Source: an uncultured Altererythrobacter sp.
GTDB taxonomy: Bacteria > Pseudomonadota > Alphaproteobacteria > Sphingomonadales > Sphingomonadaceae
Direction of reading: 5' to 3'
Assembly: GCA_913056125.1 (NCBI GenBank)
Contig: CAJXNC010000011.1
Location: 1 to 64,000, forward strand
Length of the DNA stretch: 64,000 nucleotides
The notes under the pieces: model-generated
What the model saw: only the letters and a program-made list of their open reading frames with translations
Databases searched by the model: none
Told to the model about the DNA's origin: nothing
Program-made: the position numbers and the translations under genes
Part shown: positions 1 through 64,000 of the stretch, in pieces
How the letters are laid out: each line of letters opens with the position of its first letter
Position numbering within the stretch: position 1 is the stretch's first letter

Positions 1-601
1 TGGGCGCGCCGCTGAAGGCGCCCATGCCGGTGCGCACCACTTCGCCGTTGGCCAGCATGACTTCGAGGCCGCAGATATTCTCGGTATGCTGGCCGTAGGG
101 TGTGTAGCCCACGCCGCGGTCCAGCGCGTTGCCCATCACGCTGCCCCAGCTGTTGCCGGGGGTTGAAAGCCAGTAGGGCAGGTTGTGGCGCTGGATGTAG
201 TCGTAGAGATCGTAGAAGCCCACGCCCGGCTCCAAGAGGACGGTGCCGTTCTCGGCATCGAACTCGATTCTTTTCATGCGCGACAGGTCCATCACCACGG
301 AGCCTGCCATCACCGGCGCGGTGCCGCCGTAGCCGAGGTTCTTGCCGCGTGCGATGGGGAAGACCGGCAGACGGTATTCGTTGACAATCGCCACCACCGC
401 CTGGATTTCCTCCACCGTTTCGGGCGAGACGGCACCCGCGGGATGATGCAGCGCATCGTCCACCGCGAACTTGTCCTGATAGCTGCGCCTGTCGAGCGGC
501 TCGAAAAAGACCTTGTCCGATCCCAGCGCGCTTTCCAGCGCCCGGCGCGCCTCGTCCAGCCGCATGGCCGACATTCCCGGTGGCAGCGGTGTATCCGCCA
601 T
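1..601 (-). CDS. VAO/PCMH-type FAD-linked oxidase, partial (C-terminus outside window)
   Basis: N-terminal 200 residues of a flavoprotein of the vanillyl-alcohol oxidase / p-cresol methylhydroxylase family; the gene runs off the left edge. The reading frame is open from an ATG at 599-601. A PP-loop for FAD is visible at residues 82-93 (PIARGKNLGYGG), and the family stretch around residues 149-168 (GNSWGSVMGN followed by DRGVGYTP) is clear. Such enzymes oxidise the benzylic or allylic carbon of 4-alkylphenols (vanillyl alcohol, eugenol, p-cresol). The exact substrate cannot be read from the N-terminal half alone. A GGGAGAGGG element lies upstream of the start. It is divergent from the DUF8021-like gene at 700, with 98 bp between the two start codons. 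Confidence 0.85.
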   Translation of the reverse strand, partial: MADTPLPPGMSAMRLDEARRALESALGSDKVFFEPLDRRSYQDKFAVDDALHHPAGAVSPETVEEIQAVVAIVNEYRLPVFPIARGKNLGYGGTAPVMAGSVVMDLSRMKRIEFDAENGTVLLEPGVGFYDLYDYIQRHNLPYWLSTPGNSWGSVMGNALDRGVGYTPYGQHTENICGLEVMLANGEVVRTGMGAFSGAP

Positions 602-699
602 AATTAATCCGTCCCTCTCCCACGCGACTTGCATGCGCGACTTTAACGTTCGTTACTTTTCAGCTAGCACCGCTTCGAGTCAAGCTATGGGAGAGGGTC

Positions 700-1581
700 T
701 TGGCCAATCGTGAGGAATTGTACGGCGTTCTCGACGCTTACCTGTCGGCATTGACACAGCGCGATCCGTCGCGCGCACCGATGGCGCCGAGCGTCTTCAA
801 TACCGAGAACAACGTGCAGATCGCAGTCGGCGACGGGCTGTGGAACACGATCTCCGGACGTCGCGACAATTACGACCTCAAATGCGCCGATCCCGAGAAC
901 GGCCAGGTGAGCTGGTTCGGTATTATCGAGGAGTGGGGCAATCCGGCAATCATGGCGCTGCGCCTTGCTGTGACCGAGCAGGGCATTGCCGAGATCGAGA
1001 CGATCATTTGTCGCGAATTCGAATTCGGCCCTTTCCCCGATATCGAGGGATATTCCGCGCCGCGCCGGCTCATGCTCGACGACGTTCCGGTGGAGCAGCG
1101 CGTGCCGCGCGCGCGGATGATCTCCATCGCCGATGGCTATTTCGACACCATACAGCTCAATGACGGCAAGCTCTTCACCGAATTCACCGAGGATTGCGAT
1201 CGCATCGAGAACGGCCTGCAGACGACCAATACCGAGATCGAAGGCTACCCGATCGCCCGCATGGGCACCGGCCCGCAATTCGAGCTTGGCCAGTATATCT
1301 ATGACGACCGTCTGCGCGATCGCCGTTTCCCGCTGGTGGATGAGGAAAAGGGCATCGTCTGCGCCGCCGGTTTCATCGATCATTCGGGCAGCGTTACGGA
1401 CATTACCTGGACCGATGGCAGCCGCCACAAGTCGCTCTTCTACTTCCCGCATTCCTTCGTGCTGCTCGAACTGTTCAAGATTGTCGACGGCAAGATCGCC
1501 GGGGTCGAGGCGGTGTTCGTAACCGTCCCTTACAACATGACGTCCCCCTGGCTTGGCGAGCAGGCCTATATCGTGCGTTAA
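700..1581 (+). CDS. DUF8021-like (NTF2-fold type) protein of unknown function
   Basis: A 293-residue soluble protein with no signal peptide and no membrane segment. The C-terminal stretch (FKIVDGKIAGVEAVF, then VPYNM) matches my memory of DUF8021/SnoaL-like proteins found beside aromatic or terpenoid catabolic genes; function is unknown. The start is TTG at 700, because GGGAGAGGG at 689-697 sits just before it while the ATG at 687 is in another frame. Divergent transcription from the VAO-type flavoprotein suggests a shared role in turning over a phenolic or other small molecule, but this is inference from position only. Confidence 0.75.
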   Translation: MANREELYGVLDAYLSALTQRDPSRAPMAPSVFNTENNVQIAVGDGLWNTISGRRDNYDLKCADPENGQVSWFGIIEEWGNPAIMALRLAVTEQGIAEIETIICREFEFGPFPDIEGYSAPRRLMLDDVPVEQRVPRARMISIADGYFDTIQLNDGKLFTEFTEDCDRIENGLQTTNTEIEGYPIARMGTGPQFELGQYIYDDRLRDRRFPLVDEEKGIVCAAGFIDHSGSVTDITWTDGSRHKSLFYFPHSFVLLELFKIVDGKIAGVEAVFVTVPYNMTSPWLGEQAYIVR

Positions 1582-1717
1582 GCGTTTCGCGGTGCAGAAA
1601 TTTTATGACTCAGAACGGTAATATTGTCCCCGTTCTGTCCCTGAACTGTGAATCGCATGTCATAATTCCCGTGCACTGAATCTGAGCCGAGAAGAGGCTC
1701 CACAGGACGATTCGTGC

Positions 1718-2644
1718 ATGTTTGGCGATTACATCCAGGGAAATTTCGGTACCAGCGACACGGGCTCGGCCTTTCCCGATTTCGATCGGCATGAGCCGTC
1801 GATTCCCGAACCGGCCAAAGTCGGCCGGCGCAAGTTCCGTACGATCTGGGTGAGCGACATCCACCTTGGCACCAAGGGCTGCAATGCCGAGCTGCTGATA
1901 GACTTCCTCGACAGCGTCGACAGCGAGACCATGTACCTGGTGGGCGACATCATCGATGGCTGGCGCCTGAAAAAGAAATTCTACTGGCCCGATGCGCATA
2001 ACGACATCATCTGGCGCATCCTCAAGCGCGCCAAGCGCGGCACGCGCATCGTCTATATCCCGGGCAACCATGACGAAATGTTCCGTCAGTTCTCCGGGCT
2101 GAATTTCGGCGGTATCGAGATTCGTCGCGCGGCCTTCCACGATACGGCGGACGGACGCCGCCTGATGGTGCTGCATGGCGACGAGTTCGACGCAGTGATG
2201 CTTTCGCACCGTTGGCTCGCCTTCGTCGGCGACGCGCTCTACGTCTTCATGATGGGCCTGAGCCACAAGGTGAACGTGATCCGCCGCTGGCTCGGCCTGC
2301 CCTATTGGTCGCTTTCCAAGATGGCCAAGCACAAGGTCAAGAACGCGGTCGAATTCATCGGCAAGTACGAGGAAGTGGTGGCCCGCGCCGCAGCCGAACG
2401 CGGCGTCGATGGCGTGGTCTGCGGCCACATCCACACCGCCGAATTCCGCCTTTTCGAACAGAACGGCAAGAACGTCGAATACTGGAACGATGGCGACTGG
2501 GTGGAAGGCTGCAACGCGCTGGTCGAGCACATGGACGGGCGCATGGAGATCCTTCACTGGCCCGAGGAAATGGCCAAGCGCGACCAGGACGCAGCCGAAG
2601 ACGCGACCTTCGAGAACGAGCGCAAAGTGGCGGAGGCCGCCTGA
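1718..2644 (+). CDS. UDP-2,3-diacylglucosamine diphosphatase-like metallophosphoesterase
   Basis: A 308-residue calcineurin-like phosphoesterase of the LpxH type. All metal-binding motifs are present: DIH at residues 47-49, GDIIDG at 76-81, GNHD at 116-119, HGDEFD at 153-158 and GHIH at 236-239. LpxH cleaves UDP-2,3-diacylglucosamine to lipid X in lipid A synthesis, but many alphaproteobacteria use LpxI for that step and this subgroup is broader, so the lipid A role is not certain. About 40 extra N-terminal residues precede the catalytic core. A glycosyltransferase starts 25 bp downstream, so the two probably act on the same glycolipid or envelope precursor. Two hairpins (1611-1637 and 1684-1700) lie in the leader. 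Confidence 0.85.
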   Translation: MFGDYIQGNFGTSDTGSAFPDFDRHEPSIPEPAKVGRRKFRTIWVSDIHLGTKGCNAELLIDFLDSVDSETMYLVGDIIDGWRLKKKFYWPDAHNDIIWRILKRAKRGTRIVYIPGNHDEMFRQFSGLNFGGIEIRRAAFHDTADGRRLMVLHGDEFDAVMLSHRWLAFVGDALYVFMMGLSHKVNVIRRWLGLPYWSLSKMAKHKVKNAVEFIGKYEEVVARAAAERGVDGVVCGHIHTAEFRLFEQNGKNVEYWNDGDWVEGCNALVEHMDGRMEILHWPEEMAKRDQDAAEDATFENERKVAEAA

Positions 2645-2669
2645 CGCGCGGCCTGGCGGAACGAGCCCG

Positions 2670-3713
2670 ATGAAGATCGCCCTCGTCACCGATGCCTGGT
2701 CCCCGCAGGTCAATGGCGTGGTCCGCACGCTGAGTACGGTAACGCAGCATTTGCGCGCGCGCGGACACCAGGTGGACGTGATTGCGCCCGACCAGTATCG
2801 CTCCTTCCCCTGCCCGAGCTATCCGGAGATCCGCCTCGCTTTGGTCGGCTCGCGGCGGCTCGGAAGGAGGCTTGGCGCCTTGCAGCCCGATGCGGTGCAT
2901 ATCGCTACCGAAGGTCCGCTCGGCTGGGCAGCGCGGCGCTGGTGCCTGCGCACGAAACGGCCTTTCACCACCGCCTATCACACGCAGTTCCCCGCATATG
3001 TCGCACGGCGAACCGGTCTGCCGGCGAGCCTCTTCTGGCCCGTCATCCGCCGTTTCCATGCACCGGCGCGCAATATCCTCGTGGCGACCGAAACGATCCG
3101 CCAGGAATTACGCGAGCAGGGCCTGACCCATCTGCGTCACTGGAGCCGCGGCGTCGATATCGCCACATTCGGTCCCGACCACGCGCCGCCCGACCTGTTC
3201 TTCAAGCTCGAGCGCCCGATCCAGCTCTATGTCGGCCGCGTTGCGGTGGAGAAGAATATCGAGGCCTTCCTCTCCAACACCCATCCCGGCTCCAAGGTGG
3301 TGGTCGGCGATGGTCCGGCGCTGGAAAAGCTCAAGGCGCGGTTCCCTGCGGCGCATTTCCTCGGCAAACGTACGGGTGAGGCGCTGGCCGCCTGCTATGC
3401 CGGGGCGGACGTATTCGTCTTCCCCAGCAGGACCGACACGTTCGGCCTGGTGATGATCGAGGCGCTGGCCTGTGGCACGCCCGTTGCAGCCTATCCTGTG
3501 CCCGGTCCGCTCGATGTTCTGACCACGGAGAGCGGGGTGATGGACGAGACGCTCGAACGGGCCATTGCCGGCGCGCTCCAGCGCGATCGCGAGGCCTGCC
3601 TGGCACATGGCCGCTCCTATAGCTGGGATGCCAGTACCGACCAGTTCCTTGGCGCCTTGGCGCCGATTGCGCAGCCGGCTCGGCCCGCTAGGCTGGCGCC
3701 CGCGACAGCCTGA
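2670..3713 (+). CDS. glycosyltransferase family 4 (MgtA-like)
   Basis: A 347-residue GT-B fold glycosyltransferase. The N-terminal domain has the typical VTDAWSPQVNGV acceptor-side motif. The C-terminal domain has GRVAVEKN at about residue 188 and the nucleotide-sugar site SRTDTFGLVMIEAL at about 252-265. The start is ATG 2670; an open frame reaches further upstream but lies inside the phosphoesterase gene. Homologues are often named GDP-mannose-dependent alpha-mannosyltransferase or glucuronosyl-lipid mannosyltransferase; donor and acceptor cannot be assigned here. It follows the LpxH-like gene by 25 bp with no terminator between, so they are likely co-transcribed, and it ends before the terminator at 3778-3808. 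Confidence 0.85.
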   Translation: MKIALVTDAWSPQVNGVVRTLSTVTQHLRARGHQVDVIAPDQYRSFPCPSYPEIRLALVGSRRLGRRLGALQPDAVHIATEGPLGWAARRWCLRTKRPFTTAYHTQFPAYVARRTGLPASLFWPVIRRFHAPARNILVATETIRQELREQGLTHLRHWSRGVDIATFGPDHAPPDLFFKLERPIQLYVGRVAVEKNIEAFLSNTHPGSKVVVGDGPALEKLKARFPAAHFLGKRTGEALAACYAGADVFVFPSRTDTFGLVMIEALACGTPVAAYPVPGPLDVLTTESGVMDETLERAIAGALQRDREACLAHGRSYSWDASTDQFLGALAPIAQPARPARLAPATA

Positions 3714-3777
3714 TCGGCTGCAAGGCGCGCAATAGCTTGCCGAAAAGGCTCAAACAGCCTACATCACTCTCTGCAAT

Positions 3778-3808
3778 GGCCGCTCCGCAAGGGGCGGCCC
3801 TTTTATTT
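3778..3808 (+). terminator. intrinsic terminator after the glycosyltransferase
   Basis: A nine-pair stem (one G-U pair) with a GCAA loop is followed by TTTTATTT. It lies between the glycosyltransferase stop (3713) and the trcR ribosome binding site, so it ends the upstream transcript or acts as an attenuator in the trcR leader. Confidence 0.85.
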
Positions 3809-3824
3809 CGTACGGAGATTCGAC

Positions 3825-4553
3825 GTGGCCCAGCCCACTCCCCTGATGCCCCATGCGACCGCCAGCTGGCTGGTCGACAACACCTCGCTCAGCTTCGAGC
3901 AGATCGCGGAATTCTGCGGCCTGCACATCCTCGAAGTACAGGCCATGGCGGATGACCTTGCCAGCTCGAAATATACCGGTCGCGATCCCGTCCATTCGGG
4001 CGAGCTGACGCATGAGGAAATCGAGAAGGGCCAGGCCGATTCTTCCTATGCCCTGAAGATGCAGAAGGCTCCCGTCGATGTCAGCCGTACCAAGGGTCCG
4101 CGCTACACGCCGGTGTCCAAGCGGCAGGACAAGCCCGACGGTATCGCCTGGATCCTGCGCAACCACCCGGAGATCTCCGACGCACAGATCGGCAAGCTGA
4201 TCGGCACCACGCGCAACACCATCAACGCCATTCGTGAGCGTTCGCACTGGAACATCCAGAACATCCAGCCCAAGGATCCAGTAACCCTTGGCCTGTGTTC
4301 GCAGCGCGAGCTCGATGCCGCCGTCGCCAAGGCTGCCAAGAAGGCGGCAGCCCAGGCCGAAGCGACCGGTGTCGAGGAGGGCGAGGAAGTGGTCGTTCCC
4401 AAGAAGGACGATCGCGAAGCGCTGATCGAGGAGCTCAAGGCGGAACGCGAAGCGGCTGCCAAGGCCGCCGCTGAGGCGGCACAGGAAGCCGAGGCCGAGG
4501 CGTGGCTCGAAGCGAAGCGCGCTGCCGAGGAAAATGCCGGGCAGGACAGCTGA
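3825..4553 (+). CDS. trcR: cell-cycle transcriptional regulator TrcR (DUF1013)
   Basis: A 242-residue protein of the DUF1013 family, restricted to alphaproteobacteria and named TrcR for its role in the CtrA cell-cycle network. The first 150 residues carry the conserved core, with a helix-turn-helix-like segment around DAQIGKLIGTTRNTINAIR. The last 75 residues are Ala/Lys/Glu-rich and look like a charged helix or coiled coil. The GTG start at 3825 is chosen because GGAG at 3814-3817 is correctly spaced and the protein begins as in relatives. A single GATTC (CcrM methylation type) site lies at 3817-3821, just before the start. Terminators flank the gene, so it is probably monocistronic. Confidence 0.9.
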   Translation: MAQPTPLMPHATASWLVDNTSLSFEQIAEFCGLHILEVQAMADDLASSKYTGRDPVHSGELTHEEIEKGQADSSYALKMQKAPVDVSRTKGPRYTPVSKRQDKPDGIAWILRNHPEISDAQIGKLIGTTRNTINAIRERSHWNIQNIQPKDPVTLGLCSQRELDAAVAKAAKKAAAQAEATGVEEGEEVVVPKKDDREALIEELKAEREAAAKAAAEAAQEAEAEAWLEAKRAAEENAGQDS

Positions 4554-4583
4554 TCCGGTCACGCACTTCCGGTTCCTGAAATG

Positions 4584-4612
4584 AAAAGGGCGGCCACTGC
4601 GCCGCCCTTTTT
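4584..4612. terminator. bidirectional terminator between trcR and bactofilin
   Basis: GGGCGGC and GCCGCCC arms with a CACTGC loop have A-rich sequence on the left and TTTTT on the right, so both strands end in a T-tract. The element sits between the convergent ends of trcR (4553) and the bactofilin gene (4641). Confidence 0.9.
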
Positions 4613-4640
4613 CGTATCGGGTTTGTGCAGGTCCGCCGCG

Positions 4641-5102
4641 TCAGACTGCCAGCGACAGGTTGGAATCGCCGGACGGCTTGCGCCCCTCATCGCCCTGCGT
4701 TGCCGGCTTGCCCAGCGGAGCGGCATTGCGCTGCTTGGGTGCGAACCGCCCATCGACTGCTGCGCCCTGTTCGATGGTCAGCGTCTCATAGGACACGTCC
4801 CCTTCGATCCGCGCGCTCTTGAGCACGACCAATTCGCGCGCCGTGATGGTGCCCTTGACCTTTCCGGACAGGCGCGCCCGCTCGGCATCGATGGAGCCTT
4901 CGATTGTGCTCGCTTCGCCCTGCACGAGCGAGGCGCACTTGATGTCGCCATTGATCGTGCCGTCCACATGCAGGTCGGCCGAGGCTTCGATATCGCCCTT
5001 GATGACCACGTCGGGGCCAATCACGGAAAAGGTGGAACTGTTACTCGCCATCGGTCGCGTGCTCTGAGTGGGTGAATTCTGCTCGGGCTTCTTCGAGAAC
5101 AT
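4641..5102 (-). CDS. bactofilin (polymer-forming cytoskeletal protein)
   Basis: A 153-residue bactofilin. The central region, about residues 25-125, has the regular Gly/Val/Ile spacing of the right-handed beta-helix (FSVIGPDVVIKGDI, HVDGTINGDI). Short disordered, charged tails flank it. Bactofilins polymerise without nucleotide and scaffold cell-wall enzymes at the membrane. The start at 5102 (MFSKKP) is preferred because GGAG lies about 10 nt upstream; an alternative ATG at 5051 has no clear site. With the 5102 start it overlaps the upstream M23 peptidase gene by 62 bp, so translation is probably coupled. Confidence 0.9.
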   Translation of the reverse strand: MFSKKPEQNSPTQSTRPMASNSSTFSVIGPDVVIKGDIEASADLHVDGTINGDIKCASLVQGEASTIEGSIDAERARLSGKVKGTITARELVVLKSARIEGDVSYETLTIEQGAAVDGRFAPKQRNAAPLGKPATQGDEGRKPSGDSNLSLAV

Positions 5103-6285
5103 CGGGGGCTGTCTCCAGGAAGGGCCGCGGATTGACCGCGCGCCCATTGACATGGACTTCGAAATGCAGGTGCGGTCCGGTCGATCGGCCGGTGCTGCCG
5201 ATCTTGCCGATCTGATCACCCGCGGTGACTTCCTGCCCCACACGCGCCGTCTGGCGCGACATGTGCGCATAGCGCGTCATCATGCCATTTCCATGACTGA
5301 TTTCGACCACGCGTCCGTAACCCGACTTGGTCCCCACGAATGAGACGCGGCCATCGGCGGCGGCGAGGATCGGCGCGCCGGTACGGCCACGGAAATCGAG
5401 GCCCTTGTGCATGGCGGCGCGACCGGTGAAGGGATCGCGGCGATAGCCGAAGCCGGAAGAGATGTTGCGCATGTCTGCCGGCATGACCTGCGGGATTTCG
5501 GCGAGGCCGCGCTCGAGCGAGGACATGCGCGAAAGGCTCAGAACCATGCGCTCGAAGCGCGGATCGAGCGAACCGTCGGCATCTGAAGCGAGCAGCTCGA
5601 GCGGACCACCCATTGCCTCATTGTCGGCGACCATCACCATGCGCGGGTCCAGTCCGAGTTGGCGGATCGCCTGCTCCGTGCGGTCTGCCCGGCGGTCGGC
5701 ATAGCGGGTAAGGGCCTCCACGAAGGCGAGCTGGCGCGCCTCGATCCGGGCCAGGCCGGCGGCTTCGGGGATGGCGTCCTCGATCAGGCCGATCAGTTCT
5801 TCGGCTTCTTCGCTGCTATCGGAAACGGTGTCTGCTTCGTCGGCGCTGGCGGCGAGAAGGTCCTCCGGCAGCATGGAATAGATCGAATCGAGCAGGTCCT
5901 GCCGCTTGGCCAGATCTGCTGTGGTCGCCTCGATATCGTCGCGATAATCGTCAAGCCGGTGTTCGGCCTGGGCGACCTGTGCTTCGCGCGTCAGCAGTTC
6001 GGCGCGTTCATTGCTGGCCTGCCACTGGCTGATCGCCATGGCCCCCATGGAAGTGCCATAACCGAGCAGAAGCACGGAGACGGTGCCGGCAACGGCCATC
6101 TGCATGCGAGTGGTAATGGTCAGGAATCGGACTTGGCCCTGCGAGCGCATGAAGAACTCGCGTTCCGGGAACCACGACCGAACGCGGGCCCAATAGCCAA
6201 CGGATTTCTGTGTCTGCAAAACGACCCCGTAATTTCCCGATCCCAACTTGTACAAATGCGTAACGTGGATGCGCGCAAGGTCCAT
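5041..6285 (-). CDS. membrane-anchored M23 (LytM) peptidase, LmdC-like
   Basis: A 414-residue peptidoglycan endopeptidase candidate. From ATG 6285 the order is: a cytoplasmic N-terminus of about 60 residues, one membrane helix at about 61-85, a coiled coil to about 140, an acidic linker, and a C-terminal LytM domain. All zinc and catalytic residues are present: H293 and D297 in HKGLDF, H341, and H372/H374 in HLHFE. A GTG at 6318 could add 11 residues. The bitopic layout next to a bactofilin matches the BacA-LmdC modules described in stalked and budding alphaproteobacteria, where the short cytoplasmic part recruits the enzyme to bactofilin polymers. That functional link is inference here. Confidence 0.88.
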   Translation of the reverse strand: MDLARIHVTHLYKLGSGNYGVVLQTQKSVGYWARVRSWFPEREFFMRSQGQVRFLTITTRMQMAVAGTVSVLLLGYGTSMGAMAISQWQASNERAELLTREAQVAQAEHRLDDYRDDIEATTADLAKRQDLLDSIYSMLPEDLLAASADEADTVSDSSEEAEELIGLIEDAIPEAAGLARIEARQLAFVEALTRYADRRADRTEQAIRQLGLDPRMVMVADNEAMGGPLELLASDADGSLDPRFERMVLSLSRMSSLERGLAEIPQVMPADMRNISSGFGYRRDPFTGRAAMHKGLDFRGRTGAPILAAADGRVSFVGTKSGYGRVVEISHGNGMMTRYAHMSRQTARVGQEVTAGDQIGKIGSTGRSTGPHLHFEVHVNGRAVNPRPFLETAPDVLEEARAEFTHSEHATDGE

Positions 6286-6387
6286 CGGACTTCTTAACGT
6301 ATGGGGCGAAACGAACACATCGCGCGGTGAAACGTTTCACCCGTGCGAAATAGGGACGATTTTCCGGGAACCTTTCGCGTTCAGGCA

Positions 6388-6410
6388 GAATCGATTCGCT
6401 CGCCCGATTC
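6388..6410. promoter_or_regulatory. cluster of three GANTC sites
   Basis: GAATC at 6388, GATTC at 6393 and GATTC at 6406 fall within 23 bp, in the divergent region between the M23 peptidase/bactofilin pair and proA. GANTC is the CcrM methylation site, read by GcrA in alphaproteobacteria. A regulatory role is inferred only from the clustering. Confidence 0.4.
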
Positions 6411-6449
6411 CGCCTGACAAGCTCGCTGGCCGGTGTTAGGTGGCCGCCC

Positions 6450-7724
6450 ATGGCCGAAGTTTTGCCTCTTGATGAAGACGTTGACGTGCTGGTGGACCGG
6501 CTTGCCCGGGCGGGCCGCGCGTCCCAGCGCGTGCTTGCGCGGATGAGCGATGCGGAGAAGGCCAAGGCGCTGATGTCTGCCGCTGCCAGCCTGCGCCAAC
6601 ATGCCCCGCAGATCCTTTCCGCCAATGCCCTCGATGTCGCTGCAGCAAAGGCCAATGGCCTGTCGGGCGCCATGGTCGATCGACTGCGGCTGGACGAAGA
6701 GCGGCTTGAAGGCGTGGCCAAGGCAGTCGAGAACGTCGCCTCGCTGCCCGATCCGGTCGGCCTGGTGATCGACAAGTCCAGCGTACCTTCGGGCCTTGAA
6801 ATGGTCCGCCGGCGTATCCCCATCGGGCTGATCGGCATCATCTATGAAAGCCGTCCCAACGTGACCGCCGATGCTGCTGCCCTGTGCCTGCGTTCGGGCA
6901 ATGCCTGCCTGCTGCGCGGCGGCAGCGAAGCCGTCAATTCCAACCGCGCCATCCATGCTGCCCTGGTCGAAGGGATCGAGGCGGAAGGTGTCCCCGGCGA
7001 AGCGATCCAGCTGCTGCCGACGCAGGACCGCGAGGCGGTCAGTGGCATGCTGCGCGCTGCCGGGCTGATCGACATGATCGTGCCGCGTGGCGGCAAGGGC
7101 CTGGTCGAGCGCGTGCAGAACGATGCCCGCGTCCCCGTGCTCGCCCATCTCGACGGCATTTGCCACACCTACATCCATTCGGCAGCCGATCCCGAAATGG
7201 CGAAGGCGATTGCGGTCAATGCCAAGATGCGCCGCACCGGCATTTGCGGTGCGCTGGAGACCTTGCTGCTCGATGCGAATTTCCCCGCTTCGGGCGCGGT
7301 CGTCGGCGCGCTGCTCGATGCAGGCTGCGAATTGCGCGGCGACGCACGTGCGCAGGCGCTCGATCCGCGGATCAAGCCCGCCAGCGCTAATGACTGGGAC
7401 ACCGAATATCTCGACACCATCGCCTCGGTTGCGGTGGTCGACGGGCTCGATGCGGCGATGGATCATATCGCGCTGCATTCCTCGGGCCATACCGATGCCA
7501 TCGTGACCGCAGACGAGGCTGCGGCGGAGCGTTTCCTCAACGAAGTCGACAGCGCCATCGTGATGCACAATGCCTCGACGCAATATGCCGATGGCGGCGA
7601 ATTCGGCCTCGGTGCGGAAATCGGCATTGCCACGGGCCGCCTGCATGCGCGCGGCCCCGTCGCGCTTGAAGGGCTGACGACCTACAAGTGGCAGGTTCAC
7701 GGCACGGGGCAGGCGCGCCCTTAA
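6450..7724 (+). CDS. proA: glutamate-5-semialdehyde dehydrogenase (gamma-glutamyl phosphate reductase)
   Basis: A 424-residue NADPH-dependent enzyme of proline synthesis, reducing gamma-glutamyl phosphate to glutamate 5-semialdehyde in the cytoplasm. The aldehyde dehydrogenase fold is recognisable across the whole length. The catalytic cysteine is C266 in RRTGICGALE, and IPIGLIGIIYESRPNVT is the family signature. Length is normal. proB is not in the window. It heads a plus-strand series (aldo/keto reductase, nadD, rsfS, rlmH, envC, S41 protease). In many alphaproteobacteria proA is followed directly by nadD, so the aldo/keto reductase looks like a local insertion. Confidence 0.97.
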   Translation: MAEVLPLDEDVDVLVDRLARAGRASQRVLARMSDAEKAKALMSAAASLRQHAPQILSANALDVAAAKANGLSGAMVDRLRLDEERLEGVAKAVENVASLPDPVGLVIDKSSVPSGLEMVRRRIPIGLIGIIYESRPNVTADAAALCLRSGNACLLRGGSEAVNSNRAIHAALVEGIEAEGVPGEAIQLLPTQDREAVSGMLRAAGLIDMIVPRGGKGLVERVQNDARVPVLAHLDGICHTYIHSAADPEMAKAIAVNAKMRRTGICGALETLLLDANFPASGAVVGALLDAGCELRGDARAQALDPRIKPASANDWDTEYLDTIASVAVVDGLDAAMDHIALHSSGHTDAIVTADEAAAERFLNEVDSAIVMHNASTQYADGGEFGLGAEIGIATGRLHARGPVALEGLTTYKWQVHGTGQARP

Positions 7725-7762
7725 ACGCAATTTCCGCCCAGTGGGCGAAGAGGGGAGAGAGT

Positions 7763-8815
7763 ATGCGCTACAACCAGCTCGGCAATTCCGGTCTCGTCGT
7801 TTCCGAACTGTGCCTTGGCGCCATGACCTTCGGCAACAAGCCCAGCGCCTTCTTCCAGCACGATCTCGACCAGGCCGGCTCGACTGCGCTGGTCAAACAG
7901 GCGGTCGATGGCGGGGTGAACTTCATCGACACGGCCAATGTCTATTCCGCCGGGCAGAGCGAGGAGTTCGTCGGCCAGGCTTTGCGCGATCTCGGCATTG
8001 CGCGCGACCAGATCGTGATCGCGACCAAGGGCATGGGTCCGATGGGAGATGGTCCGAACGATAGCGGCTATGGCCGCTATCACTTGCTGTACCAGGTGGA
8101 TGCCAGCCTCGAGCGGCTCGGCCTCGACCATGTCGATCTCTATCAGATCCATGGCTGGGACCCGATTGCCCCGATCGAAGAAGGCCTGCGCGCGATGGAG
8201 GACATCGTCCGCTCTGGCCGTGCGCGCTATATCGGCGTGTCCAACTGGGCCGCGTGGCAGATCGCCAAGGCGCTGGGCATTGCCGAGAAGCGCGGCTGGG
8301 ACAAGTTCATCTCCAACCAGGCCTTCTATGCCGTGTCGGGCCGCGAGCTCGAGCGCGAGATCGTGCCGATGATGCTGTCCGAAGGGCTCGGCCTGATGGT
8401 CTGGAGCCCGCTGGTCGGCGGCCTGCTTTCGGGCAAGTACGATTTCGGCGAGGATGGCGAAGTCTCGGGCGAAGGTCGCCGCGCCAAGATCGATTTCCCG
8501 CGCGCCGACAAACTGTTGGCCAGGAATGCGGTCGCAGCGATGCGTCCCATGGCCGAAGCGCGCGGGGTTGGCGTCGCCTCGATCGCGCTCGCCTGGCTGC
8601 TGCACCAACCCGTCACCGGTTCGGTCATCGTCGGAGCCAAGCGCGCGGACCAGCTGGAACAGAACCTTGCCGCATCGGATATCGAGCTGACGAGCGAGGA
8701 ACTGGCCGAGCTGGACGAAGTGGGCAAGCTCGACGACGAATATCCCGCCTGGGCGATCAAGGCGCAGAATGTGCGCCATGGCTTTCGCGTCACACCGCGG
8801 CGTTCGCCAAGCTGA
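7763..8815 (+). CDS. aldo/keto reductase
   Basis: A 350-residue NADPH-dependent oxidoreductase of the TIM-barrel aldo/keto reductase superfamily. The catalytic tetrad is visible: D and Y in DTANVYSAG, K in IATKG, and H in YQIHGWD. The C-terminal GSVIVGAKRADQLEQN segment binds NADP. The start at 7763 is fixed by AGGGGAGAGA five bases upstream; longer in-frame starts lie inside proA. Substrate is unknown. It lies 38 bp after proA and 9 bp before nadD, so it is probably in the same operon although its reaction has no obvious link to proline or NAD synthesis. Confidence 0.9.
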   Translation: MRYNQLGNSGLVVSELCLGAMTFGNKPSAFFQHDLDQAGSTALVKQAVDGGVNFIDTANVYSAGQSEEFVGQALRDLGIARDQIVIATKGMGPMGDGPNDSGYGRYHLLYQVDASLERLGLDHVDLYQIHGWDPIAPIEEGLRAMEDIVRSGRARYIGVSNWAAWQIAKALGIAEKRGWDKFISNQAFYAVSGRELEREIVPMMLSEGLGLMVWSPLVGGLLSGKYDFGEDGEVSGEGRRAKIDFPRADKLLARNAVAAMRPMAEARGVGVASIALAWLLHQPVTGSVIVGAKRADQLEQNLAASDIELTSEELAELDEVGKLDDEYPAWAIKAQNVRHGFRVTPRRSPS

Positions 8816-8824
8816 TGGCGCGCC

Positions 8825-9517
8825 ATGCGCTATAGGCGCGGCCGGGCGGGTCCGCTCACCGGCATCCTTGGCGGGTCCTTCAATCCCGCCCATGCCGGCC
8901 ACAGGCGCATTACGCTGTTCGCCATGCTCGCGCTCGGGCTGGACGAGGTGTGGTGGATGGTCTCCCCCGGAAATCCGCTGAAGCCGGTCGAAGGCATGGC
9001 CCCGCTGGCAGCGCGCGTACGCTCGGCCAAGGCGATGAGCCGCAATGCGCCGATCAAGGTCACCGCGATCGAGCGCGAGCTGGGGACGCGCTACACCGCC
9101 GACACGCTCCAGGCGGTTACGCGGCTGTTTCCCAAACGCCGTTTCGTCTGGCTGATGGGGGCAGATAACCTTGCCCAGTTCCACAAGTGGAAGAACTGGC
9201 GGCAGATAGCGCGAGAAATGCCGATTGCGGTCATTGCAAGGCCCGGTTATGATGAGGATGCCCTCGCGAGCCCCGCGATGGCCTGGCTGCGGCGTTACCG
9301 GTTATCCGCAGGCGGTTTGCGAAACCGGGGCGAATGGAGCGCACCAGCGCTGATTGAATTGCGTTTCGATCCCGATCCGCGTTCGGCCACAAAGATCCGT
9401 ACGGAGGATCCCGATTGGGCAGACCGTTTCGATGGTCCTGCCCCCAGGGATGAAGTGACGCATTCCCTCATTCACAATCCTGCAATCCATCATATGGTGG
9501 GGGGACAGAACGCATGA
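8825..9517 (+). CDS. nadD: nicotinate-nucleotide adenylyltransferase
   Basis: A 230-residue enzyme joining ATP to nicotinate mononucleotide to form deamido-NAD. The nucleotidyltransferase signature GGSFNPAHAGH is at residues 16-26, SPGNPLK follows, and the C-terminal SATKIR corresponds to the SxTxxR motif. The start is ATG 8825, 9 bp after the aldo/keto reductase stop. It lies upstream of rsfS and rlmH, the usual alphaproteobacterial neighbourhood. Confidence 0.95.
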   Translation: MRYRRGRAGPLTGILGGSFNPAHAGHRRITLFAMLALGLDEVWWMVSPGNPLKPVEGMAPLAARVRSAKAMSRNAPIKVTAIERELGTRYTADTLQAVTRLFPKRRFVWLMGADNLAQFHKWKNWRQIAREMPIAVIARPGYDEDALASPAMAWLRRYRLSAGGLRNRGEWSAPALIELRFDPDPRSATKIRTEDPDWADRFDGPAPRDEVTHSLIHNPAIHHMVGGQNA

Positions 9518-9578
9518 GGCGCTCTGGGCCCATGCTTGAATTTGTCCATTCCCATGATCAGGAGCATGAAACGTCGCG

Positions 9579-10028
9579 ATGACCCAAGCCACTCTCGGGG
9601 GCGCAAGCCATCCCGTATCGACAGGCACCGCAACCATCATATCCATGACTGAAACCTCACTACTCGACCAAGCCGAACCCGGATCGCTTCATGCCCTCGT
9701 CCTGCAATCTCTGGAGGACGACCAGGCCCAGGAAGTGATCTCCATCCCGCTCGAAGGCAAAAGCTCGATCGCCGATCACATGATCGTCGCTTCGGGCCGT
9801 TCGACCAGGCAAGTGGCCGCCATGGCCACCAAGCTGGCCGAAAGGCTCAAGGCTGCGGGCGAGCCATCCCCCAAGATCGAAGGCCTGCCGGCTGCCGATT
9901 GGGTGCTGATCGATGCAGGCGACGTGGTCGTGCACCTGTTCCGCCCCGAAGTGCGCAGCTTCTACAACCTGGAAAGGATGTGGGGCTTCGGAGACGAGGG
10001 CGTGAAAGCCGCGGCGGGAACCGCCTAG
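9579..10028 (+). CDS. rsfS: ribosome silencing factor
   Basis: A 149-residue RsfS/Iojap protein that binds ribosomal protein L14 (uL14) and blocks 50S-30S joining under starvation. The family blocks DHMIVASGRSTRQVAAMA and DWVLIDAGDVVVHLF followed by YNLERMW are intact. The start is uncertain: ATG 9579 gives a 22-residue Ser/Thr-rich extension, whereas ATG 9645 gives the more typical length, and neither has a well-spaced ribosome binding site. The AGGAG at 9560-9564 sits next to ATG 9566 of a 28-codon leader frame that ends at 9652. Repeat copy A follows and separates rsfS from rlmH. Confidence 0.92.
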   Translation: MTQATLGGASHPVSTGTATIISMTETSLLDQAEPGSLHALVLQSLEDDQAQEVISIPLEGKSSIADHMIVASGRSTRQVAAMATKLAERLKAAGEPSPKIEGLPAADWVLIDAGDVVVHLFRPEVRSFYNLERMWGFGDEGVKAAAGTA

Positions 10029-10033
10029 TTCGT

Positions 10034-10290
10034 TTCCGCCCGCCCATCCGGGCGTGCGATCCTCGGTGCTATTCCCTCCGCCGGGACATTCGTTCCGGCT
10101 GCGGGGCACCTGCGGACGGCCAGTCGGCCTTGCGGTTCGCTGACGGCGAACCGATACTTCTCTTTTTCACTACGGGGCGGATTGATCCGGACCCGCAGGG
10201 TCCGGCAAGCGCGACTGCGCGCCCGCAGCGAGGGCAGCTTGCCTGCCCGGAAGCGAGGATAGCCAAGCGTGCCGGATGGCACGCGCCGGC
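10034..10290 (+). repeat. dispersed intergenic hairpin repeat, copy A (most complete)
   Basis: Non-coding stretch between rsfS and rlmH made of successive hairpins: 10041-10054 (loop ATCC), 10081-10098, 10118-10129, 10134-10152, 10187-10205 (eight perfect pairs, loop GCA) and 10268-10283 (loop GGAT). It shares the core CCCTCCGCCGGGAC and CTGCGGACGGCC with copy D, and the tail CTTGCCTGC with copy C. Open frames across it are short and not conserved. It is the longest copy of the four. Confidence 0.88.
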
Positions 10291-10311
10291 GCTTGAGGCT
10301 AAACAAACCCC

Positions 10312-10734
10312 ATGCTCCTGCATGTAATCTCTCGCGGCAAGATCGGGCGTTCCCCCGAAGCAGAGCTTGTCGCGCGCTATGAAAGGCGCATTTCCTGGCC
10401 GCTCAAGCTGACCGAGCTGCCGGAGACGGGAGGCCGCGTTGCCGAACCGCAAACGCCCTTCAAGACCGTCCTGCTCGACGAAAAGGGTAAGGACCTTTCC
10501 TCCGAAAAACTGGCCGAAACCCTCGAGAAATGGCGCGATGGCGGCATGCGCGAATGCCGCTTCGTGCTCGGTGCGGCGGATGGCCATTCGCAGGCCGAGC
10601 GCGACGAGGCGGACCTGCTGCTGGCCTTCGGCAAGGCGACCTGGCCGCATTTGCTGGCACGCGCCATGCTGATGGAGCAGCTCTTCCGCGCCACCTCCAT
10701 CCTTGCCGGCCATCCCTATCACAGGTCAGGATAG
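10312..10734 (+). CDS. rlmH: 23S rRNA (pseudouridine1915-N3)-methyltransferase
   Basis: A 140-residue SPOUT methyltransferase that methylates pseudouridine 1915 in helix 69 of 23S rRNA, using S-adenosylmethionine. The family features are all present: LLDEKGKDLSSE, the glycine loop FVLGAADGH, and the C-terminal knot with EQLFRA and HPYHR. Length is standard (E. coli protein about 155). The start is ATG 10312, directly after repeat copy A, with no clear ribosome binding site, so the repeat forms most of its leader. The stop codon overlaps the ribosome binding site of the next gene. Confidence 0.95.
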   Translation: MLLHVISRGKIGRSPEAELVARYERRISWPLKLTELPETGGRVAEPQTPFKTVLLDEKGKDLSSEKLAETLEKWRDGGMRECRFVLGAADGHSQAERDEADLLLAFGKATWPHLLARAMLMEQLFRATSILAGHPYHRSG

Positions 10735-10738
10735 GGGA

Positions 10739-11947
10739 ATGGCGAGATGGCTTCCCCTTATCCTGGCTAGTTTCCTGTTTGGCTTTGTCGCGCTGGGGCA
10801 GGGCTCGCAGCTTTATGACAGCCCTGCCGAAACGCGTGCGGCCCTGCGTGCGGCCCTGCAGGAGCGCGAGCAGGCCGAAGCGCGCAGTCAGCGTTTCGAG
10901 CAGGAAGCGCAGCAGGCAGGCGATGCTGCCGAACGTGCGGCGCGCGAGGCCGCTGCGCTCGCCGCGCGTATCCAGGTGGCGGAGGCGGGCATCGCCGCAG
11001 CAGAAGCGCGGATCGAGCTGATCGAGGGCGAGCGCGCGCTCCTGCGTGAAGAACTGGGGCAGGAACAGCAGCCCTTGGTGAAACTGACCGCGGCCCTGCA
11101 GCAATTCACCCGCCGTCCCCTGGTACTCTCTGTGCTACGTCCCGGCGAAGTTCGCGATGTTGTTTACCTGCGCGCGGTCATGTCGAGCACCGTCCCTGCC
11201 GTCGAGGCGCGTACGGTCGATCTGCGAGGACGAATCTCGCGTGGGCGGCAATTGCAGCAGGAAGCGGAGGAGGCGGCCAGCATGTTGCGGGTCGAAGAAA
11301 CGAGCCTGGCCGAGAGGCGCAGCGAACTGGCTGCCGTCGAAACGCGCGAGCGGCTGGCGGCGCAGCAGGCCGAAGGAGGCGCCAGTCGCGAGGCGGAAAG
11401 GGCGCTGGCCCTTGCCGAAGAGGCGCGCGACCTCGACTCGCTTGTGGGCGAGCTCGATCGCGCGGCCGAGCTGCGCCAGCGGCTTGCCGCCCTGCCCGGG
11501 CCGGTCCTGCGGCCTGCCGATGGTGAGGTCGCGCCCGCGAGCGCCGATGCAGCCCTTGCCGAAATACCTTCCGAAAGGCTGACTGCTCCCAGCCCCTATA
11601 TCCTGCCCGTATCGGGCCGCGCGGTGACAGGATTTGGTGCACCGGTGGATGCCGGGCTCAGCCAGGGCCTGGTGCTGGCCCCGATCGGCGGCGCGCAGGT
11701 CGTCGCCCCGGCAGACGGCCGCGTGGCCTTTGCCGGTCCCTATCGCGGCTATGGCGAAATCGTCATCATCGAGCATGGCGGAGGCTGGACCAGTCTCGTG
11801 ACCGGGCTCGCGCGCAGCAATGTCCGCGTGGGTGAGGAATTGCTCGGCGGTGCGCCTATCGGCACTGCCGGAGAAGGTCGCCCGACCGTGGGCGTCGAGC
11901 TTCGCCAGGGCGGGGAGGCGGTCAATCCGCTCGAATTCACGGGTTAG
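10739..11947 (+). CDS. EnvC-like murein hydrolase activator (degenerate LytM domain)
   Basis: A 402-residue exported protein: signal peptide at residues 1-24, a long coiled coil rich in Ala/Glu/Arg to about residue 260, and a C-terminal LytM domain. The LytM zinc site is lost: where active M23 enzymes have HLHFE this protein has VELRQGG, and the HxxxD motif is replaced by GLSQGLVL. This is the pattern of EnvC/NlpD activators, which switch on amidases at the septum rather than cut peptidoglycan. The start is ATG 10739 with AGGGGA overlapping the rlmH stop, which suggests coupling. It is followed by the S41 protease, a conserved order. Confidence 0.88.
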   Translation: MARWLPLILASFLFGFVALGQGSQLYDSPAETRAALRAALQEREQAEARSQRFEQEAQQAGDAAERAAREAAALAARIQVAEAGIAAAEARIELIEGERALLREELGQEQQPLVKLTAALQQFTRRPLVLSVLRPGEVRDVVYLRAVMSSTVPAVEARTVDLRGRISRGRQLQQEAEEAASMLRVEETSLAERRSELAAVETRERLAAQQAEGGASREAERALALAEEARDLDSLVGELDRAAELRQRLAALPGPVLRPADGEVAPASADAALAEIPSERLTAPSPYILPVSGRAVTGFGAPVDAGLSQGLVLAPIGGAQVVAPADGRVAFAGPYRGYGEIVIIEHGGGWTSLVTGLARSNVRVGEELLGGAPIGTAGEGRPTVGVELRQGGEAVNPLEFTG

Positions 11948-12061
11948 GCAGAGCGGTGCCAACCGTCCCGCATCGGTATCCCGTACAAGCTCATAAAGCC
12001 TCATCTGGCGTTCAGGCGTGCGCTGCGATACAAGCTGTCAGGGACGCAACAGGATTTGCCC

Positions 12062-13414
12062 ATGAACTTCGCTTCCGCCTTTCGCGCTGCCGCCTTGTGC
12101 ACTGCCGTTGCATTGCTGCCTGCAGCCACCGCAGGTTTCGCCCAGGTAGAGGGACGCGCTTCGCCCGAATTCGCCCGGCTCTTCGCCACTTACCAGCGAA
12201 TCAAGGCGAGCTATGTCGAACCGGTAGAGGACGAGGTGCTCATTCGCGGCGCGATCGACGGCATGCTTGCCTCGCTCGATCCGCACAGCGCTTACATCGA
12301 TGGCGCGGCACTCGAACGTCTCGAGACGATGATCGATGGCAATTACCAGGGCCTCGGCATTTCGGTGCAGATGGAAGACGGCGCGGTGAAGGTGGTCTCC
12401 CCCTTCCGCGGCAGCCCGGCAGACCAGGCCGGCGTCAAGGCGGGTGATTTCATCACCCATATCGATGGCGAGCTGATCTACGGCCTCGATATCAATGATG
12501 CCGTGGCGCAGATGCGCGGACCGGCGGGCACCTCGATCGACCTGACGATCTTCCGCGAGGGCCGCGACGAGCCGATGGAAGTGACGGTAACGCGCGGCCT
12601 GATCGAGCTGGAGCCGGTCACATGGGAATTGCTCGAAGGCAATATCGGCCATGTCAGCGTTAACGAGTTCAGCCGCGATGTCGGTGTCGACGTGAAGGAT
12701 GCGATCGTCGACCTGCGCACGCAGGCCACCGGTCGCCTCAACGGCATCGTACTCGACCTGCGGCGCAATCCGGGCGGCTCGCTCGACGAAGCGGTGGCCC
12801 TTTCCGACCTCTTCCTCAGCGATGGGCAGATCGTCTCGCAGCGCGGTCGCAACCGCCAGGATACCGTCTATTACGAGGCGGAAACGGTCTATCGCGGCGA
12901 TGTGGCCGAGGGCACCCCGATCATCGTGCTGATCGACGAAGGCTCGGCCTCGGCGAGCGAGATCGTCGCCGGTGCCCTGCAGGACCATCACCGTGCGCTT
13001 GTCATGGGTGAGCGCAGTTTCGGCAAGGGCAGCGTGCAGACGCTGCTGCCGCTGACGCGCGATTCCGCCCTGAAGCTGACCACGGCGCGCTATTTCACGC
13101 CTTCGGGCCGCAGCGTGCAGGAAGGCGGGATCGAGCCCGATATCCGCGTGCCGCAATTGTCCGATCCCGATGCCGAAAGGCGCCAGCGCTACGCCCTGCG
13201 CGAAAGCGATCTGCGCGGCCACCTGGTGAACGAGATCGACTATGACGACGAAGCGCTCGAGGCGGACCGTATCGACGATCCGCGTTTCCAGCTGACCGCC
13301 GAACAGCTCGAGGAGCAGGGCGTGGACGATTTCCAGCTCGATTATGCCGTGCGCACGCTGCGCCGGACTACCGGTATCGCGCTGGCCACGCCGCCCGCTG
13401 CCTCGCGCAATTAG
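12062..13414 (+). CDS. S41 family C-terminal processing protease (CtpA-like)
   Basis: A 450-residue periplasmic serine protease. Signal peptide at residues 1-28, PDZ domain at about 90-165 (GLGISVQMEDGAVKVV), then the tail-specific protease domain. The Ser/Lys dyad is S297 in GSASASEIVAGALQ and K322 in GERSFGKGSVQ, with the 25-residue spacing known from plant D1 protease. CtpA enzymes trim or degrade envelope proteins, including peptidoglycan hydrolases and their activators, so the EnvC gene just upstream is a natural partner (inference). ATG 12062 is preferred over TTG 12056, with AGGA upstream. Confidence 0.92.
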   Translation: MNFASAFRAAALCTAVALLPAATAGFAQVEGRASPEFARLFATYQRIKASYVEPVEDEVLIRGAIDGMLASLDPHSAYIDGAALERLETMIDGNYQGLGISVQMEDGAVKVVSPFRGSPADQAGVKAGDFITHIDGELIYGLDINDAVAQMRGPAGTSIDLTIFREGRDEPMEVTVTRGLIELEPVTWELLEGNIGHVSVNEFSRDVGVDVKDAIVDLRTQATGRLNGIVLDLRRNPGGSLDEAVALSDLFLSDGQIVSQRGRNRQDTVYYEAETVYRGDVAEGTPIIVLIDEGSASASEIVAGALQDHHRALVMGERSFGKGSVQTLLPLTRDSALKLTTARYFTPSGRSVQEGGIEPDIRVPQLSDPDAERRQRYALRESDLRGHLVNEIDYDDEALEADRIDDPRFQLTAEQLEEQGVDDFQLDYAVRTLRRTTGIALATPPAASRN

Positions 13415-13424
13415 GGTCGCGATC

Positions 13425-13892
13425 ATGAACAGTTCGACCGCGCTTGCGCAGCGCCTTGCGCTGGCCGTTCCCTTCCTGCTGCTGGCGGGGGCCTATATCT
13501 CCGAATATGGTTTCGGCCTCTATCCGTGCGAGATGTGCTGGTGGCAGCGCTGGCCGCATTTCGCCGCCGTCGGATTCGCGCTGGCTTCCTTTGCCATTCC
13601 GCCCAAGCGGCTGTGGATCGCAATCGCCGCGGGCGGAACCTTCACTTCGGGCGCAATCGGCGTGTTCCATGCGGGCGTAGAATATGGCTTCTGGGAAGGC
13701 ATCACCGCCTGCGCCGCGGTGGAGGCCGAGGGTGCCAATGCGCTCGATGCCATCCTCAACACCCCGCTTATCCGCTGCGATGTTCCGCAATGGACGCTGG
13801 CCGGCATTTCGCTGGCCGGATTCAATGCGGTGATTTCCATCGGCTCGGCCATTGCGATATGGGTGCTCATGTCGCGCAAGGAGACAGCATGA
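13425..13892 (+). CDS. dsbB: disulfide bond formation protein B family
   Basis: A 155-residue inner-membrane protein with four membrane helices. The first periplasmic loop has the redox pair CEMC (PCEMCWWQRW); the second has a Cys pair around ITACAAVEAEG and IRCDVP. DsbB reoxidises DsbA and passes electrons to ubiquinone. The start is ATG 13425, 10 bp after the protease stop. It overlaps coq7 by ATGA, and a quinone-reducing protein beside a ubiquinone synthesis enzyme makes functional sense. No dsbA is in the window. Confidence 0.9.
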   Translation: MNSSTALAQRLALAVPFLLLAGAYISEYGFGLYPCEMCWWQRWPHFAAVGFALASFAIPPKRLWIAIAAGGTFTSGAIGVFHAGVEYGFWEGITACAAVEAEGANALDAILNTPLIRCDVPQWTLAGISLAGFNAVISIGSAIAIWVLMSRKETA

Positions 13893-14407
13893 AACCCGAC
13901 CGTTCGGAAATGATCCGCGTCGACCAGGCTGGAGAATTCGGTGCGACGCGCATCTATGCCGGGCAATTGGCGGTGATGGGCGATCGCGGTCCGCACTCGG
14001 CGGAGATTCGCGCCATGGCCGACCAGGAAGTGGGTCATCGCGAGGAATTTGACCGGCTGATGGCCGAACGCGGCGTGCGCCCCACCGCCCTGCAGCCTTT
14101 CTGGCACGTAGCCGGCTTTGCGCTTGGCGCGGGCACGGCGATGATCGGGCCGGAAGCGGCCATGGCCTGCACGGCAGCCATCGAAACCGAGATTGACGAG
14201 CATTATTCGCGCCAGCTCGAGGCGCTCGAAAAAGATGGCGACGATCCCGAACTGGCCGACATGATTACGCGCTTTCGCGACGATGAGCGCGAGCATCGCG
14301 ACGCGGCTCTTGCCGCCGGTGCCGAACGCGCGCCGGCCTATCCGCTGCTTTCCGCCGCCATCAGGCTGGGTTGTCGCGCGGCGATCCGCCTTTCGGAAAA
14401 GATTTGA
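13889..14407 (+). CDS. coq7: demethoxyubiquinone hydroxylase
   Basis: A 172-residue di-iron hydroxylase of ubiquinone synthesis. The carboxylate/His ligands fall in the expected places: E in DQAGEFGATRIY, ExxH in DQEVGHREEF, E in ETEIDEHY, and ExxH in DDEREHRD. The C-terminal segment (IRLGCRAAIRLSEKI) is the membrane-contacting helix. Length matches the bacterial enzyme. The start ATG 13889 overlaps the dsbB stop (ATGA), so translation is coupled. Confidence 0.95.
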   Translation: MKPDRSEMIRVDQAGEFGATRIYAGQLAVMGDRGPHSAEIRAMADQEVGHREEFDRLMAERGVRPTALQPFWHVAGFALGAGTAMIGPEAAMACTAAIETEIDEHYSRQLEALEKDGDDPELADMITRFRDDEREHRDAALAAGAERAPAYPLLSAAIRLGCRAAIRLSEKI

Positions 14408-14515
14408 TATTTGTCAGGGTCTGGTGCGCGCGCTTCAGATATGGTTCAGCGCCGTTAGACCCCTATAAGGGCCTTCTGTGTGCTCCTGTGCCCAGGGCCG
14501 AATTTTGAGGATGAG

Positions 14516-15109
14516 ATGATGAAACGCCTGATTGCGCTTGCTGTTACGACCGGGCTGGCCGCCATTGTGAGTGCCCCTGCCACGGCGCAGGACGAGGCGG
14601 GCGACCGCGTCAACACGGTCATCATCTATGGTGACGACGAATGTCCCGAGAGCACCGACGACACGATTACCGTCTGCGCGCGTATGGATGAGAGCGAGCG
14701 CTATCGCATCCCGCCCAATTTGCGGCAGAGCGATGATCCGGCCAATGATTCCTGGACCGCGCGCGTGCGCAGCTTCGAACAGGTCGGCCGTTTCGGCCAG
14801 CAGAGTTGCACCCCGGTCGGCGCAGGCGGTGATCTGGGTTGCACCATCCAGATGATCGAGAACGCCTATGCCGATCGTGCCGAGGGCCAGGATATACGCT
14901 TCAGCCAGTTGATCGAGGAAGCCCGCGCGGACCGCCTGTCCGAAATCGACGCCGAGGCTGCCGCGACGCAGCGCCGCGTCGAGGAGCTCGAGGAATCCTA
15001 TATGCGCCAGCTCGAATCGGAGCGCGATGCCCCGCTTCCGGGCGAGGAAGAGGCAATGCCCCAGGTGGTCGATCCGGACGAAATTCCCGAGCGCCCTGCC
15101 ACCAATTGA
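14516..15109 (+). CDS. secreted Cys-containing protein of unknown function
   Basis: A 197-residue exported protein I do not recognise beyond being similar to conserved hypotheticals of sphingomonads. Signal peptide at residues 1-24 with cleavage near ATAQ. Four cysteines (43, 54, 98, 109) could form two disulfides. The middle has IIYGDDECPESTDDTITVC; the C-terminal 80 residues are charged and helical, ending in an acidic/Pro-rich tail. The start is ATG 14516 with GAGG at 14507-14510; ATG 14519 is equally possible. It stands alone between coq7 and wecB. The upstream DsbB-like protein could supply its disulfides, but that is speculation. Confidence 0.8.
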   Translation: MMKRLIALAVTTGLAAIVSAPATAQDEAGDRVNTVIIYGDDECPESTDDTITVCARMDESERYRIPPNLRQSDDPANDSWTARVRSFEQVGRFGQQSCTPVGAGGDLGCTIQMIENAYADRAEGQDIRFSQLIEEARADRLSEIDAEAAATQRRVEELEESYMRQLESERDAPLPGEEEAMPQVVDPDEIPERPATN

Positions 15110-15149
15110 GTGGGGGTAGGTCATAGTTAACACTAGCTGCGCTAATGGG

Positions 15150-16283
15150 ATGCCCATGGCAGGCCCACGGCGCATCCTGACGGTTTTCGGCACACTTCCC
15201 GAGGCAATCAAGCTGTTTCCGCTGATCCACGCGCTGGAGGCGGATGACCGCTTCGTCAGCCGTGTCTGCGTGTCCGGCCAGCATCGCGGCATGCTCGACC
15301 AGGTGTTGGAGATCTCGGGCGTGGTCGCAGATCACGATCTCGACCTGATGCAGCCCGACCAGTCGCTCGACCAGCTCACAGCGCGCCTGCTCACCGGCAT
15401 CGGCCAGGTGCTGGACGAGGAACAGCCTGACTGGGTGGTGGTGCAGGGCGATACCGCCACCGCGATGAGCGGGGCCATGGCGGCCTATTACCGCAAGATC
15501 CCCGTCTGCCATGTCGAGGCGGGGCTGCGCAGCGGCAATATCTACCATCCCTGGCCCGAAGAGGTGAACCGCAAGGTCATCGGCTCGATCGCAGCGCTGC
15601 ATTGTGCGCCGACCGAGACGGCCAGGAACGCGCTGCTGGCGGAGAATGTCGATCCCGGCATCGTCCATGTCACCGGCAATACGGTGATCGACGCGCTACA
15701 ATGGGTAACGGCCAAGATCGAGGGTGAGCCGCAGCTCGCCGAAGGACTGGCCGAGCTCGAACAGCGTTTCGCGCATAAGCGCATCATCGGCGTTACCTCG
15801 CACAGGCGCGAGAATTTCGGCGAGGGCATGCAGGCGATTGCCGATGCCATTCGCCGCCTTGCCGCGCGGCCCGAAGTGGCTGTGATCTTCCCTGTCCACC
15901 TCAACCCCAATGTACGCAAGGTGATGGAGGCCGAGCTCGGCGGCGTCGACGATGTCGCCATGATCGAACCGCTCGACTATCCGCATTTCGCGCGGCTGCT
16001 CGATATTTGCGACCTGATGCTGACCGATAGCGGCGGCGTGCAGGAAGAGGCTCCGGCGCTGGGCAAGCCCGTGCTCGTCATGCGCGAGACGACCGAGCGT
16101 CCGGAAGGCGTCGAGGCGGGGACTGCCTTGCTGGTGGGCACCGATGCCGATCGGATTGTTTCGGAAGCCAACCGGTTGCTCGACGATCAAAATGCCTATC
16201 AGGCCATGGCCCGCGCGCATAATCCCTTCGGCGACGGCAATAGCGCCGAACGCATCTGCGACCTGCTTTGTCGGCATAGTTGA
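15150..16283 (+). CDS. wecB: UDP-N-acetylglucosamine 2-epimerase (non-hydrolysing), with R-to-L change in the GTRPE motif
   Basis: A 377-residue GT-B fold epimerase converting UDP-GlcNAc to UDP-ManNAc. Active-site motifs are present: QGDTATAMSG (Asp), HVEAGLRSGN (Glu), WPEEVNRK (Glu), TSHRRENFG (His), and DSGGVQEEAP with RETTERPE for UDP binding. One key residue differs: the near-invariant GTRPEAIK reads GTLPEAIK, with Leu16 encoded by CTT at 15195-15197. The Arg (R10 in E. coli) contacts UDP, so activity may be altered; a one-base change from CGT would explain it. No ribosome binding site is clear at ATG 15150 or 15156. wecC follows 209 bp downstream. Confidence 0.9.
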   Translation: MPMAGPRRILTVFGTLPEAIKLFPLIHALEADDRFVSRVCVSGQHRGMLDQVLEISGVVADHDLDLMQPDQSLDQLTARLLTGIGQVLDEEQPDWVVVQGDTATAMSGAMAAYYRKIPVCHVEAGLRSGNIYHPWPEEVNRKVIGSIAALHCAPTETARNALLAENVDPGIVHVTGNTVIDALQWVTAKIEGEPQLAEGLAELEQRFAHKRIIGVTSHRRENFGEGMQAIADAIRRLAARPEVAVIFPVHLNPNVRKVMEAELGGVDDVAMIEPLDYPHFARLLDICDLMLTDSGGVQEEAPALGKPVLVMRETTERPEGVEAGTALLVGTDADRIVSEANRLLDDQNAYQAMARAHNPFGDGNSAERICDLLCRHS

Positions 16284-16296
16284 TTTGCGCTGGAAC

Positions 16297-16410
16297 GGTC
16301 GACGACCAGTCGACCGCAAGGGCGACCGCCCGCCCGCAGGGGCCCCGCACCCGGACTTGTTCCGGGGAAGGGAACAGCCCCGAGGATGCGAGCCCGGATG
16401 GGCGAGCGCA
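16297..16410 (-). repeat. dispersed intergenic hairpin repeat, copy B (inverted, right half missing)
   Basis: The reverse complement matches copies A, C and D: left hairpin at 16392-16403 with loop GGAT on the plus strand (ATCC in repeat orientation), CCGG hairpin at 16351-16365, and a seven-pair hairpin at 16297-16315 with arms GGTCGAC and GTCGACC. It lies in the 209 bp between wecB and wecC, opposite to gene direction, and ends near the wecB stop. Confidence 0.82.
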
Positions 16411-16492
16411 ACACAAACGAGCCCAACATTACCGCTTCGTTTACCTCGCCATTGTAAGGCTTTCCGCGAATTTTGGACGCGAAAGGCAATCC

Positions 16493-17803
16493 ATGCGCGG
16501 CGAGACGCTACCGACAGTATCTGTTATCGGGCTTGGCTATATCGGCCTGCCCACTGCTGCGATCATCGCGCGAAGCGGCATGAAGGTGCACGGCGTCGAT
16601 GTGACGCCAAGCGTGGTCGACACGATCAATCGCGGCGAGATCCATATCGAGGAAGTCGATCTCGACGGGCTGGTGCATGGCGTGGTCCAGCGCGGCCTGC
16701 TCAAGGCCTCGCTCGAAGTCGCCCCGGCGGATGTGTTCGTGATCGCCGTGCCAACGCCCTTCGCCAAGGACGGCAAGCATACGCCCGACATCTCCTATGT
16801 CCTCGAAGCGGCGAAGAACGTCGCCCGCGTCCTCAAGCCCGGCGATACCATCATCCTCGAATCCACCTCGCCCGTGGGCACGACTGCGCAGATGCGCGAC
16901 ATGATCGCGAGCCAGCGCCCGGACCTGGCCATGCCCGGCCTGACCGAGGGCACGCCCGACGTGGCCATCGCCTATTGCCCCGAGCGCGTCCTTCCCGGCC
17001 GCATCCTCGAGGAACTGACCAATAATGACCGCTCGATCGGCGGGATCACGCCGCGCTGCGCGAGGAAGGCGCTGGCCTTCTACAAGCGCTTCGTACGTGG
17101 CACCTGCGTCACCACCGATGCTGCGAGCGCGGAAATGACCAAGCTGGTCGAGAATGCCTATCGCGATACCAATATCGCCTTCGCCAACGAGCTTTCGATC
17201 GTGGCCGATTCCATGGGGCTCGACGTGTGGGAGGTGATCCGCCTCGCCAATCGCCACCCGCGCGTGAACATCCTCAATCCCGGTCCCGGCGTGGGCGGGC
17301 ATTGCATCGCGGTCGATCCGTGGTTCATCGTCAATGGCGCGCCCGAGCATACGCCGCTGATCCGCACCGCGCGCGGCGTCAACGATGCCAAGATCCACCA
17401 TGTGATCGCCCGCGCGGCCGAACTGGTCGAAGCCAATCCGGGTGCGCGCGTCGCCTGTCTCGGCCTCGCCTTCAAGGCGAATATCGACGATTTCCGCGAA
17501 AGCCCGGCGCGCCTGGTGGCCGCAACCTTGGCGCGCCGCTTCGGAGATCGGATCAAGATTGTCGAGCCTTACGCAGCCGAGCTACCGATCGAGTTCACCG
17601 ATACGGGTGCGGAATTGATCGATGTCGATACTGCGCTTGAGACATGCGACGTGATGGTGGTCCTGGTTGACCACGACGTGTTCAAGTCCGTCCCTCTGGC
17701 CGAACGCGCCGACAAGCAGGTCTATGACACGCGCGGCATCTGGCCCGATCAGCCGCGCCCGATTGTGGAACCGGCGATTGAGGAGCGGCGCCGCGCAGGC
17801 TAA
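16493..17803 (+). CDS. wecC: UDP-N-acetyl-D-mannosamine dehydrogenase
   Basis: A 436-residue NAD-dependent enzyme oxidising UDP-ManNAc to UDP-ManNAcA. Rossmann motif GLGYIGLPTAA at the N-terminus, central dimerisation domain, and the catalytic cysteine C271 in GVGGHCIAVDPWF. The C-terminal UDP-binding domain starts near GLAFKANIDDFRESPA. The start is ATG 16493, with AAAGG upstream. With wecB it supplies an acidic sugar for a surface polysaccharide, but no polymerase, flippase or transferase cluster is nearby. Confidence 0.94.
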   Translation: MRGETLPTVSVIGLGYIGLPTAAIIARSGMKVHGVDVTPSVVDTINRGEIHIEEVDLDGLVHGVVQRGLLKASLEVAPADVFVIAVPTPFAKDGKHTPDISYVLEAAKNVARVLKPGDTIILESTSPVGTTAQMRDMIASQRPDLAMPGLTEGTPDVAIAYCPERVLPGRILEELTNNDRSIGGITPRCARKALAFYKRFVRGTCVTTDAASAEMTKLVENAYRDTNIAFANELSIVADSMGLDVWEVIRLANRHPRVNILNPGPGVGGHCIAVDPWFIVNGAPEHTPLIRTARGVNDAKIHHVIARAAELVEANPGARVACLGLAFKANIDDFRESPARLVAATLARRFGDRIKIVEPYAAELPIEFTDTGAELIDVDTALETCDVMVVLVDHDVFKSVPLAERADKQVYDTRGIWPDQPRPIVEPAIEERRRAG

Positions 17804-17812
17804 TCGCCCTGC

Positions 17813-18184
17813 ATGGTCCAGCTCATCGCCATTCCGGCGGTCCTTATTGCGCTCTATGCCCTGTGGGTTGTCGGCAGGACCGATCTCTTGCGACTGACAC
17901 AGGGAGTCCGTCGGGTGCGTGCACGTGTAGTGCGCCACGTTTCGGGGTCGGACGGCTTCACGCCGATCTTCGCGTTCCAGCATGGTGAGCGGTCATTCGA
18001 AATTCCCGGCCAGACCGCTTACGCCAAACCCACGCCCGAGGCCGGCAGCAATGTGGTGCTGACATATCCGGCGAAACGCCCCGACCTTGCGCGCGAACCG
18101 CACCCGCTGGCGCGAGGGCTGATGTATGCGCTGTTCGCGGCCTGGATCGCCTTCTTTTCCGACCTGTGGTTGGGCTGGGCCTGA
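17813..18184 (+). CDS. small membrane protein, DUF3592-like
   Basis: A 123-residue protein with a membrane helix at each end (residues 1-19 and about 104-121) and a soluble domain between that looks like the DUF3592 beta-sandwich (PIFAFQHGERSFEI, VVLTYPAKRPD). Function is unknown. It starts 9 bp after wecC, so it is likely on the same transcript, and it ends head to head with the GFA gene (stops at 18184 and 18185). Confidence 0.65.
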   Translation: MVQLIAIPAVLIALYALWVVGRTDLLRLTQGVRRVRARVVRHVSGSDGFTPIFAFQHGERSFEIPGQTAYAKPTPEAGSNVVLTYPAKRPDLAREPHPLARGLMYALFAAWIAFFSDLWLGWA

Positions 18185-18583
18185 TCAGTTGCCGGGCCAG
18201 CGCTCGAATTCCGGCATATCGCCAAGCTTGGTCATGTAGCCGCGCCGATCCGCCGTCTGGATCTGCGCTTGCGGTTCATGGGCATCGGGCTCGTCGAGGA
18301 TGACGTCGGGAACGTCGACGATGCCGGGCAGCATCTCCTCGTTCACGAAGACGAGTGGCGTCCCGCACGTACCGCAGAAGCTCCGGGTCGATCCTGACTC
18401 GCCGGTATAGGAGACCGGCTTACCTTGCGTGATGCGGAAGCCGTCACTCTTGAAAGCAATCCATCCGACGATCGGCGCGCCATGCGCCATCTGGCAATCG
18501 CGGCAATGGCACAGGGCGTGGTGGGGGATGTCCCCTTCCGCCTCGAAACGCACCGCTCCACACCTGCATCCACCCGTGATCAT
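18185..18583 (-). CDS. GFA (glutathione-dependent formaldehyde-activating enzyme-like) zinc protein
   Basis: A 132-residue zinc-binding protein of the Mss4-like GFA/CENP-V fold. The cysteine clusters are in order: CRCGAV near the N-terminus, CHCRDC at about residues 31-36, and CGTCG at about 76-80. Family members were named for promoting S-hydroxymethylglutathione formation, but most homologues are of unknown function. The start at 18583 has a near-perfect GGAGGAGG upstream. Its stop touches the convergent DUF3592-like gene. Confidence 0.9.
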   Translation of the reverse strand: MITGGCRCGAVRFEAEGDIPHHALCHCRDCQMAHGAPIVGWIAFKSDGFRITQGKPVSYTGESGSTRSFCGTCGTPLVFVNEEMLPGIVDVPDVILDEPDAHEPQAQIQTADRRGYMTKLGDMPEFERWPGN

Positions 18584-18645
18584 GCTTCCCTCCTCCGATT
18601 CGGAGACAGGAACATACCACGAACAAACGAGCCTTGAAAGCTGGC

Positions 18646-19449
18646 TCAGGCGAGCGAGATGTCGGGTGCGTCTTCCTGCTTCATGCCGACCAGGTGGTAG
18701 CCGGCATCGACATGGTGCACTTCGCCGGTCACGCCGGAAGACAGGTCCGAGAGGAAGTAGAGCCCGGAACCGCCGACATCCTCGATCGTGACATTGCGAC
18801 GCAGCGGGGCGTTCAGCTCGTTCCACTTCAGGATGTAGCGGAAATCGCCGATCCCGCTGGCGGCAAGCGTCTTGATCGGCCCGGCACTGATCGCGTTGAC
18901 GCGAATATTGTCCGGCCCGAGGTCATTGGCGAGATATTGCACGCTGGTTTCCAGCGCTGCCTTGGCCACACCCATGACATTGTAATGCGGCACGACTTTT
19001 TCCGCGCCGTAATAGGTCAGCGTCACGATGCTCCCGCCTTCGGCCATCAGCGGCGCGGCGCGCTTGGCGGCGGCGACCAGCGAGTAGGCCGAGATGTTCA
19101 TCGTCATCAGGAAGTTTTCGAGGCTGGTATCGACATATTTGCCGCGCAGCTCGCTCTTGTCCGAGAATCCGATGGCGTGGACGAGGAAATCGAGCTTGCC
19201 CCAGCGCTTTTCGATTTCACCGAAGGCCACGTCCATCGCATCCATGTCGGACACGTCACAGGGAATCAGGAAATCGGAACCGACCTGTTCGGCCAGCGGC
19301 GCAACGCGCTTGAGCAAGGCATCGCCCTGGTAGGAAAAGGCCATTTCCGCACCATGCTCGTGCAGTTTCTGGGCTATGCCCCAGGCCAGCGACTTGTCGT
19401 TGGCCAGCCCCATGATCAGGCCCTTCTTTCCCCCCATCAGCGATGTCAT
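18646..19449 (-). CDS. fabI: enoyl-[acyl-carrier-protein] reductase (NADH)
   Basis: A 267-residue short-chain dehydrogenase-type enzyme for the last step of each fatty-acid elongation cycle. Catalytic residues sit at the same numbers as in E. coli FabI: Y146, Y156 and K163 (HYNVMGVAK). The cofactor motif is GLANDKSLAWGIA, and HAIGFSDKSELRG is typical of FabI. It is the usual target of triclosan-type inhibitors. Its start overlaps the end of the YihY gene by 4 bp, so translation is coupled. Confidence 0.97.
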   Translation of the reverse strand: MTSLMGGKKGLIMGLANDKSLAWGIAQKLHEHGAEMAFSYQGDALLKRVAPLAEQVGSDFLIPCDVSDMDAMDVAFGEIEKRWGKLDFLVHAIGFSDKSELRGKYVDTSLENFLMTMNISAYSLVAAAKRAAPLMAEGGSIVTLTYYGAEKVVPHYNVMGVAKAALETSVQYLANDLGPDNIRVNAISAGPIKTLAASGIGDFRYILKWNELNAPLRRNVTIEDVGGSGLYFLSDLSSGVTGEVHHVDAGYHLVGMKQEDAPDISLA

Positions 19450-20459
19450 GACCTGCTCTCCTGCGTTTCCTCGGACTCTTCCCCGGCTTCGGACACCTCT
19501 TCCTCCTCAGGCGTCTCGGCCAGGGCGGCGTTCAATTCCGCACCTGCCACCATCCCTAGTCCGACAAGCCAGAAAAAGAAAAGCGCGATCATTACGCCGG
19601 CCAGAGATCCATAGGTGAGGTCATAGGCGATCATCACCCGCAAGATGCGCGGCATGATGATCGTGATGACGATCCACCATAGCGTGACAAGCAGTGCGCC
19701 GGGCCATTTGGGATAGCGGCGCGCGCGGTAGGCGGCAGGCGTCAGCGTGTAGAACAGCATGTAGATCGAGGCCATCAGGCCGGCTGCCGGGATGATCCGC
19801 GACCATGCCAGCTGGCCCAGCAGGCGGGTGAGTTCCGGGAAATTGGCCGAAATTACCTGCTGCGCGGTGCCGATGGCGACCTGGGCGAAAAGCGAGAGGA
19901 TCAGCAGCAGCACGGCGATGATGATCATGCCTGCCGAAAACAGCCTGTATTGCCAGAAGGCGCGGGTCGCCTCGGTACCGTAGGCGCGCCGGAGGATGTC
20001 GCGAATCGTCTCGATCAGGCTGGTGACGGTCCACAAGCCGAACAGCCCGCCGACCCATAGCAGCCATCCGCTGCGGGCATCGACCACGCTCCTCGCGACC
20101 GGCTCGATCGCATTGGCCACGGTTGGCGGAAAGGCGGTGACCACGGCGGAAATGACGGCGGCCTGCTCCTGCTCCTCGCCAATCGCGGTGAAGATCGCCG
20201 CGCCGGTGATGAAAAAGGGGAAGATCGCCAGCATCGCCATGTAGGCGAGGTTCCCGGCATGGATGAAACCGTCATTATAGGTGCCGATGGCGACACGCTT
20301 GAACACTTCGCGAAACCGCGTGCCCGGCCCGACGGCCGTCTTCACCCGGCTGAGATGCGATGACTTCTGCGCGATGGCTTCGCGCCGGCGCGCTTCGGGT
20401 GAATAGTCCGGCGTGGGCGGGCCGGGGCGCTTGGGGTCCGTGATGCCGTGCGGAGCCAT
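19446..20459 (-). CDS. YihY/BrkB family inner-membrane protein
   Basis: A 337-residue integral membrane protein with about six membrane helices. Family stretches are GFIHAGNLAYMAMLAIFPF, GLFGLWTVTSLIETIRDI and YGSLAGVMIALFFFW. The N-terminal 50 residues are charged and cytoplasmic; the last 30 are very acidic. The old name ribonuclease BN is not supported for this family, and a transporter role is only presumed. It is upstream of and overlaps fabI by 4 bp. Confidence 0.9.
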   Translation of the reverse strand: MAPHGITDPKRPGPPTPDYSPEARRREAIAQKSSHLSRVKTAVGPGTRFREVFKRVAIGTYNDGFIHAGNLAYMAMLAIFPFFITGAAIFTAIGEEQEQAAVISAVVTAFPPTVANAIEPVARSVVDARSGWLLWVGGLFGLWTVTSLIETIRDILRRAYGTEATRAFWQYRLFSAGMIIIAVLLLILSLFAQVAIGTAQQVISANFPELTRLLGQLAWSRIIPAAGLMASIYMLFYTLTPAAYRARRYPKWPGALLVTLWWIVITIIMPRILRVMIAYDLTYGSLAGVMIALFFFWLVGLGMVAGAELNAALAETPEEEEVSEAGEESEETQESRS

Positions 20460-20531
20460 GGCGTCCGGTTCTAACGATCCAGCGGCATGTGTCGAGCAAG
20501 GCCGCGCGCCGAATGCGATCGGCGGTGGATA

Positions 20532-21479
20532 TCAGAGTCCGAAGCGCGCACGGACGGGGCTGTCGTCCTTCCAGCCTTCGAGCTTGGCTGCCAGTTCGCT
20601 GATATCGTCCGGCAGGTCGATCTCAAGCGCCACCAGCTGGTCTCCGCGACCTCCGCTGCGCTTGGAAAATCCCTTGCCCTTGAGGCGCAATATCTTGCCC
20701 GATCCCGATCCGGCGGCGACGGTCAGCATGACCGGGCCATCCACCGTGGGCACCTTGACCTTGGCGCCGTTCACCGCCTCGTCCAGCGTGACGGGCAATT
20801 CGAGCCGAACATCGTCGCCATCGCGCTTGAAGTAGGGATGTTCGTCGACATCGATCGTTACCAGTGCATCGCCCGCGCCGGCAGGACCCGGCTCGCCCTT
20901 GCCTTTGAGGCGCATCTGCGTGCCGTCCTCGACCCCGGCAGGCAGCTTGAGATCGATCGTCTTGCCATCGCCCAGCGTGATGCGTTGCGGCTTGAGCGTC
21001 GCGGCATCGACGAAGGGAACCTTGAGTCGGTAATTGATATTGGCGCCGCGCTGGGGTGGAGGCGGTGGGCGGCGGCCGAAACCCGAAGCTCCGGCACCGC
21101 CGCGCGGGCCGCCGCGACCGAAAAGGCCTTCGAACAGATCGCTGAGGTCCATTTCCTCGCCGCCGCCGAAGTCGTGGCTCGAATAGCTGCGTTGTCCGCC
21201 CGCGCCGCCGCCAAAGGGTCCTCCACGGAACCCGCCATTGCCGAACGGCATGGTCGGATTGCCCTCGGCGTCGATCTCACCACGGTCGAACTGGGCCCGC
21301 TTCTCCTTGTCGGAGAGCAAGTCATAGGCCTTGGTGACGTCGGAAAAGCGTTCCGCCGCCTTGGGATTGTCCTTGTTGCGGTCCGGGTGCAGTTCCTTGG
21401 CGAGCTTGCGATAGGCGGACTTGATGTCCTTTTCGTCTGCGCCGCGGGCTACGCCCAGTGTGCTGTAAGGGTCGCTCAT
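20532..21479 (-). CDS. DnaJ C-terminal domain protein (CbpA-type co-chaperone)
   Basis: A 315-residue J-domain protein. The J domain spans residues 1-70 with HPD at 31-33, followed by a Gly/Phe/Arg-rich linker to about 140 and two beta-sandwich substrate-binding domains (LPAGVEDGTQMRLKGKGEPG). It lacks the CxxCxGxG zinc fingers of classical DnaJ, which places it with CbpA-type proteins that stimulate DnaK and may bind DNA. A stop at 20532 and an intergenic gap to the YihY start leave it as its own unit, divergent from pdxH across 233 bp. Confidence 0.9.
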   Translation of the reverse strand: MSDPYSTLGVARGADEKDIKSAYRKLAKELHPDRNKDNPKAAERFSDVTKAYDLLSDKEKRAQFDRGEIDAEGNPTMPFGNGGFRGGPFGGGAGGQRSYSSHDFGGGEEMDLSDLFEGLFGRGGPRGGAGASGFGRRPPPPPQRGANINYRLKVPFVDAATLKPQRITLGDGKTIDLKLPAGVEDGTQMRLKGKGEPGPAGAGDALVTIDVDEHPYFKRDGDDVRLELPVTLDEAVNGAKVKVPTVDGPVMLTVAAGSGSGKILRLKGKGFSKRSGGRGDQLVALEIDLPDDISELAAKLEGWKDDSPVRARFGL

Positions 21480-21617
21480 GGTGTATTAGTTAGGTAATGC
21501 AATGGCGCGAAGCAAGCGTCGAGCGCAATTGCGTGAAGCCGTGCAACCTTTCCTACGTGGCGCTCCGGTTGTAGGGCCGGAACGATGAAGCGGCAGGACA
21601 CAGGCACGCAGGGTTGC

Positions 21618-21646
21618 CAGGGCCATTTTCGGCCTTGCGGATTTTT
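21618..21646 (+). terminator. hairpin plus T-run in the pdxH leader (possible attenuator)
   Basis: CAGGGCC and GGCCTTG arms (one wobble) with an ATTTTC loop are followed by CGGATTTTT. It sits 67 bp before the pdxH start, in the 233-bp divergent region. It could stop transcripts coming from a promoter upstream, but no upstream plus-strand gene needs a terminator here. Confidence 0.4.
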
Positions 21647-21712
21647 GCAGCAGGACAGTGTGTCAGGTGTGAGGGGTTCCCTCCCTGCCGGGGGCAAGAA
21701 AAGGATCGCGCC

Positions 21713-22327
21713 ATGAGCGACGCAGACAACGCTATTCCCGAAACCGACCCCTTTGCCCTGTTCGATACCTGGTTCGCCGAAGCGCAGGAGAGCGAGCCCA
21801 ACGATCCCAATGCCATGGCGCTCGCCACCGCGACGCCCGAGGGTGCGCCTTCGGTGCGCATGGTGCTGCTCAAGGGCCATGACCGCGATGGCTTCGTGTT
21901 CTATACCAATGCCGGAAGCCGGAAAGGCGGCGAGGTGCTGGCCAATCCGCAGGCGGCGCTGCTGTTTCACTGGAAGAGCCTGAGGCGCCAGATCCGCATC
22001 GAAGGCCCGCTGACCGAAGTGACGCCGGCTGAGGCGGATGCCTATTTCCATTCGCGCCCGCGCAAATCGCAGATCGGCTCCGCGGCGAGTGACCAGTCGC
22101 GCGTGCTCGACAGCCGCGAGACCTATCTTGCCCGCGTCGGTCTGATCGCCGGCCAGTTCGAAGGGCATACGATCCCGCGCCCGCCACACTGGACGGGGTT
22201 CCGCCTTGCGCCTTCGCGGATCGAGTTCTGGCTCGATCGGCCCAACCGCCTGCACGAACGCCGCCAGTTCAATCGTACCGCGATTGGCGCGGGCGATGGC
22301 TGGACCAGCACGTTGCTTTATCCATGA
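21713..22327 (+). CDS. pdxH: pyridoxamine 5'-phosphate oxidase
   Basis: A 204-residue FMN enzyme that makes pyridoxal 5'-phosphate from the pyridoxine or pyridoxamine form. Signature segments are SVRMVLLKGHDRDGFVFYTN, SRKGGE, FHWKSLRRQIRIEG and the C-terminal RLHERRQF. The start at 21713 has AAGGA upstream; an in-frame extension upstream lacks family similarity. Its last four bases overlap the start of the CDF transporter gene (ATGA). Confidence 0.95.
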   Translation: MSDADNAIPETDPFALFDTWFAEAQESEPNDPNAMALATATPEGAPSVRMVLLKGHDRDGFVFYTNAGSRKGGEVLANPQAALLFHWKSLRRQIRIEGPLTEVTPAEADAYFHSRPRKSQIGSAASDQSRVLDSRETYLARVGLIAGQFEGHTIPRPPHWTGFRLAPSRIEFWLDRPNRLHERRQFNRTAIGAGDGWTSTLLYP

Positions 22328-23268
22328 GCGAGCAATTGCGGCGGCGCACCTGGCTGGCCAAGAGTGCGGCCTTCGCCTCCATCAGCGTTGCAGTCTTGCT
22401 CGTGTCGTTCAAGACCTGGGCGGCGTGGAAGACCGGTTCGGTCGCCATGCTCGGCAGCCTTGCGGATAGCGCTCTAGACCTGATTGCCAGTCTCGCCACC
22501 TTGCTAGGCGTGTGGATCGCTGCACAGCCGGCGGACGAGAATCATCGCTTCGGCCATGGCAAGGCAGAGGCCCTGGCGGCCATGTTCCAGGTCCTGCTGA
22601 TCACGGTCTCGGCCAGCGGCATTGCCTATCGCTCGGTCGGCCAGTTGATCGACGGCACGCGCGTGGAAGCCGCGCCCGAAGGCATGGCCGTATCGGGCAT
22701 TGCCATCATCGCGACATTCGCACTGCTTGCCTGGCAACGTTATGTCATCGCGCACACCTCTTCGGTCGCGATCCATGCCGATCATGTCCACTACCAGTCG
22801 GACCTGTTCCTCAACCTCGCCGTAATCGCCGCGCTTGCGCTGGACACTTATGCCGGGATTGCCTGGGCCGATCCGGTCTTCGGGATCGGTATTGCCGCAT
22901 GGCTCGTCTTCGGCGCATGGCGTGCGTCCAAGGCGGGGATCGAGCAGCTGATGGACCATGAATGGCCGGAGGAAAAGCGCCGAGCCTTTGTCGAGCGTGC
23001 GGCCCGGCATCCCGAGCTCAGTCGCATGCACGATTTGCGTACGCGCATGGCGGGCAATCGCGATTTCGTGCAGTTCCATGTCGACCTACCGCGAACGATG
23101 ACCATCGCCGAATCGCACGAGATCATCGAACGGGTGGAGGCGGATTTGATGGAGGCTTTCCCCGGCACCGAGATCCTCATCCATATCGACCCGGAAGGCC
23201 ATGTCGACGAACCCGACAACCCGTTGGTCGAGGCCGACGAGTTCGACAAGCTGGAAGAAAACAAGTGA
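22324..23268 (+). CDS. cation diffusion facilitator transporter (FieF-like)
   Basis: A 314-residue CDF family proton-coupled exporter of divalent metals (Zn, Fe, Cd). Six membrane helices are followed by a cytoplasmic ferredoxin-like domain. The transport-site ligands match FieF: D48 and D52 in SLADSALDLIAS, H156 and D160 in HYQSD. The C-terminal dimer domain has FVQFHVDLP and ILIHIDPEGH. It overlaps pdxH at the start and PhzF at the end, both by four bases, so the three are co-translated. Confidence 0.93.
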   Translation: MSEQLRRRTWLAKSAAFASISVAVLLVSFKTWAAWKTGSVAMLGSLADSALDLIASLATLLGVWIAAQPADENHRFGHGKAEALAAMFQVLLITVSASGIAYRSVGQLIDGTRVEAAPEGMAVSGIAIIATFALLAWQRYVIAHTSSVAIHADHVHYQSDLFLNLAVIAALALDTYAGIAWADPVFGIGIAAWLVFGAWRASKAGIEQLMDHEWPEEKRRAFVERAARHPELSRMHDLRTRMAGNRDFVQFHVDLPRTMTIAESHEIIERVEADLMEAFPGTEILIHIDPEGHVDEPDNPLVEADEFDKLEENK

Positions 23269-24071
23269 GCGGCCAGTCGATCCCCTATTGGCACGTCGAT
23301 GCCTTCGCCTCGCGCACATTCGGCGGCAACCAGGCGGCGGTCATGCTGCTGAAGCAATGGCTGCCCGATGCGGTGCTGCAATCCATCGCGGCGGAAAACA
23401 TGTTTGCCGAGACGGCCTTCATCCTCGCCGATGGCAGTGACGAGGCGGATTATGAATTGCGCTGGTTCACGCCCGAACTGGAAGTGGTGCTGTGCGGCCA
23501 TGCGACCTTGGCATCGGGCCATGTGATCCTGTCGCGCGATGCGTCACGCGACCTGGTCAGTTTTCGCACGCGCAAGGCGGGCGTGCTCGAAGTGCGTCGC
23601 GCCGCTTCGGGCTACGAGCTTGCCCTGCCTGCCATCGAAGTCAGCGGCGAGACCGATCCGGATTTGCTGCGCGGTCTCGATCCTGCTCCGGCGGAGTCTC
23701 TCCACGATCCGCGCGGCTATGTAATCGGCCTCTATCCTGACGAGGCTGCAGTGCGCTCACTCGCACCGGAGATGGAGCTGCTCGCCCGCCATGGCGACAC
23801 CATGTTCATCTGCACTGCGCCGGGCGAGGCCACCGACATTGTCAGCCGCGTCTTCGTGCCGGGAGCGGGCATTCCCGAAGACAGCGTGACCGGGTCGGCC
23901 CATGCGGCGCTGACGGTATTCTGGGCCGACCGGCTGGGGCGGAACAAGTTCACTGCGCACCAGGCTTCAGCACGCGGCGGCGACATCACATGCAGGCTTG
24001 ATTCCGATCGCGCGATCCTCGGCGGCGAGTGCGTTTCCGTCGTCGAAGGGAATTTCTACCTGACGGGATAG
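23265..24071 (+). CDS. PhzF family isomerase-like protein
   Basis: A 268-residue protein of the diaminopimelate-epimerase-like PhzF fold. It opens with YWHVDAFASRTFGGNQAAVM, with the family Glu in MFAETAF and the second-half motif GIPEDSVTGSAHAAL. In phenazine producers PhzF isomerises an anthranilate derivative; no phenazine genes occur here, and most homologues are uncharacterised. The start is GTG 23265, sharing GTGA with the CDF stop, with GGAAG upstream. The 3' end overlaps the convergent serine hydrolase gene by 16 bp. Confidence 0.9.
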   Translation: MSGQSIPYWHVDAFASRTFGGNQAAVMLLKQWLPDAVLQSIAAENMFAETAFILADGSDEADYELRWFTPELEVVLCGHATLASGHVILSRDASRDLVSFRTRKAGVLEVRRAASGYELALPAIEVSGETDPDLLRGLDPAPAESLHDPRGYVIGLYPDEAAVRSLAPEMELLARHGDTMFICTAPGEATDIVSRVFVPGAGIPEDSVTGSAHAALTVFWADRLGRNKFTAHQASARGGDITCRLDSDRAILGGECVSVVEGNFYLTG

Positions 24072-25189
24072 AGTGCGACGAGCTCCGCCAGCGCCTCGAC
24101 CAGCGCTGGCCGCTCGTCCTCGTCGGTCTTGCCCAGCCGCACCACGGTCAGGCCCTGCTCCGGCGAGACAAGCACATATTGGCCGAGATGGCCGATGGCG
24201 CCGAACAGGCTTTCCGGCCCCTGCTCGGCGAAGAGGAAATTGCGGTCGGTTCCCGAATCGCGGTTGAGCCAGATCTGGGCGCCGTAATCGGGCGATTGCG
24301 GGCTCGGGCTGCGCATGAAGGCGATCCAGTTGCGCGGGACAACCTGCACGCCGCCCACCGATCCGCCATTGCGCAGCAATTCGCCGAAATGCGCCCAGTC
24401 GCGAGCATTGGCCCAGAGATAGGATCCACCCACCATGGTGCCTGCCGCGTCATATTCGGCGACAAGCGAGGGCATGTTGGCGAGTCCGGCCAGCCGCGCA
24501 TCGAGATATCCGGCAACCGCCTGCTGGCGTTCCTGCGGCGTGCCATCGGGTGCGAGCAGGCGCGCGGCAATATCGGCCAGGATCACGCCGGTCGGCGTCG
24601 AATACTGGAAATGGCTGCCCGGCTCATGGTCGAGGGGTTGCGCCTCCGCCCAAGCGGCCATGTCGTCACGCCCGTCGAGGAACAGCATCCGTACTTCGGG
24701 GGATTCGTAGACCGGCTCGGCCTTCTCCTCGTGCCTCAGGCCCGACCGCATCTGCAGGAGGTGGCGCAGCGTGATCTCGCCGCGCGGATCGCCCGCGCGC
24801 TGCCAGTGATCGATGGGCGCAGGATCGTCGAGCCGCACGCGGCCATCGGCCACCATCATCCCGATCAAGACACTCGTGACGCTCTTGCCCATCGACCAGC
24901 CGGTGAAGCGGGTCTCGGCATCATAGCCATCGGCATAGCGTTCGGCGGCGACCTCGCCATTGTGCATGACAATGACGGCGCGCGTCTCACCAATTCCTTC
25001 GCGGGTAAACAGCGTGTCCACCGCACGCGCCAGCATTTCCCTTGGGACTCCGGGCTCGACCGCGACGGTTGCCATCACCTCTTCGGGTACGGGCGGCGGA
25101 GGCGGCGCTTCGGGCTGGCCGCAGGCAGCAAGCGCCAAGAGGCTTGGCGCGAGGACGGCTGCAAGGCTAGGGATGGGCAGGCGCTTCAT
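24056..25189 (-). CDS. serine hydrolase lipoprotein (class C beta-lactamase fold)
   Basis: A 377-residue lipoprotein: signal peptide with lipobox LAAC (C23), Pro-rich linker, then a beta-lactamase/transpeptidase-like domain. The SxxK nucleophile motif is S99-M-G-K102 (GWSMGKSVTS); YSTPTG is the likely second motif and GHLGQ the third. Members act as esterases, D-aminopeptidases or carboxypeptidases; the substrate is unknown and antibiotic hydrolysis should not be assumed. The start at 25189 is chosen because the signal peptide begins there; upstream in-frame starts would place it behind other residues. It is divergent from a small membrane protein only 32 bp away. Confidence 0.85.
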   Translation of the reverse strand: MKRLPIPSLAAVLAPSLLALAACGQPEAPPPPPVPEEVMATVAVEPGVPREMLARAVDTLFTREGIGETRAVIVMHNGEVAAERYADGYDAETRFTGWSMGKSVTSVLIGMMVADGRVRLDDPAPIDHWQRAGDPRGEITLRHLLQMRSGLRHEEKAEPVYESPEVRMLFLDGRDDMAAWAEAQPLDHEPGSHFQYSTPTGVILADIAARLLAPDGTPQERQQAVAGYLDARLAGLANMPSLVAEYDAAGTMVGGSYLWANARDWAHFGELLRNGGSVGGVQVVPRNWIAFMRSPSPQSPDYGAQIWLNRDSGTDRNFLFAEQGPESLFGAIGHLGQYVLVSPEQGLTVVRLGKTDEDERPALVEALAELVALYPVR

Positions 25190-25221
25190 CGGCGCGCCCC
25201 TCATCCTGCAGGCGAAAGTGA

Positions 25222-25569
25222 ATGGCAACCGCAAAAGCTCGATCTCCGCGAACACCGCGCAATTGGCCCAGATTCCTGCTCGTCGCGTTGCTGGCGGCGG
25301 GCGGCGGGGCCTGGTTCTATGGCGATGTGATCACTGGATATGCGCAGGCCGGCACCGCCTATGGTGCCAAGAACGCCTGTTCCTGCCGTTATCTGGGTGG
25401 GCGCGATCTTAATTCCTGCAAGACCGACTTCGTCCCCGGCATGGAGGCCGTCTTCTTGTCCGACGATGAAGACGAGCAGGCCGTGACCGCCTATGTCCCG
25501 CTTGTCTCGAGCAACAGGGCACAGTTCCGCGAGGGTTATGGCTGCGTGCTGGAGCCGTGGGACGGCTAG
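25222..25569 (+). CDS. small anchored Cys-rich protein of unknown function
   Basis: A 115-residue protein with one N-terminal membrane segment (about residues 17-33) after a basic leader, then a periplasmic domain with four cysteines (53, 55, 66, 108). The conserved-looking core is CSCRYLGGRDLNSC, then GYGCVLEPW near the end. I do not recognise a family. The upstream start lies only 32 bp from that of the divergent serine hydrolase. Its role may be tied to that enzyme, but only proximity supports this. Confidence 0.65.
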   Translation: MATAKARSPRTPRNWPRFLLVALLAAGGGAWFYGDVITGYAQAGTAYGAKNACSCRYLGGRDLNSCKTDFVPGMEAVFLSDDEDEQAVTAYVPLVSSNRAQFREGYGCVLEPWDG

Positions 25570-25573
25570 GAAT

Positions 25574-26725
25574 TCAGGCTCGCTCGGTGCTGGCGATCCA
25601 GCCGCCGCCGACCACACGCTCTCCATGGTAGATAACCGCAGCCTGCCCCGGCGCCACGCCATATTCGGGCGTAGCGAAGCGGATCGTGCAGCTCGCGCCG
25701 CCGCCAATCTCACCCTCAACCGTCACCGGCACGGGCTTTGACAACGAGCGGACCTTGGCGCTGAGGCCTTCCGACGGCAGCGGGCCTATCCGGTTGGTCT
25801 CGATAATTCGGGCAGCGCCCGTCGCCAGCATGGTCCGCGGGCCGACACGCACTTCGGCACTCTCGGCATCGAGCTCCACCACATAGACAGGCTCGGGCAG
25901 GCCGCCGATTTCGAGACCGCGGCGTTGGCCAACGGTGAAATGCACGATGCCCTGGTGCTCGCCCAGAACCTCGCCGGTTTCTGCATGGACGATCTTGCCG
26001 GGGCGGATTCCCTCGGGCCGCATCTTGCGGACAATTCCGGCATAGTCGCCATCGGGCACGAAGCAGATATCCTGGCTGTCGGGCTTCGCCGCTACGACCA
26101 GGCCGAATTGTTCGGCGATCCGGCGGACTTCCTGCTTGGGCAGGCCGCCCAGCGGAAAGCGCAGGAACTCCAGCTGCTCCTTGGTCGTCGCATAGAGGAA
26201 GTAGGACTGGTCGCGTGCCGGATCGAGTGCCCGGTGCAGTTCCGCGCCTTCATCTGTCTCGATACGGCGGACATAGTGACCGGTGGCGAGGCAATCGGCG
26301 CCAAGCTCCTTTGCCATGCGCAGGAGGTCGGTGAATTTGGGCCCCATATTGCAGCGGATGCAGGGGATCGGCGTACGTCCGGCGAGATATTCGTCGGCGA
26401 ATGTCTCGACGACTTCCTCGCGGAAGCTGCTCTCATGGTCGAAGACGTAATGGGCGATGCCGAGCCGGTCAGCCACTTGCTGGGCATCGCGGATATCGTC
26501 GCCCGCGCAGCAGGCGCCCTTGCGGCCGGTCGCTGCGCCATAGTCGTAAAGCTGCAGCGTGATGCCGATCACCTCAGCGCCGCTGGCGGCGGCAAGGGCC
26601 GCTACGACAGAGCTGTCCACCCCGCCCGACATCGCCACCACGATCCGGCATTCGGATGCGGGCTTGGGGAGGTCGAACAGGGCGGCGGCGTTAACCGCAT
26701 TGTCGAGAAAGGCAGGCGCATTCAT
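25574..26725 (-). CDS. mnmA: tRNA-specific 2-thiouridylase
   Basis: A 383-residue enzyme that thiolates U34 of tRNA-Lys, -Glu and -Gln. ATP pyrophosphatase loop SGGVDSS at residues 33-39, catalytic C125 in [10 protein letters not shown], and C221 in [11 protein letters not shown]. The N-terminal 20 residues extend beyond the core, as in other alphaproteobacterial MnmA. It stands alone, convergent with the small protein gene by a 4-bp gap and divergent from the sciP operon. Confidence 0.96.
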
Positions 26726-26778
26726 TGGGCGCGCCCATACACCCCAAGGGCGGCCACGCCAAATACCGGATTGCGTTG

Positions 26779-26793
26779 CTAACTTGCGGTTAA
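26779..26793 (+). promoter_or_regulatory. CtrA-like binding box upstream of the sciP operon
   Basis: CTAA, seven bases, TTAA: one mismatch from the CtrA consensus TTAA-N7-TTAA. It lies 36 bp before the start of the gene ahead of sciP and 54 bp from the mnmA start. In Caulobacter sciP is itself CtrA-controlled. Recognised by eye only. Confidence 0.5.
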
Positions 26794-26828
26794 GGGCCGC
26801 TTTACCCGATCTTGACTGTTACAGGTTT

Positions 26829-27143
26829 ATGGCACGCTTCATGTTCGAGGCGAATCCTCCCAAGGCCTTCCACGGCAACGAATCCGGCAAAGCGGGCGAA
26901 CTGCGTCCGCTGACCTGGAGCGATCTTCGCGCCCGCCTGGAAGCGGCGCGCGATCTTCGTGCTGCCATGTTGGCCGATGCCGAGGATGCCCACGCAAGTT
27001 TCGACGCCCACTTTGCGCGCCAGCTTACCGACCGCGCAAATGGTAAAGATGCTGTTTACCCTGATGATTTAGCCAATGGCAAAGGGCCGTCGGCCATGAG
27101 TGCGTTTGACGATAGCGGCACTGGCAGCGACCCGAGGAAGTAA
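26829..27143 (+). CDS. conserved hypothetical protein upstream of sciP
   Basis: A 104-residue, soluble, Ala/Asp-rich protein. The N-terminal two-thirds (RPLTWSDLRARLEAARDLRAA) look like an amphipathic helix pair; the C-terminal part is acidic and low in complexity. No cysteines or membrane segment, and no family I can name. Its stop codon directly abuts the sciP start (TAAATG), so the two are co-transcribed and probably translationally coupled. Confidence 0.7.
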   Translation: MARFMFEANPPKAFHGNESGKAGELRPLTWSDLRARLEAARDLRAAMLADAEDAHASFDAHFARQLTDRANGKDAVYPDDLANGKGPSAMSAFDDSGTGSDPRK

Positions 27144-27443
27144 ATGATCGAGAACCAGAAAATCCGTCCTGCACAGGTAATCGGCCCCCTTGGGGAGCCG
27201 CTGACGATTGACGACCTGCCTTCGCCCAGCACGAAGCGTTGGGTCGTGCGCCGCAAGGCCGAAGTGGTAGCGGCGGTCAATGGCGGCCTGCTGACGATCG
27301 ACGAAGTGCTCGAGCGCTACAACCTTACCCTCGAGGAGTTTGCCAGCTGGCAGCGCGCGGTCGACCGTTCGGGGATGCAGGGCCTGCGCGTGACGCGTAT
27401 CCAGCATTATCGCGATCTCTACGAGCGCCAGCTCAAATATTGA
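27144..27443 (+). CDS. sciP: CtrA inhibitor SciP (DUF1153)
   Basis: A 99-residue helix-turn-helix protein. In Caulobacter SciP binds CtrA and blocks its recruitment of RNA polymerase in G1 cells. The DUF1153 signature is clear: WVVRRKAEVVAAVNGGLL, YNLTLEEFASWQRAV, and a C-terminal RIQHYRDLYERQLKY. Length matches the family (about 90-100). The ATG follows immediately on the upstream stop. With trcR at 3825 this gives two regulators of the CtrA circuit in the window. Confidence 0.93.
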   Translation: MIENQKIRPAQVIGPLGEPLTIDDLPSPSTKRWVVRRKAEVVAAVNGGLLTIDEVLERYNLTLEEFASWQRAVDRSGMQGLRVTRIQHYRDLYERQLKY

Positions 27444-27617
27444 ATCAGGGCCGGGGCTGAAGCGCCCCGCCTGTGACATCCAACTCCCCTGATTCGACTC
27501 CTGTGCCCGCAAAGGGCATGTTCGAGCTTGCGCCGCTTGCCTTGCAGTCGGAACGCATGGCCCAACCCGGCATTGAAGAACCGGAACGGGCAGCCGTACA
27601 ATCAGGAGGAAAACGAA

Positions 27618-27884
27618 ATGGGTTGGATAATCGCACTTATCGTTGGCGGTGTTGCCGGCTGGCTGGCCAGCATGGTGATGAACCGCGATGCGTCGATGGG
27701 CATCTTCTGGAATATCGTGGTCGGCTGCATCGGCTCGCTGGTCGGCAATGCCATTATGGGCCCGCTTTTCGGAGTGGTCGGAAGCGTGCAGGAATTCTCG
27801 ATCACCGGGCTCATTGTCGCGGTTGTCGGTGCTGTCGTGCTGCTTGGCGTGATGAACCTGATCCAGCGCGGCAGGGTGCGCTGA
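27618..27884 (+). CDS. GlsB/YeaQ/YmgE family membrane protein
   Basis: An 88-residue protein with three predicted membrane helices and glycine-rich packing motifs (VGGVAGWLAS, NIVVGCIGSLVGNAIMGPLFG). Family members are transglycosylase-associated or stress-response proteins of unknown mechanism. The start at 27618 has AGGAGGAAAA upstream. It is closed by the terminator at 27923-27954, so it is a short transcript after sciP. Confidence 0.9.
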   Translation: MGWIIALIVGGVAGWLASMVMNRDASMGIFWNIVVGCIGSLVGNAIMGPLFGVVGSVQEFSITGLIVAVVGAVVLLGVMNLIQRGRVR

Positions 27885-27922
27885 GAAGCGACCTTCGACA
27901 AATTGTTACAAATGGCACCAAG

Positions 27923-27954
27923 GGGCTGGAAACCGCGTGTTTCCGGCCCTTTTT
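27923..27954 (+). terminator. intrinsic terminator after the GlsB-like gene
   Basis: An 11-pair stem (one G-U pair) with a CGCGT loop is followed by TTTTT. It lies 38 bp after the GlsB-like stop and before the RND adaptor leader. Confidence 0.9.
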
Positions 27955-28128
27955 GCTTGCGGGGCCATCGAATTTGATCGTTTGACATCCGGCCTTGGCA
28001 GATGGCTGCGTTGCGGGCATGGCATCATGGGTATATGGGCCATGCGTTACGGTAAATGGCCCCTGTCGCGCGCTTCAAGCGCACTTGGTATGGGCTCTCC
28101 GGGCCAAAGCTAGAGGCTGAAACCGCGA

Positions 28129-29325
28129 ATGAATTACGAAACGCGAGTCGATCTGACCGATGATGCGAGCCATGGCGTGACGCTTGAAGGCGTGGATGAC
28201 GAGTCGCGCGCGCAGCGCAAGCGGCGCTTGCAGATCGCCGCCGCCGTGGTGGTTGCCGCAATCATTATTGTCGCGCTCATGCTGTCGGGCGGAGAGGCGG
28301 AGCAGCCCTTTGCCCCCGAAGAGGATTTGACGACGCCTGCTGTCACGGTCGTATCGCCGGGCGCGGGCACCTATGCCGGCATGATCAATGTCACCGGCAC
28401 GCTTGCTCCCCGCCGCGAAATGCCCGTGGGCGTCGTCGGTGAAGGTGGACGCGTGGTTTCGGTCCCGGTCGAGGCCGGCGACTGGGTGCAGGCCGGTCAG
28501 GTCCTCGCCGTGATCGACCGCTCGGTGCAGAATGAGCAAACTGCCAGCGCCGAGGCGCAGGTGCAGGTCGCCCGCGCCGATGCGGAGTTGGCGCAGGCCA
28601 ATCTCGATCGCGCCTTGCAGCTGGTGGAGCGCGGCTTTGTCAGCCAGGCCGATATCGATCGCCTGACCGCGACGCATGATGCCGCCGTGGCGCGCGTGCG
28701 CGTAGCCGAAGCGCAATATGCCGAACGCCAGGCGCGCAATGCCCAGCTCAACATTGTCGCTCCTGCCGCAGGCCTGGTGCTGACCCGCAATGTCGAACCC
28801 GGACAGGTCGTCGGCGGTGGATCGGGCGTGCTGTTTTCGGTCGCCCGCGGCGGCGAGATGGAATTGCTTGCTCGCTTGGGCGAAACCGAGCTGAGCCTCG
28901 TGCCCGTTGGTGCCAACGGCGCCGTGACCCCGGTCGGCTCGGACGAGACCTTCACCTGCACGGTCTGGCAGAAGAGCCCGGTGATCGACGAAATGACTCG
29001 CCAGGGAACTGCGCGCTGCGCCATGCCTTATAATGCGGCGCTGCGTCCGGGCGGTTTCGCCTCGATCGAGATCAACAGCGGCGCGGTTGTTGCTCCGCGC
29101 CTGCCTGAAAGTGCGATCATGTCGGATACCAGGGGCAGCTATGTCTATATTGCCAATGCCGAGGACCGCGTCGAACGTCGCGATGTCGAACTGGGCATGA
29201 TCAGCGATGACGGTATCACCATCGCCTCGGGCCTCGACGGTAGCGAGCGGATCGTACTGCGGGCCGGCGGCTTCCTGACCGAGGGTGAGGCCATCCGCCC
29301 GGTCCTGGAAGAAGCCGCGGGCTGA
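28129..29325 (+). CDS. RND efflux periplasmic adaptor subunit (MFP)
   Basis: A 398-residue membrane fusion protein. One N-terminal membrane helix (about residues 35-53), then a lipoyl-like half (VPVEAGDWVQAGQVLAVID), a coiled-coil hairpin (ASAEAQVQVARADAEL, ARVRVAEAQYAERQA), the second lipoyl half (IVAPAAGLVLTRNVEPGQ), and beta-barrel domains. It links the inner-membrane permease to an outer-membrane channel. No signal peptidase site is obvious, so it is membrane-anchored. The permease starts 10 bp after it; no TolC-type channel gene is present, so the channel is probably encoded elsewhere. Confidence 0.92.
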   Translation: MNYETRVDLTDDASHGVTLEGVDDESRAQRKRRLQIAAAVVVAAIIIVALMLSGGEAEQPFAPEEDLTTPAVTVVSPGAGTYAGMINVTGTLAPRREMPVGVVGEGGRVVSVPVEAGDWVQAGQVLAVIDRSVQNEQTASAEAQVQVARADAELAQANLDRALQLVERGFVSQADIDRLTATHDAAVARVRVAEAQYAERQARNAQLNIVAPAAGLVLTRNVEPGQVVGGGSGVLFSVARGGEMELLARLGETELSLVPVGANGAVTPVGSDETFTCTVWQKSPVIDEMTRQGTARCAMPYNAALRPGGFASIEINSGAVVAPRLPESAIMSDTRGSYVYIANAEDRVERRDVELGMISDDGITIASGLDGSERIVLRAGGFLTEGEAIRPVLEEAAG

Positions 29326-29335
29326 GTCTCAGAGA

Positions 29336-32300
29336 ATGAACTTCCGCAACATTTCCGCATGGTCGATCCGTAACCCGGTCGTCCCGATCCTGGCATTCAT
29401 CGGCCTGATGATTGCCGGCCTCATGGCTTTCCAGGACATGGATATCCAGGATCGCCCGGACATCGAATTCCCGGTCGTGATCGTCAGCATCTCGCAGCCT
29501 GGCGCTGCGCCCCCGGAAGTCGAGAACCAGATCACCCAGCGCGTCGAGGCGGCGGTCCAGACGATCGACGGTATCGAGAATGTCAGCTCGACCGCGTCGG
29601 AAGGCAATTCCAACACGCAGATCGAATTCGCCCTCGGCACCGATATCGATTCGGTGCTCAACGAGGTTAAGAGCGAGATCGACAATATTCGCGGCGAGTT
29701 GCCAGATGGCATTCTCGAACCGCGCGTGGTGAAGCAGCAGACCAGCTCGCAGCCGATCGTTTCTTTCGGCGTCACCGCTCAGGACATGACGCTTGAGGAA
29801 CTCAGCTGGTTCATCGACGATACGATCACCAAGGCCCTGCTGACCGTGCCCGGGCTGGCAGAAGTCCAGCGCAGCGGCGGCGTCGATCGCGAAATCCTCG
29901 TCATCCTCGACCCGGCAAAGATGCAGGCGCTCGGCGTCACCGCCAGCCAGGTCAATAATGCGCTGCGCCAGCTCAACCTCAATGCCGCAGGCGGGCAGGC
30001 GGAAATTGCCGGTTCGCGCCAGTCGGTGCGCGTGCTGGGGAATGCAGGTTCGGCCTACGAGCTTTCGCAGACGCAGATCTCGCTCGGCGCCGGGCGAACG
30101 GTCAAGCTGTCCGATGTCGGCCGCGTGCAGGATTCCTACGGCGAGATTAGCACCACCGCCAAGGTAGATGGCAAGCAGGTCGTCACCTTCTCGATCACGC
30201 GCGCGCGTGGCGAAAGCGATGTGCGCGTCTATGACGAGGCGATCGAGGTATTGCACCAACTCGAAGAGCAGAATCCGGGCGTCACCTTCACCCGCCTGTT
30301 CACCGAAGTCGACTATACGCGCGAGCAATATGAAAGCTCGATGGCGCTGCTGATCGAAGGCGCGCTGCTTGCCGTCGTAGTGGTGTTCCTGTTCCTGCGA
30401 GACTGGCGCGCGACCATCATTGCCGCGCTGGCCATCCCGCTTTCGGCCATCCCGACCTTCTATTTCATGGAGCTGCTGGGCTTCTCGCTCAACACGCTCT
30501 CCTTGCTCGCACTCGGATTGGTGGCGGGTGTCCTTGTCGACGATGCCATTGTCGAGATCGAGAATATCGTGCGCCATATGCGCATGGGCAAAAGCGCCTA
30601 CCAGGCAAGTATCGATGCGGCGGACGAGATCGGCCTGGCCGTGGTCGCAACTACTTTCTGTATCGTGGCCGTATTCCTGCCCGTCGGCATGATGCCTGGT
30701 GTTTCGGGTCAGTTCTTCAAGAATTTCGGCCTGACAGTGGTCGTCTCGGTGCTGATGTCGCTAGCCGTGGCGCGCATGATAACGCCCATGATCGCGGCCT
30801 ATTTCCTCAAGGCCAAGGGTCAGTCCGCCCATGGCGAAGGCCGCGCGATGGACCTGTACATGAAGGTGCTGCACTGGTCGCTCGACCAGACCGGCTATCG
30901 CAAGCGACTCGCGGAAATCGGTCGTGCGCCCTATCGTTGGCACTATGGCCTGATCGGCACGCCGCTGTTCATCCTGATCGGTATTGCCGCGATCATCGGC
31001 GCCGGTGCCGTCTTCTACCTCCTGTTCTCGACCCCGGCTTCGGCGATCATCGACCTCGATTTCTGGAAAAGCCTGTTCACGATCCTGCCCGATTTCCTGG
31101 CGCAGGCGCTGGCGGCCCTCATCACTTTCGCGATGATGGCGCTGGTCGTGGTGGCTGCCGGCGTTGCCGCATGGCTGACCGCGCTCCTGCTTAAATTGCC
31201 GCTCACGATCATTACGGGCATCCTGGGATCGAATTTCCGGAACTGGTTCCTCAACCGCATGGCGCGAATCCGCATCCGGTTCCTCGATCACCGCGTGTGG
31301 ATGGTGTTCCTCGGCGTCGCTTCGCTTTGCCTGACGGTCATGTTCGGCATGGGCGTGCCGCAGCAATTCTTCCCCGACAGCGACAGCGATTTCTCGCGCA
31401 TCAGCATCTCCATGGTGCCCGGCACCACGCTGCAGCAGACCGAGCGCGTGGTCGATGCGGTCGCCGAACGTCTGAGCGAAGAGCAGGAAGTGGAGCTTGC
31501 ACTTGGCATTTCGCGCGAAGGTTCGGGCCAGATCAGTCTGGTCTTGCGAGAAGACCGCGTTCGCGACAGCCTGCAATTCGAGCAGGAGATGACGCCTGTC
31601 CTGCAGAGCTTCCCCGACGCCCGGATCAACTTCCAGAACCAGCAGGGCGGCGGCGGCGGCGGCACGGGCCGCGCCATCACCGTGATGCTCTCGGGTTCGG
31701 ATCCGCAGAAGCTCAACGAGGCCGCGCAGGTGCTGGTCGAGCAAATGGCGGATGTCGAAGGTGCAGTGGCTCCGCGCATCGATTACGACCTGCAACGCCC
31801 GGAGCTTATCATCGTCCCGCGTGAGGACCTTGCCGCAAGCCTCGGCGTGACTACGCAGGCGCTGAGCCAGGCTATCCGCATCGCCACGCTTGGCGATATC
31901 GACCAGAATGCTGCCAAGTTCTCGCTGTCAGACCGTCAGATTCCGATCCGCGTACGCCTTGCCGAAGATGATCGCCGCAACGTCGCCACGATCAACAACC
32001 TACCCGTGCCGACGGCATCAGGCGGCTCGGTCCCGTTGAGCCGCGTGGCCGACATCTCCTTCGGCATGGGTCCCGCATCGATCGAGCGCTACAACCAGAA
32101 TCGCCGTGTCTTCATCGGCGTGGATGTCGCGGCGGACGTGGCGCGCGGCGATGTCTACAGCGCGATCCAGGCCCTGCCGATCATGCGCAACTTGCCAACC
32201 GGCGTAAGCAGCGAGCCCGTCGGTTCGGACCAGTGGCAGAGCGAACTGGCAGACAGTTTCGTGATTGCCGTGGTAACCGGCCTGTTCCTCGTCTTCGCGG

Positions 32301-32830
32301 TGCTGGTGCTGCTTTATCGCAGGCTGGTTTCCCCGCTCGTCAACATGGGTTCGCTTTTCCTCGCCCCGCTGGGTGGTCTGGCGCTGATCTGGGCGGTTGG
32401 CCAGCCGTTGTCGCTGCCGGTCTTTATCGGCGTGCTGATGCTGCTGGGCATTGTTGCCAAGAATTCGATCCTGTTGATCGACTTTGCGATCGAGGAGATG
32501 GAGGCAGGCAAGTCCAAGTTCGAGGCGATTATCGAGGCCGGCCACAAACGTGCCCAACCGATCGTCATGACCACGGTCGCCATGACGGCCGGCATGGTTC
32601 CGACCGCGCTCTCGCTTTCGGGTGACAGCGCCTGGCGTGCACCGATGGGTACGGTGGTGATTGGCGGCCTGCTGCTCTCCACCCTGCTGACGCTGGTCAT
32701 CGTCCCTGCCGGGTTCAGCCTGGCGGATGGCCTTGAAAAGCGCCTTGGCCCGTGGCTGCGCGACAATCTGCTGACCTACAAGCCGGGCGACGGTCAGTTC
32801 TCCGGACCGGAGACCGCGCCCGCCGAGTGA
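29336..32830 (+). CDS. RND efflux permease with an unusual extra membrane segment block
   Basis: An HAE1/AcrB-type proton-driven exporter of 1164 residues, about 120 longer than usual. The proton relay DD is present in TM4 (GVLVDDAIVEIENI), and the TM10 Lys lies in GIVAKNSILLIDFA. The extra length lies between TM6 and TM7: from about residue 491 to 652 where AcrB has about 40 residues. It contains at least two additional hydrophobic stretches (about 535-560 and 590-620). The porter-domain loops are normal, with a poly-Gly run near residue 770. The start is ATG 29336. It is followed 13 bp later by the DUF445 gene. Confidence 0.9.
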   Translation: MNFRNISAWSIRNPVVPILAFIGLMIAGLMAFQDMDIQDRPDIEFPVVIVSISQPGAAPPEVENQITQRVEAAVQTIDGIENVSSTASEGNSNTQIEFALGTDIDSVLNEVKSEIDNIRGELPDGILEPRVVKQQTSSQPIVSFGVTAQDMTLEELSWFIDDTITKALLTVPGLAEVQRSGGVDREILVILDPAKMQALGVTASQVNNALRQLNLNAAGGQAEIAGSRQSVRVLGNAGSAYELSQTQISLGAGRTVKLSDVGRVQDSYGEISTTAKVDGKQVVTFSITRARGESDVRVYDEAIEVLHQLEEQNPGVTFTRLFTEVDYTREQYESSMALLIEGALLAVVVVFLFLRDWRATIIAALAIPLSAIPTFYFMELLGFSLNTLSLLALGLVAGVLVDDAIVEIENIVRHMRMGKSAYQASIDAADEIGLAVVATTFCIVAVFLPVGMMPGVSGQFFKNFGLTVVVSVLMSLAVARMITPMIAAYFLKAKGQSAHGEGRAMDLYMKVLHWSLDQTGYRKRLAEIGRAPYRWHYGLIGTPLFILIGIAAIIGAGAVFYLLFSTPASAIIDLDFWKSLFTILPDFLAQALAALITFAMMALVVVAAGVAAWLTALLLKLPLTIITGILGSNFRNWFLNRMARIRIRFLDHRVWMVFLGVASLCLTVMFGMGVPQQFFPDSDSDFSRISISMVPGTTLQQTERVVDAVAERLSEEQEVELALGISREGSGQISLVLREDRVRDSLQFEQEMTPVLQSFPDARINFQNQQGGGGGGTGRAITVMLSGSDPQKLNEAAQVLVEQMADVEGAVAPRIDYDLQRPELIIVPREDLAASLGVTTQALSQAIRIATLGDIDQNAAKFSLSDRQIPIRVRLAEDDRRNVATINNLPVPTASGGSVPLSRVADISFGMGPASIERYNQNRRVFIGVDVAADVARGDVYSAIQALPIMRNLPTGVSSEPVGSDQWQSELADSFVIAVVTGLFLVFAVLVLLYRRLVSPLVNMGSLFLAPLGGLALIWAVGQPLSLPVFIGVLMLLGIVAKNSILLIDFAIEEMEAGKSKFEAIIEAGHKRAQPIVMTTVAMTAGMVPTALSLSGDSAWRAPMGTVVIGGLLLSTLLTLVIVPAGFSLADGLEKRLGPWLRDNLLTYKPGDGQFSGPETAPAE

Positions 32831-32843
32831 CGGGGCGCGTGGC

Positions 32844-34133
32844 GTGAGCGGCAAGAACCCCGTCTTCTCCACTTCGCGGCAGGTTCTGCCGCCCGACAGG
32901 GCGCGCCGCATGCGCACCACCGCCACCTTGCTGCTGGTCGCCATGGCCGGTGTGTTCGGTATCGCCCACGCCAATCTCGATGCGCATCCCGTCTGGGGTT
33001 ACGTGCATGCTTTCGCCGAGGCAGCCATGGTCGGCGGACTGGCGGACTGGTTTGCCGTAACTGCCCTGTTCCGCCATCCGCTTGGCATCCCTATCCCGCA
33101 CACGGCGATCATCCCGCAAAACAAGGATCGCATCGCCGACACGATGGCGAGTTTCCTGCGCTCCAACTTCCTGACGCCGAGCGTGGTTGCGCGGCGGCTG
33201 AAGGACATGAACATTGCCAGGAGCGCTGGTGAATTCCTGCTCCAACCGCGCGACGGGGAGGGCGATGCCGGGCGCGTAGGAGCCGGGGCTGCGGAATTGC
33301 TCGCCGAGTTGCTCGAGACTCTAGACCCCCAGCGGCTGGGCGAGCAGGTGCGCGCCGGCCTGGCGCGGCAGGTCGAACGTATCGATGTCTCGCCGCTGAT
33401 CGGCAGCATGCTCGAGGCCGCGATCGCCGATAATCGTCATCGGCCGCTGATCGACGGGTTCATCCGCTGGGCCGGACTGACGCTGGAAGACAACGAGGAG
33501 ATGGTGCGCGAGATGATTCAGGCGCGCGCAAACGCCCTGCTGCGCTGGACCGGGTTGGATGAGCGGCTGTCCAATTCCGTGCTCGACGGGCTCTACCGCC
33601 TGTTGGCAGAGATCCTTGTCGACCCCGAGCACCCGTTGCGCAACAAGGTGGAAGAAGGTCTCGCCAAGCTGGCGCAGGATTTGCAGCACGATCCCGAAAT
33701 GCGCGCCAAGGTCGAGGCGATAAAAGCGGAGCTGCTGGCCAATCCGGCAGTCGGCGCTTGGTGGATCGGCGTGTGGGAGCGCATGCGCCACGGCCTGATC
33801 GACATGGCACGAAATCCCGACGCAGCCTTGGCCGGCCAGCTAGGCAATAGCTTGCAGGAACTGGGCGAGGCGCTGCGCGACGATCCGGCGCTGCAAATGC
33901 AGGTCAACCGCTTCGCGCGACGCGCGCTGGTGGGCATTGCCCATCGCTATGGTGAGCAGATCGTCCGCCTCGTCTCCGAAACGGTCAAGCGCTGGGATGC
34001 GCGCACGATCACTGGCCGCATCGAGAGTGCGGTGGGGCGCGACCTGCAATTTATCCGCATCAACGGTACGCTTGTTGGCGGGCTGGCGGGCGTCACCATC
34101 CACGCAGTCACGCAGTTGATCGATAAATCGTGA
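32844..34133 (+). CDS. DUF445 family membrane protein
   Basis: A 429-residue protein with one or two N-terminal membrane helices (about residues 25-70), a long helical cytoplasmic or periplasmic body, and a C-terminal membrane segment (GTLVGGLAGVTIHAVTQL). The N-terminal WGYVHAFAEAAMVGGLADWF and ALFRHPLGIPIPHTAIIP are the DUF445 signature. Function unknown. The start is GTG 32844, 13 bp after the RND permease, suggesting a shared transcript. Confidence 0.88.
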   Translation: MSGKNPVFSTSRQVLPPDRARRMRTTATLLLVAMAGVFGIAHANLDAHPVWGYVHAFAEAAMVGGLADWFAVTALFRHPLGIPIPHTAIIPQNKDRIADTMASFLRSNFLTPSVVARRLKDMNIARSAGEFLLQPRDGEGDAGRVGAGAAELLAELLETLDPQRLGEQVRAGLARQVERIDVSPLIGSMLEAAIADNRHRPLIDGFIRWAGLTLEDNEEMVREMIQARANALLRWTGLDERLSNSVLDGLYRLLAEILVDPEHPLRNKVEEGLAKLAQDLQHDPEMRAKVEAIKAELLANPAVGAWWIGVWERMRHGLIDMARNPDAALAGQLGNSLQELGEALRDDPALQMQVNRFARRALVGIAHRYGEQIVRLVSETVKRWDARTITGRIESAVGRDLQFIRINGTLVGGLAGVTIHAVTQLIDKS

Positions 34134-34136
34134 GTC

Positions 34137-34157
34137 CGGGCGCCCGCAGGGCGCCCG
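34137..34157. terminator. strong hairpin without T-run between convergent genes
   Basis: A perfect nine-pair stem (CGGGCGCCC with GGGCGCCCG) and GCA loop lies between the DUF445 stop (34133) and the TonB-like stop (34164). No T-tract follows on either strand, so it may be a transcript-end stabiliser. The loop and CCCGCAGGG centre resemble the hairpin at 10187-10205 in repeat copy A. Confidence 0.5.
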
Positions 34158-34163
34158 ATCCCC

Positions 34164-35165
34164 CTAGCGACCGCCGAAGGGCGGTGTCAGCGAAAAGACG
34201 TTGGTCATCCAGTAGCTGTCGATCGCATTGCCGTCGGCATCGAGTGCCGGCAGGAATTCACCGTTCTCCATCACCTGCTCGCAAATGCTTTCATTCGTGC
34301 TCTCGGGCAGCGAGGGGAAATGGACCACGCAACTGGTCGGGCGTCCTTGGGCGTTGACCATGACGCGGATCTCATTGTTGCCACCGCTGAGATAGACAAA
34401 GTCCTGAAAGCCAACTGTATTCTGCGAGATCCAGCCTGCAGACGGATTGGTCGGGAAGCCGTTGTCACCCGTGCGGACAGTCCCGTCACCCGGAACCACA
34501 GTGCGGGAAAGGGTCTTGTGAGCCTCGAGATCAAGTCCCCAATAGACCAGCATATCGTCGGCACAGGCCTGCATTCCTTCGATCGGGCGGGCGAGCGAGC
34601 CGGTATTGATCTGGACCGAGCTGGTCAGGCCTTCGGTCAGGCGAATGCCGTTCACATTGCCCGCTTGCTCGACTTCCATGTCGCGCGAATAGAAGGGCGT
34701 GCCTGGAGCCGGGGGCGTGAAGCCCGCGCCTGCGCCTGCGCCCGCGCCGGGGCCTGCGCCCGGACCGGCGCCTCCGCCGGGACCTCCAAAGCCACCACCG
34801 AAATCGGCAAGAGTCGACGGCCCGAGGTTGAGATATTGCTGGCCGTTACCGGTTTCCTGCACCAGCTTCTGCGCCATGCGCGGCCCGCCAGATGGCATCC
34901 AGCGATAACCGATCGTTTCCGCGCGGCGGAACAGGCGAACCGAGTTGCCGATGACAATAACCCTGACCTGGGCATTGGGATGGGTACGCTCGAGCAAGAG
35001 CGTGACCGAATCATCGCCATTGCTGAATTCCCTGCCGAGGCGGCAATAATCTTCGCCGAAATCGAGAGCCCAGGAACTGTCGGGCTCGTAAGTATCGATT
35101 TCCTGCGCCTGTGCAGATCCGGCGACAAAGGCACTGGTGGCAACCAGCGCGATAAGCTTTTTCAT
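34164..35165 (-). CDS. secreted protein with TonB-like C-terminal domain
   Basis: A 333-residue exported protein: signal peptide 1-20, a unique N-terminal domain to about residue 120, a Gly/Ala/Pro linker at 122-149, then a second region ending in a TonB-C-like fold (VMVNAQGRPTSCVV, then GEFLPALDADGNAIDSYW). Unlike TonB it has no N-terminal membrane anchor that would energise a receptor, so it may be soluble in the periplasm. The start at 35165 has GGGAGAGGG upstream. It is divergent from the ExoD gene. Confidence 0.75.
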   Translation of the reverse strand: MKKLIALVATSAFVAGSAQAQEIDTYEPDSSWALDFGEDYCRLGREFSNGDDSVTLLLERTHPNAQVRVIVIGNSVRLFRRAETIGYRWMPSGGPRMAQKLVQETGNGQQYLNLGPSTLADFGGGFGGPGGGAGPGAGPGAGAGAGAGFTPPAPGTPFYSRDMEVEQAGNVNGIRLTEGLTSSVQINTGSLARPIEGMQACADDMLVYWGLDLEAHKTLSRTVVPGDGTVRTGDNGFPTNPSAGWISQNTVGFQDFVYLSGGNNEIRVMVNAQGRPTSCVVHFPSLPESTNESICEQVMENGEFLPALDADGNAIDSYWMTNVFSLTPPFGGR

Positions 35166-35231
35166 TAATCCCTCTCCCAAATAGGACAATGTCAATCTAT
35201 CGCGATATGGAGCGCTTAATCAAGGCGACGA

Positions 35232-35252
35232 ATTGTGACAGCTTGTCGCAAT
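35232..35252. promoter_or_regulatory. 21-bp imperfect palindrome upstream of exoD-like gene
   Basis: ATTGTGACA and TGTCGCAAT, eight of nine positions symmetrical around GCT, lie 43 bp before the exoD-like start. A second palindrome, TATCGCGATA, is at 35198-35207. Operators for a dimeric regulator are possible. Confidence 0.35.
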
Positions 35253-35294
35253 AGATTCTCGTTCAGAACTTGCGGGGAGCAAGCAGGAAGAGGA

Positions 35295-35879
35295 ATGACC
35301 GGCGATCCGCATAAGGTGGGCGAGATTCTCGATTCGCTGGCTGAATTGGGCACGTCGCAAGAAGATGTCGCGGTGGCCGACGTCGTCGCGCGCTTCGGCC
35401 AGCGCAGTTATGGCCCCTTCCTGCTCGTTCCTTCGCTGATCGGCATTTCTCCGCTTGGTGCAATTCCCGGAATTCCTGCCGTGCTTGCGGCAATCCTCGC
35501 GCTGTTCGCCGTCCAGATCCTCTTTGGTCGCAGCCATCTCTGGCTTCCCGGCATGCTCGGACGCAGGAAGGTCGCGGGCAAGAGGCTGGTACAATCCGCA
35601 GAAAGGCTGGGCGGTGTCGGCGCATGGATGGACAAGTGGTTCCACGGAAGGATCAAATGGCTGGTCATGCCGCCAGTTCCGCGCATTGCCGCGGCCATCG
35701 TCCTGCTGATGTGCCTGCTCATCCCGCCGCTGGAGTTCCTGCCTTTCGCGGTCTTCCTGCCAATGGGCGTTGTGGCTGCCGTGGGCATGGCGCTGATGGT
35801 GAAGGACGGCGTGCTGATGCTCGCCGCCTTCCTCGGTACCGGAGCCAGCTTCATGCTGGCCTTCAGCGCATTGGCCTAG
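35295..35879 (+). CDS. ExoD-family exopolysaccharide synthesis membrane protein
   Basis: A 194-residue integral membrane protein of the ExoD family, first linked to exopolysaccharide synthesis and nodule invasion in Rhizobium. Conserved blocks are [19 protein letters not shown] and [19 protein letters not shown]; a motif [12 protein letters not shown] follows, and the C-terminal half holds three more helices. Mechanism is unknown. The start at 35295 has GGAAGAGGA upstream. It converges on sucC with a 15-bp gap. Confidence 0.88.
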
Positions 35880-35894
35880 GCCTGGACAGGGGCC

Positions 35895-37094
35895 TCAGGC
35901 CGCCTGCTTCACCTCGGCAACGATCTTCTTGGCCGCATCGCCCAGATCGTCTGCCGGAACGATCGGCAGGCCCGAATTGGCAAGGATGTCCTTGCCCAGC
36001 TGCACGTTCGTCCCTTCGAGGCGGACAACCAGCGGCACCGACAGGTCGACTTCCTTGGCCGCTGCGACGATGCCTTCCGCAATCGTGTCGCAGCGCATGA
36101 TGCCGCCGAAGATGTTGACGAGGATGCCCTTCACTGCCGGGTCGGACAGGATGATCTTGAAGGCCGCCGTCACCTTTTCGGTCGTCGCGCCGCCGCCCAC
36201 GTCGAGGAAGTTGGCCGGGAAAGAGCCATTGAGCTTGATGATATCCATTGTCGCCATGGCGAGGCCTGCGCCATTGACCATGCAGCCGATATCGCCGTCG
36301 AGTTTGATATAGGCGAGATCGTATTTGCTCGCTTCGACCTCCATCGGGTCTTCCTCGGTCTCGTCGCGCATCGCCTCCACGTCGGGGTGGCGATAAAGCG
36401 CATTCGAATCGAAGCTCATCTTGGTGTCGAGGACAAGAAGATTGCCGTCCTTGGTTTCGACTAGCGGGTTGATTTCCAGCATATCGCAATCGAGCGAAGT
36501 GAAGGCAGTGTAGAGTTGCTTGGCGAGCTTCTGCGCCTGCTTGGCGAGATCGCCCGAAAGCTTGAGGCCGAAAGCCACCGAGCGGCCATGATGCGGCATG
36601 AAGCCCGTGGCCGGGTCGATCGTGATGGTGACGATCTTTTCGGGCGTCTCATGGGCCACGGTTTCGATATCCATGCCGCCTTCGGTCGAAACTATCATGG
36701 CGATGCGTCCCGATGCGCGATCGACCAGCATGGAAAGGTAGTATTCCTTTGCGATATCGACGCCATCGGTAACGTAGAGGCGGTTGACCTGCTTGCCTGC
36801 TGCGCCGGTCTGAACCGTCACCAGCGTATTGCCGAGCATTTCCTTGGCATCCGCTTCGACGTCTTCCACGCTTTTGGCCAACCGCACGCCGCCCTTGGCG
36901 TCGGGGCCGAGCTCGGCAAACTTGCCCTTGCCGCGTCCGCCCGCATGGATCTGCGCCTTCACGACATAGAGCGGACCGGGAAGCTGTTTGGCGCCTTCGA
37001 CGGCCTCTTCCACGCTCAGCGCGGGGTAGCCGGTCGGCACGCCGATGCCGAACTTGGCGAGCAATTCCTTGGCCTGGTATTCGTGAATATTCAT
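35895..37094 (-). CDS. sucC: succinyl-CoA synthetase beta subunit (ADP-forming)
   Basis: A 399-residue TCA-cycle enzyme subunit. The ATP-grasp domain opens with [16 protein letters not shown] and carries [14 protein letters not shown]; the C-terminal flavodoxin-like domain has [19 protein letters not shown] and [13 protein letters not shown]. Together with SucD it makes succinate and ATP from succinyl-CoA. SucD is not adjacent within the window, unusual because sucC and sucD commonly form a pair. Confidence 0.97.
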
Positions 37095-37197
37095 TGGGAG
37101 GACCTCGAAGACTCGAAATGGTGCGTTGCGAAATAGCCTAAAGCATCATCGCGCAGCGCTTGCAAACCCTTCGCGGCACATCCAACTGGATAGCTTC

Positions 37198-37992
37198 ATG
37201 ATCGACCGGATTCGCCTTCGAGATATTTGCGTGGAAGCAGGTGAAATCGCCATGTGCCAATGGCCGGGGGCCGGGCATGAGGTTGAAAGCTGGGACAAGG
37301 ATCCGACGCGAGTCGGAGGAAGCCCCGTCTGTGCTGCCGATATCGAGGTGGATGGCTTCCTCAAGCAGGAGCTAGGCAGGCTACTGCCCGCTGCCGGCTG
37401 GCTTTCGGAAGAGACCGCGGACGATCCCTCGCGCCTCGGCAAGGATTTGATCTGGCTGGTTGATCCGATCGACGGCACGCGCGACTTCCTGCGTGGTCGC
37501 ACCGGCTGGGCCATCTCTGTCGCGCTGGTCAGCGCCGGGCGACCGCTGATCGGCCTGCTCGTGGCACCGGCACGCGGCGAGGTCTGGACCGCGACGGCGG
37601 GAACGGGCGCAAGGCTCAACGGCGTCGATCTGAAGGCCAGTCGATGCGAGAAGTTTGTCGGCGCCCGCGTTCCTGCGGATTCGCTGATGAAGGAAGACCA
37701 GGACCTGACCATGGTCGAAAAGCCCAACTCGATCGCGCTGAGGATCGCCATGGTCGCCGATGCCCGCGCCGACCTGGTGGCGACGCTGCGCTGGGGATAC
37801 GAGTGGGATATCGCCGCGGCCGGTCTGATTGCGCGCGAGGCCGGCGCCGCCGTGACCGATGCCTTCGGCAAGCCGCTGGCCTACAACAAGCGTGACCCGC
37901 GTGCTTTCGGACTCCTCGTCACCGCTCCCCGGATCCATGCCGCTGCAGTCGAACGGCTGGCGGACCGGGCCAAGAAGTATAGCGTCCAATGA
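37198..37992 (+). CDS. cysQ: 3'(2'),5'-bisphosphate nucleotidase / inositol monophosphatase family
   Basis: A 264-residue Mg- and Li-sensitive phosphatase. Metal motifs are E71/E72, DPIDGT at residues 89-94, and WDIAAAGLI in the C-terminal part. CysQ removes phosphate from 3'-phosphoadenosine 5'-phosphate made in sulfur metabolism; an inositol phosphatase role is also possible from sequence alone. The start at 37198 is chosen by family alignment. Its stop codon overlaps the minus-strand terminator at 37991-38018. Confidence 0.88.
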   Translation: MIDRIRLRDICVEAGEIAMCQWPGAGHEVESWDKDPTRVGGSPVCAADIEVDGFLKQELGRLLPAAGWLSEETADDPSRLGKDLIWLVDPIDGTRDFLRGRTGWAISVALVSAGRPLIGLLVAPARGEVWTATAGTGARLNGVDLKASRCEKFVGARVPADSLMKEDQDLTMVEKPNSIALRIAMVADARADLVATLRWGYEWDIAAAGLIAREAGAAVTDAFGKPLAYNKRDPRAFGLLVTAPRIHAAAVERLADRAKKYSVQ

Positions 37993-38018
37993 AAAAGGGC
38001 GCCCCAGCGGGGCGCCCC
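37991..38018 (-). terminator. terminator for the OmpA lipoprotein transcript
   Basis: A nine-pair GC stem with AGC loop is followed, in the minus direction, by TTTTTC. It lies 26 bp after the end of the OmpA gene (38044). The T-run overlaps the convergent cysQ stop codon at 37990-37992. Confidence 0.88.
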
Positions 38019-38043
38019 TCTCCTCTCGACAGGCGACAACCCG

Positions 38044-38724
38044 TCAATATGCTGCGTTCACATCCTGCTCGGTGATCGGCGTGATGCGGATTTCCACGCG
38101 GCGGTTCTGCGCGCGGCCCGCCTCGGTCGCATTGTCGGCGATCGGATAATCCTCGCCATAGCCGATCGTCTCGATACGGGCGCGCGAAACGCCGCGCGAA
38201 ACGAGGTAGTTGGCTACCGATTCGGCGCGGCGGCGCGACAGGTCCAGATTATACTGTGCGCTGCCGGTGGAATCGGTGTGGCCCATCACGTCGATCAGCG
38301 AGTTGGGATAGGTGATCATGCTCTGTGCAACATCGTCGAGCACTGCGCGCATGGCTGGACTGACGGTGGCCGAATCCACCGCGAAGGTCACGTCGGGCAG
38401 GTTGACGAGGATGCCGTCACCTTCCGGCGTTTCGGTCACGTCGACGCCGGTGCCGGCGGTCACTTCCTCCAGCTCGCGGATCTGCTCGTCCATGCGGTAA
38501 CCGACATAGCCGCCAGCTGCGGCGCCGATGCCCGCACCGACGATACGGGCGGTCTTTCCGCCGATCAGGCCGCCCAGCAGGTAGCCGAGACCAGCGCCGC
38601 CGACGCCGCCAATGGCGGTGCGCGAGACATAGCGTTCTCCGGTATTGGGATCGGTCACGCAGGCGCTGAGGCTTACCAGCGAAAGTGCGGCGATGCTGGA
38701 GACGAAAATGCGGGATTTTGTCAT
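38044..38724 (-). CDS. OmpA-family lipoprotein with glycine zipper
   Basis: A 226-residue lipoprotein: signal peptide with lipobox LSAC (C22), a glycine-zipper segment at about 42-75 (GGAGLGYLLGGLIGG), then an OmpA-C peptidoglycan-binding domain with GHTDSTGSAQYNLDLSRRRA and AGRAQNRRVEIRI. It likely anchors the outer membrane to the wall through diaminopimelate. The start at 38724 has GGAAGGAC upstream. It resembles YiaD-type proteins. It is transcribed alone. Confidence 0.93.
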   Translation of the reverse strand: MTKSRIFVSSIAALSLVSLSACVTDPNTGERYVSRTAIGGVGGAGLGYLLGGLIGGKTARIVGAGIGAAAGGYVGYRMDEQIRELEEVTAGTGVDVTETPEGDGILVNLPDVTFAVDSATVSPAMRAVLDDVAQSMITYPNSLIDVMGHTDSTGSAQYNLDLSRRRAESVANYLVSRGVSRARIETIGYGEDYPIADNATEAGRAQNRRVEIRITPITEQDVNAAY

Positions 38725-38872
38725 GTGGGCTTGTCCTTCCTGCGGCCTTGCTATGGCACGTTTAATGAACGCTTGATGGCTGCTCAAACGAACGAATGGC
38801 GCGCCTGTTCCGAAGCCGGCGCAAGCAATAGGCTTAGACAAGTTCGCCGAATCTGCTAGCGCCAACACTCCC

Positions 38873-40165
38873 ATGTCGCCTTTTCCCTGGTTTGATCTTG
38901 CCATCCTGGCCGGGCTGATAATGCTCAATGGCGTTTTCGCCATGTCCGAACTGGCGATTGTCTCTGCCCGTACGGCGCGCTTGCGCATGGCCGCTGAAGC
39001 CGGGTCGTCGAGCGCCCGCATTGCGCTGCAGCTGGCAGCGGAACCCGGCAAATTCCTCTCAACCGTGCAGATCGGGATCACGTTGATCGGTATCGTCGCG
39101 GGTGCCTATTCGGGTGCCACGCTGGGTGAGCCCATGGGTGAGCGGCTGACCTTCCTCGGCCTGAATCCCGCCTATGCCGAAGATGCAGGCTTCGTGCTGG
39201 TGATCGTGCTGACCACCTATTTCAGCCTCGTGGTCGGTGAACTGGTTCCCAAGCAACTGGCCCTGCGCGCAGCCAACCCCATCGCCATGGTTATGGCGCG
39301 GCCGATGGCGCTGCTGGCGCGAATCGCGGCGCCATTCGTCTGGCTGCTCGATTCCTCCTCGAGCCTTGTCATGCGCCTGATCGGCGTGCGCCATCGCGGC
39401 GAGCACGGGCTCACCGCGGAGGAGATCCATATGATCTTTGCCGATGCCACGCGCACCGGCGTGCTCGAGGAACAGGAACGCGCCATCCTTTCCGGCATCA
39501 TGCGGCTCAACGACAAGCCCGTGCGCGAGCTCATGACGCCCCGCACGGAGATCGACTGGATCGATGCCAGCGCTGCCTGGAACGAGATCTGGGAGACCAT
39601 CGTTGAAACACGCCATTCGCTCCTGCCGGTGGCCGAAGGCTCGCCCGACAAGGTGCTGGGCGTAATCAAGGTGCGCGAAGTGCTGGCGCTGCAACTGGCA
39701 GGCAGGCAGATCGACCTGCAGTCTCTGTTGCGCAAGGCCGAGGTCGTGCCGGACCAGCTCGACGCGATGGATGCGCTGCGCGTGTTGCAGCAATCGGGCG
39801 TGGGCATGGCCATGGTGCATGACGAATATGGTCATCTGGACGGGATCGTGACCCCGGCGGACCTGCTCGAAGCCATCGCCGGGAGCTTTGCCAGCCATCA
39901 TGACGAAGGCGATGCGCCCATGCTGGTCGAGCGGGCGGACGGCTCCTTTCTCGTCTCGGGCGCCATGCCGGCCGATGCCCTCGCCGAACATCTCGGCATA
40001 GAGCTTCCCGAAGCCCGCGAATTCGCAACCGCCGCCGGCTATGTGTTGTGGGTTCTCAAGAAGCTGCCGCTCGAAGGCGAGCATTTCGAGGAACAGGGCT
40101 GGCGTTTCGAAGTCGTCGATCTCGATGGCCGGCGAATCGACAAGTTGTTGGTGAGTAGCGTTTGA
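38873..40165 (+). CDS. hemolysin/CNNM family protein (DUF21, CBS pair, CorC domain)
   Basis: A 430-residue inner-membrane protein. The N-terminal DUF21 domain has about four membrane helices (residues 1-190), followed by two CBS domains (RELMTPRTEIDWID, MHDEYGHLDGIVTPADLLE) and a CorC/HlyC domain at the end. The family is linked to Mg2+/Co2+ transport or efflux; it is not a toxin despite the name. It ends where repeat copy C begins. Confidence 0.9.
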   Translation: MSPFPWFDLAILAGLIMLNGVFAMSELAIVSARTARLRMAAEAGSSSARIALQLAAEPGKFLSTVQIGITLIGIVAGAYSGATLGEPMGERLTFLGLNPAYAEDAGFVLVIVLTTYFSLVVGELVPKQLALRAANPIAMVMARPMALLARIAAPFVWLLDSSSSLVMRLIGVRHRGEHGLTAEEIHMIFADATRTGVLEEQERAILSGIMRLNDKPVRELMTPRTEIDWIDASAAWNEIWETIVETRHSLLPVAEGSPDKVLGVIKVREVLALQLAGRQIDLQSLLRKAEVVPDQLDAMDALRVLQQSGVGMAMVHDEYGHLDGIVTPADLLEAIAGSFASHHDEGDAPMLVERADGSFLVSGAMPADALAEHLGIELPEAREFATAAGYVLWVLKKLPLEGEHFEEQGWRFEVVDLDGRRIDKLLVSSV

Positions 40166-40167
40166 GT

Positions 40168-40376
40168 GCGCACCCCCATCCGGGGGCGCTTTCCACGGTG
40201 CTGTTCCCTCCGTCTTTCGGACTGCGGGGCACCTGCGGGCGGGCGGTCGCGGCCCGGACTGCTCCGATTCAGAAATTTCAGAGCGGACATCGGCTCCGTA
40301 GGGGCCGCCAGGCCGACTGGCCGCCCGCAGCTTGCCTGCGCATCTAGCGAGGACGAACGCGCGGATGCGCGTTCGA
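40168..40376 (+). repeat. dispersed intergenic hairpin repeat, copy C
   Basis: Lies between the hemolysin-like stop and the convergent DUF3035 stop. Left hairpin 40173-40186 has loop ATCC, right hairpin 40355-40374 has eight pairs and loop GGAT. It shares CTGCGGGGCACCTGCGG with copy A and CCCGCAGCTTGCCTGC with its tail. A longer stem pairs GCGGCCC with GGGCCGC. Confidence 0.85.
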
Positions 40377-40384
40377 AATGAAAA

Positions 40385-40798
40385 TCAGCCCGGTATTACG
40401 GCCCTTGCGGCCTGTCCGTCGCCTTCGGGCGCGGCAATGATCGCCTGCGTCGTGGTGCCCTTGTCCACCGTATAGGTGTAGACGTCGCCCACGGTTGAGC
40501 GGATCCCGATCTCGGGGTCACCCGCCTGGTCGAGCGCCGAGGTTTCCACCGCGCTGCGAGCTGCCGGGCCGCCGAACAGGGCTTCAAGCGCCTGCTGCGC
40601 GGCAGTGCCTTCAGCCGGGCGCGGGGCGCCGGGAGCAGGGGGAACGAGTTCGAAATCGGGCGGGATCACCAGGGGTGCCTGGCGCTGCACGGCAAACTCG
40701 TCGGGTCGCTCGCGGCTCGAGATCAGGCCGCCGCCGCCACAGGCCGACAACAGTGCCGCAGTGCCGACAACAAGGGTAATCCGGGTGAAATTGCGCAT
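40385..40798 (-). CDS. DUF3035 lipoprotein (BamF-like)
   Basis: A 137-residue lipoprotein with lipobox LSAC (C20). The conserved core is RPDEFAVQRQAPLVIPPDF. DUF3035 proteins of alphaproteobacteria were described as BamF, a subunit of the outer-membrane beta-barrel assembly complex. It follows lspA by 28 bp, the usual order ileS-lspA-DUF3035, and signal peptidase II itself would process this lipoprotein. It is the last gene of the minus-strand run. Confidence 0.85.
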   Translation of the reverse strand: MRNFTRITLVVGTAALLSACGGGGLISSRERPDEFAVQRQAPLVIPPDFELVPPAPGAPRPAEGTAAQQALEALFGGPAARSAVETSALDQAGDPEIGIRSTVGDVYTYTVDKGTTTQAIIAAPEGDGQAARAVIPG

Positions 40799-40826
40799 TC
40801 GATAAATCTCCGCGGGTCTGGACCGC

Positions 40827-41339
40827 TCAGGTTTCGTCCTGCTCTGTGGCTGGTTTCTCGCGCATGAACAAGGCGCGGGCAAGGAGAATCACCACACCGA
40901 TGGTGATCGCGGCATCTGCCACGTTGAAAATCAGGAAAGGCCTGAAGCTGCCAATATGGAAATCGGCAAAGTCGATTACATAGCCATAGAGGAAGCGATC
41001 GCGGATATTGCCGAGCGCCCCACCGAGAATCAGGGACAGGGCAAGGATGTCGCCCAGCTGCTTCTCGCGCATCATCCACACCAGCACGACCAGGGCGATC
41101 GCCGCGGTGACCGCCACGAGTCCCCAGCGCATTTCCATGCTGGTTGCCTCGAACATGCCGAGCGAGACGCCGTAATTGTTGGTGCGGGTGAAATCGAAGA
41201 AGGGCAGCAGCGGATAGTGATCACCCGGCGTTCGCAATTCGAGCACTTCGACCACGAAATGCTTTACCGCCTGGTCGACCGCGAACAGGATCGCGGCAAT
41301 TCCGAGGCCGATCAGGCGATTGCGGGTGAGGAATCTCAC
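40827..41339 (-). CDS. lspA: lipoprotein signal peptidase (signal peptidase II)
   Basis: A 170-residue aspartic protease with four membrane helices that cleaves the signal peptides of lipoproteins. Catalytic aspartates lie in GNIRDRFLYGYVIDF and FNVADAAITIG. The start is GTG 41339, sharing GTGA with the ileS stop; longer in-frame starts lie inside ileS. The coupling matches the conserved ileS-lspA arrangement. Confidence 0.94.
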   Translation of the reverse strand: MRFLTRNRLIGLGIAAILFAVDQAVKHFVVEVLELRTPGDHYPLLPFFDFTRTNNYGVSLGMFEATSMEMRWGLVAVTAAIALVVLVWMMREKQLGDILALSLILGGALGNIRDRFLYGYVIDFADFHIGSFRPFLIFNVADAAITIGVVILLARALFMREKPATEQDET

Positions 41340-44221
41340 GAGGCGGCGTCCAGCCGCGCCACGACTTCGTCGCAACGGCCACACAGCGCGCCGTCTTCCT
41401 CGACTTCGGGGAGCAAGCGCCAGCAACGGCCGCATTTGTGGTCATCGCTCTTGGTCACGCTCACGCCGTCGCTCTCGACAATGGTGACGGGTCCGCTGAT
41501 GAACAGTTCGGCCATTTCCACGTTGGAGAAGCTGTCCGGAACCGGGCCGGCGGGCACGGCAACCTTGGCTTCCAGGCTGGATCGGATTGTCTTTTCGCGG
41601 CGCAGGGGCTCGATCGCCTCGGTCACTTCCTCGCGCAGTTCCCGCAGGGCATTCCAGCGGGACTGATCCACGCTGGCTGGGGGAATTTCGGGCCATTCAA
41701 GCAGGTGCACGCTGCCCGCGTCGGGGTAGCGCGTGCTCCAGACCTCTTCCGAAGTGAACACCAGTACCGGTGCGGCATAGCGCACCAGCGCGTGGAACAG
41801 CGTGTCGAGGACGGTGCGATAGGCGCGGCGCTTCGGGTCGCCCGGATGATCGCAATAGAGCGAGTCCTTGCGGATATCGAAGAAGAAGGCCGACAGGTCC
41901 TCATTGCAGAAATCGACCAGCGCTCTCGTGTAGGCGTTGAAGTCGAAATCATTGACGGCCTGCTTCAGCTTGGCGTCGAGCTCGCCGAGCAGTGCCAGCA
42001 TATAGCGCTCGAGCTCGGGCATGTCCTCGACCGGGAGCTTCTCTGCCTCGTCGAATTCGCCCAGCGCACCCAACATGTAGCGGAAGGTGTTGCGCAGGCG
42101 GCGATACTGGTCGGCCACGCCCTTGAGGATTTCGGGACCGATGCGGTGGTCCTCGGTGAAATCGACCGATAGCGCCCACAACCGGATGATGTCGGCGCCA
42201 TATTCCTCCATCACCTTGAGCGGATCGACCGTATTGCCGATCGACTTGGACATCTTGCGCCCGTCTGCCGCCATGGTGAAGCCGTGGGTCAGCACCGCCT
42301 TGTAGGGCGCATGGCCGCGCGTCGCGCAGCTTTCGAGCAGCGAGGACTGGAACCAGCCGCGATGCTGGTCCGATCCTTCGAGGTAGAGGTCCGCCGGGCT
42401 GCTCAGTTCGGGCCAGTTGTCGCTTTCGAGCACGAAGGCGTGGGTTGAACCGGAATCGAACCACACGTCGAGGATGTCGGTGATGCGCTCGTAATCCTCG
42501 GCCGCATATTCGTTGCCAAGCAGTTCCTGTGCACTCGCGTCGGACCAGGCATCGACGCCCTTTTCACGAACTGCCTCGACAATGCGCTGGTTGACCTTGG
42601 CATCGACGAGGTATTCGCCCGTCTCGCGGTGGACGAAGAGCGTGATCGGCACGCCCCAGGCACGCTGGCGCGAGAGTACCCAGTCGGGCCGCCCTTCTAC
42701 CATGGAGCCGATCCGGTTGCGGCCCTTTTCGGGAACGAACCGCGTGTCCTTCAGGGCATTGAGAGCTGTCTCGCGCAAGGTCGCGGTATCGCTGGCATCC
42801 ACACTCATCGCCACCGCGCCGCCAATGCCATCGGGCACGGCTACAGGGTAATCGAAAGGCGCCATCGGCTTGTCCATCGGCACGAACCATTGCGGCGTGC
42901 AGCGGAAAATGACCTTGGCCTTCGAGCGCCAGCTATGTGGATAAGAGTGTTGATAATCTGCGGATGCGCTGAGCAAGGCTCCTGCTTCCTTGAGGTCGCT
43001 GCAGATCGGCCCGTCGGGCGCATTGAAATTCGGATTGATGACCGAACGGCGGCGCTCGTCATCCCCGCCGAGCCAGAGCCAGTCATCCTTGTAGACGCCG
43101 CCCGCATCAACGACGAATTTGGGGTTGATGCCATGCGCCTTGCACAGTTCGAAGTCGTCTTCGCCGTGGTCGGGCGCCATGTGCACGAGGCCGGTGCCGC
43201 TTTCGGTGGTGACGAAGTCACCGGGCAGCAAAGGACGCGGCTCGGCATAGAAACCGCCGAGATGGTGCATCGGGTGGCGAGCCACTGTGCCGGCGAGTTC
43301 CGAGCCTTTGAACGTCTTTCCGAAATGCTCAAGGTGTTCGCTGGGATGGGCTGCGTGAAAGCGCTCTATGAACGCCTCAACCAAAGTCTTGGCAACGAGG
43401 AAATTCCGGTTCGTGCCGCCCCATTCGACGATCGCATACTCAACATCCGGCCCATAGGCCAAGGCTTGGTTGACCGGGATGGTCCAGGGCGTGGTGGTCC
43501 AGATCACCGCATGCGCACCGACCAGTTCCTTGATTGGGCTTTCGGTGATCTCGAACGCCACGTCGATCTGGGTCGAGACGATATCTTCGTATTCGACTTC
43601 GGCCTCTGCCAAAGCAGTCTTCTCGACCGGGCTCCACATGACCGGCTTGGCGCCGCGATAGAGCTGGCCGCTTTCGGCAAACTTCAGCAGCTCGGCAACG
43701 ATGGTCGCCTCGGCCTCTGGCGCCATGGTGAGATAGGGCTTGTCCCAGTTCCCGGTCACGCCGAGGCGCTGGAACTGTTCCTTCTGCACTTCGACCCAAT
43801 GCGCGGCATAGTCGCGGCATTCCTGGCGGAATTGTTCGGCCGGAACCTCATCCTTGTTGATCTTGCGCTTGCGGTATTTCTCTTCGACCTTCCATTCGAT
43901 CGGCAGGCCGTGGCAGTCCCAGCCGGGAACGTAGGGCGCATCCTTGCCCAGCAGCGTCTGCGTGCGGACGACGGCGTCCTTCAGCACCTTGTTCAGCGCA
44001 TGGCCGATATGGATATCGCCATTGGCATAGGGCGGACCGTCATGGAGGATGAATTTCTCACGGCCCGCGCGTGCCTCGCGCAGCTGCCGGTAGACCTGCT
44101 CTTCCTGCCAGCGCGCAAGAATGCCCGGCTCCTTCTGCGGAAGGCCGGCCTTCATGGGGAAATCGGTCTTCGGCAGGAAGACGGTGTCCCGGTAATCGCG
44201 CTTGCTTTCAGTCTCGCTCAT
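41336..44221 (-). CDS. ileS: isoleucyl-tRNA synthetase
   Basis: A 961-residue class I synthetase. The HIGH motif is in PPYANGDIHIGHALNK and KMSKS in GRKMSKSIGNTVD. An editing domain lies between, and a C-terminal zinc finger has CGRCWRLLPE and ALCGRCDEV. Length is normal for the bacterial type. The start is ATG 44221, 59 bp after ribF. It overlaps lspA by four bases. Confidence 0.98.
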   Translation of the reverse strand: MSETESKRDYRDTVFLPKTDFPMKAGLPQKEPGILARWQEEQVYRQLREARAGREKFILHDGPPYANGDIHIGHALNKVLKDAVVRTQTLLGKDAPYVPGWDCHGLPIEWKVEEKYRKRKINKDEVPAEQFRQECRDYAAHWVEVQKEQFQRLGVTGNWDKPYLTMAPEAEATIVAELLKFAESGQLYRGAKPVMWSPVEKTALAEAEVEYEDIVSTQIDVAFEITESPIKELVGAHAVIWTTTPWTIPVNQALAYGPDVEYAIVEWGGTNRNFLVAKTLVEAFIERFHAAHPSEHLEHFGKTFKGSELAGTVARHPMHHLGGFYAEPRPLLPGDFVTTESGTGLVHMAPDHGEDDFELCKAHGINPKFVVDAGGVYKDDWLWLGGDDERRRSVINPNFNAPDGPICSDLKEAGALLSASADYQHSYPHSWRSKAKVIFRCTPQWFVPMDKPMAPFDYPVAVPDGIGGAVAMSVDASDTATLRETALNALKDTRFVPEKGRNRIGSMVEGRPDWVLSRQRAWGVPITLFVHRETGEYLVDAKVNQRIVEAVREKGVDAWSDASAQELLGNEYAAEDYERITDILDVWFDSGSTHAFVLESDNWPELSSPADLYLEGSDQHRGWFQSSLLESCATRGHAPYKAVLTHGFTMAADGRKMSKSIGNTVDPLKVMEEYGADIIRLWALSVDFTEDHRIGPEILKGVADQYRRLRNTFRYMLGALGEFDEAEKLPVEDMPELERYMLALLGELDAKLKQAVNDFDFNAYTRALVDFCNEDLSAFFFDIRKDSLYCDHPGDPKRRAYRTVLDTLFHALVRYAAPVLVFTSEEVWSTRYPDAGSVHLLEWPEIPPASVDQSRWNALRELREEVTEAIEPLRREKTIRSSLEAKVAVPAGPVPDSFSNVEMAELFISGPVTIVESDGVSVTKSDDHKCGRCWRLLPEVEEDGALCGRCDEVVARLDAAS

Positions 44222-44280
44222 GATCGCGCGCGCTTAGGCGAGAACGGGCATTGCGGCAACAGGCGAAGGCGCCTGTCGGC

Positions 44281-45204
44281 CTATCCCAGCAAGCGCCTTG
44301 CCTCCTCGCAATCGCGCGTCATCTGCGCCACCAGCTGGTCCATGTTCTCGAAGCGGGCTTCGGGACGAAGGAAATGGCGCAATTCCACCTCCACTTCCTG
44401 GCCGTAGAGATCGCCCTCGAAATCGAAGAAATAGGGCTCGAGCAATTCGATTGGCGGATCGAAGCTGGGCCGCACGCCGAGATTGGCTGCGCCCATGAGC
44501 TCCCGCCCGGTCGCGAGCACGCGGCCGGTGACCGCGTAGATGCCGAAACGCGGGCGCAGGTAGGAGCCGAGCTCCATGTTTGCCGTGGGAAAACCGATCT
44601 GGCGGCCGCGCTTGTCGCCGTGGATGACGGTGCCGCGCATGGCGAAGGGGCGGGTGAGCAGGGCTGCGGCGACATCGCATTCGCCCGCCTTCAGCGCATC
44701 GCGGATGCGGCTGGAGGAGACGACCTGCCCGCCTGCCTTGACCGGGCCGACCTGCCTTGCCTCTATTCCGCAGCTTGCACCGACATCGCGCAGGACTTGC
44801 GTATTGCCGCCGCGATCCTTGCCGAAGGTGAAGTCCTCGCCCGTCACCACGCCGCATGCACCAAGGTGCTCGCCCAGCAGGATGCGGATGAAGTCCTCGG
44901 CCGTCATGGCCGCGAGCTCGTCATCGAAGTCGAAGACCAGCATGGCGTCTGCCCCGGCTTCGGTGAACAATTCTTCGCGCTGGTCGAGGCTGGTCAGGCG
45001 GAAGGGCGGCACGTGCGGCGCGAAATGGCGCACCGGATGGGGGTCGAAGGTCGCCACCAGCACGGGACGGCTTGCGGACTTTGCCCACTCCACCGCTTCG
45101 GCGACGACTTTCTGGTGGCCGAGATGGAACCCGTCAAAATTGCCCAGGGCGATGACCGCGCCGCGCAGACGTTCGGGCAGGGGATCGCGATGGCTCAGCC
45201 TCAT
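44281..45204 (-). CDS. ribF: bifunctional riboflavin kinase / FAD synthetase
   Basis: A 307-residue enzyme making FMN and FAD. The N-terminal adenylyltransferase domain has GNFDGFHLGHQKV, and the C-terminal flavokinase domain has KRGRQIGFPTANM and MGAANLGVRPSF. The start ATG 45204 overlaps the folA stop (ATGA); longer starts lie in folA. Its position next to ileS and lspA is a common bacterial arrangement. Confidence 0.95.
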   Translation of the reverse strand: MRLSHRDPLPERLRGAVIALGNFDGFHLGHQKVVAEAVEWAKSASRPVLVATFDPHPVRHFAPHVPPFRLTSLDQREELFTEAGADAMLVFDFDDELAAMTAEDFIRILLGEHLGACGVVTGEDFTFGKDRGGNTQVLRDVGASCGIEARQVGPVKAGGQVVSSSRIRDALKAGECDVAAALLTRPFAMRGTVIHGDKRGRQIGFPTANMELGSYLRPRFGIYAVTGRVLATGRELMGAANLGVRPSFDPPIELLEPYFFDFEGDLYGQEVEVELRHFLRPEARFENMDQLVAQMTRDCEEARRLLG

Positions 45205-45707
45205 GCGGCGCCTTGCCGCAGATAGGTCACGAAGTGATAGGCGGGCTGGTCGCCTTCTGCATGGTGCCGTTCGCGCACGGATTCGACCCATTCCTCGCCC
45301 AGATGCGGGACATGCGTGTCGCCGTGATAGTCCTGCTGGATCTCGGTGACTTCGACGCGGTGTGCCAGCGGCAGGAATTGCGCATAGGTCTCCGCCCCGC
45401 CGACAATGGCAATCTGGCCGCTGTCATTGCCATGCATGGCAAGATCGAGCGCTTCGCCGACCGAGCGCACCACTTCGGCCTGCGGGCCGCTCCAGCCCGG
45501 ATCGCGCGTCATGACGATATGGCGCCTGCCGGGCAGCGGCCTGCCGAAGCTTTCATAGGTTTTGCGGCCCATCACCATCGGATGACCCATGGTCAGCGCC
45601 TTGAAGCGCTTGAGGTCTTCCGAAAGGTGCCACGGCATGGTGCCGTCCTTGCCGATCGTGCCATTGAGGGCGCGGGCATAGATGAGGAAGATTTCGGGCT
45701 CTCCCAT
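45201..45707 (-). CDS. folA: dihydrofolate reductase
   Basis: A 168-residue NADPH enzyme producing tetrahydrofolate. The substrate/cofactor motifs are present: MPWHLSEDLKRFKALTMG, VMGRKTYESFG and IAIVGGAETYAQFLP. The length equals the chromosomal trimethoprim-sensitive type. It starts 3 bp after the purK stop and overlaps ribF by four bases. No thyA is adjacent. Confidence 0.96.
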   Translation of the reverse strand: MGEPEIFLIYARALNGTIGKDGTMPWHLSEDLKRFKALTMGHPMVMGRKTYESFGRPLPGRRHIVMTRDPGWSGPQAEVVRSVGEALDLAMHGNDSGQIAIVGGAETYAQFLPLAHRVEVTEIQQDYHGDTHVPHLGEEWVESVRERHHAEGDQPAYHFVTYLRQGAA

Positions 45708-45710
45708 GCC

Positions 45711-46772
45711 TCAGCCCACGCGCGTGATGTGGCCCATCTTGCGCCCTTCGCGCGCCTCGGCCTTGCCGTAGAGATGGAGATGCGCCTTTGGATCGGAGAG
45801 GTGGGCCTTCACGTCGAGCGCAACTTCACCGATGAGGTTGTCCATTACGATCGTCCCGGCGACGCTGGACGTATCGCCCAGGGGCTGGCCAACAATGGCG
45901 CGGACATGGTTCTCGAACTGGCTCGTGACCGCGCCCTCAATGCTCCAATGGCCCGAATTGTGGACGCGCGGCGCCATCTCGTTGAACACCGGCCCGTCCT
46001 TCGTGGCGAAGAATTCGAGCGTCAGCACGCCAATATAGCCCAGCGCATCTGCAGCCTGCTTGGCCAGTGCGCGCGCTGCCTCGACCTGCTGGCCGATAAT
46101 GGCCGGTGCCGGCAGTACGCTATGTGCAAGGATGCCGCCTTCATGCGTGTTATGCGTCGAATCCCAGAAACGCACCTCGCCATTGCGGGCGCGCACGAGG
46201 ATCACCGAGAACTCGCATTCGAAGTCGACAAAGCCTTCATAGACGAGGCCGCTGGCGGGCACGGAGACGTCATCCGGCACGGCATCATCGACTTTCCACT
46301 GGCCCTTGCCGTCATAGCCGTCGCGCCGCGTCTTGAGGATGCCGGGCTTGCCGATCTGGGCAATCGCTTCGCCGATCTCCGCCGCGCGGTCGATCCCGCA
46401 AAAGGGCGCGGGCGTGCCGCCAAGCTCGGCAATGAAGCGCTTTTCGCTCAGCCGGTCCTGCGCGACTTCGAGGGCGCGCGGTCCGGGGGCGAGCTTGTGG
46501 TCGGGAATCGGATCGAGCGCGTGGACGGGCACATTCTCGAACTCATAGGTGACGACATCGCAGGAAGCAGTGAAGGCGCGCATAGCCTCGGCATCGTCCC
46601 ACGCCGCGCTGGTGAAATGCGCTGAGACCTCCGCCGCCACGCTTTCCGCCTCCGGCGCGAAGATATGGCACTTATAGCCAAGCTGCGCGGCTGCCATGGC
46701 GATCATCCGACCGAGCTGCCCGCCGCCGAGAATCCCGATCGTCGCGCCTGCAGGGAGGGCCTTGAAGCTCAT
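45711..46772 (-). CDS. purK: N5-carboxyaminoimidazole ribonucleotide synthase
   Basis: A 353-residue ATP-grasp enzyme that carboxylates AIR with bicarbonate in purine synthesis. N-terminal ILGGGQLGRMIAMAA, ATP-grasp core with YDGKGQW, and the C-terminal EMAPRVHNSGHWSIEG. It acts directly before PurE, whose gene lies 13 bp upstream on the same transcript. Confidence 0.97.
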   Translation of the reverse strand: MSFKALPAGATIGILGGGQLGRMIAMAAAQLGYKCHIFAPEAESVAAEVSAHFTSAAWDDAEAMRAFTASCDVVTYEFENVPVHALDPIPDHKLAPGPRALEVAQDRLSEKRFIAELGGTPAPFCGIDRAAEIGEAIAQIGKPGILKTRRDGYDGKGQWKVDDAVPDDVSVPASGLVYEGFVDFECEFSVILVRARNGEVRFWDSTHNTHEGGILAHSVLPAPAIIGQQVEAARALAKQAADALGYIGVLTLEFFATKDGPVFNEMAPRVHNSGHWSIEGAVTSQFENHVRAIVGQPLGDTSSVAGTIVMDNLIGEVALDVKAHLSDPKAHLHLYGKAEAREGRKMGHITRVG

Positions 46773-46785
46773 TGCCCGTCCAGTC

Positions 46786-47271
46786 CTATTCGTCAGAAGG
46801 CGTCTGGGCCACGGCGTCGGTTTGCGCAGCGCGCCACTCCTGGAGCCTCACCGACAAGTCAGGATCCGAGAGCGCGAGGATCGATGCGGCCATCAGGCCG
46901 GCATTGGTCGCCCCTGCCTCGCCAATGGCCAGCGTCCCGACCGGCACGCCGGCGGGCATCTGCACGATGGAAAGCAGGCTGTCCTGGCCCGAAAGTGCGC
47001 GGCTCTTCACCGGTACGCCGAGCACGGGCAGGTGCGTCAGCGCCGCGACCATGCCCGGGAGGTGCGCGGCGCCGCCGGCGCCGGCAATGATGACCTTGAA
47101 GCCTTCAGCCTCCGCGCCCTTTCCGAAAGCGTGCAGCCTGTCTGGCGTGCGATGGGCGGAAACGATGCGGTCGTCATGCGCGACGCCAAGCTGGTCGAGC
47201 ACCTTGGCGGCGCATTTCATGGTCGACCAGTCGGACTGGCTGCCCATGATGATTGCTACTGGCGCGGACAT
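46786..47271 (-). CDS. purE: N5-carboxyaminoimidazole ribonucleotide mutase
   Basis: A 161-residue class I PurE that moves the carboxyl group made by PurK. The active-site motifs [18 protein letters not shown] and [12 protein letters not shown] are intact. It lies 5 bp after gpmA and 13 bp before purK. The order purE-purK matches the usual operon. Confidence 0.97.
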
Positions 47272-47276
47272 CTCTC

Positions 47277-47963
47277 TCAGCGATCCTTCAGGTAATGCCG
47301 TTCACCCGGCTGCATGTTGTCGTCGAAGTCGTAGACGATCGGCTGGCCGGTGGGAATCTCCAGCCCGGTGATATCGTCATCCGAAATGCCCGAGAGGTGC
47401 TTCACAAGCGCGCGCAGCGAATTGCCATGGGCGGAAATCATCACCGTCTCGCCGCTCGAAAGCACGGGCAGGATGTCGCTTTCCCAATAGGGCAGTACGC
47501 GCTCGATCGTCAGCTTGAGGCTTTCGGTGTCGGGAATGGGAATGCCGGCATAGCGCGGATCCTTGGACAGGTCATAAGGCCCGTCGCGGTCCATCGGCGG
47601 CGGCGGCACGTCGAAGCTGCGGCGCCAGATCTTCACCTGTTCATCACCGTGCTTCTCCGCCGTCTCGGCCTTGTTGAGCCCGGTCAGCCCGCCATAGTGC
47701 CGCTCATTGAGGCGCCAGTCCTTGGTCTCGGGGATCCAAAGCCGCCCGCAGGCTTCCAGCGCCAGGTGCAGCGTCTTGATCGCGCGCAGCTGGACCGAGC
47801 AGAAGGCGCGTGTCGGCAACAGGCCCTTTTCCTCGAGCAGCAGGCCGGCGGCTTCCGCTTCGGCAACGCCCTTGTCGGTCAGGTCGACATCCCACCATCC
47901 GGTGAAACGGTTTTCCAGGTTCCACTGGCTCTGGCCGTGGCGGACGAGGATCAGCGTGGGCAT
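47277..47963 (-). CDS. gpmA: 2,3-bisphosphoglycerate-dependent phosphoglycerate mutase
   Basis: A 228-residue glycolytic enzyme of the histidine phosphatase superfamily. The catalytic His is in [10 protein letters not shown], with [21 protein letters not shown], and the second His in [12 protein letters not shown]. It heads the minus-strand run toward purE, purK, folA, ribF, ileS, lspA and DUF3035, whose gaps are all under 60 bp. Confidence 0.96.
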
Positions 47964-48104
47964 TTTGTCTCCATTATCTTGGCCCCTGACCGTTTCCGAC
48001 GTCCAACCTTTCGATTGAGCCCCGACAGACTATCGGGAGGTTGGCCGGGGGAGCGTGCTGGAGCCGCCTTGCCGCGAAAGCGACCGAATAGTGAGCGCCA
48101 GCCG

Positions 48105-48248
48105 TTAGCTTTTCGGCTCGTCCTTGGGAAGGGGCGCGTGGTCTTTCGCTTCCATCGCCCGGGCTTGCGATTTCCGGCGGCGCAGGTTTTCGCGCAGCTT
48201 GGCTGCCAGCCGTTCTTCGCGCGATGCCTTGTCGTCCGCAGTGCTCAT
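48105..48248 (-). CDS. small charged protein of unknown function
   Basis: A 47-residue very charged protein with core REERLAAKLRENLRRRKSQA, predicted as a single amphipathic helix. Similar short proteins recur in alphaproteobacteria as conserved hypotheticals. The start is ATG 48248; longer in-frame extensions cross the tRNA-Thr gene and are not real. It stands between gpmA and tRNA-Thr. Existence is supported mainly by the conserved-looking helix. Confidence 0.6.
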   Translation of the reverse strand: MSTADDKASREERLAAKLRENLRRRKSQARAMEAKDHAPLPKDEPKS

Positions 48249-48362
48249 GCCTGCCCAAATGCCGAATCTGGCCCCGCGGCACAAGCTTGGCTTGACTTTC
48301 CCCTCCCCCGCGACAATAGCGCGCGCCTGATCCGCCCCCTCGCAGAAATCGAGGCTGGCAGC

Positions 48363-48437
48363 GCTGCTGTAGCTCAGTGGTAGAGCGCACCCTTGGTAAG
48401 GGTGAGGTCGAGAGTTCAATTCTCTCCAGCAGCACCA
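48363..48437 (+). tRNA. tRNA-Thr (GGT)
   Basis: A complete cloverleaf. The acceptor GCTGCTG pairs with CAGCAGC, the anticodon stem CACCC pairs with GGGTG around loop TTGGTAA (anticodon GGT), and the T arm has GAGAG, TTCAATT, CTCTC. The CCA end is encoded (48435-48437). Repeat copy D follows 4 bp later. Confidence 0.97.
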
Positions 48438-48441
48438 TTTC

Positions 48442-48565
48442 TCACATCCTCGCGCCACTCCCTCCGCCGGGACTTCGTTCCGGCTGCGGGGGCGCTGCGG
48501 ACGGCCGGTCGGCCTTGCGGCTCCTCTGGAGCCGAAAGCCGCGATCTAGCCCGCATTTGCTTGCT
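48442..48565 (+). repeat. dispersed intergenic hairpin repeat, copy D (ends missing)
   Basis: Directly follows tRNA-Thr. Hairpins at 48467-48483 (six pairs, CTTCG loop), 48503-48514 (GGCC arms) and 48519-48533 (GGCTCC/GGAGCC, loop TCT). It shares CCCTCCGCCGGGAC, TTCGTTCCGGCTGCGGGG and GTCGGCCTTGCGG with copy A. The ATCC- and GGAT-loop end hairpins are absent. Confidence 0.85.
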
Positions 48566-48597
48566 ACTTCTAGGTGTATCGCCCATATAAATCACCC

Positions 48598-49062
48598 ATG
48601 GAGGACAAACCCCTTACCAAGCTCGATCCGGCCTATGTCACGGTCATGCGCATCCAGACCTTGCTGTTTTCGCTGCCTTTTGTGGCGGGCGCGCTTGCTG
48701 GGGAGGTTGGCAATTTGCTGTTCACGGGCGCATTCCTCGTTCCGGTTGTGCTGGTCTTCGCCCTGTTGGCGATCATGGTCCCGCTGCGCCGCTTCAATGC
48801 GCGCGGCTACGACATGGGCGAGGACAGGTTGCGCGTGGTGCGCGGCCTGATGTTCCGCGCCGACACGGTGGTTCCGTTCAGCCGCGTCCAGCATATCGAC
48901 GTGGAGCAAGGTCCGCTCGAACGCGCTTTCGGCATTTCCCGCCTCATCCTGCACACGGCCGGTACGCATAATGCATCGGTCACACTGCCGGGCCTCAAGC
49001 ATGAGGATGCCGTCGCCATGCGCGAGGAGATTCGCGCGCATGTGAAGCGCGAGACGATGTGA
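48598..49062 (+). CDS. PH-domain membrane protein (YdbS-like)
   Basis: A 154-residue protein with two membrane helices near the N-terminus and a bacterial PH (DUF304) domain with LRVVRGLMFRADTVVPF and RVQHIDVEQGPLERAFG. Function is unknown; the pair YdbS/YdbT is widespread. The start is ATG 48598. No ribosome binding site precedes it, and the region just upstream is A/T-rich, so a leaderless mRNA is possible. The partner starts 10 bp downstream. Confidence 0.85.
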   Translation: MEDKPLTKLDPAYVTVMRIQTLLFSLPFVAGALAGEVGNLLFTGAFLVPVVLVFALLAIMVPLRRFNARGYDMGEDRLRVVRGLMFRADTVVPFSRVQHIDVEQGPLERAFGISRLILHTAGTHNASVTLPGLKHEDAVAMREEIRAHVKRETM

Positions 49063-49072
49063 GGCGGCTCCG

Positions 49073-50584
49073 GTGAGCGAGGCGCAGGCAGAAATCGAAC
49101 AGGGCTGGCAGCGCACCCATCCGCTGGCCATGGTTGCAGGCGCGATTGCCGCGCTGAAGAACGCCATCTTCCCGATCATCGCCGTCATGTTCGGTTCGCA
49201 AGCAATGGACCGGGGTAGTGGCTTCCTCTTCCTCATCGTCCTGGCCATTATCGGGATAAACCTGCTCGCTGCGTGGCTCGGCTGGCTGAGGTTGCGCTAC
49301 CGGGTGGGGGCTGACGATATCCGCGTGGAGAAGGGGCTGGTCAGTCGCTCGGCGCGCTCGGTTCCCTATGAGCGGATCCAGGATGTCAGCCTCGAACAGA
49401 AGCCGATCCCTCGCTTGCTTGGCCTGACCGAAGTCCGTTTCGAGACCGGAGCGGGGGGCAAGGACGAGCTCAGGCTCGCCTATGTCACGCTCGAAGAGGG
49501 TGAGCGCCTGCGCGAAGTGGTGCGCGATTTGCGCGATGAGGCGCAGGGCCTCGAACTTGCCGAAAAGAAGCAGCGCGAGGAACAGGGCGAGCTGCTGTTC
49601 CATATGGGGCCCGAGCGCCTGCTGAAATTCGGCATGTTCGAATTTTCGCTGGTCGCCATTGCGGTGATCGGCGGCGCGGCGCAGCAATTCGACTTCCTCC
49701 TGCCCTTCGACCTGTGGGACCCGGAAGGCTGGGAAGAAAGGCTGGCAGGTCCGGGGGACTGGCTCGCCGGTCTTGGCTGGGCCTCGCGCATTGTCGGGGC
49801 GATAATCGCCTTCATCGCATTGGTGGGCATTGGCTTTGTCACGGGGATTGCCCGGACCTTCCTGCGCGATTGGGATTTCCGGCTCGACCGCACGCTCAAG
49901 GGCTTTCGCCGTCGCCGCGGCCTGCTGACCAAGACCGATGTCGTCATGCCCGTGCACCGTGTGCAGGCAACGGTGGTCGATACAGGGATATTGCGACGGA
50001 TCTTCGGCTGGCACGGCCTGTCCTTCATCAGCCTGGCGCAGGATGCCAAATCGGCCAATCATTCGGTTGCGCCATTCGCGCAGATGGATGAGATCGCGCC
50101 GATCCTGGAGGTCGCGAAGTTCGACTTGCCCGCCGCCGACACGAAATGGCACCGGGCAAGCGCCGACTATTACCTCGTCCGCGCGCTCTTTGGTGCGGTG
50201 CCTTTCACCATTGGTGGCATGGTTGCGCTGGTCTTTGCGCCGAGCGTGTGGATCGGATTCGGCCTGATTGGCGTGGCGGGATTCATCGCGCTGCGTGCGC
50301 ATTATCTCTGGCGGTATGAGCGGCACGCAGTGGATGCGCGACAGATCATGTCGCGGCGCGGCTGGCTCTCGCCCAAGCTCAAACTGGCCGACCGGGTAAA
50401 GCTGCATTCGGTCGAGATCAGCCAAGGGCCTCTGGCCAAATGGTGCGGCTATGCCGATCTCAAATTCGGTCTTGCCGGGGGAACGCTGTCCTTCGGGGGA
50501 TTGCCGCTGGCCGAAGCACAGGAAATGCGCGCGGCTGTCCTCTCCAGCATCGCTTCGGTGGATTTTTCGCGCCTTCCGCGCTGA
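49073..50584 (+). CDS. PH-domain membrane protein (YdbT-like)
   Basis: A 503-residue protein with three PH (DUF304) domains, each preceded by a pair of membrane helices. The repeated signature occurs as VEKGLVSRSARSVPYERIQD, RRRGLLTKTDVVMPVHRVQA and SRRGWLSPKLKLADRVKLHS. The start is GTG 49073 with AGGCGG upstream. It works with the YdbS-like protein, probably as a membrane complex of unknown function. Confidence 0.88.
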   Translation: MSEAQAEIEQGWQRTHPLAMVAGAIAALKNAIFPIIAVMFGSQAMDRGSGFLFLIVLAIIGINLLAAWLGWLRLRYRVGADDIRVEKGLVSRSARSVPYERIQDVSLEQKPIPRLLGLTEVRFETGAGGKDELRLAYVTLEEGERLREVVRDLRDEAQGLELAEKKQREEQGELLFHMGPERLLKFGMFEFSLVAIAVIGGAAQQFDFLLPFDLWDPEGWEERLAGPGDWLAGLGWASRIVGAIIAFIALVGIGFVTGIARTFLRDWDFRLDRTLKGFRRRRGLLTKTDVVMPVHRVQATVVDTGILRRIFGWHGLSFISLAQDAKSANHSVAPFAQMDEIAPILEVAKFDLPAADTKWHRASADYYLVRALFGAVPFTIGGMVALVFAPSVWIGFGLIGVAGFIALRAHYLWRYERHAVDARQIMSRRGWLSPKLKLADRVKLHSVEISQGPLAKWCGYADLKFGLAGGTLSFGGLPLAEAQEMRAAVLSSIASVDFSRLPR

Positions 50585-50592
50585 ACTGCAAG

Positions 50593-50624
50593 AAAAAGGG
50601 CCCCGGCAGCAGCCGGAGCCCTCT
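50593..50624 (-). terminator. terminator between YdbT-like and PRC-barrel genes
   Basis: A ten-position stem with one mismatch and AGCA loop; in the minus direction it is followed by TTTTTC, and on the plus strand only by CTCTTC. It ends the PRC-barrel transcript and may also serve the plus-strand gene. Confidence 0.75.
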
Positions 50625-50647
50625 TCATCTCTCAGTGGTCTGATGGA

Positions 50648-51079
50648 TCAGTACATCACGCCGTAATAGGCATAGATGCCCTCGCCGAACTTGCGATCGT
50701 ATGGCGGCTCGTTTTCGCCATCGAAGCGCGGGGCCTCCTTGAGGCGCTCCTTGTCGATGTTGACGACATAACCGCCCTTGCCGGTGTGGTAGTCGAGCGT
50801 GTCCCATGGCAGCGGGTGATAGCTCTCGCCCAGCCCCAGGAATCCACCGAAGCTCATCACGGCATATTCGACTCGTCCAGAGCGTTTGCCGATCATCAAC
50901 TTCTTGATGTGGCCGATTTCCTCGCCATCGGTGGCGAAGACTTTGGTGCCTTCGACCTTGTCCGAGCTGATGAGATTGTCGCTCTCGTCGCGCTCAAGCG
51001 GACGCGAGCGTTCGAAGTCCCGGCGCCGTTCGAGTTCGGCATCGGAAAATGTCGGTTCTGCAATTGCTGTCTGGTTCAT
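50648..51079 (-). CDS. PRC-barrel domain protein
   Basis: A 143-residue protein: about 45 charged N-terminal residues, then a PRC-barrel (SDKVEGTKVFATDGEEIGHI, GRVEYAVMSFGGFLGLG, YHPLPWDTLDYH). PRC-barrels occur in photosynthetic reaction-centre H subunits and in stress or RNA-processing proteins; no photosynthesis genes are in this window, so a general stress role is more likely. The start at 51079 has GAAGGAG upstream. It is divergent from the threonine aldolase. Confidence 0.88.
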   Translation of the reverse strand: MNQTAIAEPTFSDAELERRRDFERSRPLERDESDNLISSDKVEGTKVFATDGEEIGHIKKLMIGKRSGRVEYAVMSFGGFLGLGESYHPLPWDTLDYHTGKGGYVVNIDKERLKEAPRFDGENEPPYDRKFGEGIYAYYGVMY

Positions 51080-51393
51080 GGAGGTCTCTCCTTCCGTGCC
51101 AATGGCGGACGCGATCCCGAATGGATTCTTGTTGAGACGAAGGGAGTGTGGCCAAGGGCCAATTTCCGTCGCCGGCATCTACTGCGTCATCGGCGCTTTC
51201 ACCCTACCAACGGGCGAGACGGGGTTTGCGATCCGAAAAACCCGAGATTCTATCGTGCCATGGCAACGGTTCGCCCCGTCATCCGGCCATGGCCGCGCAT
51301 GTGCCGGTGCATTGCTACGGCCGAGGCCGGATGTTCCGGAGATCGGCATGTCTGCTGCTTGCGTCGAACGGATCGCAGGGCCATTGCGTTTCG
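51080..51393. other. divergent intergenic region (314 bp)
   Basis: Between the PRC-barrel start and the threonine aldolase start. An open plus-strand frame crosses it in phase with the aldolase but has no family similarity. It probably holds promoters for both genes. I see no clear operator or hairpin. Confidence 0.5.
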
Positions 51394-52389
51394 ATGCAGT
51401 TCCTGTCCGACAATGCCGCGCGCGTGCATCCCAAGGTGTGGGAGGCGATGCAAGCCGCCGACGCGCCCGACAAGCCCTATGACGGGGATGTCTGGAGCCA
51501 GCGGCTCGACGCGGTCTTCTCCGAGCTGTTCGGACGCGAATGCGCGGTGCTCTGGGCGAGCACCGGCACGGCGGCGAATTGTCTTGCGCTGACCACGCTC
51601 GTCGAACCTCATGGCGGGGTGATCTGCCATCGTGAGGCGCATATCGAGAGCGATGAATGCGGCGCGCCCGGCTTCTACCTGCATGGCGCCAAGCTGTTGC
51701 TGGCCGAGGGCGAGGGCGCGAAGCTGTCGCCAGAGACCATCGCCGGGGTGTTGGAAGGGATCACGCGCGGCATCCACCAGGTACAGGCGCATGCCATCTC
51801 GATCTCGCAGGTCAGCGAATATGGCCTGGCATATTTCCCGCTCGAATTGCAGCGGATCGGTGCCTTGGCGAAGGAGCATGGGCTTGGCCTGCATAGCGAC
51901 GGCGCGCGCTTCGCCAATGCTGTCGCCCATCTGGGTTGTTCGCCGATGGAAGCTGCCGGACCGGTCGATGCGCTGAGCTTCGGCTGTACCAAGAATGGCG
52001 GCATGGACGCCGATGCCATCGTCTTCTTCGATGGCGAAAAGGCGGACCTCGCCCGCTGGCGGCGCAAGCGCGCAGGGCACCTGCAGAGCAAAGGCCGCTT
52101 CTTGGCAGCGCAGATCCTCGCATTGGTCGAGAGCGGGCTGTGGCTAGACAATGCCAAAGCGGCGAACGCGGCGGCGGCCCTGGTGGCAGAAGGTGCGGGC
52201 GAACGGTTGTTATTCCCGGCACAATCGAACGAGCTTTTCGTCAGGCTCTCCCCCGATGAACGGGCAGCACTACGCGCGCAGGGTTTCGCCTTCTACGATT
52301 GGGATGCGGAACTGGTTCGCATGGTCACTTCCTGGGACACGAAGCCCGAAGAAGCCGACGCGCTCGGCAAGGCGATTGCCGCCTTATGA
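51394..52389 (+). CDS. threonine aldolase family PLP enzyme
   Basis: A 331-residue fold-type I PLP enzyme that cleaves threonine (or related beta-hydroxy amino acids) to glycine and an aldehyde. N-terminal FLSDNAARVHP, HREAHIESDECGA in the cofactor region, GLHSDGARFANA, and the PLP lysine K200 in GCTKNGGMDADAI. The start ATG 51394 was chosen because the family begins there; a longer frame upstream is not conserved. It overlaps the DMT exporter gene by ATGA, hinting at amino-acid export. Confidence 0.9.
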   Translation: MQFLSDNAARVHPKVWEAMQAADAPDKPYDGDVWSQRLDAVFSELFGRECAVLWASTGTAANCLALTTLVEPHGGVICHREAHIESDECGAPGFYLHGAKLLLAEGEGAKLSPETIAGVLEGITRGIHQVQAHAISISQVSEYGLAYFPLELQRIGALAKEHGLGLHSDGARFANAVAHLGCSPMEAAGPVDALSFGCTKNGGMDADAIVFFDGEKADLARWRRKRAGHLQSKGRFLAAQILALVESGLWLDNAKAANAAAALVAEGAGERLLFPAQSNELFVRLSPDERAALRAQGFAFYDWDAELVRMVTSWDTKPEEADALGKAIAAL

Positions 52390-53339
52390 GCAGCGAGACG
52401 TCCGGAATGTTGCGGCCCCGGGTCCTCATTCCCTTCATGGTCACGGGGACAATCTGGGGCTCGACCTGGTTCGTCATCACCGGCCAGATCGGCGATGTGC
52501 CTGCGGCCTGGTCGGTCTTCTATCGCTTCCTCATCGCCACGCCTGCCATGTTCCTGCTGGCATGGGCCATGAAGCGCTCGCTCAGGCTCGATCGCGCGGG
52601 CCATAGACTGGCCATGGCGGTCGGGGCGCTCCAGTTCTGCGGCAATTTCATGTTCGTCTATCATTCGGAACTGCATCTCACCTCGGGCATCGTCGCGGTG
52701 ATGTTCGCCCTGCTCATGGTCCCCAATGCCGTGCTGGCGAAGTTTATCATCGGCGAGAAAATCGAGACCGGCTTTATGGTCGGCAGCGCAGTGGCAATCA
52801 TGGGCGTCACCATGCTGCTGGTGCATGAAGCGCGCCTCTCGCCGCTCGGCGGCGATGTCGGGCTGGGCATCTGGCTGACGATTGGCGGTATCATGTGCGC
52901 AGCCATCGCCAATGTCGTACAGGCCAATGATGTGGGGCGCAGGATCGCCATGGTCAGCCTGCTGGCATGGTCCATGCTCTACGGTCTCGGCGTTGATCTG
53001 GTCTATGCCATGGTCTCCGTCGGCCCCTCGCCCCTGCCCAGCACCGCGGCATTCTGGGGCGGGACCATCTACCTCGCCGTGATCGGTTCGATCGTCACCT
53101 TCCCGCTGCATTACAACCTCGTGCGTGAGATCGGCGCGGGCAGGACGGCCTATAACGCCATCGTCACCGTGGCGGTGGCGATGCTGCTTTCGACCCTGTT
53201 CGAGGATTATCAGTGGACCGCGCTTGCCGCTGGCGGGATGGCGCTGGCGCTGCTGGGGATGGTGATCGCGCTGCGCTCGCGCATGATCAAGAGCGTCAAG
53301 GTCGGGCAGGCGACCGCCCTGCGGCACGAGATCGACTAG
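52386..53339 (+). CDS. DMT family (EamA) transporter
   Basis: A 317-residue protein with ten predicted helices in two EamA repeats (GTIWGSTWFVITGQIGDV, GNFMFVYHSELHLTSGIVAV). EamA proteins export amino acids or related metabolites. It is coupled to the threonine aldolase (ATGA). Its stop and that of the convergent SDR gene share CTAG at 53336-53339. Confidence 0.9.
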   Translation: MSSETSGMLRPRVLIPFMVTGTIWGSTWFVITGQIGDVPAAWSVFYRFLIATPAMFLLAWAMKRSLRLDRAGHRLAMAVGALQFCGNFMFVYHSELHLTSGIVAVMFALLMVPNAVLAKFIIGEKIETGFMVGSAVAIMGVTMLLVHEARLSPLGGDVGLGIWLTIGGIMCAAIANVVQANDVGRRIAMVSLLAWSMLYGLGVDLVYAMVSVGPSPLPSTAAFWGGTIYLAVIGSIVTFPLHYNLVREIGAGRTAYNAIVTVAVAMLLSTLFEDYQWTALAAGGMALALLGMVIALRSRMIKSVKVGQATALRHEID

Positions 53340-54151
53340 GCAAGGTCTTCGAGCAGGGTCGCCAGGCCTTCGCGATAGGTCGGATATGCTGGTTCCCAGC
53401 CGAGCAGCCGCTTCGCCTTGCCGTTCGCGACCCGGCGGTTCTCCAGGTAGAATCCGCGCGCCATGTCGGAGAGGCCTGCCTCGTCGAGCGCCTGCAAGGG
53501 TGGCGGCTCCACACCCATCAGCGCGCAGGCATGTTCGATCACCTGGTTCTGGCTGCAGGGCAAATCGTCGGCAAGATTGTAGGCGCCGGGAGGGGCATCA
53601 TTCTCGATCGCTGCAATCACGCCGCTGGCGATATCCTCCACATGCACGCGGCTGAACACCTGGCCGGGTAAGTCGATGCGGTGGGCCTTGCCCTCTGCAA
53701 TGCGACCAAAGGCATTGCGCCCCGGTCCGTAAATCCCCGGCAGGCGGAAGACGCGCGCGCCCAGTTCAAGCCAGCGCGCCTCGGCTTCGGCGCGCGCAGA
53801 GCGCCGCCCCGTGCCGCCCGAACCCACAATGGGTGCGCTCTCGTCGACCCAGGCGCCCTTTGCGTCCCCGTAAACCCCGGTTGAGGAGAGGTAACCGATC
53901 CAGCCGCCCCGCACCTCCATTGCGTATCGCGCGAGGACCGGATCGCCATCTGCATTTGGCGGAACAGTTGACAGAACATGCGTCGCATCGCGCAACCCGT
54001 CGCGCACCATGGCTCCATTGCAGAAGTCCAGAATGCCGCCCGTGGTGGTTGCCCCACGACTTGTTCCCTCGATAGTCCAGCCCCGCTTGCCCAGAGCCCG
54101 ATCGATGCGCGTCGCCGTATATCCAAGGCCGAAAATGAACAGTTTTGCCAT
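53336..54151 (-). CDS. NAD-dependent epimerase/dehydratase-like protein (extended SDR)
   Basis: A 271-residue extended short-chain dehydrogenase with Rossmann motif FIFGLGYTATRIDRAL and GYLSSTGVYGD in the second half. The active-site tyrosine appears to be in the STGVYGD segment, without the usual YxxxK, so this may be an atypical member of the YeeZ type. Function unknown. It converges on the DMT gene and is divergent from pepN. Confidence 0.82.
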   Translation of the reverse strand: MAKLFIFGLGYTATRIDRALGKRGWTIEGTSRGATTTGGILDFCNGAMVRDGLRDATHVLSTVPPNADGDPVLARYAMEVRGGWIGYLSSTGVYGDAKGAWVDESAPIVGSGGTGRRSARAEAEARWLELGARVFRLPGIYGPGRNAFGRIAEGKAHRIDLPGQVFSRVHVEDIASGVIAAIENDAPPGAYNLADDLPCSQNQVIEHACALMGVEPPPLQALDEAGLSDMARGFYLENRRVANGKAKRLLGWEPAYPTYREGLATLLEDLA

Positions 54152-54204
54152 TGCTAGCTTTCTACCCGTTGGACGCGGGCAAGAAAGCACCTAAATCTCC
54201 TGCC

Positions 54205-56859
54205 ATGGATATTCCCAGCACACCTTCGAGCCCTGATGGCAATCCCGAAATGGCCGATGCCGCGCATGAGTCCAAGGACCCGCCCACGATCCACCGTGAG
54301 GACTACAAGCCCTTTCCCTGGCTCGTTCCGCAGGTCGATCTCGATTTTACGCTTGGCCTTGAAAAGACGCGTATTCGTGCTGTGCTCACGGTGGAGCGCA
54401 ATCCGGCTTCCGAGAACAGCCCGACGATTCGTCTGCAGGGCGACGGGCTCACCCCGCTGGAGGTGAAAGTCGATGGCGAGGCGGTGAACAGCTGGGTTAT
54501 GGAAGAGGGCGATCTCGTCATCACCCTTCCGGGCGAGAGCCATGCGATCGAGGTGACGACCGAGATCGATCCCTCGGCCAATACCCGGCTCGAAGGCCTC
54601 TATGCCTCGAACGGGATGCTCTGCACGCAATGCGAGGCAGAAGGCTTCCGCCGCATCACCTTCCACCCGGATCGGCCAGACGTGCTCTCGACCTATCGCG
54701 TCCGCATGTCGGGTTCACAGGAGAAATTCCCGGTCTTGCTGGCCAATGGCAATCTCGAAGCGAGCGGCGTGAATGAGGATGGCACGCATTGGGCCGAATG
54801 GCACGATCCCTGGCCCAAGCCATCCTACCTCTTTGCGCTGGTGGCGGGCGACCTCGTCGCCAATCGTGACAGCTTCACCACCATGAGCGGGCGCAAGGTG
54901 GAACTCGCCATCTATGTGCGCGCGGGCGACCTCGACCGCACGCAGCACGCCATGGATTCGCTGAAAGCTTCGATGAAGTGGGACGAAGACACGTTCGGCC
55001 GCGAATACGATCTCGACGTGTTCAACATCGTTGCGGTGAGCGATTTCAACATGGGGGCGATGGAGAATAAGGGCCTCAACGTCTTCAACACGAAATACGT
55101 GCTGGCCGACCCCGAGACCGCGACCGATGGCGATTTCGACGGCATCGAAAGCGTGATCGGCCACGAATACTTTCACAACTGGTCGGGCAATCGCGTGACC
55201 TGCCGCGACTGGTTCCAGCTTTCGCTGAAGGAAGGCTTCACCGTGCTGCGGGACCAGCTGTTCAGCCAGGACATGGGCTCTGAGCCGGTCAAGCGGATCG
55301 AGGATGTGCGCGTGCTGCGCGGTGCCCAGTTCCCTGAGGATTCAGGGCCGCTTGCGCATCCGATCCGCCCCGATTCTTACAAGGAGATCAACAACTTCTA
55401 TACCGCCACCGTCTACAATAAGGGCGCAGAGGTCATCCGCATGATGCGGACCATGGCGGGTGAGGAGGCATTCCGGAAGGGCTGCGATCTCTATTTCGAC
55501 CGCCACGATGGCGAAGCGGCGACCTGCGAGGATTTCGTCAAGGCGATCGAGGATGGTGCCGGGCTCGACCTTTCCCAGTTCCGCCTTTGGTATTCGCAGG
55601 CTGGCACGCCGAAGGTGAGCGTGCAGCTGGAGCAGGATGGTGATGCGGTTGTGCTCCACCTGGCGCAGGACGTGCCGCCTACGCCCGGCCAGCCCGACAA
55701 GAAGCCCATGCCCATTCCGCTGAAGATCGCCCTGTTCGATCGCGAAAGTGGCGAACGTCAGGAAGAGGAGCTGCTCGTGCTCGACAAGGACGAGGCCAGC
55801 TTCCGTTTCGAAGGCTTTGCGCAGAAACCGATCCTGTCGATCAATCGCGGCTTCACCGCACCGGTGTCAATCGAGAACCCGGCTGGCCATGACGACCTTG
55901 TATTCCTTGCCGCGCATGATGACGATCCCTTCGCCCGCTACGAAGCGATGCAGGACCTGGTCGTTGCCCATCTCAAGGATGCAGTCGATGGCAAGCTGTC
56001 CGATACCGAGCGCGAGGAAGGCCGCGCCGCCATCGGCAATGCGCTGGCGGCGATCCTCGCCGACGATTCGCTCGATGATTTGATGCGCGGCGAATTGCTC
56101 GTCCTGCCGAGCGAGACCTACCTCGCCGAGCAGATGCTGGTGGCTGATCCGGGTGCCATCCATCACGAAAGGCAGGCGCTGCGCGGTTGGCTGGGCAAGA
56201 AGCTGGAAAGCGAGTTTGCCGATCTTCACGCGCGCGCCGCCGCTATCGGCTACAGCCTCGATTCTGCCGCACGCGGCGCGCGCAAGGTGAAGACGCAGGC
56301 GCTGGTCTACCTCGCTTCCAGCAATCCGGACATGGCCGCGCAAATGGCGGCCGGACAATATGAAGGCGCCGACAACATGACCGACAGGCAGGGCGCGCTG
56401 ATGGTGCTGTCCGGCCTTGCCAGTCCGGAACGCACGCACAAGCTGCTCGACTTCTACAATCGCTACAAGGCGAACGAGCTGGTGATGGACAAGTGGTTCG
56501 CCATCCAGGCGAGCTCGCTCCATCCGCAGGTGCTGGCCCATGTGAAGGCGCTGGCGGACCATCCGCAGTTCACGCTGAACAATCCCAATCGGGTCCGTTC
56601 GCTGTTCATGGCTTTCGCCTATAATCCTCATGCCTTCCATGCAGAGGATGGCGAGGGCTACCGCATGATCGCGGACCTGATCGTCGAACTCGACCCGCTC
56701 AATCCGCAAACCGCAGCCCGCTTCGTGCCCCCGCTTGGCAAGTGGCGCCGAATCGAAGCCGGTCGTGCCGCGCTGATGCGTGCCGAACTGGAGCGGATCG
56801 CCAGAGCGGACAAGCTCTCGCGCGATGTCCATGAACAGGTGGCGAGAAGCCTTGGTTAG
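54205..56859 (+). CDS. pepN: aminopeptidase N (M1 family, alanyl)
   Basis: An 884-residue zinc aminopeptidase. The zinc motif is H320-E-Y-F-H324 with the third ligand E343 in LSLKEG. The exopeptidase GAMEN motif is at about 282-286. Domains in order: N-terminal beta, catalytic thermolysin-like, Ig-like, and C-terminal helical. Length matches E. coli PepN. The start is ambiguous between 54205 and 54250, with no clear ribosome binding site at either. It acts in cytoplasmic peptide breakdown. Confidence 0.95.
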   Translation: MDIPSTPSSPDGNPEMADAAHESKDPPTIHREDYKPFPWLVPQVDLDFTLGLEKTRIRAVLTVERNPASENSPTIRLQGDGLTPLEVKVDGEAVNSWVMEEGDLVITLPGESHAIEVTTEIDPSANTRLEGLYASNGMLCTQCEAEGFRRITFHPDRPDVLSTYRVRMSGSQEKFPVLLANGNLEASGVNEDGTHWAEWHDPWPKPSYLFALVAGDLVANRDSFTTMSGRKVELAIYVRAGDLDRTQHAMDSLKASMKWDEDTFGREYDLDVFNIVAVSDFNMGAMENKGLNVFNTKYVLADPETATDGDFDGIESVIGHEYFHNWSGNRVTCRDWFQLSLKEGFTVLRDQLFSQDMGSEPVKRIEDVRVLRGAQFPEDSGPLAHPIRPDSYKEINNFYTATVYNKGAEVIRMMRTMAGEEAFRKGCDLYFDRHDGEAATCEDFVKAIEDGAGLDLSQFRLWYSQAGTPKVSVQLEQDGDAVVLHLAQDVPPTPGQPDKKPMPIPLKIALFDRESGERQEEELLVLDKDEASFRFEGFAQKPILSINRGFTAPVSIENPAGHDDLVFLAAHDDDPFARYEAMQDLVVAHLKDAVDGKLSDTEREEGRAAIGNALAAILADDSLDDLMRGELLVLPSETYLAEQMLVADPGAIHHERQALRGWLGKKLESEFADLHARAAAIGYSLDSAARGARKVKTQALVYLASSNPDMAAQMAAGQYEGADNMTDRQGALMVLSGLASPERTHKLLDFYNRYKANELVMDKWFAIQASSLHPQVLAHVKALADHPQFTLNNPNRVRSLFMAFAYNPHAFHAEDGEGYRMIADLIVELDPLNPQTAARFVPPLGKWRRIEAGRAALMRAELERIARADKLSRDVHEQVARSLG

Positions 56860-57634
56860 CCAGGCCTCCGAACCGGTCGAGGTGATTCGCTCGTCGGTGC
56901 TCGATGCACTGCCGCACGGATTCCTTGGACGCCGGGGAGGCGTCAGCACCGGCATCGTGGCCGGATTGCAGGTCGGCCTCAATGCAGGCGATGACGATGC
57001 GACCGTCACGGAAAATCGCCGGATGGCGCTTGAGGCGGCCTGCCCGGGCGCGAATCTTGTGACACTGAAGCAGGTCCATTCGGCAAAGGCCGTCACCGTC
57101 GAAGCACCGTGGAGCGAGGACGAACGGCCCGAGGCAGACGGCATGGCGACCAGTGTGCCGGGGCTTGCTCTTGCCATCGTTACCGCGGATTGCGCGCCGG
57201 TCCTGCTGGCAGACAGGGATGCGGGCGTGGTCGGCGCTGCCCATGCCGGATGGCGCGGTGCCTATACCGGCATATTGGAGTCGACAATCCGCCGTATGGA
57301 GGGGCTTGGCGCACAGCGCGAACGGATCCTTGCGGCTATCGGCCCTTGTATCGCGCAGGACAGCTATGAAGTCGGCTATGACTTGCGCGAGAAGTTCGAT
57401 CGCGAATCCGATGCGCGCTTCTTTTACGTTGGCCGGCCCGGCAAGTGGCAGTTCGACCTGGAGGCCTATGCTGCCTCCCGTCTCCAATCCTGCGGTATCG
57501 CGCAGGTCGAGAAGCTGGGACTCGACACATATCCGGCAGATGAGCGCTTCTTTTCACACCGCCGGAGTGTGCACCGCAACGAACCGAGCTATGGCCGACA
57601 ATTCTCCATGATTGCGCTGGCGCAAGGGTCCTAA
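56852..57634 (+). CDS. pgeF: peptidoglycan editing factor PgeF (YfiH, laccase-like)
   Basis: A 260-residue protein of the DUF152/YfiH family. The metal or catalytic residues fall in LKQVHSAKAV, VTADCAPVLL and AAHAGWRGAY. YfiH/PgeF was shown in E. coli to remove wrongly built UDP-MurNAc-Ser precursors. The start is a TTG at 56852, chosen for AGGTGG nine bases upstream. ATG 56831 would also fit, overlapping pepN by 29 bp. Either start overlaps the pepN end, suggesting coupling. Confidence 0.88.
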   Translation: MVSQASEPVEVIRSSVLDALPHGFLGRRGGVSTGIVAGLQVGLNAGDDDATVTENRRMALEAACPGANLVTLKQVHSAKAVTVEAPWSEDERPEADGMATSVPGLALAIVTADCAPVLLADRDAGVVGAAHAGWRGAYTGILESTIRRMEGLGAQRERILAAIGPCIAQDSYEVGYDLREKFDRESDARFFYVGRPGKWQFDLEAYAASRLQSCGIAQVEKLGLDTYPADERFFSHRRSVHRNEPSYGRQFSMIALAQGS

Positions 57635-57809
57635 TCGACATTGATGTCATATTAGCGCCAAAAGGCGGGTTGGCAGGGGCGATTTGCTCGTCTATCAGCC
57701 GCGCCAAGTCGGCGTTCCGGGGGCATCTTTTGGTGCGCGGCTGTCATGTTTCTATTCGGGTGCCGGTCCGGTTTCGTACCGGCAGCCACCCGGCAGGCAA
57801 GGCAAGGTA

Positions 57810-58376
57810 ATGGCAACCACCACTGATACCGCGAATTCGGAAGTAGTGGCCGAAGACGGCGTGCGCCGTCGCGACTTCATCGAAATTGCTGCCGTCTCGG
57901 TGGCGGCTACTGGCGGGCTCATCACGATCCTGCCGCTGGTCAGCCAGATGGCACCGTCCAAGGACGTTCTCGCCGAGAGCACGACCGAGCTGGACATTTC
58001 GGCGCTCGAACCCGGCCAGTCGATCAAGGCGGTCTTCCGCAAGCAGCCGGTTTTCGTGCGCAATTTGACGCCGGCCGAGATCGACGCGGCAAACGCCGTC
58101 GATCCGGGCGACCTGCGCGATTCCCAGTCGCTGGCCGACCGTACGATCGAAGGTCACGAGAATATCCTGGTGGTGATGGGCGTGTGTACGCACCTTGGCT
58201 GTGTGCCGCTGGGCGCTGCCGAGGGCGAGAACAAGGGCGAATTCGGCGGCTATTTCTGCCCTTGCCACGGTTCGCACTACGATACCGCAGCGCGTATCCG
58301 TAAGGGCCCGGCTCCTAGCAATCTGGAAGTTCCGGACTATTCCTTCACCTCCGACACCACCATTGTGATCGGCTGA
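57810..58376 (+). CDS. petA: ubiquinol-cytochrome c reductase iron-sulfur subunit (Rieske)
   Basis: A 188-residue Rieske protein of the bc1 complex. Twin-arginine leader RRRDFIE at residues 19-25 with a membrane helix after it. The 2Fe-2S ligands are C126 and H128 (CTHLGC) and C150 and H153 (CPCHGS); C131 and C152 form the disulfide. The start is ATG 57810. A 175-bp leader likely holds the petABC promoter. Confidence 0.97.
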
Positions 58377-58393
58377 GGCGAGAGACAGAGACG

Positions 58394-59683
58394 ATGAGTT
58401 TTCCCTGGGCCAAGCAGTATGAACCCACCAACCCGGTGATGAAGTTCATGGACGAGAAGCTGCCGCTTCCGCGCCTTGTCTATAATGCCGTGGGTGCCGG
58501 CTACCCCGTTCCGCGCAACCTTTCCTACATGTGGAATTTCGGTGTTCTGGCGGGCTTCTGCCTCGTCCTGCAAATCGTCACCGGCGTGGTGCTCGCAATG
58601 CATTATGCCGCCAATTCGGGTGTCGCCTTCGACTCGATCGAGCACATCATGCGCGACGTGAACTGGGGCTGGGCTATCCGCTATGCGCATGCCAACGGTG
58701 CCTCGGCCTTCTTCGCCGTGATCTACCTGCATATCTTCCGCGGCTTCTATTACAGCTCGTACAAGGCCCCGCGCGAGATGATCTGGCTGCTCGGCGTGGT
58801 CATCTACCTGCTGATGATGGCGACCGGCTTCATGGGCTATGTGCTTCCCTGGGGCCAGATGAGCTTCTGGGGCGCCAAGGTCATCACCGGCCTGTTCGGC
58901 GCGATCCCTGTGGTCGGCGAACCGCTGCAGGTCTGGCTGCTGGGCGGCTATGCACCGGATAATGCCGCGCTCAACCGCTTCTTCAGCCTGCACTTCATGC
59001 TGCCCTTCGTGATCGCCGGCGTGGTGATCCTGCACATCTGGGCGCTGCACATCCCGGGATCGAGCAACCCGACGGGCGTCGAAGTGAAGAGCGAAAGCGA
59101 CACCGTGCCCTTCCACCCCTATTACACGGCAAAGGACGGTTTCGGCCTTGGCGTCTTCCTGCTGATCTATTGCGCCTTCCTGTTCTTCATGCCGAACGCG
59201 CTTGGCCACCCGGACAATTACATCCCGGCCAACCCGCTTTCGACCCCGGCGCACATCGTGCCCGAATGGTACTACTGGCCGTTCTACGCGATCCTGCGCG
59301 CCTTCACCTTCGACTTCATCCTGCCGGCCAAGCTGTGGGGCGTGCTTGCGATGTTCGCCGCCATCCTGGTGTGGTTCTTCCTGCCCTGGCTGGACAAGTC
59401 GCCGGTACGCAGCGGCAATTATCGCCCGCTGTTCCGCAAGTTCTTCTGGGTGCTCGTCGCCGACATGGCGCTGCTGTTCTACCTGGGCGGTGCCCCGGCC
59501 GAAGAGCCCTATGTGATGATCAGCCAGATCGCGACGGCATATTACTTCCTGCACTTCCTCGTGATCCTGCCTCTCCTGTCCTCCTTCGAGCGACCTGACC
59601 CGCTGCCTTTCTCGATTACCGAGGCGGTATTGGGTTCGGACGACAAGGCGGCGCTGAAGGACGGCGCCGGGTCGGCGGCATAG
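58394..59683 (+). CDS. petB: cytochrome b subunit of the bc1 complex
   Basis: A 429-residue protein with eight membrane helices and two haem b groups. Haem and quinone motifs are visible: [17 protein letters not shown], the His pair [12 protein letters not shown] and [29 protein letters not shown], and [15 protein letters not shown] near the ubiquinol site. The b-type fusion length is usual for alphaproteobacteria. It lies 17 bp after petA. Confidence 0.98.
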
Positions 59684-59711
59684 GCACAGGCTTCAAGGGA
59701 AAGACGATAAG

Positions 59712-60560
59712 ATGATCCGCCTTGCTGGAATTCTGATTGGCCTGGTCTTCACCTTCGTGGTGCTGCTGGCCTTCGTTGTCGGCGCCTACACGGCTGCGAC
59801 CGAAGGCATGGGCGAAGAAACCGCCGAACACGCCTTCCACCTCGACCCCGAGCATGTCGAATTTGCGCATGATGGCCTGTTCCCGAGCTGGGACCTGCAG
59901 CAGCTGCAGCGCGGCTACCAGGTCTACAAGGAAGTCTGCTCGGCCTGCCACTCGATGAACCACGTTGCCTTCCGCAACCTCGAAGAGCTTGGCTATACCG
60001 AGGAAGAGGTGAAGGCCGAAGCTGCCAGCTGGGTGGTTCCGGGCATCGATCCCGACACCGGCGAGAACAGCACGCGTCCGGGCCTGCCGACCGATTACTT
60101 CCCGTCGCCCTATCCCAACGATGTGGCCGCCGCGGCTGCCAACAACAATGCGATCCCGCCGGATCTCTCGCTGATGACCAAGGCTCGCCATCACGGCCCT
60201 GCCTATGTCTATTCGCTGCTGACCGGCTATCAGGAACCGTCGGCCGAACTGGCAGAGGAATTCCCGGACTCGCTGCCGGGCCCGGGCCTCTACCACAACC
60301 CGTATTTCGCCAATCTCAACCTGGCGATGGCTCCGCCGCTGACGGCTGATGGCCAGGTGACCTATGCCGACGGCACCGATGCCAGCATCGACCAGATGGC
60401 GCAGGACGTGGCCGCATTCCTGACCTGGACTGCCGAACCCTCACTGGTCGACCGCAAGCGTACCGGCTGGCCGGTCATGGGCTTCCTGCTCTTCGCCACC
60501 ATTCTCGCATGGCTGGCCAAGAAGCAGATCTGGGCGGGCCTCAAGCCGCGCAAGGACTGA
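59712..60560 (+). CDS. petC: cytochrome c1 of the bc1 complex
   Basis: A 282-residue protein with an N-terminal membrane/signal segment (residues 1-27), haem attachment CSACH at residues 76-80, a Met ligand near NLAMAPPL, and a C-terminal membrane anchor (VMGFLLFATILAWLAKK). It completes petABC and passes electrons to a soluble or bound cytochrome c. Confidence 0.98.
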   Translation: MIRLAGILIGLVFTFVVLLAFVVGAYTAATEGMGEETAEHAFHLDPEHVEFAHDGLFPSWDLQQLQRGYQVYKEVCSACHSMNHVAFRNLEELGYTEEEVKAEAASWVVPGIDPDTGENSTRPGLPTDYFPSPYPNDVAAAAANNNAIPPDLSLMTKARHHGPAYVYSLLTGYQEPSAELAEEFPDSLPGPGLYHNPYFANLNLAMAPPLTADGQVTYADGTDASIDQMAQDVAAFLTWTAEPSLVDRKRTGWPVMGFLLFATILAWLAKKQIWAGLKPRKD

Positions 60561-60570
60561 AGGCAGTCAA

Positions 60571-61122
60571 TTGCCAAGCGACAGGCGCCTTTCGCTCGAT
60601 GAGCTGAAGGCGCTTGTTCGCACCGTGCCGGATTTTCCGGCTACGGGTATCATGTTCCGTGACATCACCACACTGATCGCGCATGGCCCCGGCCTTGGCG
60701 CGACCATCGACCATCTTGCCGACCTTGTGCCCGCAGGCACCAGCGCGATTGCCGGGATCGAGGCGCGCGGTTTCATTTTCGGCACAGCGCTTGCGACGAA
60801 ACTCGGCCTCGGCTTCATCCCCGTGCGCAAGGCTGGCAAGCTGCCGGTCGAGACGATCGGGCAGGACTATGCGCTCGAATATGGCGAGGCTCGGATCGAG
60901 ATCGACCCGAGCCTGCTTCAGGATGGAGAGCGGGTCCTGCTGGTGGACGACCTGATCGCCACGGGAGGAACCGCCATCGCCGCCGCGCAATTGCTTCGCC
61001 GCGCCGGGGCTGTCTGCGAGACGGCCCTGTTTGTGATCGACCTGCCCGAATTGGGCGGTGCCAAGATCCTTGGCGATGCCGGCGTCGAAAGTCGTTCGCT
61101 GATCGCATTTTCCGGGCATTAG
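60571..61122 (+). CDS. apt: adenine phosphoribosyltransferase
   Basis: A 183-residue purine salvage enzyme. The PRPP-binding loop is VLLVDDLIATGGT, with EARGFIFG upstream and a normal length. The start is TTG 60571, with AAGG upstream; no ATG fits. It follows petC by 10 bp, a placement recurrent in sphingomonads, so it is probably transcribed with the bc1 genes. Confidence 0.95.
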   Translation: MPSDRRLSLDELKALVRTVPDFPATGIMFRDITTLIAHGPGLGATIDHLADLVPAGTSAIAGIEARGFIFGTALATKLGLGFIPVRKAGKLPVETIGQDYALEYGEARIEIDPSLLQDGERVLLVDDLIATGGTAIAAAQLLRRAGAVCETALFVIDLPELGGAKILGDAGVESRSLIAFSGH

Positions 61123-61186
61123 GCTCCACGCGGGATAAACTCGCGCTATGATGCGTTGGGTTTGAAGCGGTCGCGTTCGGAGATTC

Positions 61187-63037
61187 ATGGAACAACAGGC
61201 ACTTGTCATTGCCCTGATCGGCATTCTCGGCATCGGTGCGCAATGGGTCGCCTGGCGCACGGGTTGGCCCGCCATCGTCCTCATGCTCGCTGCTGGCGTC
61301 ATTTCGGGGCCGGTGCTCGGCCTGATCGATCCCGAGGCGGCCTTTGGCGACTTGTTGCTGCCGATGGTTTCCATCGGCGTGGCCCTGATCCTGTTCGAAG
61401 GGGGGCTGAGCCTCGATTTCCGCGAATTGCGCAAATATGGCGGGGGCGTCTGGCGACTGGTCCTGATCGGCGTCCCGCTTGGCTGGCTGCTCGGATCACT
61501 GGCTGGATACCACATTGCCGGACTGGTCTGGCCGGTGGCGATCCTCTTCGCTGGTATCCTGGTGGTGACGGGGCCGACCGTGGTGATCCCGCTTTTGCGC
61601 CAGTCCAATGTCCAGCAACGCCCTGCTGCCCTGCTCAAATGGGAGTCCATCGTCAACGACCCGCTCGGTGCGCTTTGCGCCGTCGTTACCTACGAGTACT
61701 TCCGCTATGCCGCACAGGGGCAGGGCATGATCGACGTAGTGCCGCCGCTGATCATCGCCGCGCTCGTCGCCGCGGCGATCGGATACGCGGCCGCCTGGGT
61801 GATCGCCTGGGCCTTCCCGCGCGGGCTGGTGCCCGAATTTCTCAAAGTCCCTGTGCTGCTCGTCGCCGTGGTCGGCACCTTCGTGCTGTGCAACGCGATC
61901 GAGCATGAAGCCGGGCTGGTCGCGGTCACCGTCATGGGCATTGCGCTCGCCAACATGCACGTCACCAGCCTGCGCAGCATCCACCCGTTCAAGCAGAACA
62001 TCGCCGTGCTGCTGGTCTCGGGCATTTTCATTATCCTTTCGGCCAGTCTCGACTGGGCGCAGTTCCGTCAATTCGAATGGCAGTTCGGCCTGTTCCTCGG
62101 TGCGCTGCTCTTCGTGGTACGGCCGGCAACCGTGCTGATCAGCCTGCTATTCAGCGACATCCCCTGGCGCGAACGGCTGTTCCTTGCCTGGATCGCCCCG
62201 CGCGGCATCGTGCTGGTCGCCATTAGCGGCCTGTTCGCGCTGCGCCTGTCGGACCTTGGCTATGGCGACGGTTCGATCCTGATAGGGCTGAGCTTCGCGG
62301 TCGTAGTGACCACCATCGTCGCGCATGGCTTTACTGCAAATCTCGTGGCCCGCTGGCTCGGGGTCAGGGGCGAAACGCGTCCCGGCCTGCTGATCGTCGG
62401 CGCCACGCCGTGGACGATCGCGCTCGCCAGGCAGATGCACGAACTCAAGACGCCGGTCATGGTGGTCGATGCGAGCTGGGGCAGGCTTAAGCCTGCCCGC
62501 GCTGCCGGCCTGCCGACCTATCACGGCGAAATCCTCAACGAAGCGACCGAGCACAATCTCGACCTCAACCCCTTCCAGGTGCTGATCGCGGCGAGCGAGA
62601 ACGAGGCCTACAATACGCTGGTCTGTTCGGAATTCGCGCCGGAGATCGGCACCGATTCAGTCTACCAGCTGGGCGAAGGTGGGGACAATGAGGACCATCG
62701 TTCGCTGCCCGCATCGCTGATGGGCCGTGCGCTCTTCGCCTCGGGGCTCGGGGCCGCAGATGTCCACCAGCGGCAGATGGATGGCTGGATCTTCCGCCGT
62801 ACCAAGCTGTCCGACCAGTTCAACATCGACGATGCCAAGGAAGTACTGCCCGAAGCCGCGAACATGCTCTTGCTGCTCAAGCCGGGCGGAAAGATGCGCT
62901 TCTTTACCCATGCATCGGCGCCCGAACCGCAAGCGGGCGACACGATCGTCAGCTTCTCCCCGCCGGGAAAGAAGCAGATCGAGAACGCGAAAACAAAGCC
63001 GGGCAAGCAGGCCGCAAAGGCCGCGGCCCAGATGTAA
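61187..63037 (+). CDS. cation:proton antiporter (CPA1/NhaP-like) with C-terminal regulatory domain
   Basis: A 616-residue membrane transporter. About twelve helices cover the first 390 residues, with the transport motif region LKWESIVNDPLGAL carrying the ND pair. The C-terminal 220 residues have a Rossmann-like nucleotide-sensing region (GLLIVGATPWTIALARQM, VMVVDASW). The Na+/K+ specificity cannot be read. The last 25 residues are Lys/Ala-rich. Confidence 0.88.
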   Translation: MEQQALVIALIGILGIGAQWVAWRTGWPAIVLMLAAGVISGPVLGLIDPEAAFGDLLLPMVSIGVALILFEGGLSLDFRELRKYGGGVWRLVLIGVPLGWLLGSLAGYHIAGLVWPVAILFAGILVVTGPTVVIPLLRQSNVQQRPAALLKWESIVNDPLGALCAVVTYEYFRYAAQGQGMIDVVPPLIIAALVAAAIGYAAAWVIAWAFPRGLVPEFLKVPVLLVAVVGTFVLCNAIEHEAGLVAVTVMGIALANMHVTSLRSIHPFKQNIAVLLVSGIFIILSASLDWAQFRQFEWQFGLFLGALLFVVRPATVLISLLFSDIPWRERLFLAWIAPRGIVLVAISGLFALRLSDLGYGDGSILIGLSFAVVVTTIVAHGFTANLVARWLGVRGETRPGLLIVGATPWTIALARQMHELKTPVMVVDASWGRLKPARAAGLPTYHGEILNEATEHNLDLNPFQVLIAASENEAYNTLVCSEFAPEIGTDSVYQLGEGGDNEDHRSLPASLMGRALFASGLGAADVHQRQMDGWIFRRTKLSDQFNIDDAKEVLPEAANMLLLLKPGGKMRFFTHASAPEPQAGDTIVSFSPPGKKQIENAKTKPGKQAAKAAAQM

Positions 63038-63054
63038 GATTGGAGGATGAAGCC

Positions 63055-63672
63055 ATGAGAAAGCGCATTCTGGACCTGTCCCTGGTGATGGCCCTGGGGT
63101 TGTCGCTTGGCGCCTGCGAATTCCGTCAGACCGATGCCGCGCAGGAGGAAGAAGGAACCGCATGGGAGGAAGAGGGCGAGGCACTCCCTCCCGAGCCGGG
63201 TGCATCCGATCCGCTGGCTGGGCCGACGGAAGAGCCCCTTGCCGAACCGGCACCCGAAGAGACGCAGCCGATTTCGATCATTCGCGAGGAAGTGCTCGAA
63301 GTGGAGGAACCGGTGATTGAGCCGGTCGCGGCGACCATTCCCTTCGGCGATGGCGGCAATGATATCGGCGAGGAAGCCGAACGCCTGCTGGCAGAAATCC
63401 TCGAATCACCGGCCCTGCGCGAGGGATGGACCGTCACCCTTCGCGGCCATACGGACAGTTCGGGTAATGACAGCGCGAACCTGCGTGCCTCGCGCGCAAG
63501 GGCGGAGGCGGTCGCAGCATGGCTGGTCGAACGCGGCGTGGATGACGAGCGGATCGAGGTGATCGCATTCGGCGAGCAGAACCCGATCGCGCCCAATGCG
63601 CTGCCCGACGGATCGCCCGACGAGGAAGGGCGGGCGCGCAATCGCCGCGTCGATATCGAGATCGCGCCCTGA
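63055..63672 (+). CDS. OmpA-family lipoprotein
   Basis: A 205-residue lipoprotein with lipobox LGAC (C21), a very acidic Pro/Glu linker at about 25-95, and an OmpA-C domain (LRGHTDSSGNDSANLRASRARA, split as LRGHTDSSGNDSAN then RASRARA, ending RARNRRVDIEI). It binds peptidoglycan at the outer membrane. The start at 63055 has GGAGG 8 nt upstream. It starts 17 bp after the antiporter. Confidence 0.9.
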   Translation: MRKRILDLSLVMALGLSLGACEFRQTDAAQEEEGTAWEEEGEALPPEPGASDPLAGPTEEPLAEPAPEETQPISIIREEVLEVEEPVIEPVAATIPFGDGGNDIGEEAERLLAEILESPALREGWTVTLRGHTDSSGNDSANLRASRARAEAVAAWLVERGVDDERIEVIAFGEQNPIAPNALPDGSPDEEGRARNRRVDIEIAP

Positions 63673-63738
63673 CGGGGTGCTATTGCCGAGATCGCTTGAC
63701 GAGAGCCCCCGGGCAATGGCAAGCGGCCTTCGCAGCGG

Positions 63739-63812
63739 GCGGGTATAGCTTAGTGGTAAAGCCCTAGCCTTCCAAGCTAGTTATGCGGGTTCGATTCCCG
63801 CTACCCGCTCCA
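63739..63812 (+). tRNA. tRNA-Gly (TCC)
   Basis: A complete cloverleaf: acceptor GCGGGTA pairs with TACCCGC, anticodon stem CTAGC/GCTAG encloses loop CTTCCAA (anticodon TCC), and the T loop is TTCGATT. The CCA end is encoded (63810-63812). Confidence 0.97.
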
Positions 63813-63830
63813 ACTTCCCGACACAGCGCT

Positions 63831-64000
63831 TCACAGCAAGGAACGGTTCGCCACTGCATCCTGCAGGAAGCAGAAATGCCATGCCGGATCCGAGGTGGTG
63901 AGCTGTGCCGATGTATCGCAGCTCGCCGGCTGTTCGAGCGGATATTGCTCAAGCCGGTCGGCAGCGATGTCGTAGAACTCGCAATTGCCGGCATCGTCCG
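63831..64000 (-). CDS. unknown protein, 3' end only (runs off window)
   Basis: An open minus-strand frame of 55 residues before a TGA at 63831-63833, continuing past the right edge. It reads NCEFYDIAADRLEQYP and DPAWHFCFLQDAVA near the end, with three cysteines, in the style of exported Cys-containing proteins. No family is recognised and coding is inferred from composition. Confidence 0.5.
   Translation of the reverse strand, partial: DDAGNCEFYDIAADRLEQYPLEQPASCDTSAQLTTSDPAWHFCFLQDAVANRSLL

Follow-up and report, generated by a model that had tools for sequence, protein, structure and literature searches.

A family of inverted four-hairpin repeats at gene 3' ends in Altererythrobacter and related genera

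What are the repeats that stand four times between the genes of a 64,000-nucleotide stretch of an uncultured Altererythrobacter genome (the window), and are they parasites or a part of the host? That question is debated for interspersed palindromes at large, which are common and poorly explained in bacterial genomes. The first-pass annotation of the window had placed four intergenic copies of a repeat at 10034-10290, 16297-16410, 40168-40376 and 48442-48565. We find a copy at each of these places, every one lying between two genes. Two refinements are needed: copies 1 and 3 are pairs of inverted halves and copy 2 is a single half, and the end given for copy 4 (48565) has to be moved inwards, to near 48534.

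A covariance model (R1), for which 10 half-elements from this genome alone were used, matches six halves in the window, each with E 3.1e-5 or better, and the next two matches have E 0.49 (Table 1). By our gene calls, the window contains 10 gaps of at least 150 bases, 4 of which hold the copies. Rfam at gathering scores recognizes two tRNAs in the whole window and gives no other match. The looser pattern ATCCTCG...CTGCGG was discarded as a family marker, its 16 matches lying mostly outside elements.

Table 1. Positions of the four copies and their parts in the window
Feature	Position	Strand	R1 match	Context or remark
Copy 1, complete element, two inverted halves	10029..10306	+		rsfS (stop 10026-10028) / rlmH (start 10312) gap
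Copy 1, outer TTTGTTT-like end, reads TTCGTTT	10029..10035	+		immediately 3' of rsfS stop codon
Copy 1, left half: H1 (CATCCG loop), H2, H3, H4	10035..10152	+	10035-10152(+)	115.3 bits
Copy 1, centre spacer	10153..10187	.		between R1 matches
Copy 1, right half	10188..10306	-	10188-10271(-)	remainder beyond R1 match by eye
Copy 2, single half	16297..16417	-	16297-16410(-)	wecB (stop 16281-16283) / UDP-ManNAc dehydrogenase gene (start 16493) gap
Copy 3, complete element	40160..40384	+		convergent CorC/PaeA-like gene (38873-40165) / DUF3035 gene (40385-40798)
Copy 3, left half	40167..40276	+	40167-40276(+)	62.8 bits
Copy 3, right half	40292..40377	-	40292-40377(-)	57.7 bits
Copy 4, half without recognizable H1	48438..48534	+	48425-48533(+)	directly 3' of tRNA-Thr (48363-48437); PH-domain gene (bacterial, 48598) next

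The half-element is about 100 nt long and is composed of four hairpins in series, H1 to H4. Reading inwards, it consists of a TTTGTTT-like end, H1, the linker TCCTCG, H2, H3, TTG and H4. H1 has an 8 bp stem and a 4 nt loop, mostly CATCCG or CCTCCG with the closing pair counted (that is, C-[A/C]TCC-G), H2 is a GGTGC...GCACC stem enclosing an inner variable hairpin, and H3 reads GGCC-RGTC-GGCC with an RGTC-like loop. Two such halves facing inwards, with the TTTGTTT-like motifs at the outer ends, make up a complete element. The 119 loci searched gave 170 half-matches, comprising 47 pairs that form complete elements and 76 single halves. Neighboring halves no more than 300 bases apart (48 pairs) face inwards in 47 cases and stand in tandem in 1. 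Complete elements measure 208-337 bp (median 239; 225-251 bp in 30/47), with a centre that is most commonly 36 bases long (10/47).

The H1 ends are of two kinds, the second having GCCTCAAGCGCCGGCG outside the hairpin, as in the right half of copy 1, where it precedes a CATCCG hairpin in the inward reading. The outer TTTGTTT-like motif is present in all three classes of end, and because it is seen whatever the end faces we assign it to the element itself. In some cases a stop codon overlaps the motif: the outer end of copy 3, GTTTGAG, is overlapped by the TGA (40163-40165) of the CorC/PaeA-like gene. The H1 end of copy 2 is at 16410, with ACACAAA on its outer side, whilst copy 4 is without a recognizable H1 because the 3' end of the tRNA-Thr gene (48437) occupies the expected place. 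H1 is rarely found alone. We considered and rejected H1 as an independent repeat that receives the interior: in genome G000, 13 of 18 matches to an H1 pattern fall within model matches and 5 do not, and the 40 pattern matches in genome G002 include two lone H1s immediately adjacent to complete elements and four that no model match covers.

The family extends far beyond the window. At E<=0.01 the window's own genome (3.0 Mb) has 24 half-elements, distributed over 19 places, a count for which 150 of 5087 candidates were scored and which includes the 10 halves that built R1; there are 27 R1 matches at E<=1 and 21 matches by blastn. In three relatives, where 150 candidates per genome were likewise scored, there are 41, 43 and 26 halves at E<=0.01. 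The covariance scan of this and related genomes that the first-pass annotation had proposed has turned up many further copies, and no hit to a known coding or Rfam family that would account for all of them has emerged. With blastn across 41 genomes, matches are found in 24 of 25 members of the genus (the present genome included) and, weakly, in 2 of 16 others; of the two loci outside the genus, L062 alone also matches R1, again weakly (25.2 bits). An order-wide sample of 197 genomes, for which stricter filters applied and no more than 18 candidates were scored in any one genome, gave 48 genomes with an R1 match (E<=0.001), spread over 17 of 62 genera and all 48 in one family. The sample was ranked by similarity to the own-genome copies, and the loci taken are the best-scoring ones. 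Named carriers, seen in 45 stretches, include Aurantiacibacter, Alteraurantiacibacter, Qipengyuania, Croceibacterium, Altererythrobacter, Parerythrobacter, Pontixanthobacter, Erythrobacter, Porphyrobacter and Blastomonas marina; these stretches were picked by a pattern requiring the CATCCG loop and the next linker, and the conservation of the loop there is by construction. Short shared blocks alone could mislead, but chance or a coding artefact is refuted by the counts of halves in one genome and of carriers among the 197, as well as by the stem covariation described below, and can be set aside with near certainty.

Where the elements lie is strongly constrained. The 119 distinct elements fall between codirectional genes in 57 cases, convergent genes in 46 and divergent genes in 4, with 2 inside genes and 10 unclassed, as compared with 241 codirectional, 40 convergent and 61 divergent pairs among the other genes at these loci. 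H1 ends that face a stop codon (116) are most commonly 7 nt from it, with 85 no more than 20 nt away. The 113 for which both gaps are known include 83 within 20 nt of the stop, against 52.5 expected from uniform placement in the remaining gap; not one of 10000 simulations gave as many as 83. H1 ends facing starts are at chance (6/34 within 20 nt; 6.0 expected), and inner ends show no excess at either stops (10/36; 14.2 expected) or starts (4/23; 6.7 expected). Convergent complete elements have both ends within 14 nt of the two stops in 10 of 21 cases. Genes were called here by a simple codon-score script, which overlooks tRNAs and short genes; a number of the ends scored as distant from a stop may therefore be nearer than counted.

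The hairpins vary in sequence with their pairing largely retained. Amongst the ten own-genome halves that trained R1, from which the structure itself was drawn, 95.0% of cells are paired, 14 of 35 pairs have changed on both sides, and double-change cells number 34 as against 9.1 in shuffles, with 0 of 500 shuffles as high. The same is seen in 94 distinct halves from other genomes, in an alignment fitted to R1 (as were alignments A4 and A5): 94.6% of cells are paired, 28 of 34 pairs have changed on both sides, and there are 571 double-change cells, against 172 on shuffling and 46-103 with slid partners. As many as 80 different 8-base H1 arms occur among the 153 halves with a clear H1 (164 distinct halves in all).

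Such stems directly after genes could belong to an RNA element of 3' UTRs, its transcribed hairpins blocking 3' exonucleases, holding the terminating ribosome or aiding the end of transcription. H1 would then begin a few nucleotides after the stop, as it does at the modal 7 nt, and few elements would be expected between divergent genes, where we find 4 of 119. Folding also speaks for an RNA, since each of the 8 halves for which a single strand was folded does better than the mean of its own shuffles (z -2.3 to -4.2); the H1-H4 layout is the best-energy fold for L006, L014 and L016 and is partial in others, and halves L008 and L010 prefer other folds. Against it stands the wobble pairing. Selection on a transcribed RNA should favor GT on the transcribed strand, yet the non-Watson-Crick cells over H1, H3 and H4 are GT in 25 cases and AC in 39 (p=0.10), in a tally of the 164 halves that omits those below the score limit (11 for H1, 36 for H3 and 103 for H4), and among single halves, taken on the sense strand of the preceding gene, the counts are GT 5 and AC 9. 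GT pairs in REP stems have been cited as a sign of transcription (PMC3733652); the present family differs in that GT does not exceed AC. On the wobble counts we take the stems for DNA palindromes, but cautiously: 64 cells make a small sample, and an element flanked by convergent genes could be read from either side, a symmetric use that could mask a wobble bias. Selection on RNA structure of the stems is not supported. Nor are these ordinary intrinsic terminators, as the T-rich motif precedes H1 and does not follow a hairpin, and no Rfam family other than tRNAs is found in the window. A CsrA site in the CGGATG loop was dropped on reading the stems alone. We consider a 3' UTR RNA unlikely.

Of the two descriptions suggested in the first-pass annotation, REP/BIME-like element or structured RNA, it is the first that has held up, on the grounds of intergenic position, palindromic sequence, inverted pairing, location at 3' gene ends and high copy number; the second has neither an Rfam match nor a GT excess behind it. 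The family has the attributes of BIMEs, being intergenic (2/119 inside genes), repeated, palindromic and of alternating orientation (47/48 pairs inward). Like the BIMEs and near-stop REPs of E. coli it is mosaic, paired and close to stop codons; it differs from both in sequence (by reading), arm size and host. The near-stop REPs of E. coli have an effect on translation. There is a likeness in kind to the rhizobial RIME/ABC mosaic elements, which are also large intergenic palindromes of alphaproteobacteria. REPINs, too, are paired inverted units, in their case two units with a short centre.

Comparison with the tagged REPs is closer in behavior than in build. As described in PMC3733652, GTAG and CGTC REPs resemble the present family in being intergenic palindromes downstream of genes, with unidirectional and convergent pairs favored, and in their inverted dimers and similar stem length; they are, however, 20-40 bp stem-loops with a tag, whereas the present halves are ~100 nt long with four hairpins. 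The same text states that GTAG REPs often provide the stop codon of the adjoining gene, contains a remark on gyrase for the BIMEs and REPs of E. coli, and reports CGTC REPs from alphaproteobacteria including sphingomonads. It defines the CGTC REP as a CGTC-tagged single stem-loop of 8-9 bp with a 4-5 nt loop, AT pairs at stem positions 1-2 and a CCA tail. We rejected membership of this class, given that the outermost counted pair of H1 is G-C in 136 of 153 halves, the outer side is TTTGTTT-like with no CCA tail, and the unit is four hairpins. Likewise there is no GTAG beside the palindrome, the columns from -10 to -1 outside H1 being TTTGTTT-like and the inner linker TCCTCG.

The link to a RAYT suggested in the first-pass annotation was looked for and has not materialized. 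The present genome has 0 Y1 transposase genes (RAYT, PF01797), and such genes occur in 6 of 56 element-bearing genomes (this one included) as against 4 of 10 genomes without a model match. Y1 transposase genes do not track the family, and we rejected a RAYT-driven REP; with no GTAG column either, a GTAG-tagged REP or REPIN with RAYT is rejected, and the family differs in both respects from the REPIN/RAYT systems (PMC3116915, PMC8049555). The family is therefore neither a GTAG nor a CGTC REP by membership, and of REP/BIME type by behavior. A RepRanger table counts REPs in Erythrobacter cryptus (PMC12306157), a species that carries the present family (L133); this is a tool count over one genome, and the sections of that paper covered here do not describe the family. 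We found no published description of it in the portions covered of the open-licence literature on repeats of the clade, and the earlier impression that no named family matches holds within the libraries searched and those papers.

Are the elements still moving? A miniature transposon of REPIN or MITE type, still on the move, bounded by TTTGTTT and inserting preferentially where genes end, would account for the terminal inverted TTTGTTT/AAACAAA, for the inverted doublet and for a site that lacks the element in some congeners. At the copy-1 site, examined by eye in 12 congeners, six have an element (G001, G002, G003, G007, G008 and G009), its type and direction differing, and six do not, G006 and G010 of these having another inverted repeat; a short remnant may persist in G005. 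Because it is absent from 6 of 12, the copy-1 element is not essential in these congeners. The copy-2 site in three congeners, likewise judged by eye, holds a half in the opposite direction (G004) or none (G005, G008).

A lineage-specific burst of ~14 similar complete elements in G002 could also be the work of a transposon. The interiors of this set of 14 are 88.6% identical on average (91 pairs), whereas their H1 arms differ at 3.30 of 8 positions on the left and 2.62 of 8 on the right (33-41%), with 6-8 of 8 pairs holding in each H1, and the same arm types are found at either end relative to the interior (L219 as against L223 and L224). The simplest account is that resident elements swap interiors by recombination and keep their own ends, although transposition with changed ends would explain the burst as well. 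Yet 9 of 13 burst loci are neighbored by genes that in other genomes, too, stand next to elements.

Recurrence of sites is seen more widely. When elements are grouped by their neighboring proteins, 79 of the 119 fall into 24 site clusters, of which the three largest count 9, 7 and 6 members; a few clusters consist, in whole or in part, of two elements from a single locus (L124, L127, L138). In G002, 19 of the 42 proteins adjoining the 22 elements read have a relative that is likewise next to an element somewhere else in the sample, compared with 2 of 36 proteins farther away in those loci (Fisher p 7.5e-5); by locus, 12 of 22 share a site with other genomes. Where the adjoining genes are orthologous, end stems resemble one another beyond chance, with 2.97 mismatches of 8 where chance gives 3.43; a value this low came up in 4 of 2000 shuffles (146 pairs, relatedness ignored). 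The arms are identical in 4 of 9 end-stem pairs with about 90% or more protein identity. Taken together, the recurring sites and the likeness of end stems favor elements that are inherited where they stand, with rapidly changing stems, over fresh insertion. Halves from different genomes are 80.8% identical at the same site and 79.8% at different sites (~15% of the latter pairs drawn, and some records of one genome counted apart, which the end-stem comparison corrects), with 79.3% for halves within one genome and a somewhat more uniform 82.9% in one case. Near-equal identity at same and different sites suits long residence under shared constraint, though model ranking compresses such differences. 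As to other marks of movement, no clear target duplication stood out by eye in 47 paired elements, there is no link to Y1, the sole transposase family examined (one Pfam model), and a single 271-base query, with which diverged copies could be missed, has no match at E 1e-5 in plasmid and phage records. Active transposition accordingly strikes us as improbable.

We favor, with a probability of roughly 0.55, an untagged, old, clade-specific REP/BIME-like family that is mostly inherited in place and acts as DNA at gene ends, with a molecular role that we infer. The elements likely originated as a small mobile element, for which we found no mover. Since then they would mostly have been inherited in place and sometimes lost, their interiors now and then being made alike within a genome by recombination. 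The working form would be DNA, with hairpins able to form on either strand, and a putative protein may read the conserved loops and linkers. A candidate hairpin reader of this kind is suggested by the conservation of the linkers and of the H1 loop together with the pair that closes it. As has been proposed for the REPs of E. coli, the most likely benefit would be a DNA boundary at gene 3' ends, possibly one on which gyrase or a nucleoid protein could land at points where positive supercoils accumulate. More tentatively, and as a proposal we think doubtful in its full form, a dedicated hairpin-reading protein might hold the loops and linkers of such a boundary, and hairpin-templated copying (template switching) might meanwhile rewrite its end stems fast in matched pairs, which would yield nearly private, well-paired end hairpins around a genome-shared interior.

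The occupation of many intergenic sites across genera, together with strict gene-end placement and the lack of a Y1 transposase, makes the idea of a host function testable for this family. Its shared interiors, set against nearly private and well-paired end stems, also offer a natural case for studying how stems change without loss of pairing.

At the apparent 3′ ends of tRNAs, the sequence passes directly into the H1 end of an element, H1 being the outermost hairpin, or into a degenerate half. This is seen at position 48438 of the window and at the loci L066, L038, L050, L084 and L191/L226; the window tRNA is the one backed by an ARAGORN call, the 3′ ends at the other loci being read as such. 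The window site, that of copy 4 after tRNA-Thr, is also occupied in the congener genome G002. In the left flanks of four further loci (L122, L134, L124 and L104) a hairpin that looks by eye like a terminator leads directly into the element, with its T-run continuing into the outer TTTGTTT.

G002 carries a lineage-specific set of complete elements (L210-L225) that have a common interior and differ in their end hairpins, with some arm types occurring at either end. A single H1 hairpin lies a few bases ahead of the complete element in the left flanks of L211, L215, L217 and L220, and in the last three it is accompanied by the first letters of its linker. These lone hairpins are perhaps remnants of older elements.

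At L135 the element has a different repeat as its neighbor, starting CGTCATTGCGAG, which looks like the CGTC REP of alphaproteobacteria. The rsfS-rlmH gap, the site of the present element in other species, is filled in G010 (L174) and G006 (L177) by another inverted repeat, of the CCCTCCCGC...GCGGGAGGGG type.

In the wecB gap of G008 (L181), where the window has its second copy, there is a gene ~1 kb long whose product looks, by eye, like an esterase or alpha/beta-hydrolase. Between rsfS and rlmH, two congeners, G002 (L176) and G011 (L178), have a small additional gene in which two CxxC pairs can be recognized by eye.
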